Assembly (NCBI RefSeq): GCF_003072065.1
Contig: NZ_QCYG01000007.1
Location: forward strand, 186,001 to 250,000
Origin: Thalassorhabdomicrobium marinisediminis
Lineage (GTDB): Bacteria; Pseudomonadota; Alphaproteobacteria; Rhodobacterales; Rhodobacteraceae
DNA: 64,000 bases
Direction: 5' to 3'
The notes under the pieces are model-generated. The model worked only from the letters and a program-made list of their open reading frames with translations. It made no database searches and had not been told where the DNA came from. The position numbers were made by a program, and so were the translations under genes. Shown in pieces: positions 1 to 64,000 of this stretch; the stretch's first letter is position 1; each line of letters opens with the position of its first letter.

Positions 1-224
1 TGGATGAGGCGAACGCCATCGCGGACGCAGACAAGCGGCGCGAGGTCATGGCGAAAATCCAGACAATCCTGACCGAGGACGCAGTCACGCTGCAGCCCTA
101 TTGGCGGCTGCTCTACCGGCATGCGAAACCGGGCTTTACCGGCTGGGATATGCACATCGCCTACCTTCCGCAAATCTACAAGATCGGCCGAACGACGCCC
201 CAGGACGCAGGCCGCGACGAATAA
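1..224 (+). CDS. ABC transporter substrate-binding protein, C-terminal fragment
   Basis: The window opens inside this gene, and 73 C-terminal residues remain before the TAA. The fragment (EANAIADADKRREVMAKIQ, then LQPYWRLLYRHAKPGFTGW) matches the end of family 5 solute-binding proteins of peptide/nickel/dipeptide ABC importers, where a stretch about grouping subunits of a mixture and a 'PYW...' strand close the second lobe. These proteins are periplasmic and deliver the ligand to the permease. The ligand cannot be read from this fragment. The next gene, ssb, starts about 100 bases later and is unrelated, so this is probably the last gene of its operon. Confidence 0.6.
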   Translation, partial: DEANAIADADKRREVMAKIQTILTEDAVTLQPYWRLLYRHAKPGFTGWDMHIAYLPQIYKIGRTTPQDAGRDE

Positions 225-325
225 GCGGCGCACAGCACCCCCGGCCCCCAATCACCCTTTCCGCCAAAGGCCCGCTGCTGTAACAGGGATCAAATCAAAC
301 GCAGGAATCGACAGGAGACGCCACA

Positions 326-835
326 ATGGCAGGTTCACTCAACAAGGTCATGATCATCGGGAACCTGGGGCGCGACCCGGAAGTGCGCAGCTTCCAGAAC
401 GGCGGCAAGGTCTGCAACCTGCGGATCGCCACCTCGGAAAGCTGGAAAGACAAGAACACTGGTGAGCGGCGCGAAAAAACCGAATGGCATTCCGTCGCGA
501 TTTTTTCCGAGCCCTTGGTGCGCGTAGCCGAGAATTATCTGCGCAAGGGCTCCAAGGTCTATATCGAAGGTCAGCTTGAGACTCGTAAATGGCAAGATCA
601 ATCCGGTCAGGACCGCTACTCCACCGAGGTCGTGCTGCGCCCCTTCCGGAGCGAGTTGACCATGCTCGACGGTCGTGACGGCGGCGGTGGCGGCGGCGGC
701 CAGCCCGGCGGCTACGGCGATCAGGGCGGCTACGGTGGTGGCAGCGGCGGCGGCTACGGCGGTGGCGATCAGGGCGGCGGCTACGGCGGCGGGCAAGGTG
801 GCGGCGGTGGCATGGACGACGAAATCCCGTTCTAA
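326..835 (+). CDS. ssb: Single-stranded DNA-binding protein
   Basis: The 169-residue product binds single-stranded DNA as a tetramer in replication, repair and recombination. The OB fold occupies roughly residues 1-110 (opening [20 protein letters not shown]). A long Gly/Gln/Tyr-rich linker follows (about 115-160). It ends in the acidic tip MDDEIPF, which docks partner proteins such as PriA, RecQ and exonuclease I. The ATG is preceded by AGGAGACGCCACA, a good ribosome site. Length and architecture are normal for alphaproteobacteria. It appears monocistronic, with a hairpin terminator just downstream. Confidence 0.97.
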
Positions 836-857
836 GCCACCCATCGACCAACAGTCC

Positions 858-888
858 AACGGGGTCAGGTCCAGCCTGGCCCCGTTTC
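858..888 (+). terminator. Probable intrinsic terminator after ssb
   Basis: AACGGGG (858-864) pairs with CCCCGTT (880-886), and the inner CAGG pairs with CCTG around a five-base loop. Only a short T run follows. It lies 23 bases after the ssb stop codon. Confidence 0.6.
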
Positions 889-936
889 CATATCCGCCCA
901 CAAGGCACCGAACCACGCCAGCAAGCCTGCCCCGCC

Positions 937-963
937 CCCCGCTTCTCTGGTTCCCAAATACCT
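937..963 (+). repeat. Dispersed intergenic repeat, copy A
   Basis: The sequence CCCCGCTTCTCTGGTTCCC followed by AAATACCT is shared, with few changes, with four other sites in this window (24192-24212 reverse, 24365-24392, 30351-30380, 58054-58081). This copy sits between the convergent ends of ssb and aroB. Confidence 0.8.
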
Positions 964-1026
964 GAAAGCGCGCCGCAGGCGCGCTTGTCGGATGGGCAAG
1001 GCCCATCCGATCCGCACCACCCGACC

Positions 1027-2172
1027 TCAGGCCCCGCGCAAGGCGTCGCGCAGAACCTGCAACACTTGGTCTTGCGGCACATCCGAGGCCACGAACGCCG
1101 CGCCAATCCCCCGTGCGAGGATGAACCGGAGCTGCCCATCCACCACCTTCTTGTCCTGCGCCATAAGCGCCAGCAGCGCCTCGGCGTCCGGCAGCTCTCC
1201 GGCGATGTCCGTGGGGTCGGTCTTCATCCCCATGGCCGTCAGATGCGCCCGCACGCGGCTCGGCTCTTCCTGACTGCACAGCCCCAGACGCGCGGACAGC
1301 TCGAAGGCCAGCGCACAGCCGATGGCGACGCCCTCTCCGTGCAACAGGCGGTCGGAATAGCCGGTCGCGGCCTCGAGCGCGTGACAGAAAGTATGGCCGA
1401 GGTTCAGCAGCGCGCGGTCGCCCTGTTCGGTCTCGTCCCGCGCGACGATGTCGGCCTTCATCTGCACCGAACGGCGCACCGCTTCAATGCGCAGATCAAC
1501 GTCGCCCGCCGCAAGCTGCGGCCCGCGCGCCTCAAGCCATTCGAAGAAATCCGCGTCCCCCAGAAGCCCGTATTTCACCACCTCGCCATAGCCCGACAGA
1601 AAATCCCGCGCGGTGAGCGTGCCGAGCAGCGCCACATCGGCCAGCACCAGCGTGGGCTGGTGGAACGCGCCGATCAGGTTCTTGCCCGCCGGAGAGTTGA
1701 TCCCCGTCTTGCCGCCCACGGAACTGTCCACTTGTGCCAGAAGCGAGGTCGGGATTTGCACGAAACGCACGCCGCGCCGCACGGTGGCGGCGGCGAATCC
1801 CACCAGATCGCCGATCACGCCGCCGCCGAAGGCCACGACGACATCGCCGCGTTCAACCTTCTGCGCCAGAAGCCATTCGACGGTCTGTTCCAGATAGCGC
1901 CAGCTTTTCGTGGCCTCTCCGGGCGGCAGGACCAGCGCCTCCGAGGCGATGCCCGCCGTCGTCAACCCGGCCTGCAAAGCCTCCAGGTGCAGGCCCGCGA
2001 CGGTCGCCTCGGTGACGATCACCACCCGCTGGCGGGACAAGAAAGGCGCGATCCGTGCGCCCGCGTCGGCCAGCAACCCGTGGCCGATCTGCACCTCATA
2101 GGCGCGGCCGGGCAGGTCCACGGCGACGGTCACGGCGCGGGGCGCCGCGATTCGGGTTTCGGTTCGGCTCAT
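1027..2172 (-). CDS. aroB: 3-dehydroquinate synthase
   Basis: This enzyme converts DAHP to 3-dehydroquinate, the second step of the shikimate pathway, using NAD and a divalent metal in the cytoplasm. The 381 residues contain the Rossmann-like nucleotide region and the family's hallmarks VVAFGGGVIGDLVGFAA, PTSLLAQVDSSVGGKTGIN and the metal-binding stretches SGYGEVVKYG and NLGHTFCHALE. The start overlaps the aroK stop in ATGA, so the two are translationally coupled. The aroK-aroB pairing is the standard arrangement and supports both calls. Confidence 0.97.
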   Translation of the reverse strand: MSRTETRIAAPRAVTVAVDLPGRAYEVQIGHGLLADAGARIAPFLSRQRVVIVTEATVAGLHLEALQAGLTTAGIASEALVLPPGEATKSWRYLEQTVEWLLAQKVERGDVVVAFGGGVIGDLVGFAAATVRRGVRFVQIPTSLLAQVDSSVGGKTGINSPAGKNLIGAFHQPTLVLADVALLGTLTARDFLSGYGEVVKYGLLGDADFFEWLEARGPQLAAGDVDLRIEAVRRSVQMKADIVARDETEQGDRALLNLGHTFCHALEAATGYSDRLLHGEGVAIGCALAFELSARLGLCSQEEPSRVRAHLTAMGMKTDPTDIAGELPDAEALLALMAQDKKVVDGQLRFILARGIGAAFVASDVPQDQVLQVLRDALRGA

Positions 2173-2750
2173 GTCTCAGGCTCCAGCACATCGGGGCGGG
2201 TGGCAAGCACCTCAAGCACCGCATCGGTCATCTCGTCAATGGAATAGGCGGGGTCGGCCAGCACGCGCAGCTCGGCCTTGGCATAGATCGGCGCGCGGGC
2301 CGTGAAAATCTCGGCCAGCGTTGCGCGCGGGTTGGCCGTGCGCAGCAGCGGGCGGGTGTCCTTGTGGCGCACCCGTTCCCAGAGCAGATCAAGGTCCGCA
2401 TCCAGCAACACGGCAACGCCGCGCGCGGAAATGACCGCGCGGTTGCGCTCGGCCAGATAGGCCCCGCCGCCAGTGGACAGCACGCAAGGCTCGGATTTGA
2501 GCAGACGGGCGATCACCTCGGCCTCGCGGTCGCGAAAGAAAGGCTCACCGTCGCGGGCGAAGATTTCGCCGATGGTGGCATTGGCGGCGGCCTCGATCTC
2601 GGCGTCGGAATCGATGTAGGCCACACCAAGCCGCTGCGCCAAACAGCGCCCGATGGCGGTCTTGCCCGATCCCATCATCCCCACCAGCACGACCGTGCGG
2701 TGCAGCACATAGCCCGCCGCCCCCTGTTGCCCCTCTGTCCGCTCGGCCAT
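2169..2750 (-). CDS. aroK: Shikimate kinase
   Basis: It phosphorylates shikimate with ATP, the fifth step of chorismate synthesis. The 193-residue product has a Walker A loop VGMMGSGKTAIG near residue 25, the shikimate-binding DSDAEIE motif, and the STGGGAYL glycine loop followed by the lid region (RHKDTRPLLRT). It is first in an aroKB operon and its stop overlaps the aroB start. The upstream neighbour is divergent, so the promoter lies in the roughly 210 bases between them. Confidence 0.95.
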   Translation of the reverse strand: MAERTEGQQGAAGYVLHRTVVLVGMMGSGKTAIGRCLAQRLGVAYIDSDAEIEAAANATIGEIFARDGEPFFRDREAEVIARLLKSEPCVLSTGGGAYLAERNRAVISARGVAVLLDADLDLLWERVRHKDTRPLLRTANPRATLAEIFTARAPIYAKAELRVLADPAYSIDEMTDAVLEVLATRPDVLEPET

Positions 2751-2959
2751 TGCCGCCCCCGTTCCGCCCGTTCTGTCCCGTTTCGCCCCGATTCATCGCG
2801 CGGCACCGCTGTGGTATCGGCCACACCCCGCCGAGTGGAAAATTTTCCGCAAGCGGTGGCGTGATCTTGCCTAAAGGGACATATATAACCGATGGACAAG
2901 CGGCAATAAGGCCGCGCATCCGTGGCGCGATAAATACAGGCGAAGGTGGGGCAGACGAT

Positions 2960-3112
2960 ATGTGGCGGTTGATGAAGTTTCTTTTTGTGGTGGCGGTGCT
3001 TGCGGTCATCGGGTTCATCGCGTTCGCCTATGTTGGGCCGATTTTCATGCCCGAGGATTTCGCAGCCCCCGTGCAAGAGGTCGTCAAGCCGGTCACGCTG
3101 GGGACAGACTGA
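2960..3112 (+). CDS. Small single-span membrane protein
   Basis: The product has 50 residues: a short basic start (MWRLMK), one hydrophobic helix (residues about 6-26) and an acidic periplasmic-side tail ending VVKPVTLGTD. The family was not recognised. The ATG is chosen because the hydrophobic segment begins right after it; longer in-frame extensions run into the aroK promoter region. Its stop overlaps the next start (TGATG), and an xerD gene follows, so it is the first gene of a three-gene operon. This small-protein position may be an accessory to the exported protein encoded next, but that is inference from context. Confidence 0.7.
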   Translation: MWRLMKFLFVVAVLAVIGFIAFAYVGPIFMPEDFAAPVQEVVKPVTLGTD

Positions 3113-4662
3113 TGATCCGGTCCGGCGCTGTCGCGTCCTTTCTGATCCTGTGCACTGCTCCGGCTTTCGCCCAGACGGAGGAGGAGCGCCCCCTGTCGGC
3201 CATCGACTGGCTGTCGGAAAGCGTTGAGCAGCCCGAGGTTCTGGTCATCAGCCCGCGCGGCGCGACCCAGCCGAACCGCGTCCCCGACGCGGATGAGGCG
3301 CCGGTCACCGAGGATGCAACATCGCCCGATGTGGATGTGCGCCCCTTGGGTGGCCCCGCGCCACGGGCGATCGGGTTGCTGGGGTCGGCCACCACCGGCC
3401 TGCCCGACGCGCTTTGGGAAAACAGCGAGCCTGAGGTGCTCGCCAATCTGCTTTTGGCACAGGACATCGACACCCTGCCCGCCCTGCAAGAGTTGATCGC
3501 CACGCTCGCGCTGGCGCGCGCCAACCCGCCGCGGCTGGCGCCCGAAGCGCAGACTTTCCTGCAGGCGCGGATCGACAAACTGCTGGACCTCGGCGCGCTG
3601 GAAGCGGCGCAGGCCCTGCTTGAGGCCGCAGGCCCCGACAGCCCCGAGATGTTCCGCCGCTGGTTCGATGTCTCGCTGCTGACCGGGACCGAGAACGCGG
3701 CGTGCCGTGCGCTGTCAGACACGCCCCACATCGCCCCGACCCCTGCGGCGCAGATCTTCTGCCTTGCACGGCGGGGGGATTGGCCGGCGGCGGCGCTGAC
3801 GCTCAACACCGGTCTGGCGCTGGGCGACATCGACACGGCGACCGGCGATCTGCTGACCCGCTTTCTTGATCCGGACCTGTTCGATGCCGAGGATGCGCTG
3901 GTGCAACCGGACCCGATGACGCCGCTGACCTTCCGCATGTTCGAAGCCATCGGAGAGCCCTTGCCGACGCAGGGTTTGCATCGTGCTTTTGCCCATGCGG
4001 ACCTGCGCCCGAACGTGGGCTGGAAGGCCCAGCTTGAGGCGGCCGAACGGCTCGCCCGCGCCGGGGCCATCGCGCCCAACACGCTTGTGGGGCTTTACAC
4101 CAAGCGCCAGCCTGCCGCCTCGGGCGGGGTCTGGGAACGCACCCGTGCGGTGGCCGCGCTTGACGGCGCGCTCACCGCCAACCGCGATCCGGCTGATGCC
4201 GTCGCCACCCTGTGGGAGGAAGCGACCGACGTGGGCGTGATCGTTCCGCTTGCGCAATACTACGGGCCGCGCGTGCTCGCCGCCGACCCTGCCCCCGATG
4301 TGGATGTGTTCCGGCTGCTGCTTCTGTCCGAGAAATACGAGGATGCCGCCCTCGTCGAAGGGTTTGCCGCGCTTGATCCGTTTCTGGCCGGCGTCGCGCG
4401 GGGTGATCCCGCGGACGCGCGGGCGACCCGTGCGGGCTATGCGCTGGTGCAGTCGGCCTTCGCCGCCGAGCCGCTGCCCGACATGCTGGACATCGCTCGT
4501 GACGGCCGCAGCGGAGAGGCGATCCTGAGGACGCTGGCCACGCTGCAACAGGGGATCGACGGCGACGAACAGGCGTTCCGCGCGGGCTTTGCCACCCTGC
4601 GCGCGCTGGGGCTTGAGGATTACGCCCGCCGCATCGCCTTGCAATATCTTCTGCTGACATGA
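3112..4662 (+). CDS. Exported alpha-helical protein of unknown function
   Basis: The 516-residue protein has a clear Sec signal peptide (MIRSGAVASFLILCTAPAFA, cleavage before Q). After an Asp/Pro-rich linker (to about residue 95) the rest is Ala/Leu-rich and helical, with repeats of the kind seen in TPR/Sel1-like solenoids (for example QARIDKLLDLGALEAAQALLEAAG). No catalytic motif was recognised. The ATG at the TGATG junction is preferred because it gives the signal peptide directly. It overlaps xerD by four bases (ATGA). The operon position suggests an envelope role perhaps linked to division, but this is not shown by sequence. Confidence 0.75.
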   Translation: MIRSGAVASFLILCTAPAFAQTEEERPLSAIDWLSESVEQPEVLVISPRGATQPNRVPDADEAPVTEDATSPDVDVRPLGGPAPRAIGLLGSATTGLPDALWENSEPEVLANLLLAQDIDTLPALQELIATLALARANPPRLAPEAQTFLQARIDKLLDLGALEAAQALLEAAGPDSPEMFRRWFDVSLLTGTENAACRALSDTPHIAPTPAAQIFCLARRGDWPAAALTLNTGLALGDIDTATGDLLTRFLDPDLFDAEDALVQPDPMTPLTFRMFEAIGEPLPTQGLHRAFAHADLRPNVGWKAQLEAAERLARAGAIAPNTLVGLYTKRQPAASGGVWERTRAVAALDGALTANRDPADAVATLWEEATDVGVIVPLAQYYGPRVLAADPAPDVDVFRLLLLSEKYEDAALVEGFAALDPFLAGVARGDPADARATRAGYALVQSAFAAEPLPDMLDIARDGRSGEAILRTLATLQQGIDGDEQAFRAGFATLRALGLEDYARRIALQYLLLT

Positions 4663-5597
4663 GCGCCGCCGACCAGCCCAACAGCCATTGGATACAGGCC
4701 TTTCTTGAGGCGCAGGCCGCCGAGCTGGACGCGGCCACCAACACGCAACTGGCCTATGCCCGTGATCTGGCGGCGTTTTCCGACTGGCTGCACGGGCATT
4801 TCAAGGATGTGACCCGGTCGCAGGTGGAACGCTTCCTGATCTATTGCGACGCGCAGGGGCTGGCAAAATCCACCCGCGCGCGGCGGCTCTCGGCGATCAA
4901 GCAATTGTTCCGCTTCGCCTTTGAGGAAGGCTGGCGCGAGGACAATCCGGCAATCCAGATTTCCGGCCCTGGACGCGACAAACGCCTGCCCAAGACGCTG
5001 AGTCACGAGGAGGTGGACGCCTTACTTGCCGCCGCGCGCAACGCGCCGAAAGAGCCGCTGCGGGCGACCTGCCTGATGGAGCTGCTCTATGCCACCGGCA
5101 TGCGGGTGAGCGAGCTTGTCTCGCTTCCGGTCTCAGCGGCGCGGGGCGATCCGCGCATGTTGCTGGTGCGCGGCAAGGGCGGCAAGGAACGCATGGTGCC
5201 GCTGTCGCCCCCTGCCCGCGCGGCAGTGGCCGACTGGCTGGCGGAACGTGACACCCGAGAAGACGCGGCCGTACAAGCCGGCAAGGCGCGGTCGCTGTTC
5301 CTTTTCCCGTCCCGCGGCAAGCTGGGCCATCTGACGCGGCAAGCGTTCTTCAATCTGATCAAGGACCTTGCCGTCGCCGCCGGAGTGCCGCCCGCCAAGG
5401 TCACGCCGCACACCCTGCGCCACGCTTTCGCGACCCACCTTCTGGCCGGTGGCGCGGACCTGCGCTCGATCCAGACGCTTCTGGGCCATGCGGATGTGGC
5501 GACGACGGAAATCTATACCCATGTGCTGGACGCGCGGCTCAAGGACCTCGTGCTTGAGCATCACCCCCTGGCGCAAAGCGGACCCCGTGACGACTGA
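4659..5597 (+). CDS. xerD: Tyrosine recombinase XerD
   Basis: With XerC it resolves chromosome dimers at dif. The 312-residue protein has the N-terminal SAM-like core-binding domain (about 8-95) and the catalytic domain (about 108-300). All expected residues are visible: R149 (ATGMRVSEL), K173 (GKGGKER), H251 and R254 (HTLRHAFATHLL), H277 (LLGHADV) and nucleophile Y286 (TTEIYTHV). Length and the LGHADVATTEIYTHV signature match XerD rather than phage integrases, and no attachment site or phage gene lies nearby. The start overlaps the preceding gene. Confidence 0.94.
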   Translation: MSAADQPNSHWIQAFLEAQAAELDAATNTQLAYARDLAAFSDWLHGHFKDVTRSQVERFLIYCDAQGLAKSTRARRLSAIKQLFRFAFEEGWREDNPAIQISGPGRDKRLPKTLSHEEVDALLAAARNAPKEPLRATCLMELLYATGMRVSELVSLPVSAARGDPRMLLVRGKGGKERMVPLSPPARAAVADWLAERDTREDAAVQAGKARSLFLFPSRGKLGHLTRQAFFNLIKDLAVAAGVPPAKVTPHTLRHAFATHLLAGGADLRSIQTLLGHADVATTEIYTHVLDARLKDLVLEHHPLAQSGPRDD

Positions 5598-5675
5598 CCA
5601 AGGCTTGATCGCCAGCCAAACCCCCTACATAACCGTGCAATGTTTGTGAACGGCCAATGACCAAAGTGACCCCTG

Positions 5676-6968
5676 ATGCTTGATGCTGTGTTCTGGACCA
5701 CCGCCGGTGCGATCCTGTTTCTTCTTGTGCTTTCGGGCTTCTTTTCCGGCTCGGAAACCGCGCTGACCGCCGCGTCCCGCGGCAAGCTGCGGGCCAATGC
5801 GGACAAGGGCGACAAAGGCGCGCAGCGGGCGGTGGATGTGACCGAGGATCAGGAACGGCTGATCGGATCGGTGCTGCTGGGCAACAACCTTGTCAACATT
5901 CTGGCCACATCGCTGGCGACGACGCTGTTCCTGCGCCTGTTCGGAGAAAACGGCGTCGCGCTGGCGACGATCATCATGACCACGCTGGTTCTGATCTTCG
6001 CCGAGGTGCTGCCCAAGACCTATGCCATCACCAACCCCGAACGGGCGGCCAGCTTCGCCGCGCGGCCCATTTCGATCATCGTGACGATTTTCGCCCCCGT
6101 GGTGTCCTTCGTGCGGGTTCTGGTGCGCGGTGTCTTGCGGCTTGTGGGGGTGCAGACCGACCCTGACAGCAACATTCTTGCCGTGCGCGAAGAGATCGCC
6201 GGCGCGTTGCAACTGGGCCATTCCGAGGGCGTGGTCGAGAAAGAGGATCGCGACCGCATCCTTGGCGCCCTTGATCTGGCGGAGCGCACTGTGGAAGAGG
6301 TGATGCTGCACCGCACCGAGATCGAGATGATCGACGCCGCCCTGCCCGCGGGCGAAATCCTGCGTCTGTGCCTTGAAAGCAGCCACACGCGCCTGCCGCT
6401 CTACCGTGACGAGCCCGAAAACATCGTCGGCGTGCTGCATGCCAAGGACCTGTTGCGGGCCATGCACCGGATGCTGGCCGACGGGCGGATCGAGCCCGAG
6501 GAGATGGCGGATTTCGACATCCTCACCGTGACGATGAAACCCTATTTCGTGCCCGAGACCACGACCCTTGACGACCAGATGCGCCGCTTTCTGGCGCGCA
6601 ACACGCACTTTGCGCTGGTGGTGGATGAATACGGCATCCTGCAGGGTCTGATCACGCTTGAGGACATTCTTGAAGAGATCGTGGGCGAGATCACCGACGA
6701 GCACGACACCGACGACGACAACGGGCTCGAGATGGAGGAGGACGGCGGCTACCGCGTCGAAGGCTCGATGACGATCCGCGACCTCAACCGCGCCGCCGAT
6801 TGGGCCCTGCCCGATGACGAGGCGAACACCGTTGCGGGGCTGGTGATCCACGAAGCGCAGATGATCCCGATGGTCGGTCAGGTGTTCAGCTTCCACGGCT
6901 TCCGGTTCGAAGTGCTTGCCAAGGAAGAAAACCGCGTGTCCGAACTGAAGATCACGCCCCTGTCCTAA
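5676..6968 (+). CDS. CNNM/CorC-family transporter with CBS domains
   Basis: This is a predicted divalent-cation (Mg2+/Co2+) efflux protein of the inner membrane. The 430 residues comprise a DUF21/CNNM membrane domain (about 1-190, with several hydrophobic helices and the FFSGSETALTAASRGKL motif), a CBS pair (about 205-340, including FALVVDEYGILQGLITLEDILEEIVGEI) and a C-terminal transporter-associated domain (about 350-430, with VAGLVIH and FEVLAKEENRVSELKI). Family members are often annotated as haemolysins without direct evidence. Its 3' end overlaps the convergent membrane-protein gene by four bases. Confidence 0.9.
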   Translation: MLDAVFWTTAGAILFLLVLSGFFSGSETALTAASRGKLRANADKGDKGAQRAVDVTEDQERLIGSVLLGNNLVNILATSLATTLFLRLFGENGVALATIIMTTLVLIFAEVLPKTYAITNPERAASFAARPISIIVTIFAPVVSFVRVLVRGVLRLVGVQTDPDSNILAVREEIAGALQLGHSEGVVEKEDRDRILGALDLAERTVEEVMLHRTEIEMIDAALPAGEILRLCLESSHTRLPLYRDEPENIVGVLHAKDLLRAMHRMLADGRIEPEEMADFDILTVTMKPYFVPETTTLDDQMRRFLARNTHFALVVDEYGILQGLITLEDILEEIVGEITDEHDTDDDNGLEMEEDGGYRVEGSMTIRDLNRAADWALPDDEANTVAGLVIHEAQMIPMVGQVFSFHGFRFEVLAKEENRVSELKITPLS

Positions 6969-7906
6969 GGGGCTTTCGGGCCGGTCAGGCAACGCAGCGT
7001 TGCCCAAGCCAGCACGATAAGCGCCATTGGCCCCACCAGCAGGACATGGATCGCCGCGGATTCGAGCCGCAGATCCCACATGGACAAAAGATGATAGGTG
7101 CCGATTGCCGCCACGGGGATCGCGAACGAGGCAGCGTAGCCCGCGGGCGGCACCCGCACCGCCGAGGCGCGCGCCACCATCGGCGCGCCGCGCGTGCCCT
7201 GCCCGTCCCGCCGCATCAGCCAAAGCGCCAGTGCCACCAGGACCGGCAACAGCAGGGACATCGGGAAGACCGGCACGAGGATGCCGACCCCATAGGCCAA
7301 GGCCGTGAGCGTGGCGAAGACCCAAAACTCGCCCCGCGCGGGGCGAACGGGATACCGCGCCGCCTGATCCAGCAGCAAGTGCCCGCCCGCGAACATCACC
7401 CAGCCCGCGAGCATCTGCCGCGCGACCTCGCCCGTGGGCGTCCAGACCCAAGGGCCACCGCCCTCGCCCAGCGACCACATCTCGACGGCGAAACCGCCCA
7501 GATAGGCCCCGAGCGCGGCGCAGGCCAGAAGTCCGGTGCCAAAGCTGCGGGTCGCGGTAATCCAGCGGAACGCCCACAGGCCAAGGGCGACCGAGATCAC
7601 CGCGTGCCAGCCGATGGAGGTCCAGAAAATCGTGAAGGGCACCGCTTCATAAAGCACCGTTACCGGCACGCCTTCGATCAGGAAGCCGAACAGACAGGCC
7701 GCCCAGACCCCGCCCGCCCATGTGGCGATGCCGCAGCGGGCCGCGGCGAGCCATGCGGTATAGGCCAGCGGTCCGTAGAACAGAACCAGCGCCAGACTGT
7801 GGCCGGTCAGGGTGACCGGATAGAACCACAGTTCGGACAGCGCCGCGAGCACCGCGCCCAAGCCGCCGATGCGCAGCAACGCGGCCAGAAGCGGCGCCGC
7901 GCTCAC
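6965..7906 (-). CDS. Polytopic membrane protein of unknown function
   Basis: The 313 residues are strongly hydrophobic, with around eight predicted helices (for example [14 protein letters not shown] and [14 protein letters not shown]) and a few conserved-looking Trp/Gly segments. No family was recognised. It overlaps the upstream HerA-like ATPase gene by four bases (ATGA), so the two are co-translated. A functional link with that ATPase is possible but unproven. The convergent end overlap with the CorC gene is unusual but small. Confidence 0.7.
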
Positions 7907-9438
7907 CGCCCCCGGAACAACCCGCCAAGAATGCCGCGCACGATGCGGCGACCGGTGGTGCCCTTGAGCTCTTTGGTGACGGCCGAGGCCAGCGCGCCGC
8001 CCCAGCTCTCCGTGGTCGAGCGGCGGCTGGTGGAGCGGGACACCTTGCGGCCGCTATAGCGCCGGGCTTTGCGGAACTCGCGTTCCTCCTGCTCCAGCCG
8101 CTCTTCCTCGGCCTCTGCCTCCGCCGCCGCCTTCGCCGCCTCATCAGCACGTTTCGCCAGCATTTCGGCGGCGGATTCGCGGTCAAGGCGGGCGTCATAT
8201 TTCCCGGCCATGGGCGAGGCCGCCATGATTGCCGCGCGTTCGTCGACGGTGATCGGACCCAGTTGCGACGACGGCGGGCGGATCAGCGTGCGCTCAACGA
8301 TCCCCGGCACGCCCTTGTCCAAAAGCATCGACGTCACCGCCTCGCCTGTGCCCACCTCGCGGATGGCCTCTGCCGTGTCGAAGTCGGGGTTGGGCCGGTA
8401 GGTCTGCGCCGCCTGTTTCAGGGCCTTCTGATCGTTGGCGGTGAAGGCCCGCAGCGCGTGCTGCACACGGTTGCCCAGCTGGCCCAGCACATCCTCGGGC
8501 ACGTCTGCCGGATGCTGGGTGATGAAATAGACCCCGACGCCCTTGGAGCGGATCAAACGGGCCACCTGTTCGACCTTGTCCACGAGCGCTTTCGGCGCGT
8601 CATCGAACAGCAGGTGCGCCTCATCAAAAAAGAACACTAGCTTGGGCTTATCCGGGTTGCCGACCTCGGGCAGTTCCTCGAACAGCTCCGACAAGAGCCA
8701 CAACAGGAAGGTCGCATAAAGCTTGGGCGACGCCATGAGCCGGTCGGAAGCGAGGATGTTGATCCGCCCGCGCCCGTCAGCCCCGGTGTGGATCATGTCG
8801 TGCAGGTCCAGCGCCGGTTCGCCGAACAGCCCGGCGCCGCCCTGATTTTCCAGCACCAGCAATTGCCGCTGGATCGCGCCCACCGAAGACGTGGCCACGT
8901 TGCCGTAGCGCAGAGACAGATCGCGGGCGTTCTGGCCGACCCAGACCAGCAGCGCCTGCAGATCCTCAAGATCCAGCAGCGGCAAACCCTCTTCATCGGC
9001 GACCCGGAAGGCCACGTTCAACACCCCCTCTTGCGCCTCGGACAGGCCAAGAAGCGAGGACAGCAGCAGCGGCCCCATCTCGGCCACCGTGGTGCGGATC
9101 GGGTGGCCCTGTTCGCCCAGAAGGTCCCAGAAGGTGACCGGAAAACTGTCATAGGTCAGATCGAGCCCGATGGTGTTGGCCCGTTTGGTGAAGGCCTCAT
9201 GCAGCTTGAAGGTCTCCGAGCCCGCCTTGGCCAGCCCGGACAGGTCCCCCTTCACGTCCGACAGGAACACCGGAACGCCCGCCGCGGAGAACCCTTCGGC
9301 GAGGATTTGCAGCGTGACGGTCTTGCCGGTGCCCGTCGCCCCGGCGATCAGCCCGTGCCGGTTGGCATATTGGTATTGCAGGGTTTGCGGGTCCGAATAG
9401 CCCGGCCCGCCGCCCCCGATGAAAATCCCGTCGCCCAT
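7903..9438 (-). CDS. HerA/FtsK-like P-loop ATPase, DUF853 (YjgR) family
   Basis: The 511-residue protein resembles the YjgR/DUF853 family of HerA-related helicase-like ATPases, whose physiological substrate is not settled. The Walker A motif [11 protein letters not shown] lies near the N terminus, after the family opening [27 protein letters not shown]. The Walker B is [14 protein letters not shown], followed by the sensor-like [13 protein letters not shown] charged Ala/Glu coiled region ([17 protein letters not shown]) lies near the C terminus. The ATG at 9438 is preferred because a GGGG ribosome site precedes it and the family starts here; a TTG at 9474 would add 12 residues. It is coupled to the downstream membrane protein. 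Confidence 0.85.
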
Positions 9439-9507
9439 GTGCTTGCCCCGTCGTGAAATTTTTTCTGCGTTCAAAATACATCCTTAACCCTTTCGGGCCA
9501 GTATATT

Positions 9508-9601
9508 CGTATCGGACCGTGGAATGTCCTCCGGCCGGTTCGATATTTCCTCCCTGTCAGACTTGCCGCGCCCCAGATTCGCTCTGCGGCGCGGTTTTTT
9601 T
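9508..9601 (+). ncRNA. Candidate small RNA with anti-Shine-Dalgarno motifs
   Basis: A strong intrinsic terminator closes this stretch: CCGCGCC (9566-9572) pairs with GGCGCGG (9588-9594), then seven T. Upstream are two pyrimidine-rich motifs, GTCCTCCGG and TTTCCTCCCTG, resembling the CCUCC-type loops of the alphaproteobacterial cuckoo/CcsR-type RNAs. No open reading frame fits. A TATATT box at 9502-9507 could be a -10 element, but no convincing -35 was found, so the 5' end is a guess. Confidence 0.4.
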
Positions 9602-9675
9602 GTCGCCGCGTGGGTAAATTTTTCCTTAATTGTCAATGGGAATGCATTGTTTCCGGTCGCAGGTGCTGCGCCCTG

Positions 9676-9770
9676 TTGACGCATGGCCGTGCGTTTCGTA
9701 GCTTCCCCTTAATAAGTCGGACAAGTCCGATAGGGAGAAGTGGAAGAAGGGCCTTTGCGGGCCCTTTTTC
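9676..9770 (+). ncRNA. Candidate short transcript with promoter and terminator
   Basis: A promoter-like pair, TTGACG (9676-9681) and TAGCTT (9699-9704), is spaced by 17 bases and predicts a start near 9711. The transcript would hold a small hairpin (TCGGA-CAAG-TCCGA), a purine-rich stretch (GGGAGAAGTGGAAGAAGG) and a terminator: AAGGGCC (9747-9753) pairing with GGCCCTT (9760-9766), then T residues. The product would be only about 60 nucleotides. It could also be an attenuator in the leader of the IalB gene downstream. Confidence 0.4.
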
Positions 9771-9935
9771 TATGGTGCGCCGGGGATGTGACCACGGGTT
9801 TACGCCCGCTGCTGGCCGCGGGCGATCGGCAAGCCGTCGCCGAAGTGCGCTTTCACCCTGACAGACCTGCTCCTCCGTGCTACATCAGCGCCAAAGCGCA
9901 TTCGCGCATGGCAACCGATTGAAATGGAACACCTT

Positions 9936-10646
9936 ATGACGTCACCGAGCACCCCGTTCACCCTTACCCTGTCGGCGCTGGCCCTGTCCGGCCTGCTGAT
10001 CACCCCCGCCGTCGCGCAAGAGGCAGGCGAAACCGCCCCCGCCACGGAAGAGACGGCCCCGGCAGCCGAGACAGCCGAGGTCGAAGCCCCGGCGGCTGAA
10101 GAGACTGAGACGGACGGCGCAACGACCGACGGAACGGAAGCCGCCGAGACCGACGCCGCCGAACCGGCCGAGGCTGCGGATGAAGCGCCCGCCGAACCCC
10201 AGCCCGGTCAGCAATACCTCAAGGCCGTGCACAGCGACTGGGCCGAGCGGTGCCTGAAGGTCGAAGAAGGCGAAGACCCCTGCCAGATGTATCAGCTTCT
10301 CAATGATGCCGAGGGCAACTCGGTCGCGGAAATCGCCATCGTGGCCCTGCCCGACGCCGGTCAGGCCGTGGCCGGTGCGACCATCGTGGTGCCGCTGGAA
10401 ACCCTGTTGACCGAGCAGCTTTCCCTGCGCGTGGACAGCGGTCAGGTGCGTAAGTTCCCGTTCAACTTCTGCAACCCCGGCGGCTGCGTGACCCGTCTGG
10501 GCCTGACGCAACAGGACGTGAACCAGTTCCGTCGCGGCAATCAGGCGACGCTGACCATGGTGCCCGCCGCAGCCCCGGACCAGTCGGTGACGGTGACCAT
10601 GTCACTGTCCGGCTTCACCGCCGCCTATGATGCAATTTCCGAATAA
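9936..10646 (+). CDS. Invasion-associated locus B (IalB) family exported protein
   Basis: The product has 236 residues. A signal peptide (SALALSGLLITPAVAQ) is followed by an Ala/Glu/Thr-rich low-complexity linker of about 65 residues. The C-terminal IalB domain (from about HSDWAERCLKVEEGEDPCQ) carries four cysteines (RCL, PCQ, NFCNPGGCV), probably two disulphides. Family members are periplasmic or outer-membrane associated; the name comes from Bartonella and does not imply virulence here. The ATG at 9936 has a GGAAC ribosome site eight bases upstream; an in-frame ATG at 9924 lacks one. A strong terminator follows. Confidence 0.85.
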   Translation: MTSPSTPFTLTLSALALSGLLITPAVAQEAGETAPATEETAPAAETAEVEAPAAEETETDGATTDGTEAAETDAAEPAEAADEAPAEPQPGQQYLKAVHSDWAERCLKVEEGEDPCQMYQLLNDAEGNSVAEIAIVALPDAGQAVAGATIVVPLETLLTEQLSLRVDSGQVRKFPFNFCNPGGCVTRLGLTQQDVNQFRRGNQATLTMVPAAAPDQSVTVTMSLSGFTAAYDAISE

Positions 10647-10670
10647 TCCTTCGGACGGGATAACCTGACG

Positions 10671-10708
10671 ACGCAAGCGCCGCCCCTTTTCGGGGCGGCG
10701 TTTTGCGT
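10671..10708. terminator. Bidirectional intrinsic terminator
   Basis: CGCCGCCCC (10678-10686) pairs with GGGGCGGCG (10692-10700), extended by flanking ACGCAA and TTGCGT. T residues follow on the + strand and A residues precede it. It serves the convergent IalB and KAS genes. Confidence 0.9.
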
Positions 10709-11917
10709 TCAGGCGGCGGTGAGTGCGATCACCGCGTTGAGGCCGCCAAAGGCGAAGGCGTTGGACAGGGTGGCCGTGACCGTCGCTTCTCGCGCGGTGT
10801 TCGGCACCACGTCCAGCGCACATTCCGGGTCCGGTTCCTCATATCCGATGGTGGGGGCCACGATCCCGTCGCGCAGCGCCATGATGCAGGCCAGAAGCTC
10901 GACCGCGCCGGTGCCGCCGATCAGATGCCCGTGCATGGACTTCGTGCTCGACATCATCAGCCGGTCCGCATGGGCACCGAAGACATCGGCCACCGCCGCG
11001 CATTCGGTCTTGTCATTGGCCGCCGTGCCCGTGCCATGGGCGTTGATATAGCCCACGTCCGAGGGGGCAAGCCGCGCATCCTTGAGCGCACCCGCGATCG
11101 CCCGTGCGGCCCCCTGCTTGCTGGGCATGACGATGTCGCTGGCGTCCGATGACATGGCAAAGCCCGCCACTTCGGCCAAAATCTCCGCGCCGCGTTTGAG
11201 CGCATGGTCGCGTTCTTCAAACACGAAGACGCCCGCGCCTTCGCCCTGAACCATGCCATTGCGGGTGGCGGAAAACGGGCGGCAAGCGTCCTTGGACATC
11301 ACGCGCAGCCCTTCCCAGGCCTTCACGCCGCCGAAACAAAGCATCGATTCCGATCCGCCGGTGACCATCACGTCGGCCATGCCGCTGCGGATCAGGGCAA
11401 ACGCCTGCCCCATGGCGTGATTGGATGAGGCACAGGCCGTGGCGACGGTGAACGTGGGGCCGCGCAGGTTGTATTGCATCGACACATGCGACGCCGCCGC
11501 GTTGTTCATCAGCTTGGGCACGATGAAGGGGTGCACGCGGTTCTTCCCCTCTTCATAGACCGCGCGATAATTCTCGTCCTGCGTGTTCAGCCCCCCGCCC
11601 GAGGTGCCCAGCACCACGCCGGAGCGGTCGGCCAGATCGCCGGAAAAGCTCAGCCCCGCCGCGTCGATGGCCTGTTTCGCGGCCAGAAGCGTGAACTGGG
11701 TGAAACGGTCGTACAGGCTGATCTGCTGGCGATTGAAATGCGCGGCCTCGTCATATCCTGTAACCTGTCCGCCGATCTTGACCGAGAGCCGGTCGACGTC
11801 GCGGATGTCCAGCGGACCGATGCCGCAGACACCGTCCTGCATCGCTTGCAGCGTCGTGGGCACGTTATGGCCCAAAGCATTGATCGTGCCCGCGCCGGTG
11901 ATGACGACCCGTTTCAC
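10709..11917 (-). CDS. Beta-ketoacyl-ACP synthase (KAS II type)
   Basis: This is a 402-residue thiolase-fold condensing enzyme that elongates acyl-ACP with malonyl-ACP. The catalytic triad is visible as Cys in VATACASSNHAMGQ, His in NAHGTGTAANDK and His in STKSMHGHLIGGTGA. It is immediately downstream of a dedicated acyl carrier protein (ATGA overlap) and close to an LpxD-type acyltransferase. This suggests a specialised acyl chain for lipid A or another envelope lipid rather than bulk fatty-acid synthesis. The main fabF is expected elsewhere, so no symbol is assigned. Confidence 0.9.
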   Translation of the reverse strand: MKRVVITGAGTINALGHNVPTTLQAMQDGVCGIGPLDIRDVDRLSVKIGGQVTGYDEAAHFNRQQISLYDRFTQFTLLAAKQAIDAAGLSFSGDLADRSGVVLGTSGGGLNTQDENYRAVYEEGKNRVHPFIVPKLMNNAAASHVSMQYNLRGPTFTVATACASSNHAMGQAFALIRSGMADVMVTGGSESMLCFGGVKAWEGLRVMSKDACRPFSATRNGMVQGEGAGVFVFEERDHALKRGAEILAEVAGFAMSSDASDIVMPSKQGAARAIAGALKDARLAPSDVGYINAHGTGTAANDKTECAAVADVFGAHADRLMMSSTKSMHGHLIGGTGAVELLACIMALRDGIVAPTIGYEEPDPECALDVVPNTAREATVTATLSNAFAFGGLNAVIALTAA

Positions 11918-12171
11918 TTCTGCTCTTTCACAAGCTGTTCGACGGCATCGACGATGCTGCCGACGGTAGAAATGTCGAATTCGCTGGCCTCAGGCTCGTT
12001 CGCGTTGAACGGCACCGAGATATCGAACGCCTCTTCGATGGCGAAAATACTCTCCACCAGCCCCAGACTGTCGACGCCAAGCTCGGCCAGCGTGGCGTCA
12101 CGGGTCACGTCCGACGGGGCGAGCAAGGCCTGTTCGGCAATGATCTCAATAACCTGACGTTCGATGCTCAT
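11914..12171 (-). CDS. Acyl carrier protein (specialised paralogue)
   Basis: The 85-residue acidic four-helix protein carries the phosphopantetheine-attachment serine in GVDSLGLVES (Ser about 37). It is longer than housekeeping AcpP at the C terminus (EFDISTVGSIVDAVEQLVKEQK) and has an unusual insertion-like NANEPEASE segment, as found in dedicated ACPs. Its stop overlaps the following KAS start, so carrier and condensing enzyme are made together. It may serve the LpxD-like acyltransferase encoded 67 bases upstream. Confidence 0.9.
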   Translation of the reverse strand: MSIERQVIEIIAEQALLAPSDVTRDATLAELGVDSLGLVESIFAIEEAFDISVPFNANEPEASEFDISTVGSIVDAVEQLVKEQK

Positions 12172-12238
12172 CTTTTCGGGTTGTCCTGTTGCCTGTCTTT
12201 GGGTCCGATGTAATGCGCCGCGCCGTCTTTTGGAACCG

Positions 12239-13285
12239 CTATTGTCGGGTCAAGCGACGCAACGCCTTCTGCGCGGCGCGGTGTTCGTGGGTCGGCAAGG
12301 CCGGATGGCCCGAGACGAAAATCCCGTCCGGCACGTCGGCAAGGATCACCGCCCCGCCGCCTGCGACCACGTCGCGCCCCAGAGTCAGGTTGTCGCCCAC
12401 GCCGGCCTTGCCGCCAAGGATCACCCGGGCCCCCAGCACCGAAGAGCCGGCCACCGCCGCCTGCGCGCACAGCAGGCAGTCCGGCCCCAGCACGACGTTG
12501 TGGCCCACCTGCACAAGGTTGTCGATCTTCACGCCGTTGCTTACGCGCGTGGCGCGGATGGTGCCTGCGTCGATGGTGGAATTGGCGCCAACCTCAACAT
12601 CGTCGCCGATCTCGACCCCGCCGAGGGAGTGAATGCGGTGCCAGGTTCCGACCGTAGGCTCAAGCGGCGCGCCCCGGCGCTGCCGTATGGCCCGCTCCAC
12701 GTTACTCGGCCCTTCGGTTGTGAAAGAGAACCCGTCGCCGCCTATCACCACCCCGGGCTGGGCGATGAAACGGTCGCCGATCCGCACGCGGGGGCCGATT
12801 TTCACGCCCGCATGCAGGGTCGCATCGTCGCCGATCACCACCTCCGCGCAGATGCTGACATGGGGGGCGACGCGCGCGCCTGCGCCGATCCGCGTGCCCG
12901 CGCCGATCACCACGAACGGCCCGATCTGCGCGCCGAGGCCGATGGTGGCGCTGGGATCGATTACCGCGCTGGGGTGGATGCCGGTTGCATGGGCGAAGGC
13001 GGGATCGTCGTCCATGGCGCGGGTCAGCCCGGCCATGGCCAAGCGGCCCCGCGGCGCCACGATGGCCCCCTCAAGCCCCAAGTCTGCCAGATCGGCCCCG
13101 GCCCAAACCACCGCCGCCCGCGCGCGCGACGCTTTGAGCTGTTCGGCGAACTTCGGGGCCACGGCCAGTGCAAGGTCATCCGCGCCCGCTTCCAGCGGTT
13201 CGGCCAGACGCTGCACCTCAAGCGACGCGTCGCCAAGGGTCTCGGCCCCCAGCGACGCAGCAAGTTCTTTCAGGATATACGGCAT
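12239..13285 (-). CDS. lpxD: LpxD-type N-acyltransferase (left-handed beta-helix)
   Basis: The 348-residue protein resembles UDP-3-O-acylglucosamine N-acyltransferase, which puts the amide-linked 3-hydroxyacyl chain on lipid A precursor. It has the N-terminal uridine-binding domain (about 1-105) and then many hexapeptide repeats (IDPSATIGLGAQIGPFVVIG, IGAGARVAPHVSI and others). The catalytic-type His lies in LVQVGHNVVLG. It heads an LpxD-ACP-KAS cluster rather than the usual bamA-lpxD-fabZ-lpxA cluster, so it may be a second, specialised copy or transfer a different acyl group. Confidence 0.85.
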   Translation of the reverse strand: MPYILKELAASLGAETLGDASLEVQRLAEPLEAGADDLALAVAPKFAEQLKASRARAAVVWAGADLADLGLEGAIVAPRGRLAMAGLTRAMDDDPAFAHATGIHPSAVIDPSATIGLGAQIGPFVVIGAGTRIGAGARVAPHVSICAEVVIGDDATLHAGVKIGPRVRIGDRFIAQPGVVIGGDGFSFTTEGPSNVERAIRQRRGAPLEPTVGTWHRIHSLGGVEIGDDVEVGANSTIDAGTIRATRVSNGVKIDNLVQVGHNVVLGPDCLLCAQAAVAGSSVLGARVILGGKAGVGDNLTLGRDVVAGGGAVILADVPDGIFVSGHPALPTHEHRAAQKALRRLTRQ

Positions 13286-13309
13286 AAACCCTCCGCCTTT
13301 GGCGTAGAT

Positions 13310-14917
13310 TTACCCCTCGACGGCGCGGATCTCCACCCCTTCACCGGCCAGCGCGTTCCAGATCCGCGCGTCGCGGCCGTAAATGTCACGGCGGAAGTTC
13401 AGCTCACCGGTCGTGTTTGTGAAAGCCGTGCGGTAAACCAGATGCACGGGCACATGCTCCTCCAGATTGACGCGGGTTTCATTGCCGGAGCGCAGAATCG
13501 ATTGAAAGTAGCCCTCGGGATCGCTTTCCTGCTTGGCCAGCAGCGCATAGGCGAAATCGAACGGGTCATTGAGACGCACGCAGCCATGGCTGAAAGCACG
13601 CACGTTGCGGCCGAACAGCGACTTGGCGGGCGTGTCGTGCAGATAGATGTTGTAGCGGTTCGGGAACATGAACTTGACCAGCCCCAGCGCGTTGCGGCTG
13701 CTGGGGGGCTGTCGCATGGAGAACGGGAAGGTGCGGGCGTTGTATTGACGGAAGTTCACCGCGCCACGGTTCACCGGACGGCCCCGGCTGTCGGTCACAA
13801 GGATATGGCTCACCGCGTTGCGGTTGCGTTGCAGCGCCGGCAGATATTCGTTCACGATGATCGAACGGGGGACATACCAGCTCGGGTTGATGACCATATG
13901 CTCCATCTCGTCCGAGAACTCGGGCGTTTGCCGGTCACTGCTGGTGGCCCCGATCACCGAACGGGTCTGGAAGGTGACAATGTCGTTGTCGATGATCGCG
14001 GCGGAATAATCGGTCATGTTGACCCAGATGTGCCGCTCACCGCGCGGCTGGTTCAGCCAGCGTTCGCGCTCCATGGCGACGATCACATGTTGCAAGCGTG
14101 TCGTGACGGGAACGTTGAGCTCGTCCAATGTGCTTTCGCCGGCGATGCCGTCCACTTCGAGGCCGTGCGCCTCTTGAAACGCCTGCACCGCCATCGTGAT
14201 CGCGCCGTCGTAGGTCTGTGTCGCGCTGCGCTCAAGATAGCCCATGGCCACCAGCCGGTCGCGCAAGGCGACCACGGCAGCGCCGGTGTCGCCCGGCTCG
14301 AGCTTGCCGCCGGGCACGGTTGGCCCCCAGCCGCCGACGCTCACCAGCCGCTCAAGCCGCAGCTTTTCGCGCAGAAGGCGGGCATATTCCGGCGCGGTGG
14401 GCGCAAGGCTGGCCAGATAGGCGGACGGGTTTCCGGATTCGATCCCCTCAAGGTAGCTCAGCGACGAGCGCAGGGGCACTTCGCGCTTGATAGCAGGAAT
14501 GACGCGACCGGGGGTCAGGATACCGGTCTGCAAAGCGCGGGCGTAGGACAGATAGAGCTCGGAGATTTCCACATCCATCGCGCCCTTGTCCGCCGCCGTC
14601 TGCGCAGACTGGATCCGCGCCACGAGCGCATCGGGGTCATAGGTCGCCTCGGGCAGCGCATGGTTTCCGGCGTTGGCGAAGGCGGTCAGCAGGGCATTGC
14701 GGCGCAGGCGGGCCTCGTCGCTGGTGCCGGTCCACAGGCCCGCAAAGTTCCGCGCACGGTAGAAGCTGGCCAGATCCTCATCCCGGGCGACCGATTCGGC
14801 GACGGCCTGTTTGAAGGCGGTCGTCTGCGCCTGAACGGGCTGGGGCGCGGCAAAAAGGCCGGATACGAGCAGCGCCAGCGCCATGGCACGGGCGAACGGG
14901 TAGTGAATCGGCGTCAT
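13310..14917 (-). CDS. L,D-transpeptidase with peptidoglycan-binding domain (YcbB/LdtD-like)
   Basis: The 535-residue periplasmic enzyme would form 3-3 cross-links in peptidoglycan. A signal peptide (ARAMALALLVSGLFAAPQPVQA) is followed by a helical scaffold domain and a peptidoglycan-binding domain 1 segment (LEPGDTGAAVVALRDRL ... HGLEVDGIAGESTLDELN). The YkuD catalytic domain carries the SHGCVRLNDP motif with the nucleophilic Cys. The ATG at 14917 has a GAGGGG ribosome site; the TTG seven codons earlier does not fit. Length matches the YcbB group. Confidence 0.92.
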   Translation of the reverse strand: MTPIHYPFARAMALALLVSGLFAAPQPVQAQTTAFKQAVAESVARDEDLASFYRARNFAGLWTGTSDEARLRRNALLTAFANAGNHALPEATYDPDALVARIQSAQTAADKGAMDVEISELYLSYARALQTGILTPGRVIPAIKREVPLRSSLSYLEGIESGNPSAYLASLAPTAPEYARLLREKLRLERLVSVGGWGPTVPGGKLEPGDTGAAVVALRDRLVAMGYLERSATQTYDGAITMAVQAFQEAHGLEVDGIAGESTLDELNVPVTTRLQHVIVAMERERWLNQPRGERHIWVNMTDYSAAIIDNDIVTFQTRSVIGATSSDRQTPEFSDEMEHMVINPSWYVPRSIIVNEYLPALQRNRNAVSHILVTDSRGRPVNRGAVNFRQYNARTFPFSMRQPPSSRNALGLVKFMFPNRYNIYLHDTPAKSLFGRNVRAFSHGCVRLNDPFDFAYALLAKQESDPEGYFQSILRSGNETRVNLEEHVPVHLVYRTAFTNTTGELNFRRDIYGRDARIWNALAGEGVEIRAVEG

Positions 14918-15255
14918 GAAATCCCCTCTCGGCAACAAATCGCACGCTTTTCAAAGCGTTATTCTTATATGTGGACAGCACTGCCCCACAGTCTAGTCAC
15001 AAACGCGCCAAGTGGCGATTTGGTTCAGCCCGCGCGATCACAGGCGCGCCACCCCTGACAAATATGCAACATTAACCGAAATCACATAAATTTGCGCAAA
15101 CTTTCGCCGATTTTGCGGGTCTAATGGAACCAAAACGGAAACCCCCTTGGTGGCCCAAAAATAATATGGCATAGAACCTACACATCTGGGGATGAGATGG
15201 CAGAAATCGTCTGTGTTATCACAGACTTACAGGCAAGCGACGGGACAGCGCTACT
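14918..15255. other. Divergent intergenic region
   Basis: This 338-base AT-richer stretch lies between divergent peptidoglycan genes (L,D-transpeptidase and the DUF882 protein). It must hold both promoters, but I could not pick a convincing -35/-10 pair. No RNA gene or repeat was seen. Confidence 0.6.
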
Positions 15256-15825
15256 ATGACGACGACATCAGCTTCGAGCATTTCTCGACGCGGCTTGCTG
15301 GGCGCTTTTGCAGCGACCGCACTGACAGCCGCACCCACATACTCAAACGCAGCAGGCTTCCTGCGCGGCGGTGGCGACATTCGCCGGCTGCGCATGTATT
15401 CGGGCCGCACCGGTGAAAGCATCGACACGATCTACTGGATCGAAGGCCAGTATATCGGTGAGGCGATCAACGAGATCAATCGCTTCTGCCGGGACTGGCG
15501 CAATGGTCAGGTGCTGCAGATCGACACACGCACGATCGACATCGTCGCGGCGACGCAGAACCTTCTGGAAACTGACCAGCCCTACACGCTGATTTCCGGC
15601 TACCGGTCGCCGCAGACCAACGCGATGCTGCGGGCGAACTCGTCCGGCGTGGCGCGCAATTCGCTGCACCTGCAGGGGAAAGCCGTCGACCTGCGCATGC
15701 AGGGCCGCTCGGTCAACCAGATGGCGCGGGCGGCGGCAGCCTGTCGCGCCGGTGGTGTGGGCCGCTATTCCGGTTCCAACTTCGTGCACATGGATTGCGG
15801 TCCCGTCCGCGCCTGGGGCAGCTAA
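15256..15825 (+). CDS. Tat-exported DUF882 / MepK-like peptidase
   Basis: The 189-residue protein opens with a twin-arginine signal (SISRRGLLGAFAATALTAAP), so it is exported folded. The mature part is DUF882, related to peptidase M15 and E. coli MepK (YcbK): ISGYRSPQTNAMLR and SLHLQGKAVDLRM supply metal-binding His/Asp residues, and NFVHMDCGPVRAWG the C-terminal His. MepK cleaves cross-links made by L,D-transpeptidases, which fits the divergent L,D-transpeptidase gene next door. That functional pairing is inferred, not shown. Confidence 0.9.
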   Translation: MTTTSASSISRRGLLGAFAATALTAAPTYSNAAGFLRGGGDIRRLRMYSGRTGESIDTIYWIEGQYIGEAINEINRFCRDWRNGQVLQIDTRTIDIVAATQNLLETDQPYTLISGYRSPQTNAMLRANSSGVARNSLHLQGKAVDLRMQGRSVNQMARAAAACRAGGVGRYSGSNFVHMDCGPVRAWGS

Positions 15826-15865
15826 GACCCCACGCTGGCGGTTTAACGACGCATTGATGAAAAGG

Positions 15866-15897
15866 AAGGCCCGGACGATCGCGTCCGGGCCTTTTTT
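15866..15897. terminator. Strong intrinsic terminator
   Basis: GGCCCGGAC (15868-15876) pairs perfectly with GTCCGGGCC (15883-15891), followed by six T. It lies between the convergent DUF882 and catalase genes and has AA/TT flanks that could serve both directions. Confidence 0.92.
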
Positions 15898-15919
15898 GTC
15901 TCATGCGTTGCGGGTCTGG

Positions 15920-17374
15920 TCAGGGCGCGCGCACGCCCTGCTCCACCCGTTCGCCCAGCGTCTCATCCACGTTGCGCCAATAGGTGAAGGCCCGTTCCAG
16001 AACCTTTTCCGACACACCATCGCGCAAATGTCCGACGATGTTGCTCACCAACCGGTCGCGGGCGGCGTCGTCCATGACATCGCGCACCAGCGTGCGGGCC
16101 TGCCCCCAATCGTCATCGTCCGGCCGCAGCGTATAGGCCTGCCGCACCATGTCGCCGTCCGCATACCACTGGCCGGCCGTATCGGTGAGCGACGGGTCCG
16201 CCGCGGGTCCGCCATAGGAGTTCGGCGCATAGACCGGATCGGACACATTCTCGACCCGCATCGCGCCATCCTTGCTGTAGCTGTGGACCGGAGACTTGGG
16301 CCGGTTCACCGGGATCTGCTTGTAGTTCGCCCCCAGCCGCGCGCGGTGCGCGTCGGAATAGGAGAAACCGCGCCCCAGCAACATCTTGTCCGGGCTCAAC
16401 CCGATGCCACGCACCACGTTGCTGGGCTCGAACGCCGCCTGTTCGATCTCGGTGTGGAAATCCGTGGGGTTGCGGTCGAGCACCAGCTTGCCCACCTCGA
16501 TCAGCGGATAATCCCCGTGGGGCCAGACCTTGGTGAGGTCGAAGGGATTGAACCGGTAGGTCTTGGCCTCCTCGAAAGGCATGATCTGCATGTGCAGGGT
16601 CCAGCTGGGATAATCGCCGTCGCGGATCGCGTTGAACAGGTCCCGGCGGTGGTAATCGGCGTCGGCCCCGGCGAGGCGGTCGGCCTCGTCCTGCGTCAGG
16701 AAATCGTTCCCCTGATCGGTCTTGAAATGGTATTTGACCCAGAACTTCTCGCCCGCGGCATTCACCCACATATAGGTGTGGCTGGAGAATCCGTCCATGT
16801 GCCGCCATGTCTTGGGAATGCCGCGATCCCCCATGAGCCATGTGACCTGATGGGCGGATTCGGGCGAGAGCGTCCAGAAATCCCACTGCATGTCGTGATC
16901 GCGCAAGCCGCTGTCCGCGCGGCGTTTCTGCGAGCGGATGAAATGCTGGAACTTCATCGGGTCGCGCAAAAAGAAGATCGGCGTGTTGTTGCCCACCATG
17001 TCGTAATTGCCTTCGCTGGTGTAGAACTTCAGCGAAAAGCCACGGGGGTCGCGCCATGTGTCAGGGCTGCCTTGCTCACCGGCGACCGTGGAGAACCGGC
17101 TCAGCACATCGGTTTTCACACCCGGCTGGAACAGGGCAGCGCTGGTGTATTGGCTGACGTCCTGCGTCACCTGAAAATGGCCGAAGGCGCCGGCGCCCTT
17201 GGCGTGGGGCTGGCGCTCGGGAATCCGCTCACGGTTGAATTGCGCCATCTGTTCAATGAGATAGTGATCGTTCAGCACGATGGGCCCGTCCGGCCCCACG
17301 GTCAACGAGTGCTCATCACTCGCCACTGGCCGCCCCGCATCCGTGGTGGTCGGCTTCTTGGCGTCGTCGGTCAT
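15920..17374 (-). CDS. Monofunctional haem catalase
   Basis: The 484-residue enzyme splits hydrogen peroxide to water and oxygen. It is a small-subunit clade by length. Seen are the active-site His in [18 protein letters not shown], the Asn region ([19 protein letters not shown]) and the proximal haem Tyr in [22 protein letters not shown]. The ATG at 17374 has a GGGAGGACCCAAT ribosome site; upstream in-frame sequence is not catalase-like. It is transcribed alone, upstream of a terminator. No OxyR gene is adjacent. Confidence 0.96.
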
Positions 17375-17505
17375 ATTGGGTCCTCCCTTTGCCGTCCGGG
17401 ATCCTTGTGCCCTGCCCGTCGCGGGTCGGGGCCGGTCCGTGGTTCTGGCACGGTCAAGCTTGGCGCATTCGATCGCTTCTGCCAAGTAGGCGCGGCAGCG
17501 GCGGC

Positions 17506-18258
17506 CTAGGGGATCGCCCCCTCGATCCGCATCACCCCGTCGCGCAACGCGCCGTGAATTCGGAACACGTCACGCATGTTGTCTCGGCTGAGCACCTGCG
17601 CGGGCGGGCCGCTGGCGACGGCCTCCCCCTCGCGCATCAGGGTCACCGTTTCGCAGTAGCGCGCCGCAAGGGTCAGGTCGTGAAAGGTGGCGATCACGGT
17701 TTTGCCGCGCCGCTTGATCTCATCCAACAGCATGATCTGATAGCATAAATCCAGATGGTTCGCCGGTTCGTCCAGAATATAGAGCTCCGGATCCCGGGCA
17801 AGGATCTGGGCGATGTGGGTCTTTTGCCGCTCCCCGCCCGAGACCAGCGCAACCTCGGAATCCGCCAGATCGGTCAGACCGGCAAGGCCAAGGGCCGCGT
17901 CGATCCGCGCGGCCTTTTGCGCAGGGCTCAGGGGCAGATCCATCAGGCCGATCTCCACCACGTCGCGGATGCTCAGGCCCTGCAGGTTGCCCCCCTCTTG
18001 CACCAGCGCGCCCACGGTGCGGGTCCAGTCGGCCCGCCGCCAGTCCTGCAAGGATCGCCCGCCGATGGCGATGGTCCCGGCGTCGAACCCGCGCGCGCGG
18101 TAGAGCGTGCGCAAAACGGTGGTCTTGCCCGCGCCGTTCGGCCCCAGCAGCCCGTGAAACCGGCCGCGCGGCACGGTGAGCGAGAAATCCTTGACGCGGG
18201 ACCGGCCGCCAAGCGTCACCGAGAGGTTTGCAATCTCGATCATCGGGTCAATAGGCAT
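17506..18258 (-). CDS. Cobalamin-type ABC importer, ATP-binding protein (BtuD/FecE-like)
   Basis: This 250-residue ATPase powers a type II metal-chelate importer. Walker A is [17 protein letters not shown], the ABC signature is [13 protein letters not shown], Walker B is [15 protein letters not shown], and the switch His is in IATFHDLT. It overlaps the permease gene end by 11 bases (an in-frame ATG at 18243 is the alternative start). It is the last gene of a four-gene operon that begins with a cobalamin riboswitch, so cobalamin or cobinamide is the likely cargo rather than a siderophore. Confidence 0.9.
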
Positions 18259-19252
18259 GGCGCACCCGCCGCAGGATCAGGATGAAGGGCGGTGCTGCGA
18301 AGATCGCGAGCAGCACTCCCAGCGGCAACTCCTCCGGCGCGAGGATCACACGGCAGAGAAGGTCGACGATCACCAACACCAGCGCCCCCAGAACAAGGCT
18401 CAGCGGGATCAGCGCCCGATGCCGCCCGCCCACCAGAAGCCGCGCCATATGCGGCACGATGAGCCCGATGAAGCCGACGATCCCCACGGTGGCGACAGAC
18501 AGCCCCGCCAGCAAGGCGACAGCGGCAAAAACGAACAGGCGCAGACGGCGGATCGGAAGGCCAAGCGCCATGGCGCGTTCGTCGCCCAGCAGCACCGCAT
18601 CAAGGCTCTGTGCCCGCGCCAGCGCATAGGCGGTCACAAGACCCAAGGCGATCAGCGGCAACCACAGGTCCGCCCAGCCGATGCCCGCCGCGGTGCCCAT
18701 GAGCCAGCCCAAGGCCGAGCGCGTGGCCCGCGGGTCGCCGACATACAAAAAGAAGGCGGTGAGCGACTGGAACATCAGCGACACCGCGACCCCGGCCAGA
18801 ATGACGACCAAAGGCGACATCATCGTGCCCCGTCGGAACGACAGGCCCAGCGTCATCACGAAGGCGCAGACCGCCCCGGCAAAGGCGATAAGCGGGACGC
18901 CAAGGGTCGACGCGACCCAGGACGGCAGCCACAAAATGGCCCCTACCGCCGCCGCCGAGGCCCCCGATGACAGCCCCATGAGGTAGGGGTCCGCCAGGGG
19001 GTTGTGCAGCACCGTTTGCATCATCACCCCCGCCAGTGCGAGGCTGGCCCCCACCGTCGCGACGGCCAGCACCCGCGGCAAGCGCCAGTCCCACAGGATC
19101 AGCGTCAGGCTGCGCGGCGCATCCTCGGCCCCCGTCAGCGCCGCCCACCGCGCCCCCCAAGAGACATCGGCCGTGCCAAAAAACACGCCCGCCAGCAGCG
19201 CCAGGATAAGCGCCAGAGCGGCCACGTTGGTCAGGGCAACGGCGCGGGTCAT
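18248..19252 (-). CDS. Cobalamin-type ABC importer, FecCD/BtuC permease
   Basis: The 334 residues form about ten transmembrane helices with the FecCD signature segments (GASLALAGVMMQTVLHNPLADPYLMGLSSGASAAAVGAI and GIVGFIGLIVPHMARLLVGGRHR). As a homodimer it would form the channel. It starts four bases before the binding-protein stop region and overlaps the ATPase gene. Assignment to cobalamin rests on the riboswitch upstream of the operon. Confidence 0.92.
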   Translation of the reverse strand: MTRAVALTNVAALALILALLAGVFFGTADVSWGARWAALTGAEDAPRSLTLILWDWRLPRVLAVATVGASLALAGVMMQTVLHNPLADPYLMGLSSGASAAAVGAILWLPSWVASTLGVPLIAFAGAVCAFVMTLGLSFRRGTMMSPLVVILAGVAVSLMFQSLTAFFLYVGDPRATRSALGWLMGTAAGIGWADLWLPLIALGLVTAYALARAQSLDAVLLGDERAMALGLPIRRLRLFVFAAVALLAGLSVATVGIVGFIGLIVPHMARLLVGGRHRALIPLSLVLGALVLVIVDLLCRVILAPEELPLGVLLAIFAAPPFILILRRVRHAY

Positions 19253-19255
19253 GGC

Positions 19256-20188
19256 CTAGTCCAGCGCCTCAAGCTGGGTGGCAAGCGCCTGCACCCCATC
19301 GACGAACTGCATTCCCAGAACGGTCTGCGAGAACGGGATGGTGACGAAACGCCCTGCGCGCACCGCGTCCAGTTCGGACAGGACGGGATCGGCCTCAAGA
19401 TAGGCGCGTTTTTCCGCGGCAGACGACCAAGCAGCGTCGATCAGCACGATCAGATCGGGGTTCTCCTGCACCACGCGTTCCCACGCGAGGTTGACCCAGC
19501 GCCCTTTCAGATCCGCCGCGATGTTCGTCAGGCCGACGGTTTCCACCAGCACGCCCGGCCCGCCGCAACAGCCCACAGAATAGGGCGTCTTGTCGCCACT
19601 GTCGTAGATGAAGGCCCTGCGCCCCTGCCCCGTGTTGGCCTCGGACGCCGAGTCAAGCCGCGCGCGCGTGTCCGCGATGAGGGTGGCGGCGCGCTCTTCA
19701 ATGCCGAAGATGTCGCCGATCACCTCGATATCGCGCAGGATCGGCGCGGTGCCGGGGGGCGTGTCCTTGGGGTTGGTCCGGTCGCAAGAGGCATCCACCA
19801 GGTAGGTGCCGATGCCCAGATCGTGCCAGTCCGCTTCCGCGCCCAAAGCGTCTTCGGAAAAGGCCGAGCCGAAGCCCGCGAACAGAAAATCCGGATCCGC
19901 CATCAGGACCACCTCACGCGCGGGGTATTTCTCGGCCAGCACCGGCACGCGGGCATAGGCGTCCTGCCAGCGGGGAAGGATTGCATCGTCAAGATAGGCG
20001 GTGCCAACCATCCGGTCCTCAAGCCCCAAAGCAAGCATGACTTCCGTGGCCTGCTGGTTGAGGGTGATCGCCCGCTCGGGCGGAGTTTCAAACACGAAGG
20101 TGCCGCCGCAGCTCTCGACGGTGGCCTCTTGCGCCCAGAGGGCGTTCGGCAGGAAAAGTGCAAGGGCCACGGCCTTAGGCAGGTTCAT
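19256..20188 (-). CDS. Cobalamin-type ABC importer, periplasmic binding protein (BtuF-like)
   Basis: The 310-residue type III binding protein has a signal peptide (NLPKAVALALFLPNALWAQ) and the family's conserved segment RAITLNQQATEVMLALGLEDRMVGTAY. The two lobes are joined by a long helix. A CCGGPGVLVETVGL segment and several Cys are unusual. The ATG at 20188 sits after a GGAGATCT ribosome site; longer starts overlap the upstream gene more. It overlaps the DUF1636 gene by 14 bases. Confidence 0.88.
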   Translation of the reverse strand: MNLPKAVALALFLPNALWAQEATVESCGGTFVFETPPERAITLNQQATEVMLALGLEDRMVGTAYLDDAILPRWQDAYARVPVLAEKYPAREVVLMADPDFLFAGFGSAFSEDALGAEADWHDLGIGTYLVDASCDRTNPKDTPPGTAPILRDIEVIGDIFGIEERAATLIADTRARLDSASEANTGQGRRAFIYDSGDKTPYSVGCCGGPGVLVETVGLTNIAADLKGRWVNLAWERVVQENPDLIVLIDAAWSSAAEKRAYLEADPVLSELDAVRAGRFVTIPFSQTVLGMQFVDGVQALATQLEALD

Positions 20189-20894
20189 GGAGATCTCCGG
20201 TGTTGAAAGTTTCATAGTCGGGAAGCGGCTGGTTGCGCTGCAGCACGGTCTCGGCAAAGCGGCGCACGGCGGTCGCGTCGGGCAGACGGAACCAGCGGCC
20301 GGCCGGATAGACGACCACCGTGGGGCCGGCGTTGCAGGGGAACAGGCAGCCGGTCGCGGTCACAAGACAATCGTCGCCGAGCGACAGGCGGTCGAGTTCG
20401 GCTTTCAATAGGCCCAGCAGGTCTGGCGCGTCGCGCAGATGGCAGCGTGGGCCGGTGCAGACAAGAATATGGTGCCGGTGCGCGGGCGGGCGGTCCCACC
20501 CTTTGCCGTGGCTGCCCTGCACGCGGGGCACGATCGGCTGGCTGGACACCGGCGCGCACGCGATCCGGGCAAGCACCCCGGCGTCACAGGCGACATCATC
20601 TGCCAGATGCAGGCGCATCCCCGCAGCCTCGCCGCGCGTCAGCCACTCGCCCGCGGCACCGGGCAGCCACGCCAAAAGGCTTTGCGAAAACGGCAGGCCG
20701 ACGGGGCGCAGGGTGATCTCGGTCGCCCCGTCCGAGGCAAGCGCGCTTAACGCCTGCCACAGGCCCGCGCCGTCCCGTTCCAGCCGCACCGCACGGCTTG
20801 GCCCGTCGGTGGCGGCGCAAAGCCCGTCCATCAAACCGCGCAAGGTCCGGCCGCTCACATAGGATTGCGATATCAGATAAAGCGTTGCCCGCAC
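20175..20894 (-). CDS. DUF1636 2Fe-2S thioredoxin-like protein in cobalamin operon
   Basis: The 239-residue protein is the first gene after the cobalamin riboswitch. The C-terminal half (about 135-220) is a DUF1636/ferredoxin-like domain with four cysteines in 2Fe-2S thioredoxin-like spacing (LVCTGPRCHL ... TATGCLFPCNAGPTVVVYP). The N-terminal half resembles no domain I can name; a CbiX-like chelatase relationship is possible but weak. The GTG at 20894 is chosen because GGGAG precedes it and the recognisable protein begins there; an upstream GTG at 20993 would fall inside the riboswitch. A role in cobalt/corrin handling is inferred from regulation and neighbours. Confidence 0.75.
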   Translation of the reverse strand: MRATLYLISQSYVSGRTLRGLMDGLCAATDGPSRAVRLERDGAGLWQALSALASDGATEITLRPVGLPFSQSLLAWLPGAAGEWLTRGEAAGMRLHLADDVACDAGVLARIACAPVSSQPIVPRVQGSHGKGWDRPPAHRHHILVCTGPRCHLRDAPDLLGLLKAELDRLSLGDDCLVTATGCLFPCNAGPTVVVYPAGRWFRLPDATAVRRFAETVLQRNQPLPDYETFNTGDLHEPA

Positions 20895-20953
20895 CCTATG
20901 CTCCCGCAGGGCGGGTCGGGCAAACAGGGCATGGTCTGGACGTGGTCCAACAT
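20873..20953 (-). CDS. Candidate 26-residue leader peptide
   Basis: Directly after the riboswitch, a near-perfect ribosome site (GGAGGAG, seven bases upstream) precedes ATG at 20953. The frame runs 26 codons (start MLDHVQTMPCLP, three Cys) and stops inside the DUF1636 gene, overlapping its GTG start by 22 bases. It could be the primary target of the riboswitch, with the downstream gene translated by coupling. It may instead be a chance frame. Confidence 0.4.
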   Translation of the reverse strand: MLDHVQTMPCLPDPPCGSIGCGQRFI

Positions 20954-20994
20954 AGCTGTCTCCTCCGGACACCCCGTCCGAATGTGTTAACACC

Positions 20995-21180
20995 TGATGG
21001 CAGGTCTCCTGACTTGCGGGTCCTTGCGTGGCCGACCTTCCCGGGAGCTGTCCCAGTGGTTTTTCGGCTTTGCTAACCGCTCACAGTTGCGGGGGCAGTC
21101 ACGGTCTTGGCGCCTCTGGGCTCCTCCTCACCGTATTCCCTTTTCATCCCGGCATCACTTGGAATGCCCGGAACCATCGC
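20995..21180 (-). promoter_or_regulatory. Cobalamin (B12) riboswitch
   Basis: On the minus strand the conserved core elements appear in order: GATGAAAAGGGAATACGGTG (21128-21147 region), then CTGCCCCCGCAACTGTGAGC, then the B12-box-type ending AAGTCAGGAGACCTGCC near 21000. It controls the DUF1636-btuF-btuC-btuD operon and normally shuts expression off when adenosylcobalamin is abundant. A hairpin CGGAC-GGGGT-GTCCG lies between it and the first ribosome site and could be the expression platform. Confidence 0.96.
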
Positions 21181-21244
21181 CGCCATGGTTTGCAGGTTCG
21201 CCCGGAAGATGCAAGGCCCCCGGACAGCAGACCGGCAGTGCCGC

Positions 21245-21856
21245 CTAAAGATGCCGCGCCATGAACCTGCGCACATCCTCGGGGGCCGGTGCCATCCCGG
21301 CGAACATCTCCACATAGTGCTGCACCCGCGCCAGTCGCTCGGGGCGGGATTCCTCCACCTGCATGGAGATATAGCCGATCTGCGTGTAGATCACCGTCAG
21401 ACTGCGCACCTGCGCCTGCTCCGGCGTGAACCCGTGGCGGGCGAACATCCGCGTCAGGGCTGCGATGCGACGGGCGTCGGCATCGTCCAGCCGGGCTTGC
21501 AGGGCGCCGTCCACCCGCGCCCAGTTGCGGATCGCGAGATCAAGGCGCGCATCAAAGAGCGACGGGTCCAGCCAGCAGTCCATGACGTTGAACAGCGCCT
21601 CGCAAATGGTCGGCGCCGGGCGGTCGCAGCGGGCCACAAGCGTGCCCGTGTTGCGGCTTTCCCAACGGTCGATCAGGGCAAGATGCAGATCGGACAGGTC
21701 CGCAAAGAACCAGTAGAACCCGGTCCGCGAGAGGTTCAGCCGCTTGGCAAGCCCCATGACCTTGACCGCCTCGATGCCGTCGGTGACGAGCGTGTTATAG
21801 GCCGCGTCAAGCCAGAGTTCGCGCGAGCCGCGCTGCCGGGGATGCGGGGATGTCAT
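21245..21856 (-). CDS. TetR/AcrR-family transcriptional regulator
   Basis: This 203-residue protein has an N-terminal TetR helix-turn-helix (about 12-60: SRELWLDAAYNTLVTDGIEAVKVMGLAKRLNLSRTGFYWFFADLSDL) and a helical C-terminal ligand domain. It is divergent from the demethylase-like flavoenzyme gene, with about 110 bases between starts, and so probably regulates it. The effector is unknown. It lies upstream of the riboswitch operon on the same strand, but that operon has its own leader. Confidence 0.9.
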   Translation of the reverse strand: MTSPHPRQRGSRELWLDAAYNTLVTDGIEAVKVMGLAKRLNLSRTGFYWFFADLSDLHLALIDRWESRNTGTLVARCDRPAPTICEALFNVMDCWLDPSLFDARLDLAIRNWARVDGALQARLDDADARRIAALTRMFARHGFTPEQAQVRSLTVIYTQIGYISMQVEESRPERLARVQHYVEMFAGMAPAPEDVRRFMARHL

Positions 21857-21969
21857 GGCGCTATGGTAGAAAACTTGACAGGTGTGTCAATGGCGATGCA
21901 GGCTCATATCAGGGTGTATCCAGTCCGGCCCGCGATCCGCCCTGCCCCCTGAATATGCGAGAGATTTCA

Positions 21970-24015
21970 ATGACGAACGATCCCCTCCTCCAGCCGTATC
22001 AGCTCAAACACCTGACATTGAAAAACCGGATCATGACCACCAGTCATGAACCCGCATACCCCGAGGACGGGATGCCCAAGGACCGCTACCGGGCGTACCA
22101 CGAAGAACGCGCGAAGGCGGGCGTGGCGCTGGCGATGACCGCGGGATCGGCCACGGTGTCGAAAGACAGCCCGCCGGTGTTCAACAACATCCTCGCCTAC
22201 AAGGACGAAGTGGTGCCGTGGATCCGGAACCTGACGGACGGCTGCCACGAACACGGCTGCGCTGTGATGATCCAGCTTACCCATCTGGGGCGGCGGACGA
22301 CCTGGAACAAGGGCGACTGGCTGCCGTCGGTCTCCTCCTCCCGCCACCGCGAGCCTGCGCATCGCGCCTTCCCGAAGCTGATCGAGGATTGGGACATCGA
22401 GCGTATCATCACCGATTTCGCCGACGCGGCCGAACGGATGCAGGCGGGCGGCATGGACGGGATCGAATTGCAGGTTTACGGGCATCTGCTCGATCAGTTC
22501 TGGTCGCCCCTGACCAATGATCTGGTCGGTCCCTATGGCGCCGACACGCTCGAGAACCGGATGCGCTTCCCCCTTGATGTGCTGGCTGCGATCCGCAAGC
22601 GCGTGGGCGACGACTTCATCGTCGGGTTCCGCTACACCGCAGATGAGGCGCAAAAGGGCGGGATCACCGCCGAGGACGGGCTGAAGATTTCCAAGCGGCT
22701 GGCGGAGACCGGACAGCTCGATTTCCTCAACGTCGTGCGGGGGCGAATCCACACCGATCCGGCGATGACCGATCTGATTCCGATTCAGGGGATGAGGAAC
22801 GCGCCGCATTTGGATTTTGCCGGAGAGGTGCGGAAACTCACCGGGATGCCCACGTTTCACGCAGCCAAAATTCCCGACGTGGCCACCGCGCGGCACGCGG
22901 TGGAAGCGGGGCTGCTCGACATGGTGGGCATGACCCGCGCGCATATGGCCGACCCCCATGTGGTGCGCAAGATCATGGAAGGCCGCGAAGAGGATATCCG
23001 CCCCTGTGTCGGGGCCACCTATTGCCTTGATCGCATCTATGAAGCCGGGGATGCCCTGTGCATCCACAACGCGGCGACAGGGCGCGAGTTGACCATGCCC
23101 CATACGATCCCGCCCGCGCCGCGCCGCCGCAAAGTGGTGATCGTGGGCGCGGGTCCGGCAGGGCTCGAGGCGGCCCGCGTGGCGGCGGAGCGGGGCCATG
23201 ACGTGACCGTGTTCGAGGCGCAGCCTGACCCCGGCGGCCAGGTGCGCCTGACCGCGCAAAGCCCCCGCCGCCGCGAAATGATCTCGATCATAGCCTGGCG
23301 CATGGCGCAATGTGCGGCCCGCGACGTGACCTTCCATTTCAACACCTGGGCCGAGGCCGAAGACGTGACCGCCCTCTCGCCCGACGTGGTCATCATCGCG
23401 ACTGGCGGCCTGCCCAACACCGAACTGTTCGAAAGCGACAAGGAGGCGGCGCATGTGGTGACCTCGTGGGACATCATCGCCGGAGATGTGAAACCGGCGC
23501 AGACGATCCTAATCTACGACGAAGCGGGCGATCACGCGGCGCTGCAAGCGGCCGAAGTCGCTGCGGCTGCGGGATCAACAGTCGAGATCATGACCCCCGA
23601 CCGCACCTTTGCCCCCGGCGTCATGGCCATGAACCTGGTGCCATACATGCGCAGCCTGCAAGACAAGGATGTGACCTTCACTGTCACCCAGAGGCTGTTG
23701 GAGGTCGCACGCCACGGCAATGCGCTCCGCGCGACAATCGGAACGGATTACAGCGACCTGACACGGCAGCAGGACTACGACCAGGTCGTGGTGAACTACG
23801 GCACCATGCCGCTGGACGACCTGTATTTCGATCTCAAGCCGCTGAGCATTAATGGCGGGGAAATCGATCATCGGGCGCTGATTGCCGGGGAACCACAGAC
23901 GGTGACACGCAACGGGGACGGAACCTTCCAGCTTTTCCGCATCGGCGACGCCGTCTCGGCCCGCAACACCCATGCGGCGATCTATGACGCCCTGCGGCTG
24001 GTGAAGGACCTGTGA
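21970..24015 (+). CDS. FMN/FAD Fe-S oxidoreductase, N-methylproline/dimethylglycine demethylase-like
   Basis: The 681-residue protein has the trimethylamine dehydrogenase/2,4-dienoyl-CoA reductase architecture: an Old Yellow Enzyme barrel (about 1-370), a cysteine cluster, then an FAD/NAD domain (VVIVGAGPAGLEAARVAAERG near 388). Three cluster cysteines are at 346, 352 and 364, while the position equivalent to the usual second Cys is Ala349 (RPCVGATYCLDRIY). That variant resembles the DgcA/StcD-type demethylases of glycine-betaine and stachydrine breakdown as I recall them. Substrate assignment is tentative. The ATG at 21970 follows GAGAG. A TetR gene is divergent. Confidence 0.8.
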   Translation: MTNDPLLQPYQLKHLTLKNRIMTTSHEPAYPEDGMPKDRYRAYHEERAKAGVALAMTAGSATVSKDSPPVFNNILAYKDEVVPWIRNLTDGCHEHGCAVMIQLTHLGRRTTWNKGDWLPSVSSSRHREPAHRAFPKLIEDWDIERIITDFADAAERMQAGGMDGIELQVYGHLLDQFWSPLTNDLVGPYGADTLENRMRFPLDVLAAIRKRVGDDFIVGFRYTADEAQKGGITAEDGLKISKRLAETGQLDFLNVVRGRIHTDPAMTDLIPIQGMRNAPHLDFAGEVRKLTGMPTFHAAKIPDVATARHAVEAGLLDMVGMTRAHMADPHVVRKIMEGREEDIRPCVGATYCLDRIYEAGDALCIHNAATGRELTMPHTIPPAPRRRKVVIVGAGPAGLEAARVAAERGHDVTVFEAQPDPGGQVRLTAQSPRRREMISIIAWRMAQCAARDVTFHFNTWAEAEDVTALSPDVVIIATGGLPNTELFESDKEAAHVVTSWDIIAGDVKPAQTILIYDEAGDHAALQAAEVAAAAGSTVEIMTPDRTFAPGVMAMNLVPYMRSLQDKDVTFTVTQRLLEVARHGNALRATIGTDYSDLTRQQDYDQVVVNYGTMPLDDLYFDLKPLSINGGEIDHRALIAGEPQTVTRNGDGTFQLFRIGDAVSARNTHAAIYDALRLVKDL

Positions 24016-24390
24016 TCGCGCCCTGACCCGGCCCCCGGCCTGTCCCCTGCGGGAGCGCGGCGAAGCTCGCAGCTTTATAGACCAAACCTGCGACGAGCCG
24101 CACACCTTGGCATCAGGTCATACGCGTGCCCCGTCGTCGGACGGACTGCCACACGCCCCCGCACCGTGGCCACTTAACGCGCGGGTGGATTAGGTATTTG
24201 GGAACCAGAGAACGAGGGAGCTGCGCGCGCCTCACCGTCCAGCCCCCGTGCCAGAGGGTCGCCAGGCGCCGTGGCAACGGGGGCCTTCTCCGGTTACGGC
24301 CATCGGCTCCTCAGCCTGTTCCGCAGGGCCAGCCTGCAATGACAAGGTTAAGAAGAGGTTACCGCCCCCGCTTCTCTGGTTCTTAAACAC
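24016..24390. other. Intergenic region with a pair of inverted repeats
   Basis: This 375-base convergent intergenic region holds two copies of the dispersed repeat in opposite orientation (24192-24212 and 24365-24392). I see no gene, tRNA or clear hairpin terminator in the rest. Confidence 0.6.
24192..24212 (-). repeat. Dispersed intergenic repeat, copy B
   Basis: AGGTATTTGGGAACCAGAGA reads as the reverse complement of copy A (core TCTCTGGTTCCCAAATACCT, identical over 20 bases). Confidence 0.8.
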
Positions 24391-24392
24391 CT
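24365..24392 (+). repeat. Dispersed intergenic repeat, copy C
   Basis: CCCCCGCTTCTCTGGTTC is followed by TTAAACACCT. It is a variant of copy A and reaches the last bases of ispG. Confidence 0.75.
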
Positions 24393-25512
24393 ATTCCGCC
24401 GCCGCGGCCGCCGCTTCGAGCTCGGCGGCTTTCGCTTCGACCTGTTCGACGATGTGATCGATCATTTGGTCATTGCCCAGCTTGTGGGACTGTTGACCGG
24501 CCAGATAGACCATACCCGCACCGTTGCCGCCGCCCGTGAAGCCCACGTCGGTCATCAAGGCCTCACCGGGGCCGTTGACCACGCAGCCGATGATGCTGAG
24601 GCTCATGGGCGTCTTGATGTGCTCCAGACGTTTTTCAAGGATTTCGACCGTCTTGATCACATCGAACCCCTGACGCGCGCAGCTGGGGCAGGAAATGATG
24701 TTGACGCCCCGATGCCGCAGCCCGAGGGATTTTAGGATCTCGTAGCCCACGCGCACCTCTTCCACCGGATCGGCGGACAGGCTGACCCGGATCGTATCGC
24801 CGATGCCGGCCCAGAGGAGCGAGCCCATGCCGATGGCCGATTTTATCGTGCCGGACATAAGCCCGCCGGCTTCGGTGATGCCAAGGTGGATCGGCGCGTC
24901 GGTCACATCGGCCAGCTGTTGATAGGCCGCCGCCGCCATGAAGACATCGGAGGCTTTGCAGCTGATCTTGAATTCGTGGAAGTCGTTGTCCTGCAGGATC
25001 TTGATGTGATCCATGCCGGATTCGACCATCGCATCGGGGCACGGCTCGCCGTATTTCTCCAGCAAGTGCCGCTCAAGCGAGCCTGCGTTGACGCCGATGC
25101 GGATCGAGCAGTTGTTGTCGCGGGCGGCCTGGATCACCTCGCGCACGCGGGATACAGAGCCGATGTTGCCGGGGTTAATGCGCAGACAGGCCGCGCCCGC
25201 CTCGGCGGCTTCGATGCCGCGTTTGTAGTGAAAGTGGATGTCGGCGACGATGGGCACCGGGCTTCCGGCGCAGATCTCTTTCAGCGCGGCTGAGCTGTCC
25301 TCGTCCGGGACCGAGACGCGCACAATGTCGGCGCCTGTGTCGGCGGCGGCGCGAATTTGCGCCAACGTAGCTTTCACGTCAGGGGTCAGCGTGTTGGTCA
25401 TCGTCTGCACGGTGATCGGCGCATCGCCCCCCACCGGCACGTTGCCGACCATGATCTGACGGCTTTTGCGGCGGTGAATGTTGCGCCAGGGTCGGATGTG
25501 GTTCAACGACAT
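24391..25512 (-). CDS. ispG: 4-hydroxy-3-methylbut-2-enyl diphosphate synthase (flavodoxin/ferredoxin)
   Basis: IspG (GcpE) converts MEcPP to HMBPP in the MEP isoprenoid pathway with a 4Fe-4S cluster. The 373-residue protein opens with the family N terminus [28 protein letters not shown], has a TIM-barrel-like domain, and the cluster ligands in [12 protein letters not shown] and [13 protein letters not shown]. The C terminus adds an Ala/Glu tail. It is transcribed in the same direction as the rodZ-like gene, which is a common neighbour in Rhodobacteraceae. Confidence 0.97.
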
Positions 25513-25615
25513 GGGGATACCTGTAACTGTGCGTTGGCTGCTATCTAGGACCCGCAGGCCGCAGGGGCAACGGGTCAGCCGCGCGGAAAGCGGGAATTGT
25601 CCGGGACGGAACCGC

Positions 25616-26851
25616 CTAGCGCTCGTTCACCACGGGGGCGTTGGTCTGCATCTCGGCCACGCGCACCACCTGCGCCAGATCGCTGTCCGCTTCGATGTCG
25701 GCGACCTGATAGCTGCTGGTCAGGTTTTCCGCCGAAAGCGCGAGGTTCGAGGTCACGGCGCCGTTGCGGCCCACGGGGCCGTAGTGTTCGCCGTTCACCG
25801 CAAAATAGACCGCGCCGGATTCGCCGATCCGCAGGGTGGCGGGTTCTTCGGTCTGGGGGACGTCGAAGGTGTCGCCAGCGGTCATCACCGCTTCGTAGAT
25901 CACCGAGCCATCCGGCGCGCGCACCCGCACCCAGGCATCGCGCACGGCGACCAGTTGCACGCCGGGCCGGGGCGGTTCGGTGACTTGCACGGTCGGGGCC
26001 GTGTCCGCCGGCGTCTCAGCGGCCTCAACCAGTTGAATGTCGGAGTCGGCCACGGTGTCCATCGCGCCGCCCAAGCGGGGGTCGGCGTTCCGCGGATCAC
26101 CGCGCCGGGGATCAAGGCTGGCGATGGGCCCGTCGCGGGGCACCAACACGGGCGCGTCAAGGGCTTGCGGCCGGTAGAGACGGTCCAGCGCCTCGGTCGA
26201 GGGGGCGCGGAACCCGGCCACCGTCGTCACGCCGGTATCGGCGGCGGGCAAGCCGCCCCCGGCCAGCGGATCAATGTCAGCCACCACGGTTGGGGGATTC
26301 TCGACCGGGGCAAGCTGCACCTTCTGCACCTCTTGCAAAACGGTCCAGCCGCCGAAACCGAGCCCGGCGATCAGCACCACAAGCACCATGAGCGAGCCGA
26401 CTGCACGGGGCTCCACGGCGGCGAACATCGCGTCGTTGGCGGGAATAAAGGGCGTGGCGGGGGCTGCGAAAATATCTTTCTCGGTGCGCACCGGCGCAGG
26501 CTTGGGCTTGGCACCCGAAGCCTGTTCGGACATGCCGTGGGCCGTCGCGAAGCCGCTTTCGCGGCAGAAGGTATCGAACGCCCAATCCGGGTCCATGTTC
26601 AGATAGCGGGCATAGGAGCGCACGTAGCCGGCAATAAAGCCCGGCGTGTCAAAGGCCGTGGGGTCGGCGTTTTCGATGGCGGCGATATAGGCGGCTTTGA
26701 TCTTGAGTTCGCGCTGCACGTCCAACAGGCTTTTGCCCATCGTTGCACGTTCCCCGCGCATCAAGTCACCCAGACGAAGTTCGAAAGCGTCGAAGCCGGC
26801 CGAATCCTCGACCGGTTCGTCCTTTGCGCGTCTGAACCCGTTTCGGATCAT
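25616..26851 (-). CDS. RodZ-like protein (HTH, membrane span, DUF4115)
   Basis: The 411-residue protein has a cytoplasmic Xre-type helix-turn-helix (about 22-95: [36 protein letters not shown]), one membrane span (about 151-171, [20 protein letters not shown]) and a periplasmic DUF4115 domain (about 310-390, with [19 protein letters not shown]). RodZ links MreB to the cell-wall elongation machinery. It lies about 100 bases upstream of ispG on the same strand, matching the frequent rodZ-ispG linkage of proteobacteria. Confidence 0.9.
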
Positions 26852-26961
26852 CCGTTAACCTTATTTTCACTGCCCCACCAAGGGCGACCACGATTCGCAA
26901 TATGGCCGCTTCCTTAGTCTCTTCTTACCATAGCGCAATTCATTTTGCACTCGCAGAGAGA

Positions 26962-28185
26962 TCAGCCGGCCAGGTCGGCACGATTCAGCGCACAATGCGA
27001 CCACAGTTCATCTAGGGCGCGCACGAGAGAATCCAACTCTTTCGGGCCATGAACCGGTGACGGCGTGAAGCGGAGCCGTTCGGTCCCGCGGGGGACCGTG
27101 GGGAAGTTGATCGGCTGGACGTAGATGCCGTGATCCATCAACAGCATGTCCGACAGCTTTTGCGTATGGACCGGATCGCCGACGATCAGCGGAACGATAT
27201 GGCTGCCATGGTCGATGATCGGCAGCCCGAGCCCGCGCAAGCGGGTCTTGAGGATCGCGGCCTGGGTTTGCTGCGCGTCCCGCCGGGCCTGATCGGTTTT
27301 CAGGTGTGCGACACTGGCGGCGGCGCCAGCGGCGACCGCAGGCGGCAGCGAGGTGGTAAAGATAAAGCCGGGCGCATAGGAGCGCACCGCATCGCACATC
27401 TTGGCCGAGGCCGCGATATAGCCGCCCATGACGCCAAAGGCCTTGGCCAGCGTGCCGTTGATGATGTCGATCCGGCCCGACAGCCCGTCACGCTCGGCGA
27501 TGCCGCCGCCGCAGGGGCCATACATGCCCACGGCGTGAACCTCGTCCAGATAGGTCAGCGCGCCGAACTCTTCCGCCAGATCGCAGATCGCCTCAATCGG
27601 GCCGAAATCGCCATCCATGGAATAGACCGATTCGAAGGCGATGAGCTTCGGCGCCGCGGGATCGTCCGCTTCGAGCTTGGCGCGCAGATCATCGAGATCG
27701 TTGTGCTTGAAAATGCGCTTTTCGCCACCATTGCGCCGGATGCCTTCGATCATGGAGGCGTGATTCAGTGCGTCGGAATAGATGATCAGCCCGGGAAACA
27801 GACGCGGCAGGGTCGAAAGCGTCGCATCGTTGGCAATATAGGCGCTGGTGAACAAGAGCGCCTCTTCCTTGCGGTGCAGGTCGGCCAGCTCCGCCTCAAG
27901 CCGCTTGTGATAGACCGTGGTGCCCGAGATGTTGCGCGTCCCGCCGGAGCCCGCGCCGGTGGCGTCAAGGGCTTCGTGCATGGCGGCCAGAACCACCGGA
28001 TGCTGCCCCATGCCCAGATAGTCATTGCCGCACCAGACGGTGATGTCCCGCTTGTCCCCCTCGGGGGTGGTCCAGACGGCGTGGGGATAGTGTCCCTTCT
28101 TGCGCTCGATGTCGATGAACGTGCGATAGCGGCCTTCGTCGTGCAGACGGGTCAGGGCTTCGTCGAGTTTCGCGGTGTAGTCCAA
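26962..28185 (-). CDS. hemA: 5-aminolevulinate synthase
   Basis: This PLP enzyme condenses glycine with succinyl-CoA, the first step of haem and tetrapyrrole synthesis by the alphaproteobacterial C4 (Shemin) route. The 407-residue sequence has [31 protein letters not shown] at its start, the glycine-rich [12 protein letters not shown] loop, [21 protein letters not shown], and the PLP Lys in [17 protein letters not shown]. It appears to be transcribed alone. Confidence 0.97.
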
Positions 28186-28421
28186 TGTCTTATCCCTTGT
28201 CGTGCAGCAGCAGGGTCATCCGTTCGCGGGATCAGGCCCCAGATACAGGTCGCCCCCCCACCTTGCAAGGGAGCGCCCCGGGCCTGCGTCAAACTGTACC
28301 CGATGGGGCCGTTGTTAGACAAGCCAGGGCCCCGCGCCCTTGATCTGGATCAAGGGTTCGGCGGTTGACCCTGCGCGCCCCTGTGACACTGTGGCGGAAA
28401 ATCACAAACGGAGCTTTTCCC

Positions 28422-29807
28422 ATGACGATTGAACCCGTTCTCAAACAGATCGACCTTGACCTCGACGCCGCGCTCGAGCGGCTGATGGGGCTCTTGAAGA
28501 TCCAGTCCGTCTCCACCGATCCGGCTTACAAGGACGAGGTGAGCAAGGCCGCCGACTGGCTCGTCGACGATCTGGCCTCGCTCGGCGTGACGGCCACGAA
28601 ACACGCCACGCCGATGCATCCGATGGTCGTGGGGCACGTGGGCGACGACAGCGACGCTTCGGTGCCGCATCTGCTGTTCTACGGGCATTATGACGTGCAG
28701 CCGGTCGATCCGATCGAGCTTTGGGATCACGACCCGTTCAAGCCCTTCATCGAGGACCGCGACGGCAAGAAGGTGATCCGCGGGCGCGGCACCTCGGACG
28801 ACAAGGGCCAGCTGATGACCTTTATCGAGGCCTGCCGCGCCTGGAAGACCGTGCATGGCACCCTGCCCTGTCGCATCACCTTCCTGTTCGAGGGCGAAGA
28901 AGAAACCGGCTCACCTTCGCTGGTGCCTTTCATGGAGAAGCACGCGGACGAGCTGAAAGCCGACATCGCGCTGATCTGCGACACCGGCATGGTCGCCCCC
29001 GGCGTGCCCTCCATCGCCAGCCAGTTGCGCGGTATGCTGAAAGACGAGTTCACGCTTTACGGCCCCAAGATGGACCTGCATTCGGGCCATTACGGCGGAC
29101 CGGCGGTCAATCCGCTCAAGGAAATCAGCCGCATCGTGGCGTCGTTCCATGACGATGATGGTCGCGTGGCGGTTGAGGGGTTCTATGACGATGTGATCGA
29201 CATCGGCGACAATCTCAAATCCCAGTGGGAGACCTGCGGCTTTGATGAGGCCGAATACATGGAGAACGCCGGGCTGACCGAATCTGCGGGCGAAAAGGAC
29301 TATTCCATCCTCGAGCAGCAATGGTCGCGCCCGACGCTTGAGGTGAATGGCCTCTGGGGCGGCTATCAGGGCGCCGGCTCGAAAACCGTGATCCCGGCCG
29401 AGGCCCATTGCAAAATCACCTGCCGACTGGTGGGCGATATGGACCCTGACGACATCCGCGTGAAACTGCGCAAACACGTTGAGGACCGTTTGCGGTTCGG
29501 AACGACCGTGTCCTGGGACAATGATCTCGAAGGCGCGCCGGCGTCGGTCATGAACACAGACCGTGCGGAGTTCGAACAGGCGCGGCAGGCCCTGTCCGAC
29601 GAATGGGACCGCGAGGCGGTCTTCGTGGGCATGGGCGGGTCGATCCCGATCGCAGGGCTCTTCAAGACCGTGCTCGACATGGACGCCATGCTGATCGGCT
29701 TTGCCGCCGAAGACGACCGCATCCACTCCCCGAACGAGAAATACGATGTGGAGTCGTTCCACAAGGGAATCCGCTCCTGGGCGCGCGTGCTGGCCGCGCT
29801 GAGCTGA
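28422..29807 (+). CDS. M20 family metallopeptidase (dipeptidase)
   Basis: The 461-residue cytoplasmic enzyme probably cleaves dipeptides or related amides with two zinc ions. Visible metal and catalytic sites are HLLFYGHYDVQPVDP, RGTSDDKGQLM and the general base pair in LFEGEEETGSPSL. A lid/dimerisation domain carries DLHSGHYGGPAVNPL. The final His lies in DRIHSPNEKYDVESFHKGI. The start follows CGGAGCTTTTCCC; the in-frame sequence upstream lacks similarity. Confidence 0.93.
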   Translation: MTIEPVLKQIDLDLDAALERLMGLLKIQSVSTDPAYKDEVSKAADWLVDDLASLGVTATKHATPMHPMVVGHVGDDSDASVPHLLFYGHYDVQPVDPIELWDHDPFKPFIEDRDGKKVIRGRGTSDDKGQLMTFIEACRAWKTVHGTLPCRITFLFEGEEETGSPSLVPFMEKHADELKADIALICDTGMVAPGVPSIASQLRGMLKDEFTLYGPKMDLHSGHYGGPAVNPLKEISRIVASFHDDDGRVAVEGFYDDVIDIGDNLKSQWETCGFDEAEYMENAGLTESAGEKDYSILEQQWSRPTLEVNGLWGGYQGAGSKTVIPAEAHCKITCRLVGDMDPDDIRVKLRKHVEDRLRFGTTVSWDNDLEGAPASVMNTDRAEFEQARQALSDEWDREAVFVGMGGSIPIAGLFKTVLDMDAMLIGFAAEDDRIHSPNEKYDVESFHKGIRSWARVLAALS

Positions 29808-29923
29808 CCCCAAGAACCGCCGGACGCAGCCTCGCGTTGCGTTCGGCCAATCAACACAAACGAGCTACAACAGTCCGCAACCGACTGTTTCAACGCGATA
29901 TATCTGCTTTTGATGGGGGAAAG

Positions 29924-30000
29924 TGGCGCGGTTGACGGGGCTCGAACCCGCGACCTCCGGCGTGACAGGCCGGCACTCTAACCAGCTGAGCTACAACCGC
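29924..30000 (-). tRNA. tRNA-Asp (GTC), copy 1
   Basis: Minus strand: acceptor GCGGTTG/CAACCGC, D arm, anticodon stem CCGGC-CTGTCAC-GCCGG with anticodon GTC, T arm GCGGG-TTCGAGC-CCCGT, discriminator G, and CCA encoded. It is 77 bases including CCA. Confidence 0.97.
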
Positions 30001-30068
30001 GCAATGATCTACCCGATCCGGGGCCTGACCCTCAGGCGGGGGCCCGGTCCTCGGGCGGGGGACAGCGG

Positions 30069-30145
30069 TGGCGCGGTTGACGGGGCTCGAACCCGCGACC
30101 TCCGGCGTGACAGGCCGGCACTCTAACCAACTGAGCTACAACCGC
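30069..30145 (-). tRNA. tRNA-Asp (GTC), copy 2
   Basis: Nearly identical to copy 1 (one difference in the D loop), 68 bases apart on the same strand, with CCA encoded. It would be transcribed before copy 1. Confidence 0.97.
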
Positions 30146-30350
30146 CCACTGTCCGTTGACGTGTATCAACGTGAGGTGCTTCTAGGCAGGCCCGCCCCCC
30201 CCGTCAAGCAGGAAGCCGCGCGAAATGCAGCTTTTCTTTCCCACTGCGGAATTTCGTGCTGGCGACCCCGCCCTCACCGCTCCGCAAGCCGTCATTTTGC
30301 AATACAAACCAACAACACGAAGCCCCCCCGGACCCCGGCCCGGCCACCCG

Positions 30351-30380
30351 ACCCCGGCCTTCTCTGGTTCAAAAATACCT
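30351..30380 (+). repeat. Dispersed intergenic repeat, copy D
   Basis: CCCCGGCCTTCTCTGGTTC is followed by AAAAATACCT. It sits in the 335-base gap between tRNA-Asp copy 2 and tRNA-Val, in which I see no gene. Confidence 0.75.
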
Positions 30381-30480
30381 ATAACCCCACGCCCGCCCCA
30401 AACGCACCGCCCACGGCAGGACAACGCCGCCATACGCGGCCGGACAAGCTGAATTTTTGCCGAGGAAGTTCGCAGGGAAA

Positions 30481-30556
<76 letters not shown>

Positions 30557-30598
30557 GTTGGGGCAGCATTTAGGGCAAGGCTCGGGGCGTTGCAAGCC

Positions 30599-31156
30599 TT
30601 ACGTGAGCAATTCCTGCACCCCGTCTTTCAGGTGATACACTCCGCCCTGCCCGCCATTTGGCGAGGGCGAGTCGAGCACCTGATCGCCGATCACTGTCGC
30701 GCGGAGCATCCGGCTGGTGATTCCATGGGTCACAATGACCGCGGGCCCCTGCAACTCGGCCAGAAACGCTTCAACGCGGGCGCGCACGGCGGCGGTGCCC
30801 TCGCCCCCCGGCGCCATGTCATATTGCGCCAGATAGGGGTCCGGCCCCTCGCCCGGCGGCAGCTCGTGGCGCAAGCGGCCGGCCCAGTCCCCGACGCCGA
30901 TCTCGCGCAGGCGGACGTCGGTGTGAATCGCCTCGGCCATGGGACAGGCGAGCCCCGCGGTCTGGATCGCGCGCCCGGCGGGGCTGCACCAGAACGCGAA
31001 TCCCTCAAGGTCGCGCTCGGCCAGAATCGCGCCCTGACGGCGGGCATGCTCCAGCCCTTTGGGGGTCAGCGGCGAATTGAGCCAGCCCTGCATGCGATCT
31101 TCGGCATTCCACAGGGTTTCACCGTGGCGCAGGATATAGAGTTCGGGGAAGGTCAT
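30599..31156 (-). CDS. Histidine phosphatase superfamily protein
   Basis: The 185-residue phosphoglycerate-mutase-fold protein has the phosphorylated-His motif LYILRHGETLWNAEDRMQGW at its N terminus and the second active-site His in VIVTHGITSRML. Such proteins act on phosphoesters; the substrate is not evident, and a true cofactor-dependent mutase would be longer. Its start is about 70 bases from the left attachment site of the element, so it marks the last host gene on that side. Confidence 0.88.
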   Translation of the reverse strand: MTFPELYILRHGETLWNAEDRMQGWLNSPLTPKGLEHARRQGAILAERDLEGFAFWCSPAGRAIQTAGLACPMAEAIHTDVRLREIGVGDWAGRLRHELPPGEGPDPYLAQYDMAPGGEGTAAVRARVEAFLAELQGPAVIVTHGITSRMLRATVIGDQVLDSPSPNGGQGGVYHLKDGVQELLT

Positions 31157-31227
31157 AACGCCCAGGTTTATGAAACAGGCTTAAACAGCGCAGCGGAGCG
31201 CCCGTCAGTCTCGAGAAGAGCGGGGAA

Positions 31228-31251
31228 ATGGTGGGTGATAAGAGATTTGAA
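31228..31251 (-). repeat. Left attachment site (attL), 24-bp core
   Basis: It begins ATGGTGGGTGATAAG and ends ATTTGAA and is identical to 48068-48091. It copies the CCA, acceptor and part of the T arm of tRNA-Val(CAC); similarity ends at the next base (T here, C in the tRNA). Confidence 0.95.
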
Positions 31252-31351
31252 TTCTTGTTAAAGTCATACATTTCAATGACTTACACCTACTTTTGTAACC
31301 ATGTAACCGCCTATAAAATGGACCAAGTGACGTAGCGTCAGGCAAAGCAAT

Positions 31352-31374
31352 CCCGCCGGTTGATCCCCGGCGGG
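31352..31374 (-). terminator. Hairpin after the element lipoprotein gene
   Basis: CCCGCCGG (31352-31359) pairs with CCGGCGGG (31367-31374), 14 bases beyond the lipoprotein stop. On the minus strand it is followed by ATTGCTTTGCC, only weakly T-rich. An inverted near-copy lies at 31880-31902. Confidence 0.6.
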
Positions 31375-31387
31375 CATCACTAACAAA

Positions 31388-31720
31388 CTATCGACACCCA
31401 CGCGCCAACTTCACCCGGTCGATCTCGTTAATTCGGCCCCTCGCTACGCCGATAGCGGCTTCTTTGTCATTGCCTGACATGCTGGATACAGGAAGCCCGA
31501 TCAGGAAGACGCCGATTGCATCGCTGTTCGCAGCAGACCGTTGCTCAGCTTCAACCCCTGCGAGCTGTTGCGTAATTTGAAGACGTTCTGCTGCTAGTTG
31601 CGAGCAAGAATAACTTCCGTAGGGGTTTCCAGATACAGGGATTGCCGCAATATTCTCTGGCTGTTTTGCACAGGCAGCAAGGGTCACGAGAACGGCGGAA
31701 GAAAGTAAAAAGCGACGCAT
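31388..31720 (-). CDS. Small lipoprotein at the left edge of the element
   Basis: The 110-residue product has a lipoprotein signal (MRRFLLSSAVLVTLAAC, lipobox LAAC). The body contains two central Cys-bearing segments (YSCSQLAAERLQITQQL ... LARGCR) and a short hydrophobic helix (DAIGVFLIGLPVSSM). The ATG at 31720 follows AAGGACAGATT. No family was recognised. A membrane-anchored lipoprotein as the first cargo gene inside an attachment site suits a superinfection-exclusion or cargo role, but that is inference. Confidence 0.75.
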   Translation of the reverse strand: MRRFLLSSAVLVTLAACAKQPENIAAIPVSGNPYGSYSCSQLAAERLQITQQLAGVEAEQRSAANSDAIGVFLIGLPVSSMSGNDKEAAIGVARGRINEIDRVKLARGCR

Positions 31721-31879
31721 AATCTGTCCTTGTTGAAGATGTAGAAAGATCAATGAGCCATTTTCCGCCTATAGCTGCAACCTTTAACTGGCGTTCCGCT
31801 ACAAGTTGACCGCGATGCGGTGCTCCGGGTGCGCAGTTGGCATCAGAAGCCCATAGCGGAAACAAATATGTATGAGAAT

Positions 31880-31902
31880 ACCCGCCGGGGTGATCCGGCG
31901 GG
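31880..31902. terminator. Hairpin between element genes
   Basis: CCCGCCGG and CCGGCGGG pair around GGTGAT; TTGCTTT follows on the + strand. It lies 24 bases past the end of the DUF3102-like gene and could stop transcription either way. Confidence 0.5.
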
Positions 31903-31925
31903 TTGCTTTGGTCAGGTCGTCGTGG

Positions 31926-32699
31926 TCAAGGGTGTTGTGCGGCTTCGCTTAGGTCCAGCTCTTCCACGACAAGCTCAAGCTCAAGCTCTTCGGCCTCGCG
32001 GTCGGGCGCTTCATCGGGCGCTGCATCATCCTTGATCCCAAGGGCAGTCTGAAACGCCTCACCGAATGCCTCTGGCCCGCTGCTTCTCAACAAATCTTTG
32101 AGTGTATCTACAGCGAAGCTGTCCAGAGATTTGAGGCATTCTTCGACATCTTTGATCCGCTTGCGCTTCGCCGCTTGAAGTTTCGCTCGCTCCGCTTCCC
32201 TGCGTTCTTCTTGTTTAGCTAGTTGCTCCGGCGTGGGCTGGTTTTCTTCTGCCTTATCTGCGCGTTCCTGTGCTTTCGCCTTCTTCTTCGCTTCTTTCAG
32301 GGCATCAAGGTGCGCTTCAATCTCATTACGAGGCGGTTTTTCTGGGTTCGTGATCATCGCAAGGACTTCATCACGTTCAGAAGTTTCCAGTGCCGCGATC
32401 TTGTAAATCAATCGCAACGGCAAATGCGACACGCGTGTCGCATTTGAACCTGCGAGGTTTTCAGCCAACAATCGATAACGCTGTGCTGTTCGTGGGGCCA
32501 GACTAATCTCGTTCTCAACCCAGTTAAGGTAGTAGGCGTGTGGCAGCTTTTTTTTGAAGGCGTTCAGAATCGTGCCGATCCCGATCAGACTATCCAACGA
32601 CTTGACCTGGCATTTCCGAATGGCCGCAACGGCTTCATCGCACTTCGATCGAAGCTCTGGTGAAATTGTGGGCGACTCGTTCTGGTTCGCTTGGGGCAT
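31926..32699 (-). CDS. DUF3102-like DNA-binding candidate of the element
   Basis: The 257-residue protein has an N-terminal region (about 10-120) like DUF3102/KilA-type phage and plasmid proteins: SLIGIGTILNAFKKKLPHAYYLNWVENEISLAPRTAQRYRLLAENL, then SHLPLRLIYKIAAL. A highly charged Lys/Glu coiled region follows (about 125-180). The tail is very acidic (AEELELELVVEELDL). GAAAGGAGAGACACA precedes the ATG. A 26-bp palindrome lies inside the gene (32421-32446), and a second copy lies near the end of the structural operon. It could be the protein that binds them, but nothing in the sequence proves it. Confidence 0.6.
   Translation of the reverse strand: MPQANQNESPTISPELRSKCDEAVAAIRKCQVKSLDSLIGIGTILNAFKKKLPHAYYLNWVENEISLAPRTAQRYRLLAENLAGSNATRVSHLPLRLIYKIAALETSERDEVLAMITNPEKPPRNEIEAHLDALKEAKKKAKAQERADKAEENQPTPEQLAKQEERREAERAKLQAAKRKRIKDVEECLKSLDSFAVDTLKDLLRSSGPEAFGEAFQTALGIKDDAAPDEAPDREAEELELELVVEELDLSEAAQHP
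32421..32446. promoter_or_regulatory. 26-bp perfect palindrome, copy 1
   Basis: Arms CAAATGCGACAC and GTGTCGCATTTG are separated by GC. It lies inside the DUF3102-like gene (coding NATRVSHL). The same arms recur at 35166-35191 with spacer GT. Confidence 0.9.
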
Positions 32700-32783
32700 T
32701 GTGTCTCTCCTTTCATGGACACTTCTCCTTATAACAAGCCGGCGCTGGCTCTGCGTAAGATCGCTGAAAAAAGTCTGGTAGTG

Positions 32784-32963
32784 TCAGGCGGCGGTCCCTT
32801 CCCTCACCCGCTCAGGCCACACGCCGCCGATCTCTCCCAAGGCTTCGATCAGGGCGCTACGTGGGCAAAGCGACGGTGCCGGATGCAAGATGGCCTGTAG
32901 CAACGCTTCATAGTCTGCGTTGGGCAGGTAGTGGGCTTTGGGGTTTGGGGTTTGGTCCGGCAT
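32784..32963 (-). CDS. 59-residue element protein
   Basis: A short gene preceding the DUF3102-like gene by 84 bases on the same strand. The product starts MPDQTPNPKAHYLPNADYEA, is rich in Pro/Leu and ends WPERVREGTAA. The ATG has GGAG nine bases upstream. The composition looks like a folded small protein, not a random frame (balanced residues, no low complexity). Function is unknown; the position suggests an early gene of the element. Confidence 0.6.
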   Translation of the reverse strand: MPDQTPNPKAHYLPNADYEALLQAILHPAPSLCPRSALIEALGEIGGVWPERVREGTAA

Positions 32964-33084
32964 GCGTGGCGCTCCATCAGGTTTTTGCTGCCGGTAGAAT
33001 CTCGCAATAGAGGCGGCGCGGCAAGCCCCAACGATCAGTTAACCCATTGTTTTTAAGTAAGTAAATACTGACTTATCAGGGGTA

Positions 33085-33129
33085 ACACCAGCTTTCGACG
33101 CGGCACTTACTAAGCACGAAAGCTGGTGT
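33085..33129. other. 13-bp inverted repeat (hairpin) in an element intergenic region
   Basis: ACACCAGCTTTCG (33085-33097) and CGAAAGCTGGTGT (33117-33129) flank a 19-base loop. It lies in the 323-base gap 32964-33286, in which I see no credible gene. It could be a terminator for the gene ending at 33287 or a protein-binding site. Confidence 0.7.
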
Positions 33130-33286
33130 GGGAGGGGTGATTGCCGGGGATGTGTCAATTTCGACAAAACCACACCCCCGGCGAGAACAACGCTACCCCT
33201 AGCGCATGTTGCATAAATAGCACAGGTGGGCATGGGGTGGCAATCTCTTTCTGTGTCTGAAATGCAGCGAAGTTCGGGTTGTCCTC

Positions 33287-34000
33287 TTACGGCGCAAGGG
33301 CGGGATTACGCTTTTTTTCGCGCTTAGCATGAAGTTCTTTTAGACCAGCTTCGATCTGTTCAGGGGTCCAGCCAGCCAATTTCTTGTTCCGCCTGTATTC
33401 CCGGTCTGCGCTAGCGTCTTTTGTTTCTTGGCTGGCATTCTTGGCGCGGTGTCTCGCTTGATACTCAGCATTCTTCTTTCGAGCATTTTCAGCTTGAGCT
33501 TCGGGGCTGCGCCGATATTCGCGAATTCCTTCTTCACCCCTCTCAATAGCCATCTCAGCCGCATACTTAGCGCGACGATATTCATTCCATAGCTCAGGGT
33601 TGTCGCGCCGATACTGCTCAATCTCTTTACGTGTTCGGCCAGCCATTCCATATCTGTAGTCGTCTGGATGCTTTTTCGGCTTTGCTGCCTGATTGGTCTT
33701 AAATTCGGCCTTGCCCTTTTCGCGCTTCGCCTTCTTCTCTGCCTCTAGGTTTTGCCGCCAAGCCTGCATGATCGTGACCGAAAGCTTTAATTCTGCGTTC
33801 TGCTGCTCTGCCAACAATATCAGCTTATCAAGATCAGCTAGTTCGTCGGGCGTCATAGGTTCGTCGGCCTTGGCTTGCCCCCCGTGGTTATCGACTAAAG
33901 GCTTATCTAAATCGAGGTCGTTCAACAAATTAACCAAATCAGGATCTGAAGCGACAGTTTCGCGTGGCAGTTCACGTTCTCGCGTGCTATAAGTGGACAT
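33287..34000 (-). CDS. Highly charged element protein of unknown function
   Basis: The 237-residue protein is dominated by Lys, Arg, Glu and Ala. It has an acidic N-terminal third (VNLLNDLDLDKPLVDN, then PMTPDELADLDKLILLAEQQN) and a basic, probably coiled or disordered C-terminal two-thirds (EYRRAKYAAEMAIERGEEGIREYRR). The ATG at 34000 is preferred, with AAGGAG about 13 bases upstream; an in-frame upstream start is possible. No family was recognised. Its place next to the repeat-rich region suggests nucleic-acid binding. Confidence 0.6.
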   Translation of the reverse strand: MSTYSTRERELPRETVASDPDLVNLLNDLDLDKPLVDNHGGQAKADEPMTPDELADLDKLILLAEQQNAELKLSVTIMQAWRQNLEAEKKAKREKGKAEFKTNQAAKPKKHPDDYRYGMAGRTRKEIEQYRRDNPELWNEYRRAKYAAEMAIERGEEGIREYRRSPEAQAENARKKNAEYQARHRAKNASQETKDASADREYRRNKKLAGWTPEQIEAGLKELHAKREKKRNPALAP

Positions 34001-34060
34001 AGTGTGAATAGACTCCTTGAGGGGTTCGGGGTGACGTTGGCGCGTCACCCCTTTTCAGTT

Positions 34061-34531
34061 TTAGTTGTCGAATTTCGCTGCTTCGGCGTCGAGAAGGTCG
34101 GCAAACTCGTGCGCCAAATCGGGCGCCCAAGTCTTTTTGACGCCGCCCAAGGGAATGGTGATCGTGACGCCGCGCCCTTGTCTTGAAATCTCGTAATCGT
34201 GATCAAGATTCATGAACACTTTGGACGTGTGCGAACCATCGGCATAGGTGCGCACCACCTCGGCTAGCTCTTTAGCCGCCGACGGTGCAAAGCCGATCGG
34301 AATCTGATCGTCGAAGGCTACTGCGATGCCATCTGTGGCGCGGCGCACTTGCACTTGCGGAATGCCGTGGCTGATCATGCCTTGGTTCTGAGCAAATTTG
34401 ATGAGATGGCCGATGGCGGCTGACAAAGGCGCGTGCTGCGCAGCGGCAAACTCTTCGAGCTGGATCTTCCGCTCTCCCCCGATGTGTATCTTCGTGGAAG
34501 TCAGGGCTGACTTCGTGGGCTTCGTAATCAT
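34061..34531 (-). CDS. Element protein with ribbon-helix-helix-like start
   Basis: The 156-residue product begins with a segment of ribbon-helix-helix character (STKIHIGGERKIQLEEFAAAQHAPLSAAIGHLIKFAQ). It continues into an alternating beta-rich domain (VRRATDGIAVAFDD, then VTITIPLGGVKKTW). AAGGAAACACC precedes ATG 34531, better than the ATGs further upstream. It is the first gene beside the 34.5-35.2 kb repeat region, so it is the best candidate for a protein binding those repeats, as an initiator or repressor. No known family was identified. Confidence 0.6.
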   Translation of the reverse strand: MITKPTKSALTSTKIHIGGERKIQLEEFAAAQHAPLSAAIGHLIKFAQNQGMISHGIPQVQVRRATDGIAVAFDDQIPIGFAPSAAKELAEVVRTYADGSHTSKVFMNLDHDYEISRQGRGVTITIPLGGVKKTWAPDLAHEFADLLDAEAAKFDN

Positions 34532-34701
34532 GGTGTTTCCTTGCATGGGACAATGTGAGCCGGAACGGCCCTTGACAGACAAGGTAATACGGAACTAATG
34601 GTTTGTCAACAAGTCATTAAAAATCAATCCGTTATGAAAAGAGGTAACAAGATCGCCCCCCCAAGTGTGCGTAAGGGAATCTTGAGTGCGAAAGGGGAAA
34701 A

Positions 34702-34802
34702 TATGCGTAAGGGGTTTTCGATCATCTTTACTTAAACTAAAAACCTTAAGCTCTAAACTTTCTCTTTAAGAGAAGAGCGGTTACGAAAACCCCTTACGCA
34801 TA
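34702..34802. repeat. 19-bp perfect inverted repeat
   Basis: TATGCGTAAGGGGTTTTCG at 34702-34720 is the exact reverse complement of 34784-34802. The 63 bases between them are AT-rich. Two further TGCGTAAGGG-like copies lie upstream at 34668 and 34687. Confidence 0.95.
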
Positions 34803-34920
34803 AAACAGGCATATCCTCATACTCGCCGCTATCGCGGCTCCCTGCGCGGCCTGTCGGCCTTGCTCCCGAGCTAGCGCTCGGGAACCGGAAGAGACACCCA
34901 TCCCGGAAGAGGTTTAGAGA

Positions 34921-35000
34921 ATGAACCTGTCTCGGCATGCAAGAAACCCTCTCGGTCATGAAGAAACCCTCTCGGCCCACAAGAACCTGTCTCGGCTCGG
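34921..35000 (+). repeat. Four tandem 20-bp iteron-like repeats
   Basis: The units share the pattern AAGAAACCCTCTCGG or AAGAACCTGTCTCGG plus five variable bases and repeat exactly every 20 bases at 34921, 34941, 34961 and 34981. The first and fourth units are one subtype, and the second and third another. Confidence 0.95.
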
Positions 35001-35165
35001 TTAAGCGCCCCGGCTCTCGCACCCAAGTGTGCCGGTTGCCACCAGACAGGCCCACACAGACTCACAGAGGCACCGTAGGATTCGAAGTCGCTTCATTTCG
35101 GCCTGACCCACCCTGAAACCAAGGCGGCTCTCTACGGGCTTCTCAGCGCCTCTTCTGAATCCTGT

Positions 35166-35191
35166 CAAATGCGACACGTGTGTCGCATTTG
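35166..35191. promoter_or_regulatory. 26-bp perfect palindrome, copy 2
   Basis: Arms CAAATGCGACAC and GTGTCGCATTTG have spacer GT; one further outer T/A pair extends it. It lies 14 bases beyond the end of the gpM-like gene, the last gene of the structural operon. Confidence 0.9.
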
Positions 35192-35204
35192 AAGCTACGG
35201 ACGA

Positions 35205-35549
35205 TCAGAAAGAGAAGTCTTGGCGTAGCTTCGCGGTGAAGGTCTGCGGGGTCTTGGTCGTCGATGACCACTCTTTGCAGGTCCACCGCACGGGCGTGGC
35301 GAACCCGTAGGGCTGATAGAGGAACGCCTTGTAGCCACCATGCGCCCGGAAGAACGCTTCGAGTTCTTCGCGCTGTGCTGGCGTGATCCCGTTCCACTTG
35401 AGCGCCACCACCTCTCGGATATGGTTCAGGCCAGCCGGTCCAGCCTGCGTGTAGCCGTCGCCAAATTCGGCGGTGCGCAAGTTCACTTGGGGCGTGATCG
35501 TTCCGGCTGGTGATGGGGCAATCGAGGGTGCGAAGGTCTGCAAAGCCAT
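35205..35549 (-). CDS. Phage minor tail protein, gpM/DUF2460-like
   Basis: The 114-residue protein resembles lambda gpM-type tail-tip proteins: LRTAEFGDGYTQAGPAGLNHIREVVALKWNGITPAQREELEAFFRAHGGYKAFLYQPYG, then WTCKEWSSTTKTPQTFTAKLRQDF. It follows the tape measure with a one-base overlap, as in lambdoid tails. In complete siphophages the gpL, gpK, gpI and gpJ equivalents come next. Here the operon stops, with a palindrome and non-coding repeats. Confidence 0.82.
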   Translation of the reverse strand: MALQTFAPSIAPSPAGTITPQVNLRTAEFGDGYTQAGPAGLNHIREVVALKWNGITPAQREELEAFFRAHGGYKAFLYQPYGFATPVRWTCKEWSSTTKTPQTFTAKLRQDFSF

Positions 35550-37897
35550 TACCGCTTCCCCCGGTTCAGCATGTTACCCGGGCGCATTTGCCGCCCGATC
35601 TCGGTAACTACGGTGCGGCGCATGGAGTTCTCCATTTCCTTTGCCATCTTTTTCGCCAGGTCGTCGTTCTGTTCGGGTGTTCCGGCGCTGCCTTCGACGG
35701 TCACAGGCGCATTGATCGTGATCGGCCCTGTAGCGGCGCTGGCACCGCCCTTAGAAGCTGTTGCCGCCTTTGCTGCCCCCACGAGGCCACCGGATGCGTA
35801 GCCCTTCTGTGCGGCGCTGTGCAGCGCTGCCAGATTATCCGCACCTATGGCGGTAGTGGCCTGCTTGCTGAACACCCATTCGCCGCGATGCACAATCCCA
35901 GCCGGTTCGTATTTGCCACCGTTGCCGGTGTAGCCGCCTTGAGCAAATCCACCGCCGATAACCTTGAACACTGTGCCAAGCCATCCGGTTGCCCCTTCGG
36001 CGGCTTCCATCATGCGCTTCTGTAAGCTCAGTTTCAGGATTTGCAGGATCAAGCGGCCTACAGCCTGTTCAGCCGTAAGTGCACCAGACGCCATGCCGGT
36101 GAACACGTCTGTGATGGACTGTGCGCCGCGCTGTGACGCCTCTTGCACTTCCCTGATCTTATCGGCGGCAAGGTCGGCGGCACTGGACGCAGCAACATAC
36201 TCTTGCGCCAACTGGTCGATCTGTGTGCGTAATTCTGGCGTATCTGCCATTCCAGACTTCACAGCGGCATTCAACAAGTCTGCTTTCGATCGCGCAAGGT
36301 CCATTGCATCCCCACGCCGCGCTTGGGCGTCTGTCACGTTCAACAGCGCTTCGGCTTCCAATCGCAAGGCGGCTGTCTCTTCGGCAATGCTTTCAAGCTC
36401 ACGGTCCCAATCGGATTGCCGGGCGGATGCACCGCCACCACCACCGCCCGTGCTGCCTGTGCTTGGTGTGCTGATGCTCACTGGCGGCAAACCAAAGTCG
36501 ATATCGTTTGGGGCAGACCTTGGCCGTGGTGAAGTCTTGGGCGCGTTGGATGGACCACCACTCAGATCATCGTCGGATGGATTGCCAGAACCAAGGGTAT
36601 CGGCACCGGCACTTGCCATCGGGATATTGTTCACAGCGTCTGCGGCTGCGACGGCCCAACGCGCCACGGTCTCAATGGCAGACGAAACACCACCCAGCCG
36701 GTTTACCAGCCCATCAAATGACACACCAGCAACGTCACCAAGGCCACCAGCCGCTTGCGCTGCCATCCCCATCGTTTCATGCAGCGCTTCGGTCATGTCG
36801 TCGGCGCTGATTTTCCCATCGCGGAATTCTGCGGTAACACCTGAGACTTCGTTTGCGAAGTCAGAGAAGATCATCGCCGCGCCGGTGCGCCCTTGTTCCA
36901 GCAAAGCGGCGCTAATATCCCGCAATTCAGCTTCCAAGAGGTCGCTCTGCGCTGTCAGCGTCGAATAGATTGCTTCTAGCTCTATCGCGCTGCCTTGCAG
37001 GTCTTGCAGATTATCAACGCCGTGATCTGGGGAAATATCTGCGGCGCCCAGTTGGCCCAGCCGATCTAGGTTTGCCTCAAGGTCTGCAATCTCACCGTCG
37101 ATTACACCGAAGTAAGTTGCCGCGCTCACTGTGCCGCGCCGGAACAGGGTCGCTACTTTCGCTTCTACCTGTGCAAACTTCCGATCAAGCTCAGCCGCCT
37201 TGGCAACTGCTTCGTCGTCCAGAACCACACCAAGGCGCTGTGCCTCTCCGATGGTGCGCCGGATACCGGCTTCACCTTGGCTCAGTAGCTGCACAAATTG
37301 CTCACCCGCGCTGCCGCCGAAAAGCTCGTCTGCGATCCGGATTTGCGCGGCTGTGTCCAAACCCTCCATGCGCCCGATGATCTCAAGCAACATGGCGCTT
37401 GGGTCTTCCAGCTTCCGGGCCACGTCATCGGCACTGTAGCCTAGCCGGTCAAAGGCTTCGGCGGCTGGCCCCTTGCCGGTGATTGCAAACTCATCCCCGC
37501 GCAGGTTCAGTTCCTTCAAGCCATCAATCATCTGATCAATGCCGACGCGGTTCTGCTGTGCCACATACTTCCATTGTTGAAACGATTGCAGGGACACGCC
37601 TGATCGTTTGGCTTCATCGCCAAGCTGCGCAACGGCGCGTGTGGTCTCTCGGATGCTGCGCACTGTCGCTGCACCGGCAATCCCTGCCAGCAACGGGCCC
37701 GTCATCTTTGTAAAGCTGGCGGCAACAGATTTACCCATTGTGGCGTAAGTCGCGTTGATCCGGTTGGCAGATTGCTTTGCGCGGCGTTCCATTGTGCCGC
37801 TTGCTTTGCGTTGGGCCACGTTGGCTCTGGCAAGGCCGCGTTCCAGTTTGTCGATACGTGCTTCTACATCAACGATCAGGCTTGGAAGTTCAGACAT
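35549..37897 (-). CDS. Phage tail tape measure protein
   Basis: The 782-residue, mostly helical protein would set tail length. N-terminal coiled region (LIVDVEARIDKLERGLARANVAQRKASG), a hydrophobic stretch (FTKMTGPLLAGIAGAATV), long heptad-rich middle, and the typical C-terminal tape-measure motif GGGFAQGGYTGNGGKYEPAGIVHRGEWVF. GGAGACCCCG precedes ATG 37897. At the usual 1.5 angstrom per residue it would fit a tail of around 115 nm, although no tube protein gene is seen here. Confidence 0.9.
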   Translation of the reverse strand: MSELPSLIVDVEARIDKLERGLARANVAQRKASGTMERRAKQSANRINATYATMGKSVAASFTKMTGPLLAGIAGAATVRSIRETTRAVAQLGDEAKRSGVSLQSFQQWKYVAQQNRVGIDQMIDGLKELNLRGDEFAITGKGPAAEAFDRLGYSADDVARKLEDPSAMLLEIIGRMEGLDTAAQIRIADELFGGSAGEQFVQLLSQGEAGIRRTIGEAQRLGVVLDDEAVAKAAELDRKFAQVEAKVATLFRRGTVSAATYFGVIDGEIADLEANLDRLGQLGAADISPDHGVDNLQDLQGSAIELEAIYSTLTAQSDLLEAELRDISAALLEQGRTGAAMIFSDFANEVSGVTAEFRDGKISADDMTEALHETMGMAAQAAGGLGDVAGVSFDGLVNRLGGVSSAIETVARWAVAAADAVNNIPMASAGADTLGSGNPSDDDLSGGPSNAPKTSPRPRSAPNDIDFGLPPVSISTPSTGSTGGGGGGASARQSDWDRELESIAEETAALRLEAEALLNVTDAQARRGDAMDLARSKADLLNAAVKSGMADTPELRTQIDQLAQEYVAASSAADLAADKIREVQEASQRGAQSITDVFTGMASGALTAEQAVGRLILQILKLSLQKRMMEAAEGATGWLGTVFKVIGGGFAQGGYTGNGGKYEPAGIVHRGEWVFSKQATTAIGADNLAALHSAAQKGYASGGLVGAAKAATASKGGASAATGPITINAPVTVEGSAGTPEQNDDLAKKMAKEMENSMRRTVVTEIGRQMRPGNMLNRGKR

Positions 37898-37907
37898 CGG
37901 GGTCTCC

Positions 37908-39566
37908 TTAGAAAATGAAAAGCCCTTCGGCCTCTGGTGTGTTGTATTGGGATTGATTGGTTTCGGCGGCACAGGCACGGGAAACAGCCATTGCCGCTGC
38001 AATTGCACCGTCGATCCGGTCAGTTTTCTTGCCTTTGTGCATCCGGATCAGGCCGCTTGTGGCGTTGCGACTGGCGACAACAGAATCAAAGTGCTGGCGA
38101 AGGGCCGCGTGTTCCTCGTGCCGGATCAGTTCGCCGTTCACCGTGCGCTCAAGATCACCAGCGGCAACGCCCATGTTTAGGGGCGTCTGGCGATACTCAA
38201 AGACGGGCAAGCTGGCGTCGTGCAGGTTCTGCATCAAGCGACGGGCAAGGTGCGGATCAACCGCGATCTCTTCTACCTGATAGGTCGCGCACAGGTCTTT
38301 GATCTGGTCTTCGATCACAGCCGGATCAATGATCGGCCCGTCGATCACATGGATCAAACCTTCGTCGCGCCATTGCTCATAGGGCAATCCGTCACGATCT
38401 GCGCGGCCCGCTAGATCATCGCCCGGCACAAATAGCCACGGGTGAACCGTGATCTGCCCGTCTTCGTGCCGCCACGCCGCAACCACGGCGGTCAGGTCGC
38501 CAGACAGTGACATATCAACGCCAAGGTAACAGGGATGCGCCTCAAGCTCTGCGAGGTCTGTTTCAAACGTGCGGCGATCATAGACCGCCATATCGAACAG
38601 CGGATCACGGCTGTTTGCCTGCCACACATTCAGGTTGAATTGCAGAAATGCAGCTTTGTCGGTTGGCCGGTGTTCGGCCTCTTTTGCCAGTGCGCGTAGC
38701 CCTTCAAGCGACGGGAACCCTTGCGGCAAGCCGGGATTGGCTTTGTGCCAGACGCCTTCGTCTTGCCAATCGTCTTCGGGTTCTGCTTGGAACAAAATGG
38801 GCAGGTAAGCGGGGTTGTCGATCTCACCAGAAGCCACACGTCGTGCATAGTTGTATTGTTCAGCGGCAAGGTTCTCAGCGCCGCGCCCCGCTGTTGTCGC
38901 GATCACGGTAAGGCTGTCATCAACCTTGGCTGCACCGGAACGTAAGGCTTCCCAAAGGTCGCGGCCTTTCCAAATGTGGATTTCGTCGATCAGCGTGAAC
39001 GTGGGGGTAAGGCCATGCGCCGCCCCGCCATCACTGGACAGGGTTTTGAGCGTGACGCTTTCAGCGTTGAACACGATTTGTTTGGGCGCGTTGTAAGCGT
39101 CATAGATGCGCGTGGCCGCGACAAGGCGCTTGTCCATCCGAACGATATTAGCGGCTTCACGAAAGCCAATGCCGGCCTGATCCCGATCAGCCGCCGCAAA
39201 CAGCACTTGGCCGGCAGGTTCACGCTCTGGACCGATGGTGTGCAGCAAGGCGAGTGCAGCGGCCAAGGATGTTTTCCGGTTGCCGCGTGGCATAAGCAAA
39301 AACACGTTCTGCACGATCCTGCGGCCATCCTCGTGCCGTGGCCCATAAATCCGGCGCACGATCCGTTCCTGCCAAGGGGCAAGCTCGAAAGCGTTTCTTG
39401 GTGCTGTGCTATTTGGGTGCTTCAGCGCCTTCAGGAAACGCACTGCCCTGTCACCATAACCGAAGGGATCGGGGATCTCGGACCCGTCATAAATCCACGC
39501 GGGGAACGTGTTCACCTTCTCGGCGGATTCCGTCGGTGGTTTGGGTATGGGCAACAGCGCGTTCAC
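37908..39566 (-). CDS. Phage terminase large subunit
   Basis: This 552-residue packaging motor and nuclease has an atypical Walker A PRGNRKTS (93-100) and Walker B TFTLIDEIHIW (Asp194/Glu195). The C-terminal nuclease domain carries conserved acidic segments (YLGVDMSLSGDLTAVVAAW, VEEIAVDPHLARRL, and KKTDRIDGAIAAAMAV). It resembles HK97-type (Terminase_1) large subunits. Its start is three bases from the small subunit stop. Position after the head genes and before the tape measure is unusual, as terminases normally come first. Confidence 0.93.
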   Translation of the reverse strand: MNALLPIPKPPTESAEKVNTFPAWIYDGSEIPDPFGYGDRAVRFLKALKHPNSTAPRNAFELAPWQERIVRRIYGPRHEDGRRIVQNVFLLMPRGNRKTSLAAALALLHTIGPEREPAGQVLFAAADRDQAGIGFREAANIVRMDKRLVAATRIYDAYNAPKQIVFNAESVTLKTLSSDGGAAHGLTPTFTLIDEIHIWKGRDLWEALRSGAAKVDDSLTVIATTAGRGAENLAAEQYNYARRVASGEIDNPAYLPILFQAEPEDDWQDEGVWHKANPGLPQGFPSLEGLRALAKEAEHRPTDKAAFLQFNLNVWQANSRDPLFDMAVYDRRTFETDLAELEAHPCYLGVDMSLSGDLTAVVAAWRHEDGQITVHPWLFVPGDDLAGRADRDGLPYEQWRDEGLIHVIDGPIIDPAVIEDQIKDLCATYQVEEIAVDPHLARRLMQNLHDASLPVFEYRQTPLNMGVAAGDLERTVNGELIRHEEHAALRQHFDSVVASRNATSGLIRMHKGKKTDRIDGAIAAAMAVSRACAAETNQSQYNTPEAEGLFIF

Positions 39567-39569
39567 GTG

Positions 39570-39965
39570 TCACCGGACGTTCAGCGGGTTGTCGTCTTCG
39601 GCTTCGTCGTCACCAGCGCCACCAATACGGGCGCGGGAAACAGGGCTTAGGCCATACTCGGCGGCAAGCTGGCGGGCGGTTTGGGCCGCACGGTTCTGGA
39701 CGCCAAACAGCTTGGGGTCGATATCACCAGAATTGAGGGCGCGGTTGGTCTCAATCTCGCGCACAACACCGCGCATGAGGCAGTATTCCTCCACGCCGCC
39801 AAGATCGGCTTTGGTGATAATCCGATCAGCGATCAGGCGCGGCATGATGCGCTTCCACTCAGCCTTTGCATATGGGCTGAAATAGCTTGGCACTGCCGGT
39901 GCTTTGGTCAGGGCGTCTTTCGACTTTTGGGCTTGGGGTTTGATCCCGCGTAGGTGCTTGCTCAT
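39570..39965 (-). CDS. Phage terminase small subunit, P27 family
   Basis: The 131-residue protein would recognise the packaging site. It has the P27-type features: basic N terminus (RGIKPQAQKSKDALTKAP), the YFSPYAKAEWKRIMPRLIADRIITKADLGGVEEYC helices and an acidic end. It overlaps the head-tail adaptor gene by four bases and sits immediately upstream of the large subunit. Confidence 0.85.
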   Translation of the reverse strand: MSKHLRGIKPQAQKSKDALTKAPAVPSYFSPYAKAEWKRIMPRLIADRIITKADLGGVEEYCLMRGVVREIETNRALNSGDIDPKLFGVQNRAAQTARQLAAEYGLSPVSRARIGGAGDDEAEDDNPLNVR

Positions 39966-40288
39966 AGCTGCACCTCATCTACAGCGTTCACACAGTGCAG
40001 TTCGATGCACAGCCGGTCGATCGGCAACACCTTGGCGATCCGGTAGGTGTAGCCATCGTGGATCAGGTGCAATTCAGTCGTGATCCAATCACAAGCCCAA
40101 AGACGAAACACTTTCCGGTCTTCGGTGCGTTCTACGCCAGAAAGAAACGCCTCGGCGCTCTCCTGCACCAGCTCTGCCCGCATGGTCTGTTCGTGCTGCC
40201 AAAGCACTTGCACAGCACCAGACGGCTGCACGGTTTCTGTCTTGCGCTCAAACTTGATCTGTTCGCGCATATTGCCTGCCCTGATCAT
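39962..40288 (-). CDS. Phage head-tail joining (stopper) protein
   Basis: The 108-residue beta-rich protein has the joining-protein pattern MREQIKFERKTETVQPSGAVQVLWQHEQTMRAELVQES ... WITTELHLIHDGYTYRIAKVLPIDRLCIEL. The ATG at 40288 overlaps the DUF3168 stop in ATGA; a start nine bases upstream is also possible. It closes the neck between head and tail in related phages. Confidence 0.85.
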   Translation of the reverse strand: MIRAGNMREQIKFERKTETVQPSGAVQVLWQHEQTMRAELVQESAEAFLSGVERTEDRKVFRLWACDWITTELHLIHDGYTYRIAKVLPIDRLCIELHCVNAVDEVQL

Positions 40289-40707
40289 GCCTGCCACCGG
40301 ATCACCGCTTCAACGTCAAGAACGCCGTGTGTGTAGGAAAGCTCAGGCTGGGGGTCGCGCAGCCAGACCATGCGCGGCTGGTCCAGTTCGTCAATCTCAA
40401 AACCGGCCTGTTCGTCGCTCATGCCGATCAGCGCTTGCGAGACTGCAAACCCGATTGCCTTGGCTGTGTCGGCCCCGTCTTCGATTGCCCAGATATGCAG
40501 GTCTAAAGACACGCGCGCCAAATGCTGTGCGCCGGGTGCTTTGCCCAGATATTCTGTTGATGCACCGGCAAGGATTACACAGGGCGCTTTGTCGGGGCGC
40601 GTCGAACCACTGCGGATTTGATCAGGCTGCACAAGGGCAGTCACAGCCGGATCAGCGATCAGGGTGCTGCGCAGTGCCGTTTGCAGTGCGATACTTGGTT
40701 CGATCAT
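40285..40707 (-). CDS. DUF3168 tail-terminator-like protein
   Basis: The 140-residue protein resembles tail-completion proteins (ALRSTLIADPAVTALVQPDQIRSGSTRPDKAPCVIL, then RVSLDLHIWAIEDGADTAKAIGFAVSQAL). These cap the end of the siphophage tail tube that joins the head. It overlaps both neighbours by four bases. Confidence 0.85.
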   Translation of the reverse strand: MIEPSIALQTALRSTLIADPAVTALVQPDQIRSGSTRPDKAPCVILAGASTEYLGKAPGAQHLARVSLDLHIWAIEDGADTAKAIGFAVSQALIGMSDEQAGFEIDELDQPRMVWLRDPQPELSYTHGVLDVEAVIRWQA

Positions 40708-41117
40708 GCCCCGCCTGCCTTCTTGATTGCCTTGCGCACAGCGGCTGCAATACGGCGCTGCACCTTGGTCTTCTTCAGCCGGAACGCAGGGCGCATGAAT
40801 GGCTGTGCGTCGTGATGGACCGTGCCAAACTCTTGCAGGTGCCCGTGGCGCACGTCTGTGTTGCCCACCGTTACGGCGGCTTGGTTCCGCTTCATGGTCA
40901 CGTTGCCACCACCAGCCGCATAGGGTGGCGTGGTGCCGTTGGGGCCGGTCACGGTGATGCTGCCCAGCAAGTCGCCATCGGCTTCCGGCACGAGTGTTTC
41001 CATTGCGTCTGCAATGTCGTGTGCGCCTTTCAAGAGTGCTGGTCGCAGGTCGTCTAGCACCTCTTGCGGTATTGCGTTCAAACGCGCCTCAAGGCGTTTG
41101 GAGCTATTATTGGGCAT
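40704..41117 (-). CDS. HK97 gp10-family neck protein
   Basis: The 137-residue protein matches the gp10 family (RLEARLNAIPQEVLDDLRPALLKGAHDIADAMETLVPEADGDLLGSITVTGP ... YLQEFGTVHHDAQPFMRPAFR-type ending, here GHLQEFGTVHHDAQPFMRPAF). It takes part in head-tail joining. It overlaps the DUF3168 gene and the connector gene. Confidence 0.87.
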   Translation of the reverse strand: MPNNSSKRLEARLNAIPQEVLDDLRPALLKGAHDIADAMETLVPEADGDLLGSITVTGPNGTTPPYAAGGGNVTMKRNQAAVTVGNTDVRHGHLQEFGTVHHDAQPFMRPAFRLKKTKVQRRIAAAVRKAIKKAGGA

Positions 41118-41400
41118 TGCCGGTCACGCTCTCTTTGTAGGGGGCGATCAAGTCCAGAACGCCGAAGGGAACAGCGGCAAGGCGCATGTCGCTAGCACCC
41201 TCACGCTGCACATACCAATACGCCGCAAGCTGCAACGCCGCTTCGGTCAGGGACACAGGCACTGGGTCGGCCAAGGGTGTGCCGGTGTGATTGCCGATCC
41301 ACTCTTCGGCCACGTCCAGCTTGTGCTGTAACAAAGCGTCGTCAAGATCGTGCCCAAGGGTCAGTTGGGATTTGAGCAAAGTTAATGGTGTGTGGCTCAT
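41107..41400 (-). CDS. Head-tail connector, gp6-like
   Basis: The 97-residue helical protein resembles HK97 gp6/phiE125 gp8-type adaptors: LTLLKSQLTLGHDLDDALLQHKLDVAEEWIGNHTGTPL ... TEAALQLAAYWYVQREG. It would add a ring beneath the portal. It overlaps genes on both sides. Confidence 0.85.
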   Translation of the reverse strand: MSHTPLTLLKSQLTLGHDLDDALLQHKLDVAEEWIGNHTGTPLADPVPVSLTEAALQLAAYWYVQREGASDMRLAAVPFGVLDLIAPYKESVTGNAQ

Positions 41401-41915
41401 TGTGTGACTTCCTTCGGAAAACTTAAATTCTGTCTATCTTGTGCGCTGGTCCCCCCGCCGGTCCCCAAAGGTGCCGCAAAGTCTCGAACCACCCCCCGTC
41501 CGCTCTTGCCCAAAGGCTCAGCCAATGCGCGTTCTACAGGCCAGCCGCTTTCAAGCCGGTTGATCAAAGCGGCTTTGTTCAAACCGATCTGTTCGGCCCA
41601 TTCCGCAATGGTCTGTGTGGTGCCTTGGTGGCTCAGTAGCTTTGCACCCTTGCCACGCTTCTTTGCGCCGATCAGCTCTTCGGGGGTTGGTGCTGTCTTG
41701 ATCTGTGCGGCTACGGCTTCACGCACTGCAATGGGGTCGAGGTCTGCAAGATGGCACACCTGATTGAAGTCGGCGTTGGGCACCGTGAAATATGCACGTG
41801 CTTTGTAGGTCTCTTTGATCTTGGTGCGTTGGGCGCCGCTCAAGCGGGGGCCGTGCAGTGCGTCTTGCAAGGCGAGGTAAAGCACTTCGCGCCAGAGGGA
41901 TGTTGCATCGCTCAT
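41397..41915 (-). CDS. Phage protein with C-terminal helix-turn-helix, unknown role
   Basis: The 172-residue product combines an N-terminal region often seen in phage proteins (REVLYLALQDAL, then AYFTVPNADFNQVCHLADLDPIAVREAV) with a likely helix-turn-helix (QTIAEWAEQIGLNKAALINRLESGWPVERAL). The ATG at 41915 overlaps the HNH stop (ATGA). It is the only classical-looking HTH in the element and could be a regulator or a packaging accessory. Confidence 0.65.
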   Translation of the reverse strand: MSDATSLWREVLYLALQDALHGPRLSGAQRTKIKETYKARAYFTVPNADFNQVCHLADLDPIAVREAVAAQIKTAPTPEELIGAKKRGKGAKLLSHQGTTQTIAEWAEQIGLNKAALINRLESGWPVERALAEPLGKSGRGVVRDFAAPLGTGGGTSAQDRQNLSFPKEVTQ

Positions 41916-42256
41916 TGGCTGCGGTCCTGCTTCTGTTTGTGCCGATCGTGGCAGGTCTTGCACAGCGGCTGCCAGTTGGACCGATCCCAAAACAGTTCCT
42001 TGTCGCCCTTGTGTGGAACGACGTGATCGACAAGCTCAGACGGCTTGCCGCAACCGGGCCACGCGCAGCGATTGTAAATAGCAAGGAAGGCTTTGGACGC
42101 CTTGCGCCACTCGTAGGTATAGCCGCGCTGTGAGGCTGTCGGGCGCGTCCGGTCATGACGTTTGTTCCGCGCACGGGTGCTGGCGATCTTGCAGGCACAG
42201 CGGGTGCCGTGGGGAATGATCTTGCCGCATGTGCAAAGGTGTGGTGGTCGGCTCAT
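41912..42256 (-). CDS. HNH endonuclease
   Basis: The 114-residue protein has a Cys-rich N terminus (LCTCGKIIPHGTRCACK) and the HNH core CAWPGCGKPSELVDHVVPHKGDKELFWDRSNWQPLCKTCHDRHKQKQ. HNH nucleases near terminase genes aid cos-type DNA cutting in HK97-like phages and capsid-encoding islands. Here it sits between the chaperone and connector genes. Confidence 0.9.
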   Translation of the reverse strand: MSRPPHLCTCGKIIPHGTRCACKIASTRARNKRHDRTRPTASQRGYTYEWRKASKAFLAIYNRCAWPGCGKPSELVDHVVPHKGDKELFWDRSNWQPLCKTCHDRHKQKQDRSQ

Positions 42257-42290
42257 TGGTTGGCCGATCTAAGGCTTGCCTTGAGGCTGT

Positions 42291-42386
42291 TCAGGCGGGA
42301 TCGGTCGAAGTCGGGATCAAGGCCAGCTTCGATATTGGCTTGGCGCTGTGCTGTGTCTGGTGCGCCGGTATTTGCGTCATGGTCAT
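42291..42386 (-). CDS. Possible 31-residue peptide or frameshift zone
   Basis: A TGATG junction with the chaperone stop opens a short frame (MTMTQIPAHQTQHSAKPISK, 31 codons). A second frame without a start codon runs through the same gap to the HNH start and looks at least as protein-like (ANIEAGLDPDFDRSRLNSL). Either a small peptide, a ribosomal-frameshift extension of the chaperone, or neither. Confidence 0.3.
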   Translation of the reverse strand: MTMTQIPAHQTQHSAKPISKLALIPTSTDPA

Positions 42387-42889
42387 CAGCCGCCGTGAAT
42401 GGCCTTCAGCTTGGCTGTGTGGCCTTCGAAGGCTTCTGTGATCTCTGGAATAGTTGCGGCCCAAGCGGTCTCTGGTGGCCAGCCAAGCCAGCCTGTTGCA
42501 ATCCGGTAGAGGTCATTGAACAGGTCTGCCCATTCAACGGGTTTGGCCGGTGCTGTCGCTTCTGTTGGTTTTTCGGCAATATCGGGATTGGGCGTCAAAA
42601 TGGCCTGAATGACGGCATATGCGGCTTTGATGGCGGCTTTCTGCACGTTTTTAAGTTTTGCACCTGCCATCGCACTCAGGATGTTGTGGGCGGCTGTGCG
42701 GTCTGTCGCGGCGCTGGTGATGATCTCGCGCAGCGTGGCGGTGTCGCCTTCGGCTACCTTCTTCAGCAGATTGGGAAAGCCGGTGTGCAGTTGTTCAAGG
42801 TGGGTTGCCGCACGCAAAGACGGGCGCAGGGCTACGGTGTTGCCACCGTAGCTTAGCGTGAACGTGTCATATGCGTGCGGCTTGATCAT
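42386..42889 (-). CDS. Probable fused tail assembly chaperone (TAC_11 + TAC_6 like)
   Basis: The 167 residues look like two tail chaperones in one. The N-terminal part (FTLSYGGNTVALRPSLRAATHLEQLHTGFPNLLKKVAEGDTATLREII) resembles the GTA-gp10/TAC_11 fold. The C-terminal part (EWADLFNDLYRIATGWLGWPPETAWAATIPEITEAF) resembles TAC_6, the Rhodobacter rcc01693 type. It starts three bases after the capsid stop. Tail chaperones load tube protein on the tape measure; their genes normally adjoin the tape-measure gene, which is over 4 kb away here. Confidence 0.65.
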   Translation of the reverse strand: MIKPHAYDTFTLSYGGNTVALRPSLRAATHLEQLHTGFPNLLKKVAEGDTATLREIITSAATDRTAAHNILSAMAGAKLKNVQKAAIKAAYAVIQAILTPNPDIAEKPTEATAPAKPVEWADLFNDLYRIATGWLGWPPETAWAATIPEITEAFEGHTAKLKAIHGG

Positions 42890-42892
42890 GGC

Positions 42893-44464
42893 TTAGGCCG
42901 CAACCTTCAACTTGATGAAGCGATCAGGATGCGTGAGGTCAGCACCGACGCGCTTGCGTGCGTGGAAACGAACCTGCCCGTTGGTTGCGAGGCTGTAGGG
43001 GTCGCGCAACGTGGTCAGGCCGACGCGATCAATGATGCGATAGCCGGACATATCGCCAAAGAGGATCGGCGAGGTGCCAGCGCCAATGTCGTCCATGTCT
43101 GGCATTTCGACAATCGGACGGCCCAACAGGGTTGCCGGTGCGCCTTCGCTGATCGGATCAATCACGAGGTAGCGGCCATTGCCGTCCTTCCATTGGCGCA
43201 CAATCGAAAGCGTGTTCCGGTTCATCATCCAAACGGCGTTTTGTGCAAACGTGCTGGCGATCTTGTGGAACATCGCGATCAGGACATCAGCCGGGTTGGA
43301 CGCGGGGAAGTTCGCGGCAACGCCTGTCTTGATCTCTTGAATGCCGGTAGCGGTCATAATGCCGTTTGGCTGGCCCGTGCCGGTGCCTTTGACAAATGAC
43401 AGACCTTCAGTTTTGGCGAAGCTCTCTGCAAAGTCGGCCAGCAGTTCGCCTTCGAGGTTGTAAACGTTGTCCTCCAGAAGCGCGTTGGACACGTCTGTGA
43501 ATGTCGCCAGTTCGTGCGGCGTCATGCTGACTTGCTCAAAAGTCATACCGGATGCGGTGCGGTTGCCTGTCTCAGTAACCCACGCGGCCTGTGTGCCGGT
43601 GAGCCGCCGGGGATACGTGATCGAGGGCGCTGCGATCTGGATCACTTTGGCGTAATTCCGGATCGGGGAAAACTCACGCAGCAATTTGATCAATTCAGAG
43701 CCAAACTGTTCTGGTGCGAGGTAGCCGCCATTGGCGTCTGTGCCGACGGTGAGGGCTTTGATCTCTTCGGGTGCCATACGTTCCACGCCACGGCGCAGGA
43801 AGTTGCCGAAGGCTTTGGTTTCGGTGTTGTCTTCGCCCTGGGTGATGTGGACGGCTTGCGGACGTGCGGCCTTGGCTTCGATTGCATCAAGGCGCTTTTG
43901 AACAGCTTCGAAAGCCTTAGTGTCGGCTTGGGGCGCGTCGTTTGCCACGCCTGCAACCGCGTCTGCGATCATCTGTTCGATTTCTTCTTTTTCCATGTTG
44001 GGTTTCTCCTGTGTCATGGGGGTGCCATCGGATTTGAGGGAAGTGATTTGCGCGTCCGGATGGCACGGAACGGCTACAACTGAGATTTCGTGAAGGGATA
44101 GAGCCGTGATATTCCGGCCCTTGGCATTGCGCGTGGCTTTCGTCGTCACGAACCCGATAGACAGGCCGGACACAGCCTTGCTGCGGATCATGGCGCGAAC
44201 CTCGCGGGCGCGTTCAACGTCTTCGATCAACAGCTTGCCTTTGACGGTCAGGCCGGTGTCGTCTTCGGTGATTTCATCCCATACGCCGATCACTTGGCTT
44301 TGGTCGTGACCGAAGAGCATGGGCAAAGTGTCGGGTGTGGTGATTGCACCTTTTTCGATCACGTCACCGACGCGATCAGGCTTGCCGAAGGGCCATGCAA
44401 TCCCGGTGATTTCGCCGGTATCTGTGACGGACAACGCCGCCTTAATTTCTAGGCGATCGCTCAT
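42893..44464 (-). CDS. Prohead protease-major capsid protein fusion (HK97 fold)
   Basis: The 523-residue protein joins a prohead protease (about 1-155; His in MLFGHDQSQVIGVWDEI, Ser in VSGLSIGFVT, and HEISVVAVPCHPDA) to a capsid of the PF05065 type (about 160-523). The capsid part has a delta/coiled segment, ALTVGTDANGGYLAPEQFGSELIKLLRE and the usual VSNALLEDN / WMMNRNTLS / GRPIVEMPDM stretches. The ATG at 44464 overlaps the preceding stop. An internal ATG at 43996 has AGGAG nine bases upstream and would give a 367-residue capsid alone. Confidence 0.92.
   Translation of the reverse strand: MSDRLEIKAALSVTDTGEITGIAWPFGKPDRVGDVIEKGAITTPDTLPMLFGHDQSQVIGVWDEITEDDTGLTVKGKLLIEDVERAREVRAMIRSKAVSGLSIGFVTTKATRNAKGRNITALSLHEISVVAVPCHPDAQITSLKSDGTPMTQEKPNMEKEEIEQMIADAVAGVANDAPQADTKAFEAVQKRLDAIEAKAARPQAVHITQGEDNTETKAFGNFLRRGVERMAPEEIKALTVGTDANGGYLAPEQFGSELIKLLREFSPIRNYAKVIQIAAPSITYPRRLTGTQAAWVTETGNRTASGMTFEQVSMTPHELATFTDVSNALLEDNVYNLEGELLADFAESFAKTEGLSFVKGTGTGQPNGIMTATGIQEIKTGVAANFPASNPADVLIAMFHKIASTFAQNAVWMMNRNTLSIVRQWKDGNGRYLVIDPISEGAPATLLGRPIVEMPDMDDIGAGTSPILFGDMSGYRIIDRVGLTTLRDPYSLATNGQVRFHARKRVGADLTHPDRFIKLKVAA
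44006..44010 (-). promoter_or_regulatory. Internal ribosome-binding site for capsid-only product
   Basis: AGGAG on the minus strand lies nine bases before the in-frame ATG at 43996, exactly between the protease and capsid domains of the fusion gene. Confidence 0.6.
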
Positions 44465-44802
44465 TCTGTCGTTTCCTTGGTTTCTGGTTCCAGTGTGGGG
44501 TTGCCGCTCCATCGGGCATCAAGAATGTCGAGTGCGAGGGGGAACGTCTCTGCCATTGGCCGATCAACCGCGTAGGTGTCGGTTAAGGTCTTGGCCTGTT
44601 CTGGGACCATGCCGCCGCCGATCAGGCCAAGCCGGATGGTCTGGACGATATCGGCGTTGGAAAACTGCATGCTGATTGCGCGATTGTAGAGCGCACCAAT
44701 GCCGACGCCTGCGAGGCGCTCAAGCTCAAGGATCATGGCGTCTGTCAGGGCAAAGGTGTGTTCGGTGTCACCAAAGAAGCCTGTGTGGGTGATATCGCTC
44801 AT
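44461..44802 (-). CDS. GTA-gp10-like tail chaperone (TAC_11 family)
   Basis: The 113-residue protein matches the gene-transfer-agent gp10 pattern: FFGDTEHTFALTDAMILELERLAGVGIGALYNR ... DIVQTIRLGLIGGGMVPEQAKTLTDTYAVDRPMAETFPLALDILDARWSG. It is placed between portal and protease-capsid, with ATGA overlaps on both sides. This is far from its usual place between tube and tape measure, so its job in this element is unclear. Confidence 0.78.
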   Translation of the reverse strand: MSDITHTGFFGDTEHTFALTDAMILELERLAGVGIGALYNRAISMQFSNADIVQTIRLGLIGGGMVPEQAKTLTDTYAVDRPMAETFPLALDILDARWSGNPTLEPETKETTE

Positions 44803-46004
44803 TCCGCGTCACCTTCGGTCTGTGCATCGCTCTGATTGGCCGGTGTGGTGATGTGGGGATTGTCCAAGGTGTTGCCGTCTTCGTGGTCGGGCATATTCAG
44901 GCCACGGCGCACCTCATTTCCTGTCATCGCGCCCATGCTGCGATACTGGCCGTAGGCTGTCGCACGGGTTGCATGATCCGTGGACAACAGGTCATCGGTG
45001 TTGAATTCGATGTAGGTTTCGGCTCGTTCTTCTGGCGTCAGCAGAACGCGGCTGTAAGCCCATTCCCAGCTTGCCAGCCACGGCTTCAGGCACAGGGAAT
45101 AGAATTGCCGCATCATCTGTTCTGAGTTGGACCAAGTGCCGCGCGTCAGCTCGAAAAGCATTGTAGGCGGAATGCGGAATACACGGGCAATCTCGCGGAT
45201 TTGTTCAACGCGGTTATCTGCAAACTGTGCATCGGCAAGGGTCATGGAAAGCTGATCGTAAGTCATGCCTTCATCAAGAATTGCGGTGCCGCCTGCGTTC
45301 TGGCCGGAATGGGTATTGAACCAAGAGGCCGCGACTTTCTTCTTGGCCTCTACGTCCATGCTCTTTTCAGATTTGATGATACCGGAAGGCCGCGCACCAT
45401 TGGCAAACAGGCTGGCAATGTGCTTCTCGAATGCGAGGCTCAGGGCAATCGCTTCACGGCCCAGCGTGATCGGGGAAACGCCGCCAAAGGGCTGAACGTG
45501 CAGAATGTCGGTGTAGAGGTGGCGAACCTGTCCACCGTTCTCATAAGAGACAAGATAGACAGGTTCGCCATCGGGTTGCCGCTCTACCTGCACAGCGGCC
45601 GGATCAATCCGGTGCAGTTCAAGCGGCGTCCCTGCTGTGTCCCTCGTGAGTAGCGCAAATCCGCTACCCGTCATCAGGGCATCTGTGGTGACTTGTTCGC
45701 ACAGGTCTTGCGCGCTGGTCCAAGGGTTCGCTTCACCGTGGATCAGACGGAAGGCCGGGTGATCTGCCAAGGCTTCCTTGGTGGTGCGATCATAGACTTT
45801 CACCGGCATGGTGCCAACTGTCTCGGCAATCAGACCCACTGCACAGGAAACGGCTGGCACACGCAACGCCGTGTTCGCTGATACTGTGATCCCCGTAGCT
45901 GTCGGTGCCACACCGAAAAGCCCGAAGGCTTCGGGATCGGTCAGTGAGACTGATTTTGTGTCAGCGGGTTTTGCGCCGAAGAAGGACTTGAGATTGAAGG
46001 CCAT
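44799..46004 (-). CDS. Phage portal protein (HK97 family)
   Basis: The 401-residue protein would form the dodecameric DNA portal. Recognisable segments include VSANTALRVPAVSCAVGLIAETVGTMPVKVYDR near the start, HRIDPAAVQVERQPDGEPVY, and REIARVFRIPPTMLFELTRGTWSNSEQMMRQFYSLCLKPWLASWEWAYSRVLL. The ATG at 46004 is preferred over a GTG at 46013. It is the first gene of the structural operon, directly after a well-formed promoter. Confidence 0.93.
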   Translation of the reverse strand: MAFNLKSFFGAKPADTKSVSLTDPEAFGLFGVAPTATGITVSANTALRVPAVSCAVGLIAETVGTMPVKVYDRTTKEALADHPAFRLIHGEANPWTSAQDLCEQVTTDALMTGSGFALLTRDTAGTPLELHRIDPAAVQVERQPDGEPVYLVSYENGGQVRHLYTDILHVQPFGGVSPITLGREAIALSLAFEKHIASLFANGARPSGIIKSEKSMDVEAKKKVAASWFNTHSGQNAGGTAILDEGMTYDQLSMTLADAQFADNRVEQIREIARVFRIPPTMLFELTRGTWSNSEQMMRQFYSLCLKPWLASWEWAYSRVLLTPEERAETYIEFNTDDLLSTDHATRATAYGQYRSMGAMTGNEVRRGLNMPDHEDGNTLDNPHITTPANQSDAQTEGDAE

Positions 46005-46025
46005 GTGATCCACAGGTTGCTAAGA

Positions 46026-46061
46026 TGTGACATTTATATCACACTTTGGGGCGTCTGTGAA
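46026..46061 (-). promoter_or_regulatory. Promoter with overlapping operator for the structural operon
   Basis: Minus strand: TTCACA (46061-46056) and TATAAA (46038-46033) with a 17-base spacer, start expected near 46026. A dyad TGTGA-N8-TCACA (46026-46043) straddles the -10 box. The portal ATG follows after about 20 bases. The dyad is a probable repressor or activator site. Confidence 0.65.
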
Positions 46062-46177
46062 TCCCTCATTTTTGTCGCCACGCCTATAGCAACGGCCACC
46101 GGAACCAGCCTTGCAGTTCAACGCTCAGAACCGTTAGCTTACAACGCGCACCATCTAACATTGGGGTTATTCAGATC

Positions 46178-46402
46178 ATGGAATTAAGATGGCCGATCAA
46201 TCTGGTTGGGATCGAGACTGACATAGAAGGCGATGTAGTCACCAAGGATGGTGAATACTTGGGACGCTGGCATTTTGATGAGAACGATGAGCCCTACTTC
46301 ACCCCGGACGGTGAAAGCGACTACCTATTTTTCCACCCGTTTGTCCCGATGCTATGCAAGAAAATATTGGAATGGCATGAGGCCAAAGAACAGCAAAGTT
46401 AG
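46178..46402 (+). CDS. 74-residue element protein on the opposite strand (moron candidate)
   Basis: The only convincing + strand gene in the element, between portal promoter and integrase. The acidic, aromatic-rich product (MELRWPINLVGIETDIEGD, then YLGRWHFDENDEPYFTPDGE and FHPFVPMLCKKILEWHEAK) looks like a folded protein but matches no family I know. The ribosome site is weak. Small acidic proteins in this position of phage genomes are often accessory genes such as host-interaction or anti-defence factors; that is only inference. Confidence 0.55.
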   Translation: MELRWPINLVGIETDIEGDVVTKDGEYLGRWHFDENDEPYFTPDGESDYLFFHPFVPMLCKKILEWHEAKEQQS

Positions 46403-46415
46403 CCTATAATGGACG

Positions 46416-47978
46416 TTAAGCGTTCAGCTTGAAGCTCGGCAACCGCTCGATCGCGTCCCTCTTCGTCTTAAGCGTCACGTCGCCGTAGCTGTCACCGGCT
46501 GTCTTACCTGCGTGGCCCTGTATCGCGTCCACTACCCGATCAGAGATTGCCAGTTCGCGGCACGTTGTCTTGAGCCTATGCCGCCAAGCGTGGTTTGGCT
46601 GTATCCCTTCCGGCGTCAGCTTGCTCTTGGTCAGCCACGATGCGAGCTGGTTCGAGATACGCACGGCTTTCGTGGCATATTCTGCGGGGTTCTTGCCGCC
46701 GTGAAACAACGGTCCAGTCTCAGCGGCCTGCACAAAGTCGGCAAACCCTTCGGCGATGATCTGTGAGTGCAACGGAATGTCACGGTATCCACCAGCTTTG
46801 ACCGTGCCTGCGTCTGGCGTGATCCGGGCGATCCACATTCCGTCTTCGTGCCGGATATCCTCTTTGCGTAGCTGTGTGATCTCTGACACTCGTGCGCCTG
46901 TGAACGCACAGATGATCGGCACCCATCGCTTTGCGGCCACCAGCGCGGGCTTCTCACGCACATAGCCGTTCACGTCTGCATTGGGTTCATAGGACCGAGA
47001 CGCCTTCAGCACCTTGACCGCTTCAGCATCGGTGTAGCCACGTTCCCGATTGAACACCCTGCGCGGCTTCGGCTGCTTTACGGTAAGCGCGGGGTTCTCT
47101 GGTATCTGATCGTTATCGACTGCCCACTGCAACAAGGTCCGGACTGTGGACAGGTAAACGTCGCTGACAGTCTTGGCACTCAGGGTCTTCATCAGGTGAT
47201 CACGCCACGCCAGAACGTCTTTCTTGGTGATTTTAGCGGCGTTGTCGTGCCGTAAGAATTTGCGCAGGTTCTCAATCGCTGCACCTTGACGCCTACCGCC
47301 GTCTTTCATGAAACCGGCGCTCTGGCGCGTGTGCACGTAGTCGGCCCAAAGCTTCTTGATACTGACGTGCTGCGCAGGCTCTTCGGGCGGCTCTGCGTTC
47401 ACGAGGATCGGCGCGGTGGGCGTGCCGGTGAAGTCACCTTCGTCGCGCTCTAAGACGCGTTCTAGGGCTTCATACTCGGCGCTACACAGCGCACGGGCGG
47501 CAATACGCCATTCGTCGCTGCCCTTCTCAGCGTCGAAGTTCCCTGCCCTGCGGAATTTCTCAAGTTCATTGCCAACAAGCGCGTCAAGCTCTTCGGTGCT
47601 GGCGCGGCCTGCTATGGCATCCCGAAGGCGCTGCACGAGAACATCATCAATGCCGCCAGATTGCGCCCAGCGTGGATCGTGGCGCAATTCATCGTCGAAG
47701 GCTAAGCGCCGGTTGTAGTGCGCCACGGCCATTTGGTCAGCGGCCAAAGGGTAGCGCGGCACGTCTGCCACATTGCCAGATTTGCGTTCAGCTTCCCCGA
47801 TCTGGATTTGAAGCTGTGCAACAGCACCCGGCAACAGTTTGAGCGCTTGTCGGTAGTCACCGCCTAGCGGGGTCCGAAGTTCAGACTTGCCAACGATTCC
47901 ACGCAGATCTTTCGGCACCACCAGCCGCGCGTGATATCGTCCAGAACGATTGATCAGGTGTCGGACTTTTCCGGCCAT
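46416..47978 (-). CDS. int: Tyrosine-type site-specific integrase
   Basis: The 520-residue phage integrase has a basic N-terminal arm-binding region (KVRHLINRSGRYHARLVVPKDLRGIVGKSELRTPLG), a SAM-like core-binding domain and the catalytic domain. Catalytic residues seen are Arg in CAFTGARVSEITQL, H463 and R466 (NHAWRHRL), H489 (IQGHAGK) and Y498 (GDSYGDV). It lies about 90 bases from the tRNA-Val attachment site, the normal place for such an enzyme. No excisionase gene was recognised. Confidence 0.95.
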   Translation of the reverse strand: MAGKVRHLINRSGRYHARLVVPKDLRGIVGKSELRTPLGGDYRQALKLLPGAVAQLQIQIGEAERKSGNVADVPRYPLAADQMAVAHYNRRLAFDDELRHDPRWAQSGGIDDVLVQRLRDAIAGRASTEELDALVGNELEKFRRAGNFDAEKGSDEWRIAARALCSAEYEALERVLERDEGDFTGTPTAPILVNAEPPEEPAQHVSIKKLWADYVHTRQSAGFMKDGGRRQGAAIENLRKFLRHDNAAKITKKDVLAWRDHLMKTLSAKTVSDVYLSTVRTLLQWAVDNDQIPENPALTVKQPKPRRVFNRERGYTDAEAVKVLKASRSYEPNADVNGYVREKPALVAAKRWVPIICAFTGARVSEITQLRKEDIRHEDGMWIARITPDAGTVKAGGYRDIPLHSQIIAEGFADFVQAAETGPLFHGGKNPAEYATKAVRISNQLASWLTKSKLTPEGIQPNHAWRHRLKTTCRELAISDRVVDAIQGHAGKTAGDSYGDVTLKTKRDAIERLPSFKLNA

Positions 47979-48067
47979 GCTCTTCCCCGTTTGTAACCAA
48001 AGTTGTAACCATCAAACGGACGTAGAGCCTTGCTTGCAAGGGTTTTCTTTTATTTCAAGGGGATAGG

Positions 48068-48091
48068 ATGGTGGGTGATAAGAGATTTGAA
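48068..48091 (-). repeat. Right attachment site (attR), 24-bp core
   Basis: Identical to 31228-31251. It covers the CCA, acceptor strand and T arm of tRNA-Val(CAC), which stays intact on this side. Confidence 0.95.
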
Positions 48092-48143
48092 CTCCTGACA
48101 TCTTCGATGTGAACGAAGCGCTCTACCACTGAGCTAATCACCC
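48069..48143 (-). tRNA. tRNA-Val (CAC), integration target
   Basis: Minus strand: acceptor GGGTGAT/ATCACCC, anticodon arm CTTCG-TTCACAT-CGAAG giving CAC, T arm AGGAG-TTCAAAT-CTCTT with a wobble, discriminator A, CCA encoded; 75 bases. The element sits at its 3' end. Confidence 0.97.
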
Positions 48144-48163
48144 ATCCGGGGGGTCAAATACCC

Positions 48164-48655
48164 CTAGTCGGCGGCTTGTGCAAGTGGGTCTTTTTCCGAT
48201 CCGGCCACAGATTTCGGATGCCGGACCTTGACGGTGATCACCGTGGCGTTCGCCACGTCCTTCACCCGCTTGACCATGACCTTGCCGAGCGGCGGCACGG
48301 TAAGCTCTTCGCCCGCCGCAAGGCTGCGCCCCATGACCGCCAACATGGCTTCCACCACAGGTTTGACGTCCTTCTTTTTCAGCCCGGTTTCCGCGACGAC
48401 GCGGTCGATAAGCTCGGGCTTCTTGATCGGGGCCTGGGCAAGGGTCGGGGTTACGTCCTCGACGACCGTGGTCGCAGGTGCCGAAGGCGCGGAGCGCGGG
48501 ACGACCTTTGCCGCGGCCGGTTTCGCCGGGGTGGTCGCGGTGGGTGCCGGACTGGCGGCCTTGGGCGCGGTGGTCGATTTCGCGGTGGTCTTTTTCGCGG
48601 TTGTCGACTTCGCAGTCGTCGATGTCGCGGTTGTCTTACGGCTCCGGGTTGCCAT
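48164..48655 (-). CDS. HU/IHF-family DNA-binding protein with Ala/Thr/Lys-rich tail
   Basis: The 163-residue protein joins a low-complexity basic N terminus (repeats of TTAKSTTAKKTTAKST) to an HU-like domain (about 85-150: KKPELIDRVVAETGLKKKDVKPVVEAMLAVMGRSLAAGEELTVPPLGKVMVKR). The N-terminal repeats resemble histone H1-like tails. The ATG at 48655 follows GGGAGGATGCG; upstream in-frame codons are not protein-like. It probably compacts or organises the nucleoid. Confidence 0.85.
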   Translation of the reverse strand: MATRSRKTTATSTTAKSTTAKKTTAKSTTAPKAASPAPTATTPAKPAAAKVVPRSAPSAPATTVVEDVTPTLAQAPIKKPELIDRVVAETGLKKKDVKPVVEAMLAVMGRSLAAGEELTVPPLGKVMVKRVKDVANATVITVKVRHPKSVAGSEKDPLAQAAD

Positions 48656-48838
48656 CGCATCCTCCCATTCGGGCGCTGAATTGTGCGCGTTTGCGAAACA
48701 ATAGCGGCACAATTGCCGCTTTCCCACGGAAAACTCACAGAAACTTGTAGCCTGATGCATTCGCGCTATGTTTGGCCTTGTCGGAGGAAAAATCATACCT
48801 TCGGCATCGAAAATCTGTACTTGACCTGGGGGTTACCT

Positions 48839-49030
48839 ATGAAAAAGACGTCCCTTCTCGCCGCGAGTTTCTTCGCAGTTTCGACCATGACCGCCACGGC
48901 AGGCGGCCTGAGCGCGCCGGTCATGGAGCCGGTGGTCATCGTCGAAGAAGTGGAAACCGCATCCGACACCAGTGGGCTTTTGCAGTGGATGATTCTTGCT
49001 GCGGTCATCGTTGCTGCCACAGCGAACTGA
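48839..49030 (+). CDS. Small exported or membrane protein
   Basis: The 63-residue product has a signal peptide (MKKTSLLAASFFAVSTMTATAGG) and a C-terminal hydrophobic helix (LLQWMILAAVIVAATAN). The middle is acidic (VVIVEEVETASD). No family was recognised. The ATG is the first after a GGGGTTACC stretch, and a strong terminator follows, so it is a separate unit between HU and lon. Confidence 0.7.
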   Translation: MKKTSLLAASFFAVSTMTATAGGLSAPVMEPVVIVEEVETASDTSGLLQWMILAAVIVAATAN

Positions 49031-49051
49031 TCCACGACCCATCGACAACGA

Positions 49052-49087
49052 AAAGGACGCCGAAGTTGCCTTCGGCGTCCTTTCTTG
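49052..49087. terminator. Strong bidirectional terminator
   Basis: AAAGGACGCCGAA (49052-49064) pairs perfectly with TTCGGCGTCCTTT (49071-49083) around GTTGCC, with T-rich and A-rich flanks. It serves the small exported protein and the convergent lon gene. Confidence 0.95.
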
Positions 49088-49120
49088 TTTCAGCGACCTG
49101 CGGCGCACCGCAGACGGGGG

Positions 49121-51547
49121 TCAGTGGGTGACGGCCCCTGCCCCATCGTCAGAGCCCTTGCGCAAGGCGGCTTCCGCCGCTGCGGCGTCTTCCGCTTCCT
49201 GATCCCATTCGATGGGCTCGGGCTTTTTGGTCAGCGCATGCTCCAGAACCTCCGAGGCATGGGTCACGGGGATGATCTCCAGACCTTCCTTCACGTTGTC
49301 GGGAATGTCCGCCAGATCCTTCACGTTCTCCTCGGGGATCAGGACCGTCTTGATCCCGCCCCGCAGCGCGGCGAGCAGCTTTTCCTTCAGCCCGCCGATG
49401 GGCATGGCGTTCCCGCGCAGTGAAACCTCACCGGTCATGGCGATGTCCTTGCGCACCGGAATTCCAGTCAGGACCGACACGATGGCCGTGGTCATGGCCA
49501 GACCCGCCGAGGGACCATCCTTGGGCGTGGCACCGTCGGGGACGTGCACGTGGATGTCGAGCTTGTCGAACTTCGGCGGCTTCACCCCGATCTCCGGCGC
49601 GATGGAGCGCACGTAGCTCGAAGCTGCGTCGATGCTCTCTTTCATCACGTCGCCCAGCTTGCCGGTGGTCTTCATCCGACCCTTGCCCGGCAGGCGCAGC
49701 GCTTCGATGTTGAGCAATTCGCCCCCGACCGAGGTATAGGCCAGCCCGGTGACGACACCCACCTGATCCTTTTCTTCGGCCAGTCCGAACCGGTGCTTCT
49801 TGACGCCCAGGAAATCCTCGATGTTGTCCTCGGTGACGATGACGGTCTCGGCTTCCTTCTTGACGATCTTGGTCACCGCCTTGCGGGCCACCTTGGCGAT
49901 TTCACGCTCGAGGTTCCGCACCCCGGCTTCGCGGGTGTAGTAGCGGATGATCGCGGTCAGCGCGCTGTCGTCCAGCGTGAATTCGCTGGCCTTCAAGCCG
50001 TGGTTCTTCATCACCTTGCCCAGCAGGTGCTGCTTGGCAATCTCTCGCTTTTCGTCCTCGGTGTAGCCTGACAGCGGGATGATCTCCATCCGGTCCAGAA
50101 GCGGGCCGGGCATGTTGTAAGAGTTCGACGTCGTCAGGAACATCACGTTCGACAGATCGTATTCCACCTCAAGGTAGTGATCGACGAAGGTGCCGTTCTG
50201 CTCGGGGTCCAGCACTTCGAGCATGGCGGACGCCGGGTCGCCCCGGAAGTCCTGACCCATCTTGTCGATTTCATCGAGCAGGATCAGCGGGTTCGTCGTC
50301 TTGGCCTTCTTGAGCGCCTGAATGATCTTGCCGGGCATGGAGCCGATATAGGTCCGGCGGTGGCCGCGAATCTCGCTCTCGTCACGCACCCCACCCAGAG
50401 AAATGCGGATGAACTCACGCCCCGTCGCCTCGGCCACGGACTTCCCGAGCGAGGTTTTACCCACACCTGGAGGGCCGACAAGGCACATGATCGGGCCTTT
50501 CAGCTTCTTGCTGCGCTGCTGCACGGCAAGGTATTCGACGATGCGTTCCTTGACCTTTTCCAGACCGTAGTGGTCGTTGTCGAGGATCTCTTCCGCGCGG
50601 CCAAGGTCCTTTTTGGTGCGCGATTTCTTGCCCCACGGGATCGACAGGATCCAGTCGAGGTAGTTGCGCACGACGGTGGCCTCGGCGGACATGGGCGACA
50701 TGTTCTTGAGCTTTTTCAGCTCGCCATCGACCTTTTCCTGCGCTTCCTTGCTCAGCTTGGTCTCGGCGATGCGGGCCTCAAGCTCGGCCACTTCGCCTTC
50801 GCCCTCTTCGCCGTCGCCCAGCTCCTTCTGAATGGCTTTCATCTGCTCATTCAGATAGTATTCACGCTGGGTGCGCTCCATCTGGGACTTCACGCGGGTC
50901 TTGATCTTTTTCTCGACCTGCAGCACCGACATTTCGCCCTGCATCAGGCCATAGACCTTCTCAAGCCGTTCGGAGACGGACAGCGTTTCCAGAAGATCCT
51001 GACGCTGGTTGACCTCGATCCCGAGGTGTCCGGCGACCAGATCGGCCAGCTTCGCAGGCTCGTCGGCTTCGGACACGGCGGCCAGAGCCTCTTCGGGGAC
51101 GTTCTTCTTGACCTTGGCGTAGCGGGTGAACTCGGTGGCGACGGACCGGGTCAGCGCCTCGATCGTCGACATGTCGCCGGGCATCTCGGTCAGATATTCG
51201 GCCGAGGCCTCGAAGAACTTGTCGTTCTCGTGGAATTCGGTGATCCGCACACGGGAAATCCCCTCAACCAGCACTTTCACGGTGCCGTCGGGCAGCTTCA
51301 GCAGTTGCAGCACATTGGCCAGCACCCCGGCCTTGTAGATGCCGGATTCGTCAGGGTCGTCCACGGCCGGGTCGATCTGGCTTGACAGCAGGATCTGCTT
51401 GTCGTCCTGCATCACCTCTTCCAGCGCGCTGACGGATTTTTCACGGCCCACGAACAGCGGCACGATCATGTGGGGGAACACCACGATGTCGCGCAACGGC
51501 AGAACGGGGTAGGATGAACTCAGAGGTTCGCGGTTGATGTCAGACAT
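49121..51547 (-). CDS. lon: ATP-dependent protease La
   Basis: The 808-residue cytoplasmic AAA+ serine protease degrades misfolded and regulatory proteins. Domains in order are the LON substrate domain ([26 protein letters not shown]), a coiled region, AAA+ module with Walker [14 protein letters not shown] and Walker [11 protein letters not shown], and the protease domain with nucleophile Ser in [14 protein letters not shown] and the catalytic Lys in [10 protein letters not shown]. The ATG at 51547 follows GGAAAAGAGC. Length is standard. Confidence 0.98.
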
Positions 51548-51783
51548 GCTCTTTTCCTTTATTGGCAAGCTGGCGGGTCCCTCTTTGAGGCAACGACACC
51601 AGCTCCGGTCTTTCGGTTACTAGATGTGGGGGGTCTTTCGCCCGCTTTCAACCAGTTGTCCGGGATTGACAGTCATGGTGCCTGTGTGGGCCGCCTGCTG
51701 CAAGGCAGCATTCTGTCAAATGTGGGGATAACGCGAAAAATGCAACCTGTAACCGCCCATCGCCTGCGGATTTGGCGGCGATG

Positions 51784-54953
<3,170 letters not shown>

Positions 54954-55049
54954 GTGGTGCGGTCGGGGTCCAAATCGTCGCACGCGCGGACCTTTACGCC
55001 TGTGCGGCTAATCCCTATATGTTCTGTCAGGAATTAAGGAAGCACTGTC

Positions 55050-55412
55050 ATGAATGACCAATCCGCGCCTATGGAAGGCACTCCGATGATCCAGCCGTCA
55101 AGCACGGATCACCCGCTTTACGACAATATCGTCGAAGCCTGTCGCACGGTTTACGACCCTGAAATTCCAGTGAATATCCATGATCTGGGATTGATTTACA
55201 CCATCGACATCAATGAAGAAAGCGACGTCAAGGTTCTGATGTCACTGACCGCCCCGGGCTGTCCGGTCGCCGGTGAGATGCCGGGCTGGGTGGCCGAAGC
55301 GATCGAGCCTTTACCGGGGGTGAAGTCCGTTGACGTCGAACTGGTGTGGGAGCCGCAGTGGGGCATGGACATGATGTCCGACGAAGCCCGCCTTGAACTG
55401 GGCTTCATGTAG
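55050..55412 (+). CDS. SufT/MIP18-family Fe-S assembly protein (DUF59)
   Basis: The 120-residue protein belongs to the MIP18/DUF59 family that helps mature Fe-S proteins. Key segment: VEACRTVYDPEIPVNIHDLGLIYTIDINEESDVKVLMSLTAPGCPVAGEMP, whose Cys is the conserved residue, ending VELVWEPQWGMDMMSDEARLELGFM. AAGGAAGCACTGTC precedes the ATG; a later ATG (residue 8 or 13) is possible. Another Fe-S gene lies 1.4 kb downstream. Confidence 0.88.
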   Translation: MNDQSAPMEGTPMIQPSSTDHPLYDNIVEACRTVYDPEIPVNIHDLGLIYTIDINEESDVKVLMSLTAPGCPVAGEMPGWVAEAIEPLPGVKSVDVELVWEPQWGMDMMSDEARLELGFM

Positions 55413-55476
55413 GCAAGCCAGATGACTTGCTTTTGCCGTCTGAAAGCGATATAGCTTGCCTGATAGAGGAGGCAAG

Positions 55477-56073
55477 ATGTCGATCTGCGTGCTCACAGGT
55501 GATATCGTCGGATCGACCGACCTGCCCGCTGCGCAACGGCGACAGGTGATGGCGATTCTGGAAGATACATATGGACTGATAGCCCGCGACGGTGCGGGCT
55601 TTTTTGACACCTACCGGGGCGACGGCTGGCAGATGGCGTTCGACCGCCCCGCCCTCGCCCTGCGCCTTGCCCTGTTCATCCGGGCCAGCTTGAAAGAGGC
55701 TGCCGATACCTTCGAGACCCGCGTGGCCATGGCCACAGGGGACGGAATTATCTCCTCTCTCGATCTGCAGTCCGCGCCGTTCATTGCCTCGGGCCGCGCG
55801 TTGGATGCCATGCCGCGCGACGTTCTTTTCGCCCATGCGGACGGCGGTGCGCTCCATGGGGCGGCCCTGCTCGCCGATCACATCAGCCAAGGCTGGACGC
55901 AAGCACAGGCCCGCGCGATCCGGCCCTTCCTGCACCCCGCCGCGACCGTAACCCAAAAGGACGTGGCCGAGGCCACCGGCGTCACCCGCCAAGCCATCGG
56001 TCAGGCGTTGGAGGCGGCGGGCTATGGTCCGATCTCGAAAGCGCTGTCCGCCATCGAAGAGCAAGCAGAATGA
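55477..56073 (+). CDS. SatD-like protein with C-terminal helix-turn-helix
   Basis: The 198-residue protein starts ICVLTGDIVGSTDLPAAQRR and continues FFDTYRGDGWQMAFDRPALALRLALFI, the pattern of SatD-family proteins, distantly like class III nucleotidyl cyclases. The C-terminal 40 residues look like a helix-turn-helix (VTQKDVAEATGVTRQAIGQALEAAGYGPI). GAGGAGGCAAG is a strong ribosome site for ATG 55477. A DUF3307 membrane gene follows 46 bases later, an association I know from sat-type operons. Activity unknown; DNA binding or nucleotide sensing are both possible. Confidence 0.65.
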   Translation: MSICVLTGDIVGSTDLPAAQRRQVMAILEDTYGLIARDGAGFFDTYRGDGWQMAFDRPALALRLALFIRASLKEAADTFETRVAMATGDGIISSLDLQSAPFIASGRALDAMPRDVLFAHADGGALHGAALLADHISQGWTQAQARAIRPFLHPAATVTQKDVAEATGVTRQAIGQALEAAGYGPISKALSAIEEQAE

Positions 56074-56119
56074 CTTTCCAATCCATAATGCAAGCACAAG
56101 ACCTTGCGAAGGCGCACCC

Positions 56120-56839
56120 ATGATCGAGACCTTCACCGCCCTTCTGTTCGCCCATGTGGTCGCGGATTTCGTGGTACAAACCCGCACGATGGTGCAACAA
56201 AAGTCCGGTTTCGCCATGATGGCCCTGCATGCGGCTCTGGCACTGGCCACGGCCCAAGCCGCCACAGGGCACCTGACGGCCCCGGTGCTGCTTGCCGTAA
56301 CGGCCGCCCACATCGCCATTGACCTGCTCAAGACCCACGGCGGGTTTCGCAGCTTCACCGCTTTCATGATCGATCAGGCGGCCCATGTTGTCACCCTCGG
56401 GATCGCCGCGGCCTACGCCCCCGATCTCTGGGCCACGGGGGTCTGGGCCGGCGCGCCTTGGCTGCTGCCGCTGATGGCCCTCGCCTCCGGCCTCATCGTG
56501 ACCCTGCTGGCCGGACAGCACGCGATCGCCCTGCTCATGCGGCCCCACGGGACACGCATTCGCAACAACGGATTGCGCGACGGCGGGCGGCAGATCGGAC
56601 TGCTGGAACGCGGCCTCATCTTCCTGTTTCTGCTGACCGGCCACCCCATCGGCGCGGGCGTGTTGATCGGCGCGAAATCGATCCTGCGCTTCGGCACGGC
56701 CTCCCGCGACCAGCGCACGGCGGAATACGTGATCATCGGCACGCTGGCGTCTTTTGGCTGGGCCATTGTGGCGGCCTTGCTCACGCAGGCGGCGCTCGGC
56801 CTCCTCCCGCCCCTTGAGATCACGCGGCCCGCATCCTAG
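56120..56839 (+). CDS. DUF3307 membrane protein
   Basis: The 239-residue protein has about six transmembrane helices. The N terminus MIETFTALLFAHVVADFVVQTRTMVQQKSGFAMMALHAAL is the DUF3307 signature (HVVADF, then H in ALHAAL, and AHIAIDLLKTH). The C terminus has IGAKSILRFGTASRDQRTAEYVIIGTLASFGWAI. It is paired with the SatD-like gene upstream. The function of the family is not established. Confidence 0.85.
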   Translation: MIETFTALLFAHVVADFVVQTRTMVQQKSGFAMMALHAALALATAQAATGHLTAPVLLAVTAAHIAIDLLKTHGGFRSFTAFMIDQAAHVVTLGIAAAYAPDLWATGVWAGAPWLLPLMALASGLIVTLLAGQHAIALLMRPHGTRIRNNGLRDGGRQIGLLERGLIFLFLLTGHPIGAGVLIGAKSILRFGTASRDQRTAEYVIIGTLASFGWAIVAALLTQAALGLLPPLEITRPAS

Positions 56840-56862
56840 ATAGGCTTCAAAGGAGACCGCAT

Positions 56863-57228
56863 ATGTTCGGAATTCCCGGCAAACAGGCTGTGACCATCAC
56901 CGATAGGGCCGCCAGCCAGATCGCCAAGCTCATGGCCAAGGACAACACGCAAGGTCTGCGGATCGGCGTGAAGAAAGGCGGCTGCGCGGGGATGGAATAC
57001 ACCATGGACTACGTGTCCGAGGTGGACCCCCTTGACGAGGTTGTCGAGCAAAACGGCGCGCGGGTGATGATCGCGCCCATGGCGCAGATGTTCCTGTTCG
57101 GCACCGAGATCGACTATGAGGTGAGCCTGCTGGAATCCGGCTTCAAGTTCCGCAACCCCAACGTCACCGAAGCCTGCGGCTGCGGCGAGTCGATCAAGTT
57201 CGACGAAAGCCTGGCCTCGAAAGGCTGA
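56863..57228 (+). CDS. HesB/IscA-family Fe-S carrier
   Basis: The 121-residue A-type carrier holds Fe-S clusters through three cysteines: GGCAGMEYTMDY (first Cys) and ACGCGESIKF (second and third). It resembles SufA/ErpA. It is 23 bases after the DUF3307 gene with a ribosome site AAAGGAGACCGCAT, so probably in the same transcript. Together with the SufT-like gene it gives a Fe-S assembly context. Confidence 0.93.
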   Translation: MFGIPGKQAVTITDRAASQIAKLMAKDNTQGLRIGVKKGGCAGMEYTMDYVSEVDPLDEVVEQNGARVMIAPMAQMFLFGTEIDYEVSLLESGFKFRNPNVTEACGCGESIKFDESLASKG

Positions 57229-57318
57229 CGCCCTCCGGTCCCCGCCCCGCATCTGCGGGGCTTTCTAATCCGCAGACAGGTTGCTAAACGGTCCCCGAAC
57301 CAAAGGGGAGACGGGGAC

Positions 57319-58053
57319 ATGCGCAAACTGATTGCCGGCAACTGGAAGATGAACGGAACCGCGGCCGATCTGGGCGAGCTGCGCACTCTGGCCCAGCAGC
57401 ACCCCGACCCCAGTGTTGATATCGTCATCTGCGGCCCGGCCACCTTGCTCAGCCGGATGGCCGAAACGGGGCTGATGATCGGGGGCGAGGATTGCCACCC
57501 CGCCGCGTCTGGCGCCCACACCGGCGACATTTCCGCCCCCATGCTTGCGGATGCGGGGGCAAGCCATGTCATCACCGGCCATTCCGAGCGGCGCAGCGAT
57601 CACGGAGAGGATGACGCCCTGATCGCCGCCAAGACACAGGCCGCGTGGGCTGCCGACCTGCACGTGATCCTTTGCATCGGTGAGAGTGAGGCCCAGTACC
57701 GCGCGGGCAAGACGCTCGACGTGCTGCGCCGCCAGCTCGACCACTCGGTGCCTGACGGCGCCACTGCCGCGACCACCACCATCGCCTATGAGCCGATCTG
57801 GGCCATCGGCACCGGCCTCACCCCCACCCCGCAAGAGATTGCAGACGTGCACAGCGCCCTGCGCGCCCATCTGACCGCACGCTTCGGCGAGGACGGCGCG
57901 CAAATGCGCCTGCTTTACGGCGGCTCGGTAAAGGCGTCGAACGCGGCTGACATCTTCGCGCTCGACCACGTCGACGGCGCGCTGGTTGGGGGTGCCTCGC
58001 TCAAAGCCGCCGACTTCTCGCCCATCATCACCGCGCTGGAACAGGCGCGCTGA
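57319..58053 (+). CDS. tpiA: Triosephosphate isomerase
   Basis: TpiA interconverts glyceraldehyde 3-phosphate and dihydroxyacetone phosphate. The 244-residue barrel shows the N-terminal Lys in LIAGNWKMNG, His in VITGHSERRS, Glu in IAYEPIWAIGTG and the phosphate loop YGGSVKASNAADI ... DGALVGGASL. The start follows GGGGAGACGGGGAC. A dispersed intergenic repeat begins right after the TGA. Confidence 0.98.
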   Translation: MRKLIAGNWKMNGTAADLGELRTLAQQHPDPSVDIVICGPATLLSRMAETGLMIGGEDCHPAASGAHTGDISAPMLADAGASHVITGHSERRSDHGEDDALIAAKTQAAWAADLHVILCIGESEAQYRAGKTLDVLRRQLDHSVPDGATAATTTIAYEPIWAIGTGLTPTPQEIADVHSALRAHLTARFGEDGAQMRLLYGGSVKASNAADIFALDHVDGALVGGASLKAADFSPIITALEQAR

Positions 58054-58081
58054 CCCCCGCTTCTCTGGTTCCCAAATACCT
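58054..58081 (+). repeat. Dispersed intergenic repeat, copy E
   Basis: CCCCCGCTTCTCTGGTTCCC plus AAATACCT begins immediately after the tpiA stop codon and is nearly identical to copy A. Confidence 0.8.
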
Positions 58082-58206
58082 CATCCCACCGGTTACGCCG
58101 AGCACCCGGCCCCCGGTATTTTCGCCACCGGTTCCGATTCCGCCCCTTTAATCCGGCCTCAAATCCCGTATGCTGGCCCCATCTTTATTCAGGAGCTTTC
58201 CCGCCC

Positions 58207-58683
58207 GTGTCCATTTCATCGCATACCATCGATTACGGGAACCTGATGCACAAGGCGATGCGCAGCCTGATCCAAGAGGTTCTGACCGACGTCGCGGCAA
58301 AGGGTCTTCCGGGCAATCACCACTTCTTCGTGACCTTCGACACGATGCACCCGGACGTCGAGATCGCCGACTGGCTGTCGGACCGCTATCCCGGAGAAAT
58401 GACGATTGTGATCCAGCACCAGTATGAGGGGCTGGACGTGGGCAATCAGGGCTTTGCGATCACCCTGTCCTTCGGCGACCAGCCGGAACCGCTTTATATC
58501 CCCTACGACGCGATCAAGACCTTCGTGGACCCGTCGGTCGAGTTCGGCCTGCGGTTCGAGACGCAGGACGACGACGCTGAGGATGCGCCGGTTGAGGAGG
58601 CTCCGATGGAGGAGATGGCCGCGCCCGAGGGCGAGAACCGGCAGGACGCCGAGGTCGTCTCCCTCGACCAGTTCCGCAAGTAA
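58207..58683 (+). CDS. sspB: ClpXP adaptor SspB, alphaproteobacterial type
   Basis: The 158-residue adaptor delivers ssrA-tagged proteins to ClpXP. The folded part covers about 1-120 (IDYGNLMHKAMRSLIQEVLTDVAAKGLPGNHHFFVTFDT, then LYIPYDAIKTFVDPSVEFGLRF). An acidic linker then leads to a ClpX-binding tail (VVSLDQFRK). It starts with GTG at 58207; an ATG at codon 14 is less likely because the first strand or helix would be lost. Confidence 0.93.
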   Translation: MSISSHTIDYGNLMHKAMRSLIQEVLTDVAAKGLPGNHHFFVTFDTMHPDVEIADWLSDRYPGEMTIVIQHQYEGLDVGNQGFAITLSFGDQPEPLYIPYDAIKTFVDPSVEFGLRFETQDDDAEDAPVEEAPMEEMAAPEGENRQDAEVVSLDQFRK

Positions 58684-58844
58684 CTGCGACGCGCCGGGAC
58701 ACAGCAGCCTTCCAGCCCCGTCACACCGGCCAGTTGAACCTGCAGCGGCAAACCCGCAGCGCCCACCGCAAAATCCAAGCCAAACGATTGTGATGCACAG
58801 GCGGTCGCGGTAAGCCGGTGCAACCGCAAGATCTGGAGAGTCCC

Positions 58845-60236
58845 ATGACCGACACCCGCACCGAAACCGACAGTTTTGGCCCTATTGAGGTTCCCTCGGA
58901 CCGCTATTGGGGCGCGCAGACGCAACGCTCCTTGATGAACTTCCCCATCGGCTGGGAAAAGCAGCCCGTGGCCATCGTGCGCGCGCTTGGCGTGATCAAG
59001 AAAGCCTGCGCCATGGCCAACAAGGCCAGCGGCAAGCTGGACGCGAAACTGGCCGACGCGATGATCGAGGCCGCGGGTGAGGTGATCGAGGGCAAGCTCG
59101 ATGATCATTTCCCGCTGGTGGTCTGGCAGACCGGATCGGGCACCCAGTCGAACATGAACGCCAACGAGGTGATCTCGAACCGTGCGATTGAAATTCTGGG
59201 CGGCGAGGTCGGCTCGAAAGACCCGGTTCACCCCAACGATCACTGCAACATGGGCCAGTCGTCCAACGACACTTTCCCCACCGCCATGCACATCGCCGCC
59301 GCCATGACCGCGCGCGACGTGATGCTGCCGGGGCTGGAGAAGCTCGCCTCCGAGCTTGAAGCCAAGGCCGAGCAGTTCAAGGACATCATCAAGATCGGCC
59401 GCACCCATACGCAGGATGCCACCCCGCTGACCCTGGGGCAGGAGTTCTCCGGCTATGCCACGCAGGTGCGCAACGGCATCGAACGGATCAAACTGGCGCT
59501 GCCCGGCATCTACGAGCTGGCCCAGGGCGGCACCGCCGTGGGCACGGGGCTGAACACGGCCAAGGGCTGGGACACCACTGTCGCCGCCCACATGGCCGAG
59601 ATCACCGGCCTGCCCTTCGTCACCGCGCCCAACAAGTTCGAAGCGCTGGCCGCCCATGACGCCATGGTGTTCATGTCCGGCGCGATCAAGACTGTCGCGA
59701 TGGCCTGCTACAAGATCGCCAACGACATGCGGTTCCTGGGCTCCGGCCCCCGCTCGGGCCTTGGCGAATTGATTCTGCCCGAGAACGAGCCAGGATCCTC
59801 GATCATGCCCGGCAAGGTGAACCCGACGCAGGCCGAAGCCCTGACGCAGGTCTGCGCGCATATCCTTGGCAATGACGCGGCGATCGGCTTTGCGGGCAGC
59901 CAGGGGCATTTCGAGCTCAACGTCTACAACCCGATGATGGCCTATAACCTGTTGCAATCCATGCAGCTTCTGGGTGACGCGGCGGACAGTTTCACCCAGC
60001 GCATGCTGGCGGACACGCAAGCCAACGAAGAGCGGATCGAGAAGCTGATGAAGGAATCGCTGATGCTGGTGACGGCATTGGCCCCGGAAATCGGCTACGA
60101 CAATGCCACCAAGGTCGCCAAGACCGCCCACAAGAACGGCACCACCTTGCGCGAGGAGGCGGTGAAACTGGGCTTCGTGGACGAGGAAACCTTCGACCGC
60201 GTGGTGCGCCCCGAAGACATGATCGGCCCGAAATGA
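58845..60236 (+). CDS. fumC: Class II fumarate hydratase
   Basis: FumC hydrates fumarate to malate in the TCA cycle, without an Fe-S cluster. The 463-residue protein has TESDSFG-type start (here [24 protein letters not shown]), [22 protein letters not shown], and the signature [16 protein letters not shown]. Start 58845 follows GGAGAGTCCC. Its stop overlaps a DUF4169 gene (ATGA), a recurrent arrangement in Rhodobacteraceae. Confidence 0.98.
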
Positions 60237-60412
60237 GCGAGATCGTGAACCTCAACAAGGTGCGCAAGGCCCGTGACCTGACCGCGAAAAAGGCCGAAGC
60301 CGACCTCAACGCGGTCAAGTTCGGCCGCACCAAGGCCGAGCGGCTGGCCGAAGCCGCGCTTGAGGCGAAAGCCAAGGCGCGGCTGGATCAGTTGAAGTTC
60401 GAGGACGAGTGA
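60233..60412 (+). CDS. DUF4169 family small protein
   Basis: The 59-residue, highly charged helical protein ([20 protein letters not shown], then [20 protein letters not shown]) is the DUF4169 family as I recall it. It overlaps fumC by four bases and is followed within two bases by a ribbon-helix-helix gene. Function unknown; the conserved fumC-DUF4169-RHH order suggests a shared role or just cotranscription. Confidence 0.85.
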
Positions 60413-60413
60413 C

Positions 60414-60641
60414 GTGGTCGGGTCTGCGCGCCCAGAGAAACACTCTCTGACCCTGCGCGGGCACCGCACGTCGGTCTCGCTCGAGCCCGAGTTCTGGGCT
60501 GCGTTCCGAAAAATCGCCGCAGCCCGTGATCAGACGATCAACGGGCTGGCCATCGAGATTGACGAAGCGCGGGGCGATGTCGGGCTGGCTTCGGCCATTC
60601 GGGTCTTCGTGCTGAAAACTCTGACCGATCAGGTGCCGTAA
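60414..60641 (+). CDS. Ribbon-helix-helix domain protein
   Basis: The 75-residue protein carries an RHH_4-type segment (HSLTLRGHRTSVSLEPEFWAAFRKIAAARDQTINGLAIEID). It may bind DNA as a dimer. It starts with GTG one base after the DUF4169 stop and its end overlaps the convergent gene by 13 bases. No toxin partner is adjacent, so an antitoxin role is unlikely. Confidence 0.85.
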   Translation: MVGSARPEKHSLTLRGHRTSVSLEPEFWAAFRKIAAARDQTINGLAIEIDEARGDVGLASAIRVFVLKTLTDQVP

Positions 60642-60919
60642 AGCGCTGCGCGCACGCGGTCCAGCATTTCGGTATCGTGCTGTTCGACCTCGGTCAGGAT
60701 CTGCCGGTCCATTTCCTTTTCGCGCAGTCTTTCCCGGCGCAGCTGGTTTTCGGTCTGCGGCACAAGCGGCGGGGCCATGGGGGCCCGTTGCGGTGGCAAG
60801 GGCCGGACCTCGGGAAACTCCGGAGAAGAAAACACGGACCGCACCCGACGCAGGACGCTGTCGATCACAGGAAGAGCAAAAAGATTTGGCTTCGCAAATG
60901 TCATGTCCACGACCCTCAT
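60629..60919 (-). CDS. Small protein of unknown function
   Basis: The 96-residue product has a proline-rich middle (PEVRPLPPQRAPMAPPLVPQ) and a charged helical C terminus (LRREKMD-like: RRERLREKEMDRQILTEVEQHDTEMLDRVRAALYG). An internal ATG at 60904 also has a ribosome site. It is the convergent neighbour of the RHH gene and overlaps it slightly. No family was recognised. Confidence 0.55.
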   Translation of the reverse strand: MRVVDMTFAKPNLFALPVIDSVLRRVRSVFSSPEFPEVRPLPPQRAPMAPPLVPQTENQLRRERLREKEMDRQILTEVEQHDTEMLDRVRAALYGT

Positions 60920-61165
60920 GAAGCCCCCACAGCGTCAAATTAGCCGATACCGTGGCAGGTAGGAATAGGGCGATATCGACATATTTCCCCCGACGGACTG
61001 CTGCCGATGTCGTAACAATTTGATTCTAATCAGCAACTTCCGAAACCCCACGCCACGTTTTCGCCGCGTTTTATAAAACGGACGCGGAGGGGTGTTGAGA
61101 GAAGCGGAACAGCCCCGCAAAACGGTCAATATTGTCCCGAAGAGATGAACAATCAGATGATTCGT

Positions 61166-62515
61166 TCAGGCCCGTTCCGAGACCTTCAACCAGATGCCAT
61201 CGCGGGCGCGGACGGTCAGGTGGGCGACCGGCACCGGCTCCCGTTCGGTCACCTCGAACCGGAAACGACGCAACAGCATGGCCAGCAGAAGCGGCCCCTC
61301 CACCATGGCGAAGCCCGCACCGGGGCACACCCGCGGCCCCGAAGAGAACGGGATATAGGCGTCGCGCTGGCAGGCCTTGCCGTTCTCGGTTGCCCAGCGA
61401 CCGGGGTCGAAGGCGTCGGGATTGTCCCAAAGGCGACCGTGCCGGTGCAGGTGCCACGGCGACAGCACAATCTGGCTGCCCTTGGACACGTCGCGGGCGC
61501 GGAAACATTCAGGCTGCACCGTTTCGCGCACCATCATCGGCACCGGCGGATAAAGCCGCAGCGCCTCACGGAACACATCTCGGGCAGAGCGCAGCTTTGA
61601 CATGCTTGAGAAGTCCGGCGTCAGCGCCTGTGCCTCGTCGGCGATCTTGTCCTGCCACTCAGGCGAGAGCGCGATGAGATAAAGCGCCCAGGCCAGCGCC
61701 GAGGCGCTCGTCTCATGACCGGCGAGAAAGAAGATCGCCACCTGATCGACCATTTCTTCGGTGGTGAAGGTCCGCCCCGAGACCGGGTCGGCAGTGGTCA
61801 TGATCTTGGTCGCCAGATCGTCGGGCGCCTGCCCTGCGGTAATCTGGCGCATACGCGCTTCGGTGAGTTGTTCGATCAGGGCGCGAATGTCACGCGCGGT
61901 GGTCTTGGTGGCGCGGCTGAAAAAGCGCGGCATCCACGCCGGGCCGCGCACGAAAGCGCCAAGGTTCAGGATCGGCTGGCTGCGCTGGTGGTCGCGGAAC
62001 CTCTCGAAGACGGCGCTGGCGGTCTGATCCTCGATCGGGATCGAGAACAGCGTGCGAAAGATCACGTCGGCGGCGGCGTGGCTCGTCTCGGGTTCGATGT
62101 CCAGCGCGCCGGTGCGCGTCGCCAGCCGGGACACCGCAGCCTCGCCCGCGGCATACATCGCGCCATAGGTGTCGCGCAGGCGCCCGCCCTCGAACGCGGG
62201 GTCGATGATGCGCCGCTGGCGCTTCCACGTCTCACCGTTCGTCAGGAACACCGAACGGCCCAACAGCGGCCGCAGCCCCGCGCCGATGCGGTCGGACTTG
62301 GGGAAGTCGTCTGGGCGGTCCTTCAGGACCGTCTTCACCAGCGCCGGATCATTGGCCAGGTAGCTGCGAAAGAACGGGGTGCGGAATTCGGCCATCCACG
62401 CACGATAAAGCTTCGCCGGTTGCGCCGAGAGAATATCCCGGCGGAACAACTGCATATACCGCCAGAGCGAGACTTTGTCAGGGCGGGCGGCGGGCTTGGG
62501 GGGCTGGGGGCTCAT
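61166..62515 (-). CDS. Cytochrome P450
   Basis: The 449-residue soluble P450 has the I-helix oxygen motif FFLAGHETSASALAW, the ExxR helix (FREALRLYPPVPMMVRETV), and the haem loop FSSGPRVCPGAGFA with Cys397 as thiolate ligand. The N terminus has no membrane anchor. The sequence style resembles CYP4/CYP102-like fatty-acid or terpenoid hydroxylases, but the substrate is unknown. No ferredoxin or reductase gene is adjacent. Its start overlaps the end of the hydrolase gene upstream (ATGA). Confidence 0.95.
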   Translation of the reverse strand: MSPQPPKPAARPDKVSLWRYMQLFRRDILSAQPAKLYRAWMAEFRTPFFRSYLANDPALVKTVLKDRPDDFPKSDRIGAGLRPLLGRSVFLTNGETWKRQRRIIDPAFEGGRLRDTYGAMYAAGEAAVSRLATRTGALDIEPETSHAAADVIFRTLFSIPIEDQTASAVFERFRDHQRSQPILNLGAFVRGPAWMPRFFSRATKTTARDIRALIEQLTEARMRQITAGQAPDDLATKIMTTADPVSGRTFTTEEMVDQVAIFFLAGHETSASALAWALYLIALSPEWQDKIADEAQALTPDFSSMSKLRSARDVFREALRLYPPVPMMVRETVQPECFRARDVSKGSQIVLSPWHLHRHGRLWDNPDAFDPGRWATENGKACQRDAYIPFSSGPRVCPGAGFAMVEGPLLLAMLLRRFRFEVTEREPVPVAHLTVRARDGIWLKVSERA

Positions 62516-63813
62516 ACCTCCATACTGGTATATTTCGACGCGGGCACGTCAATGCGCGAATTCGAGGGGGCGCGCCCCGCGAAACGCTCGGCCAGCGTCA
62601 GCGGCCCGGCCGTGATGCGGAAATAGTCGTAGTCCCCCACCCGGTCGAAGGCACAAAGATACTGGAAATGCAGGCGAAAGAACTTCCAGCGCAGCTCGGC
62701 CCAGCGGGCGGGGCTGAGCGTCTGGGTGAACGCGGCCGAGATCACCAGCGGCCATTTCTGCCCCTCGGGCGCGACACCGGACACCGCCACCGGATCGCAC
62801 AGCGCGAAGGCGCAGCCATCGCCGGGAGCGGTCACGTCCACCCAAGCGAGCTCATCACGGGTCGACAGATAGTGCAGATCGGCCCGCAGGCGGTCGGCGT
62901 CGGGCAGGAAGCTGACCATCGGCACCACCTGCCCCAGACTCAGGAACCCCAGCGCCGGACCATCCTTCGGCACGCCCCCCTCGCGGATCAGGTCCGCCAG
63001 CACCGACACCGCCAGATGCGCGCCCGAGGAATGGCCGACGACCAGAACCTCGTCCACGTCACTCTCCAGCGCGGCGGCGATGGCGGCGCGAAAGGTGGCC
63101 ATGCGCGCCTCAAGCTCGGGCGGGTTGGCACCCTTGCTGCGGGCCGAGAAGGCGTAATCGTGCATCAGGTAATAGGCGTAAAGCTTGCCGTCTTTCTTTT
63201 TGAACCACCGCAGCACAGACCAGACGATCCAGCCGCCGAAGGCCCAACTCAGCACCGTCCGCGCGGCAAGGAACACCGAGTAATCATAGCGCGGCCCCGC
63301 CCCGTCCCCCAGCAGTCCGATCAGGCCACGCGCCCCGAGGGTCATCCCGTAGCCCAGCAAGCGCCCGCCCAGAACGGCCAGCGCGATGGCCACGAGAAGT
63401 TGCAGCAAGAGCATCCCCACGGGATAAAGCGCGGCGATCACCGGCCCCTTGCGCAGCCACATCAGCCGTCGCAGCGCGCCGCTGGCGATATAGGTCCAGG
63501 CGGTCTGGAGCAGTTGCAGATAGGTGGCGGGGATCGAGGACGCCATGGACGAGCGGACGATGTCCGACCAGACCAGCACCTCGATCTCGGCGTCGGTGGA
63601 CGTCTGGTCCATCCGCGCTTCGACGCGCCAGCCGTAGTGATCCCCCGTTTTCGGAGCGATCCCGATCTCATAGCCCGAAATCTGCGCCTGTTCCTGCGAC
63701 TCCCGGCGATAAAGTTCACGGTAGCGGCGCGGGTGGATCGGATCATAGCCGGGGATGTAGAACACGCGCCGACGGCGGACCCGCCGAGGCTTTGCCTGTT
63801 CCTGATCTGTCAT
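62512..63813 (-). CDS. Membrane-embedded alpha/beta hydrolase-like protein
   Basis: The 433-residue protein begins with a basic segment and RRVFYIPGYDPIHPRRYRELYRRE. It has two or three central hydrophobic spans (ALYPVGMLLLQLLVAIALAV and neighbours) and a GxSxG lipase-type motif in VLVVGHSSGAHLAVSVL. A catalytic Ser hydrolase acting on lipids or esters is likely. It is coupled to the P450 gene by a four-base overlap, suggesting that the two act on one substrate. Confidence 0.75.
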   Translation of the reverse strand: MTDQEQAKPRRVRRRRVFYIPGYDPIHPRRYRELYRRESQEQAQISGYEIGIAPKTGDHYGWRVEARMDQTSTDAEIEVLVWSDIVRSSMASSIPATYLQLLQTAWTYIASGALRRLMWLRKGPVIAALYPVGMLLLQLLVAIALAVLGGRLLGYGMTLGARGLIGLLGDGAGPRYDYSVFLAARTVLSWAFGGWIVWSVLRWFKKKDGKLYAYYLMHDYAFSARSKGANPPELEARMATFRAAIAAALESDVDEVLVVGHSSGAHLAVSVLADLIREGGVPKDGPALGFLSLGQVVPMVSFLPDADRLRADLHYLSTRDELAWVDVTAPGDGCAFALCDPVAVSGVAPEGQKWPLVISAAFTQTLSPARWAELRWKFFRLHFQYLCAFDRVGDYDYFRITAGPLTLAERFAGRAPSNSRIDVPASKYTSMEV

Positions 63814-63916
63814 TGCCGGATCGTGATCCACTGCCCGCGCCCTTTCCTGCCTTTCCCTGGCCCTGCCTAGCAGGGGAACAGGGCAAAATTAAGAAAATGA
63901 TGCGCGCGCGGGCGGG

Positions 63917-64000
63917 TCAGCCGAAGGCGGCAAGGAACGGCAGGGCTTCCAGCAGCCAGAAGGCGAAGACGGTCAGATAGCCCGTGGCCATGGCCAGCCC
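63917..64000 (-). CDS. C-terminal end of a membrane protein
   Basis: Only 27 residues before the stop fall in the window (GLAMATGYLTVFAFWLLEAL, then PFLAAFG), all of hydrophobic character. It is upstream of the hydrolase gene on the same strand, about 100 bases away. The family cannot be told. Confidence 0.5.
   Translation of the reverse strand, partial: GLAMATGYLTVFAFWLLEALPFLAAFG

Follow-up and report, generated by a model that had tools for sequence, protein, structure and literature searches.

The results indicate that the element at positions 31,228 to 48,091 of the window (the whole 64,000-nucleotide stretch of DNA that was analysed) is probably a capsid-forming satellite whose tail tape measure protein (TMP) would program the tube and tip of a helper onto the satellite's own ruler. 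We give this reading a probability of about 0.62. Gene content is the sole basis for inferring tail programming, and no helper, excision, induction or particle was observed. That a helper supplies the remaining tail parts is likewise an inference. In a cell with an active compatible siphophage, the satellite genome would be packaged into a head that the satellite itself encodes. The chaperone-loaded satellite TMP would recruit the tip and the GTA/HK97-type tail tube of the helper (GTA, gene transfer agent), the helper-derived tail would polymerise on the satellite ruler, and the satellite terminator would then cap it. The capped tail would join the satellite head, and lysis would come from helper genes. 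With its own ruler and its own head-proximal tail end, the satellite could capture tails during assembly, and the TMP may be the component exchanged to suit different helpers or hosts.

The element is bounded by a perfect 24-bp direct repeat, taken as att, and its GC content is 0.52-0.60 in the interior vs 0.60-0.68 in most flanking windows. Twenty proteins of the element were scanned with Pfam and PHROGs (Table 1). An S78 protease is fused to an HK97 capsid according to both collections. The element's own capsid, protease, portal, connectors, TerS, TerL, HNH, integrase and att are all present. The att repeat, tRNA-Val site and integrase of the original prediction were confirmed by the exact repeat, the tRNA-Val(cac) overlap and the phrog_1 match. 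Pfam and PHROGs supported its calls of portal, protease-capsid, connector, neck proteins, HNH, TerS and TerL. They also recovered the tail genes it had recognised, namely TMP, gpM-like protein and two chaperones, with AlphaFold models as further support for the chaperones. The element is absent in five of six congener stretches, where the flanking histidine phosphatase and HU genes (both identified by eye) are separated by about 1.6-2.6 kb; in the sixth, HU alone is present. No exact empty site was seen among these six stretches.

Table 1. Features of the element, in window coordinates.
Position	Strand	Feature	Basis or remark
31228..31251	.	att repeat, distal copy, 24 bp exact	exact direct repeat
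31388..31753	-	small accessory protein, resembling a lipoprotein by eye	phrog_13472 6e-5
31926..32699	-	DUF3102-like protein, possible regulator	PF11300 1.7e-4, just under Pfam cut-off
32421..32446	.	perfect palindrome of 26 bp, putative operator specific to the element	
32784..32963	-	small protein, 59 aa	related ORFs in G031, G091
33287..34048	-	accessory protein, no function assigned	
34061..34582	-	putative ribbon-helix-helix regulator	our reading of the alignment; match in 19/45 att-bounded elements
35165..35192	.	second palindrome copy, downstream of gpM	
35205..35549	-	gpM-like minor tail protein	PF05939 2.6e-18
35549..37897	-	TMP, 782 aa from likely start, ORF 819 aa	phrog_10574 1.7e-132
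37908..39566	-	terminase large subunit (TerL)	PF03354 + PF20441
39570..39965	-	terminase small subunit (TerS)	PF05119 1.5e-15
39962..40297	-	head completion protein	PF05521 5.7e-8
40285..40707	-	tail terminator / completion, gp17-like	PF11367 2.5e-17
40704..41117	-	HK97-gp10-like neck/tail completion	PF04883
41107..41400	-	gp6-like head-tail connector	PF05135 6e-13
41397..41990	-	putative helix-turn-helix protein	weak profile matches; profile match in 29/45 att-bounded elements
41912..42256	-	HNH endonuclease, packaging role inferred	PF01844
42386..42889	-	TMP chaperone 2, g10-like fold + TAC_6-like C-terminus	PF09550, model
42893..44512	-	prohead protease-major capsid fusion, likely start 44464	PF04586 + PF05065
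44461..44802	-	TMP chaperone 1, GTA-g10 type	PF11836/phrog_8985; modelled beta-hairpin + five helices
44799..46013	-	HK97-type portal	PF04860 2.8e-97
46416..47978	-	tyrosine integrase, 520 aa	phrog_1 5e-32; PF00589 solely below its cut-off
48068..48091	.	att repeat in 3' end of tRNA-Val(cac) 48069-48143	exact repeat

The element belongs to a large family found in marine and soil bacteria and is not a one-off. Relatives were chosen by TerL, not by TMP (best 80 of 219 and best 80 of 509), and were located in Rhodobacterales and Rhizobiales. Among these best TerL relatives, all 12 core genes were found in 117 of 160 loci, with identical gene order and strand in 117/117. These complete loci contain the TMP by definition; the fair count comes from the 142 loci in which 3 kb or more of sequence follows TerL, where the TMP lies on the TerL strand in 141 and within 300 bp of TerL in 140. 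Locus L150, with its TMP on the opposite strand from TerL, counts against the pattern. A flanking repeat was found at 47 loci; excluding L079 (8.6 kb) and L108 (14 bp) left 45 att-bounded genome loci (repeat at least 16 bp, size above 14 kb). This set was pre-filtered for TMP and integrase, so the presence of the TMP there is true by construction. All 12 genes were carried by 42 of the 45 elements; these 42 measured 16.2-18.9 kb, and att lay in a tRNA gene for 38 of them. The repeats were just 16-17 bp in 10/42; in the shuffled control, a 16-bp repeat was reached in 1/123. The best 80 relatives of chaperone 1 listed from viral_contigs comprised 79 contigs of at most 21.3 kb and one of 30.5 kb. 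A chaperone-1 search matched 19 of 394 family genomes (9 of them at E<1e-40) and 2 of 385 class-level genomes, namely the own genome and a full-phage locus. These few matches indicate that the satellite family is sparse.

The TMP is a single open frame in 63/64 complete genome loci, and its median dN/dS of 0.22 (34 pairs) indicates purifying selection. The TMP, two chaperones and terminator form a conserved, specific tail subset that is almost constant among the elements. The gpM-like gene is optional (15 matches in 117 complete loci). The original prediction had weighed a satellite against a decayed prophage, and the co-linear relatives and purifying selection favour the former. Gene content alone, as seen in a single genome, would also fit a decayed or truncated prophage. 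We reject that explanation, to which we attach almost no credence, because 117 of the 160 best TerL relatives share the compact layout and the TMP is under purifying selection. The search for the compact element in other genomes yielded many att-bounded relatives of similar size, mostly in tRNA genes. The nearest TerL relatives are compact elements and not the full-length prophages that would have made this a one-off deletion.

A conserved TMP may also be read as a weapon. The TMP and chaperones, in oversupply, would derail helper tail assembly, and satellite heads would join finished helper tails, as happens in capsid-forming PICIs (cf-PICI). Tail-assembly interference by satellites and prophages has been published (Tai systems, according to the available part of PMC11364771). 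However, long TMPs under purifying selection, retained with a terminator and a full neck, fit a structural role better, and a decoy needs neither two chaperones nor a matched terminator in almost every element. We consider the weapon explanation unlikely.

The protein at 44461-44802 matches families named "tail tube protein" (PF11836/phrog_8985). We rejected this label because its homologue adjoins a separate major tail protein (L334, L335, RcapNL and the own genome's GTA) and because its model is mainly helical. The evidence, which includes a predicted structure, makes it a TMP chaperone, and the "tail tube" name is misleading. AlphaFold models of both chaperones (pLDDT 90.6 and 91.3) consist of a beta-hairpin and helices. 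PF09550 matched 7/8 relatives of chaperone 2 (best 1.6e-4); the window protein, at 0.0029, is below the cut-off. Among 50 listed BFVD neighbours of chaperone 1, eight were named tail assembly chaperone or GT protein, and three were named "tail tube protein" (E 0.13-0.54), which runs counter to the chaperone reading. Foldseek searches of the PDB matched neither chaperone at E<=0.001. The full phages L334, L335, L337 and L338 have the chaperone-1 homologue between tube and TMP. In L336 it is flanked by the tube on one side and, on the other, by a protein of 651 aa grouping with TMPs, and in L339 a 54-aa gene interrupts the arrangement. This position between a GTA-type tube gene and the TMP points to the tube as the part that the satellites lack. 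The five loci with their own tube all carry another chaperone, TAC313, and none carries chaperone 1.

No tube, tip or replication family was recognised among the 20 window proteins, and neither Pfam nor PHROGs assigned a baseplate, fibre or lysis family to any of them, apart from an endolysin-profile match. This match, phrog_1768 (4e-14), falls on the TMP C-terminus among 21 families that are mostly TMPs. Tube, tip-hub and lysis profiles gave 0 matches in the 117 complete loci among the best TerL relatives. The original prediction had seen no tube, baseplate, fibre or lysis gene, and these scans bear it out; the missed tube or lysis genes that would have refuted it were not found in the profile searches. 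As a positive control, PHROGs found the tube in 4/4 phages missed by the in-house profiles. The accessory genes were represented by 101 of 115 cluster representatives (11 from the B-type loci L142/L146 and 3 others were left out). The split PHROGs scans took 51 and 40 of the 101, omitting ten, and three other scans took all 101. The families listed were 25 of 49 and 25 of 63 in scans of all 101, and 25 of 37 in the 40-protein scan. Among the families listed there was no tube or lysis PHROG for the 101 representatives, and one weak tail-fibre match (3e-5, PHROGs); one weak Pfam holin-like match was found (4.5e-5).

The family could also consist of autonomous small siphophages with tube, tip and lysis proteins too diverged for recognition. 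Most accessory representatives match no named family, which would suit this explanation. Yet none of the unassigned accessory clusters is universal (the largest, of about 65 aa, occurs in 31/45 elements), the space after the TMP in att-bounded elements is about 3-6 kb, and the window element has no recognised replication gene. Unlike in an autonomous temperate siphophage, tube, tip/receptor-binding and lysis genes were not recognised in it. We regard this explanation as improbable. An unrecognised tube in the satellites is not fully excluded, because about 87% of PHROGs families lack a functional assignment and the gene finder used for the accessory region was simple.

The TerL tree placed 40 satellites on one side vs 10 phages (95/99; 96% of bootstraps). 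For the TMP, the AU test rejected a single clade both of all satellites (p-AU 2.9e-55) and of the window type (p-AU 7.5e-53). Because TerL forms one satellite clade but the TMP does not, TMPs appear to have been exchanged with phages. The trees hold few phage rows, and the program flagged long branches. The AU test omitted two long-branched phage TMPs and was run after the tree was seen. The TerL of G031, split by an IS-like gene, was omitted from alignment A1, and its longer piece was used in the TerL profile. We are evenly divided on whether hybrid virions form, with helper tube and tip polymerised on the satellite ruler, and phages and satellites have traded the TMP as a cassette matched to the helper or host, set on a head and packaging backbone that is old and specific to satellites.

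The tube and tip might instead be borrowed from the host's resident GTA and not from an infecting phage. The own genome has an RcGTA-type cluster, whose g10 matches the same PHROG as chaperone 1, and a GTA_TIM gene was found in 28 of 31 host genomes searched. The match is absent in the other three hosts, and the co-occurrence says little because there is no base rate from satellite-free genomes. Moreover, the window TMP, chaperones and terminator have no phmmer match to the own GTA at E 0.01, and the protein at the TMP position of that GTA has just 220 aa. Borrowing from a GTA therefore seems to us a poor prospect. Similarity between the own GTA and the element is restricted to the portal, the protease-capsid and a weak connector match, and the GTA was rejected as a source of head genes or TMP. 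GTAs are encoded by an RcGTA structural cluster without integrase or att sites, whereas the element has both.

Returning to the satellite reading, the element can be compared with known systems. The cf-PICI carry an integrase, and AlpA/Stl-type regulators and a primase are PICI features; neither such a regulator nor a primase was recognised among the 20 window proteins. In the available parts of PMC10690885 and PMC11389934, cf-PICI are described with their own portal, protease, capsid, connectors, TerS, TerL and HNH, with tails taken and no TMP listed. The window element is likewise integrated and has its own head, packaging and HNH genes, as judged by gene content without comparison to a cf-PICI sequence. 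It differs in the TMP, two TMP chaperones and tail terminator, almost constant in the present family, and does not meet the cf-PICI criterion of taking complete tails without own tail-assembly genes. According to existing descriptions, known capsid-forming satellites make heads and take tails; the present family, if our reading is true, would take over the tail during building. The incomplete tail noted in the original prediction is itself a conserved set, which the available parts of the literature do not describe for capsid-forming islands.

The Streptomyces satellites MulchRoom and MiniFlayer, as far as the available part of PMC10690885 goes, also encode capsid and packaging proteins of their own and lack an obvious replicase; they differ in having Streptomyces hosts and virulent helpers. 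The terms "tape", "tail tube" and "minor tail" have 0 occurrences in that paper. The integrated 16.8-kb Pseudomonas satellite AH14b has a lambda gpI-like tail assembly gene (PMC4936722, available part), and 11 gpI-like matches occur in the 117 complete loci of the present family. AH14b differs in being described there as without structural protein genes. The tailed phages RcapNL and Sinorhizobium phi2LM21 have TMPs related to the window TMP, and in RcapNL, as in the own GTA, the major tail protein next to the chaperone-1 homologue is of GTA-g9 type. They differ in having an annotated tube and tip (and lysis genes for phi2LM21), in records of 40.5 and 46.6 kb. The satellites separate TMP and chaperones from tube and tip and so offer a natural test of their roles in tail length, tube choice, DNA injection and head-tail matching. 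They also add a large set of mobile elements to Rhodobacterales and Rhizobiales.

No additional copy of the window element's palindrome motif occurs in the own genome, even at up to 3 mismatches. Other palindromes (arm at least 11) were listed in 13 of the other 45 elements scanned, and the window's motif was in none, so palindromes were rejected as a conserved family feature. Some family elements carry defence-like cargo, and the hosts include plant-symbiont genera.

The element of Thalassorhabdomicrobium marinisediminis is bounded by an exact direct repeat of 24 bp, and its GC content is below that of the flanks. Pfam and PHROGs searches of 20 window proteins assigned its head and packaging genes (portal, protease-capsid fusion, HNH, connector, head completion, TerS and TerL) as well as an integrase, an HK97-gp10-like neck protein, a tail terminator, a tape measure protein (TMP) and gpM. 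This agrees with the original prediction, which described an att-bounded element at tRNA-Val with an integrase, head and packaging genes, TMP and gpM. None of the 20 proteins was assigned to a tip hub, fibre, lysis or replication family, in line with the original prediction, which saw no fibre or lysis gene. The element was absent from five of six congener stretches, in which the two flanking genes, for a histidine phosphatase and HU (identified by eye), are separated by about 1.6-2.6 kb; the sixth contained only the HU gene. No exact empty site was found among the six stretches.

Coordinates of features of the element in the window
Feature	Position	Strand	Remark
att repeat, first copy	31228-31251		exact direct repeat
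Palindrome	32421-32446		within DUF3102-like gene
Palindrome	35165-35192		between gpM and putative RHH gene
Chaperone 2	42386-42889	-	hairpin and five helices plus TAC_6-like part
Chaperone 1	44461-44802	-	matches phrog_8985 and PF11836
att repeat, second copy	48068-48091		within 3' end of tRNA-Val(cac)

The window TMP was matched in 21 of 394 same-family genomes, its own included. Its contexts sort into three sets: type A, compact elements like that of the window; type B, compact elements with an additional tube; and full phages. A TerL alignment of seven type-A members was used as query, and the best 80 of 219 relatives in one-per-species bacterial genomes and the best 80 of 509 in IMG/VR were taken. 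The two collections partly overlap, so the 160 loci are not all independent. All 12 core genes were present in 117 of the 160 loci, with identical order and strand in all 117. The same compact element thus exists in other genomes, where the original prediction had proposed to look for it, and a one-off event is ruled out by these co-linear relatives. Where at least 3 kb follows TerL, the TMP lies downstream of it in 76/77 genome loci and 65/65 viral loci, within 300 bp in 140/142. When at least 8 kb upstream of TerL is also required, the non-chaperone core genes are each present in 67-70 of the 70 genome loci and 44-45 of the 45 viral loci; the two chaperones are present in 62-63 and 45, respectively, and five of the genome loci without them are type B. 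Among the hosts named in the database records are Yoonia, Roseovarius, Ruegeria, Paracoccus, Rhizobium, Agrobacterium, Mesorhizobium and Bosea. The viral contigs L219 and L232, 30.5 and 27.4 kb long, hold the complete type-A set within the 21 kb of each examined.

An exact flanking direct repeat was found in 47 genome loci, in 45 of them of at least 16 bp and spanning more than 14 kb. The 42 att-bounded elements that carry the full set of 12 genes range from 16.2 to 18.9 kb (median 17.9); in 38 of them, the repeat overlaps a tRNA gene (Val 12, Gln 10, Pro 6, Thr 5, Ser 3, Met 1 and Lys 1). In a control with shuffled distal sequence, a 16-bp repeat appeared in 1 of 123 trials; the short repeats of 16-17 bp are credible because of the tRNA overlap. 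A span of only 8.6 kb at tRNA-Val was seen in Yoonia maritima (L079), which retains portal, chaperone 1, capsid, TerS, TerL and TMP. Locus L170 has the same set, and neither matched the block from chaperone 2 to head completion.

Our own tube, tip and lysis profiles matched none of the 117 complete loci; extra tail genes there amounted to 15 gpM and 11 gpI matches. These profiles are weak, having overlooked the tube in four of the eight full phages, so the accessory proteins were also scanned with PHROGs and Pfam (101 of 115 cluster representatives, from 45 att-bounded elements). PHROGs detected the tube in all four phages missed by our profiles, and no tube was among the families listed for the 101 representatives. 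Within these searches, no tube or lysis gene was recognised, as in the original prediction. The accessory scan gave one weak tail-fibre match (3e-5) and one weak holin-like match (4.5e-5). No unassigned accessory cluster was universal in the 45 elements, the commonest (about 65 aa) occurring in 31; a putative HTH protein was matched in 29. Some relatives carry defence-like cargo (methyltransferase, restriction, PIN, Abi-like and others), each in 1 of the 101 representatives.

The families matched by chaperone 1 are labelled 'tail tube protein'. Its AlphaFold model (pLDDT 90.6, 41-row alignment) is a beta-hairpin with five helices, and the chaperone 2 model (pLDDT 91.3) shows the same hairpin and helices with an added TAC_6-like part. 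Of the 50 BFVD neighbours listed for chaperone 1, three have E<=0.001: a tail assembly chaperone by name, a protein of the tailed phage RcapNL with no stated function, and an unnamed one. In the list as a whole, eight bear the name tail assembly chaperone or GT protein, and three weak ones (E 0.13-0.54) that of tail tube protein. PF09550 was matched by 7 of 8 members of the chaperone-2 family. Both proteins are read as TMP chaperones. The tube label of PF11836/phrog_8985 looks wrong for the members considered here, as the phrog_8985 protein adjoins a separate major tail protein in all four cases examined: the full phages L334 and L335, RcapNL, and the gene transfer agent (GTA) of the same genome. 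The missing part is the tube, which adjoins chaperone 1 in phages.

A major tail protein profile was built from genomes G046, G047 and G250; the first two tubes match phrog_158, and the third was taken in by similarity. It matched 5 of 160 loci (two Martelella, Paracoccus onchidii and two Devosia), which also hold a different chaperone, TAC313. None of these five type-B loci has a recognised tip hub, and chaperone 1 is absent from every locus with a type-B tube. A distal tail protein lies downstream of the TMP in G250. Because type B surrounds type A in the TerL tree, the topology suggests, without proving, that type A arose from type B by loss of the tube.

Median dN/dS was 0.22 for TMP (34 pairs), 0.085 for TerL (34 pairs) and 0.34 for protease-capsid (28 pairs); pairs share loci, and dS is high for some. 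In the TerL tree, one branch parts 40 satellites from 10 phages (support 95/99; recovered in 96% of bootstraps); the long branches of the phages were flagged. The TMP tree intermixes satellites and phages, and its starred branches require at least four changes for type A. A single TMP clade was rejected for all satellites (p-AU 2.9e-55) and for type A (7.5e-53); this AU test was performed after the first tree, on a quick tree without two long-branched phages, with groups defined by gene content. Some close satellite pairs differ chiefly in TMP (L225 vs L232: TMP dN 0.72, TerL 0.04). Because the TerL tree separates the two groups and the TMP tree mixes them, the genes for head and packaging seem to descend as a satellite lineage, and TMP has passed between satellites and phages.

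As described in PMC10690885, PMC11389934 and PMC13345588, cf-PICIs carry genes for the capsid and for packaging and borrow tails. Among the matches listed in the literature searched, neither a satellite with a tape measure nor one of this form in Alphaproteobacteria was described. Most subscription papers and bioRxiv lay outside that search, so cf-PICI surveys in print may already list some of these elements under that name.

Gene content, insertion sites, constraint and TMP exchange are established, and dependence on a helper is inferred. The satellite would form its own head and package its own DNA; its chaperones would assemble helper tube and tip on the satellite TMP ruler, and its terminator would cap the resulting tail. 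No helper was identified in the genome, which has a GTA-tail-like prophage remnant in addition to its RcGTA-type cluster. The remnant (L074, G000:C1:318001-335000) has a baseplate gene broken by an internal TAG stop, and its TMP gave a short, weak match to the window TMP (81 aa, 5e-5). GTA_TIM was present in 28 of 31 satellite hosts; since three lack it, a GTA appears not to be obligatory as a helper.

The two palindromes of the element (CAAATGCGACAC..GTGTCGCATTTG) are nearly identical, and the genome has no further copy at up to 3 mismatches; perhaps they serve the element as an operator of its own. In genome G031 (L060/L061), a type-A element at tRNA-Val has TerL split by an IS-like gene and a lambda gpI-like gene added between chaperone 1 and capsid. 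A record titled Exiguobacterium profundum isolate SSD5 (L094, CP059262.1; 4.26-Mb chromosome) carries a Firmicute name yet holds an element of this alphaproteobacterial kind at tRNA-Gln, with integrase, portal, TerL and TMP each fragmented; it may be misnamed or chimeric.
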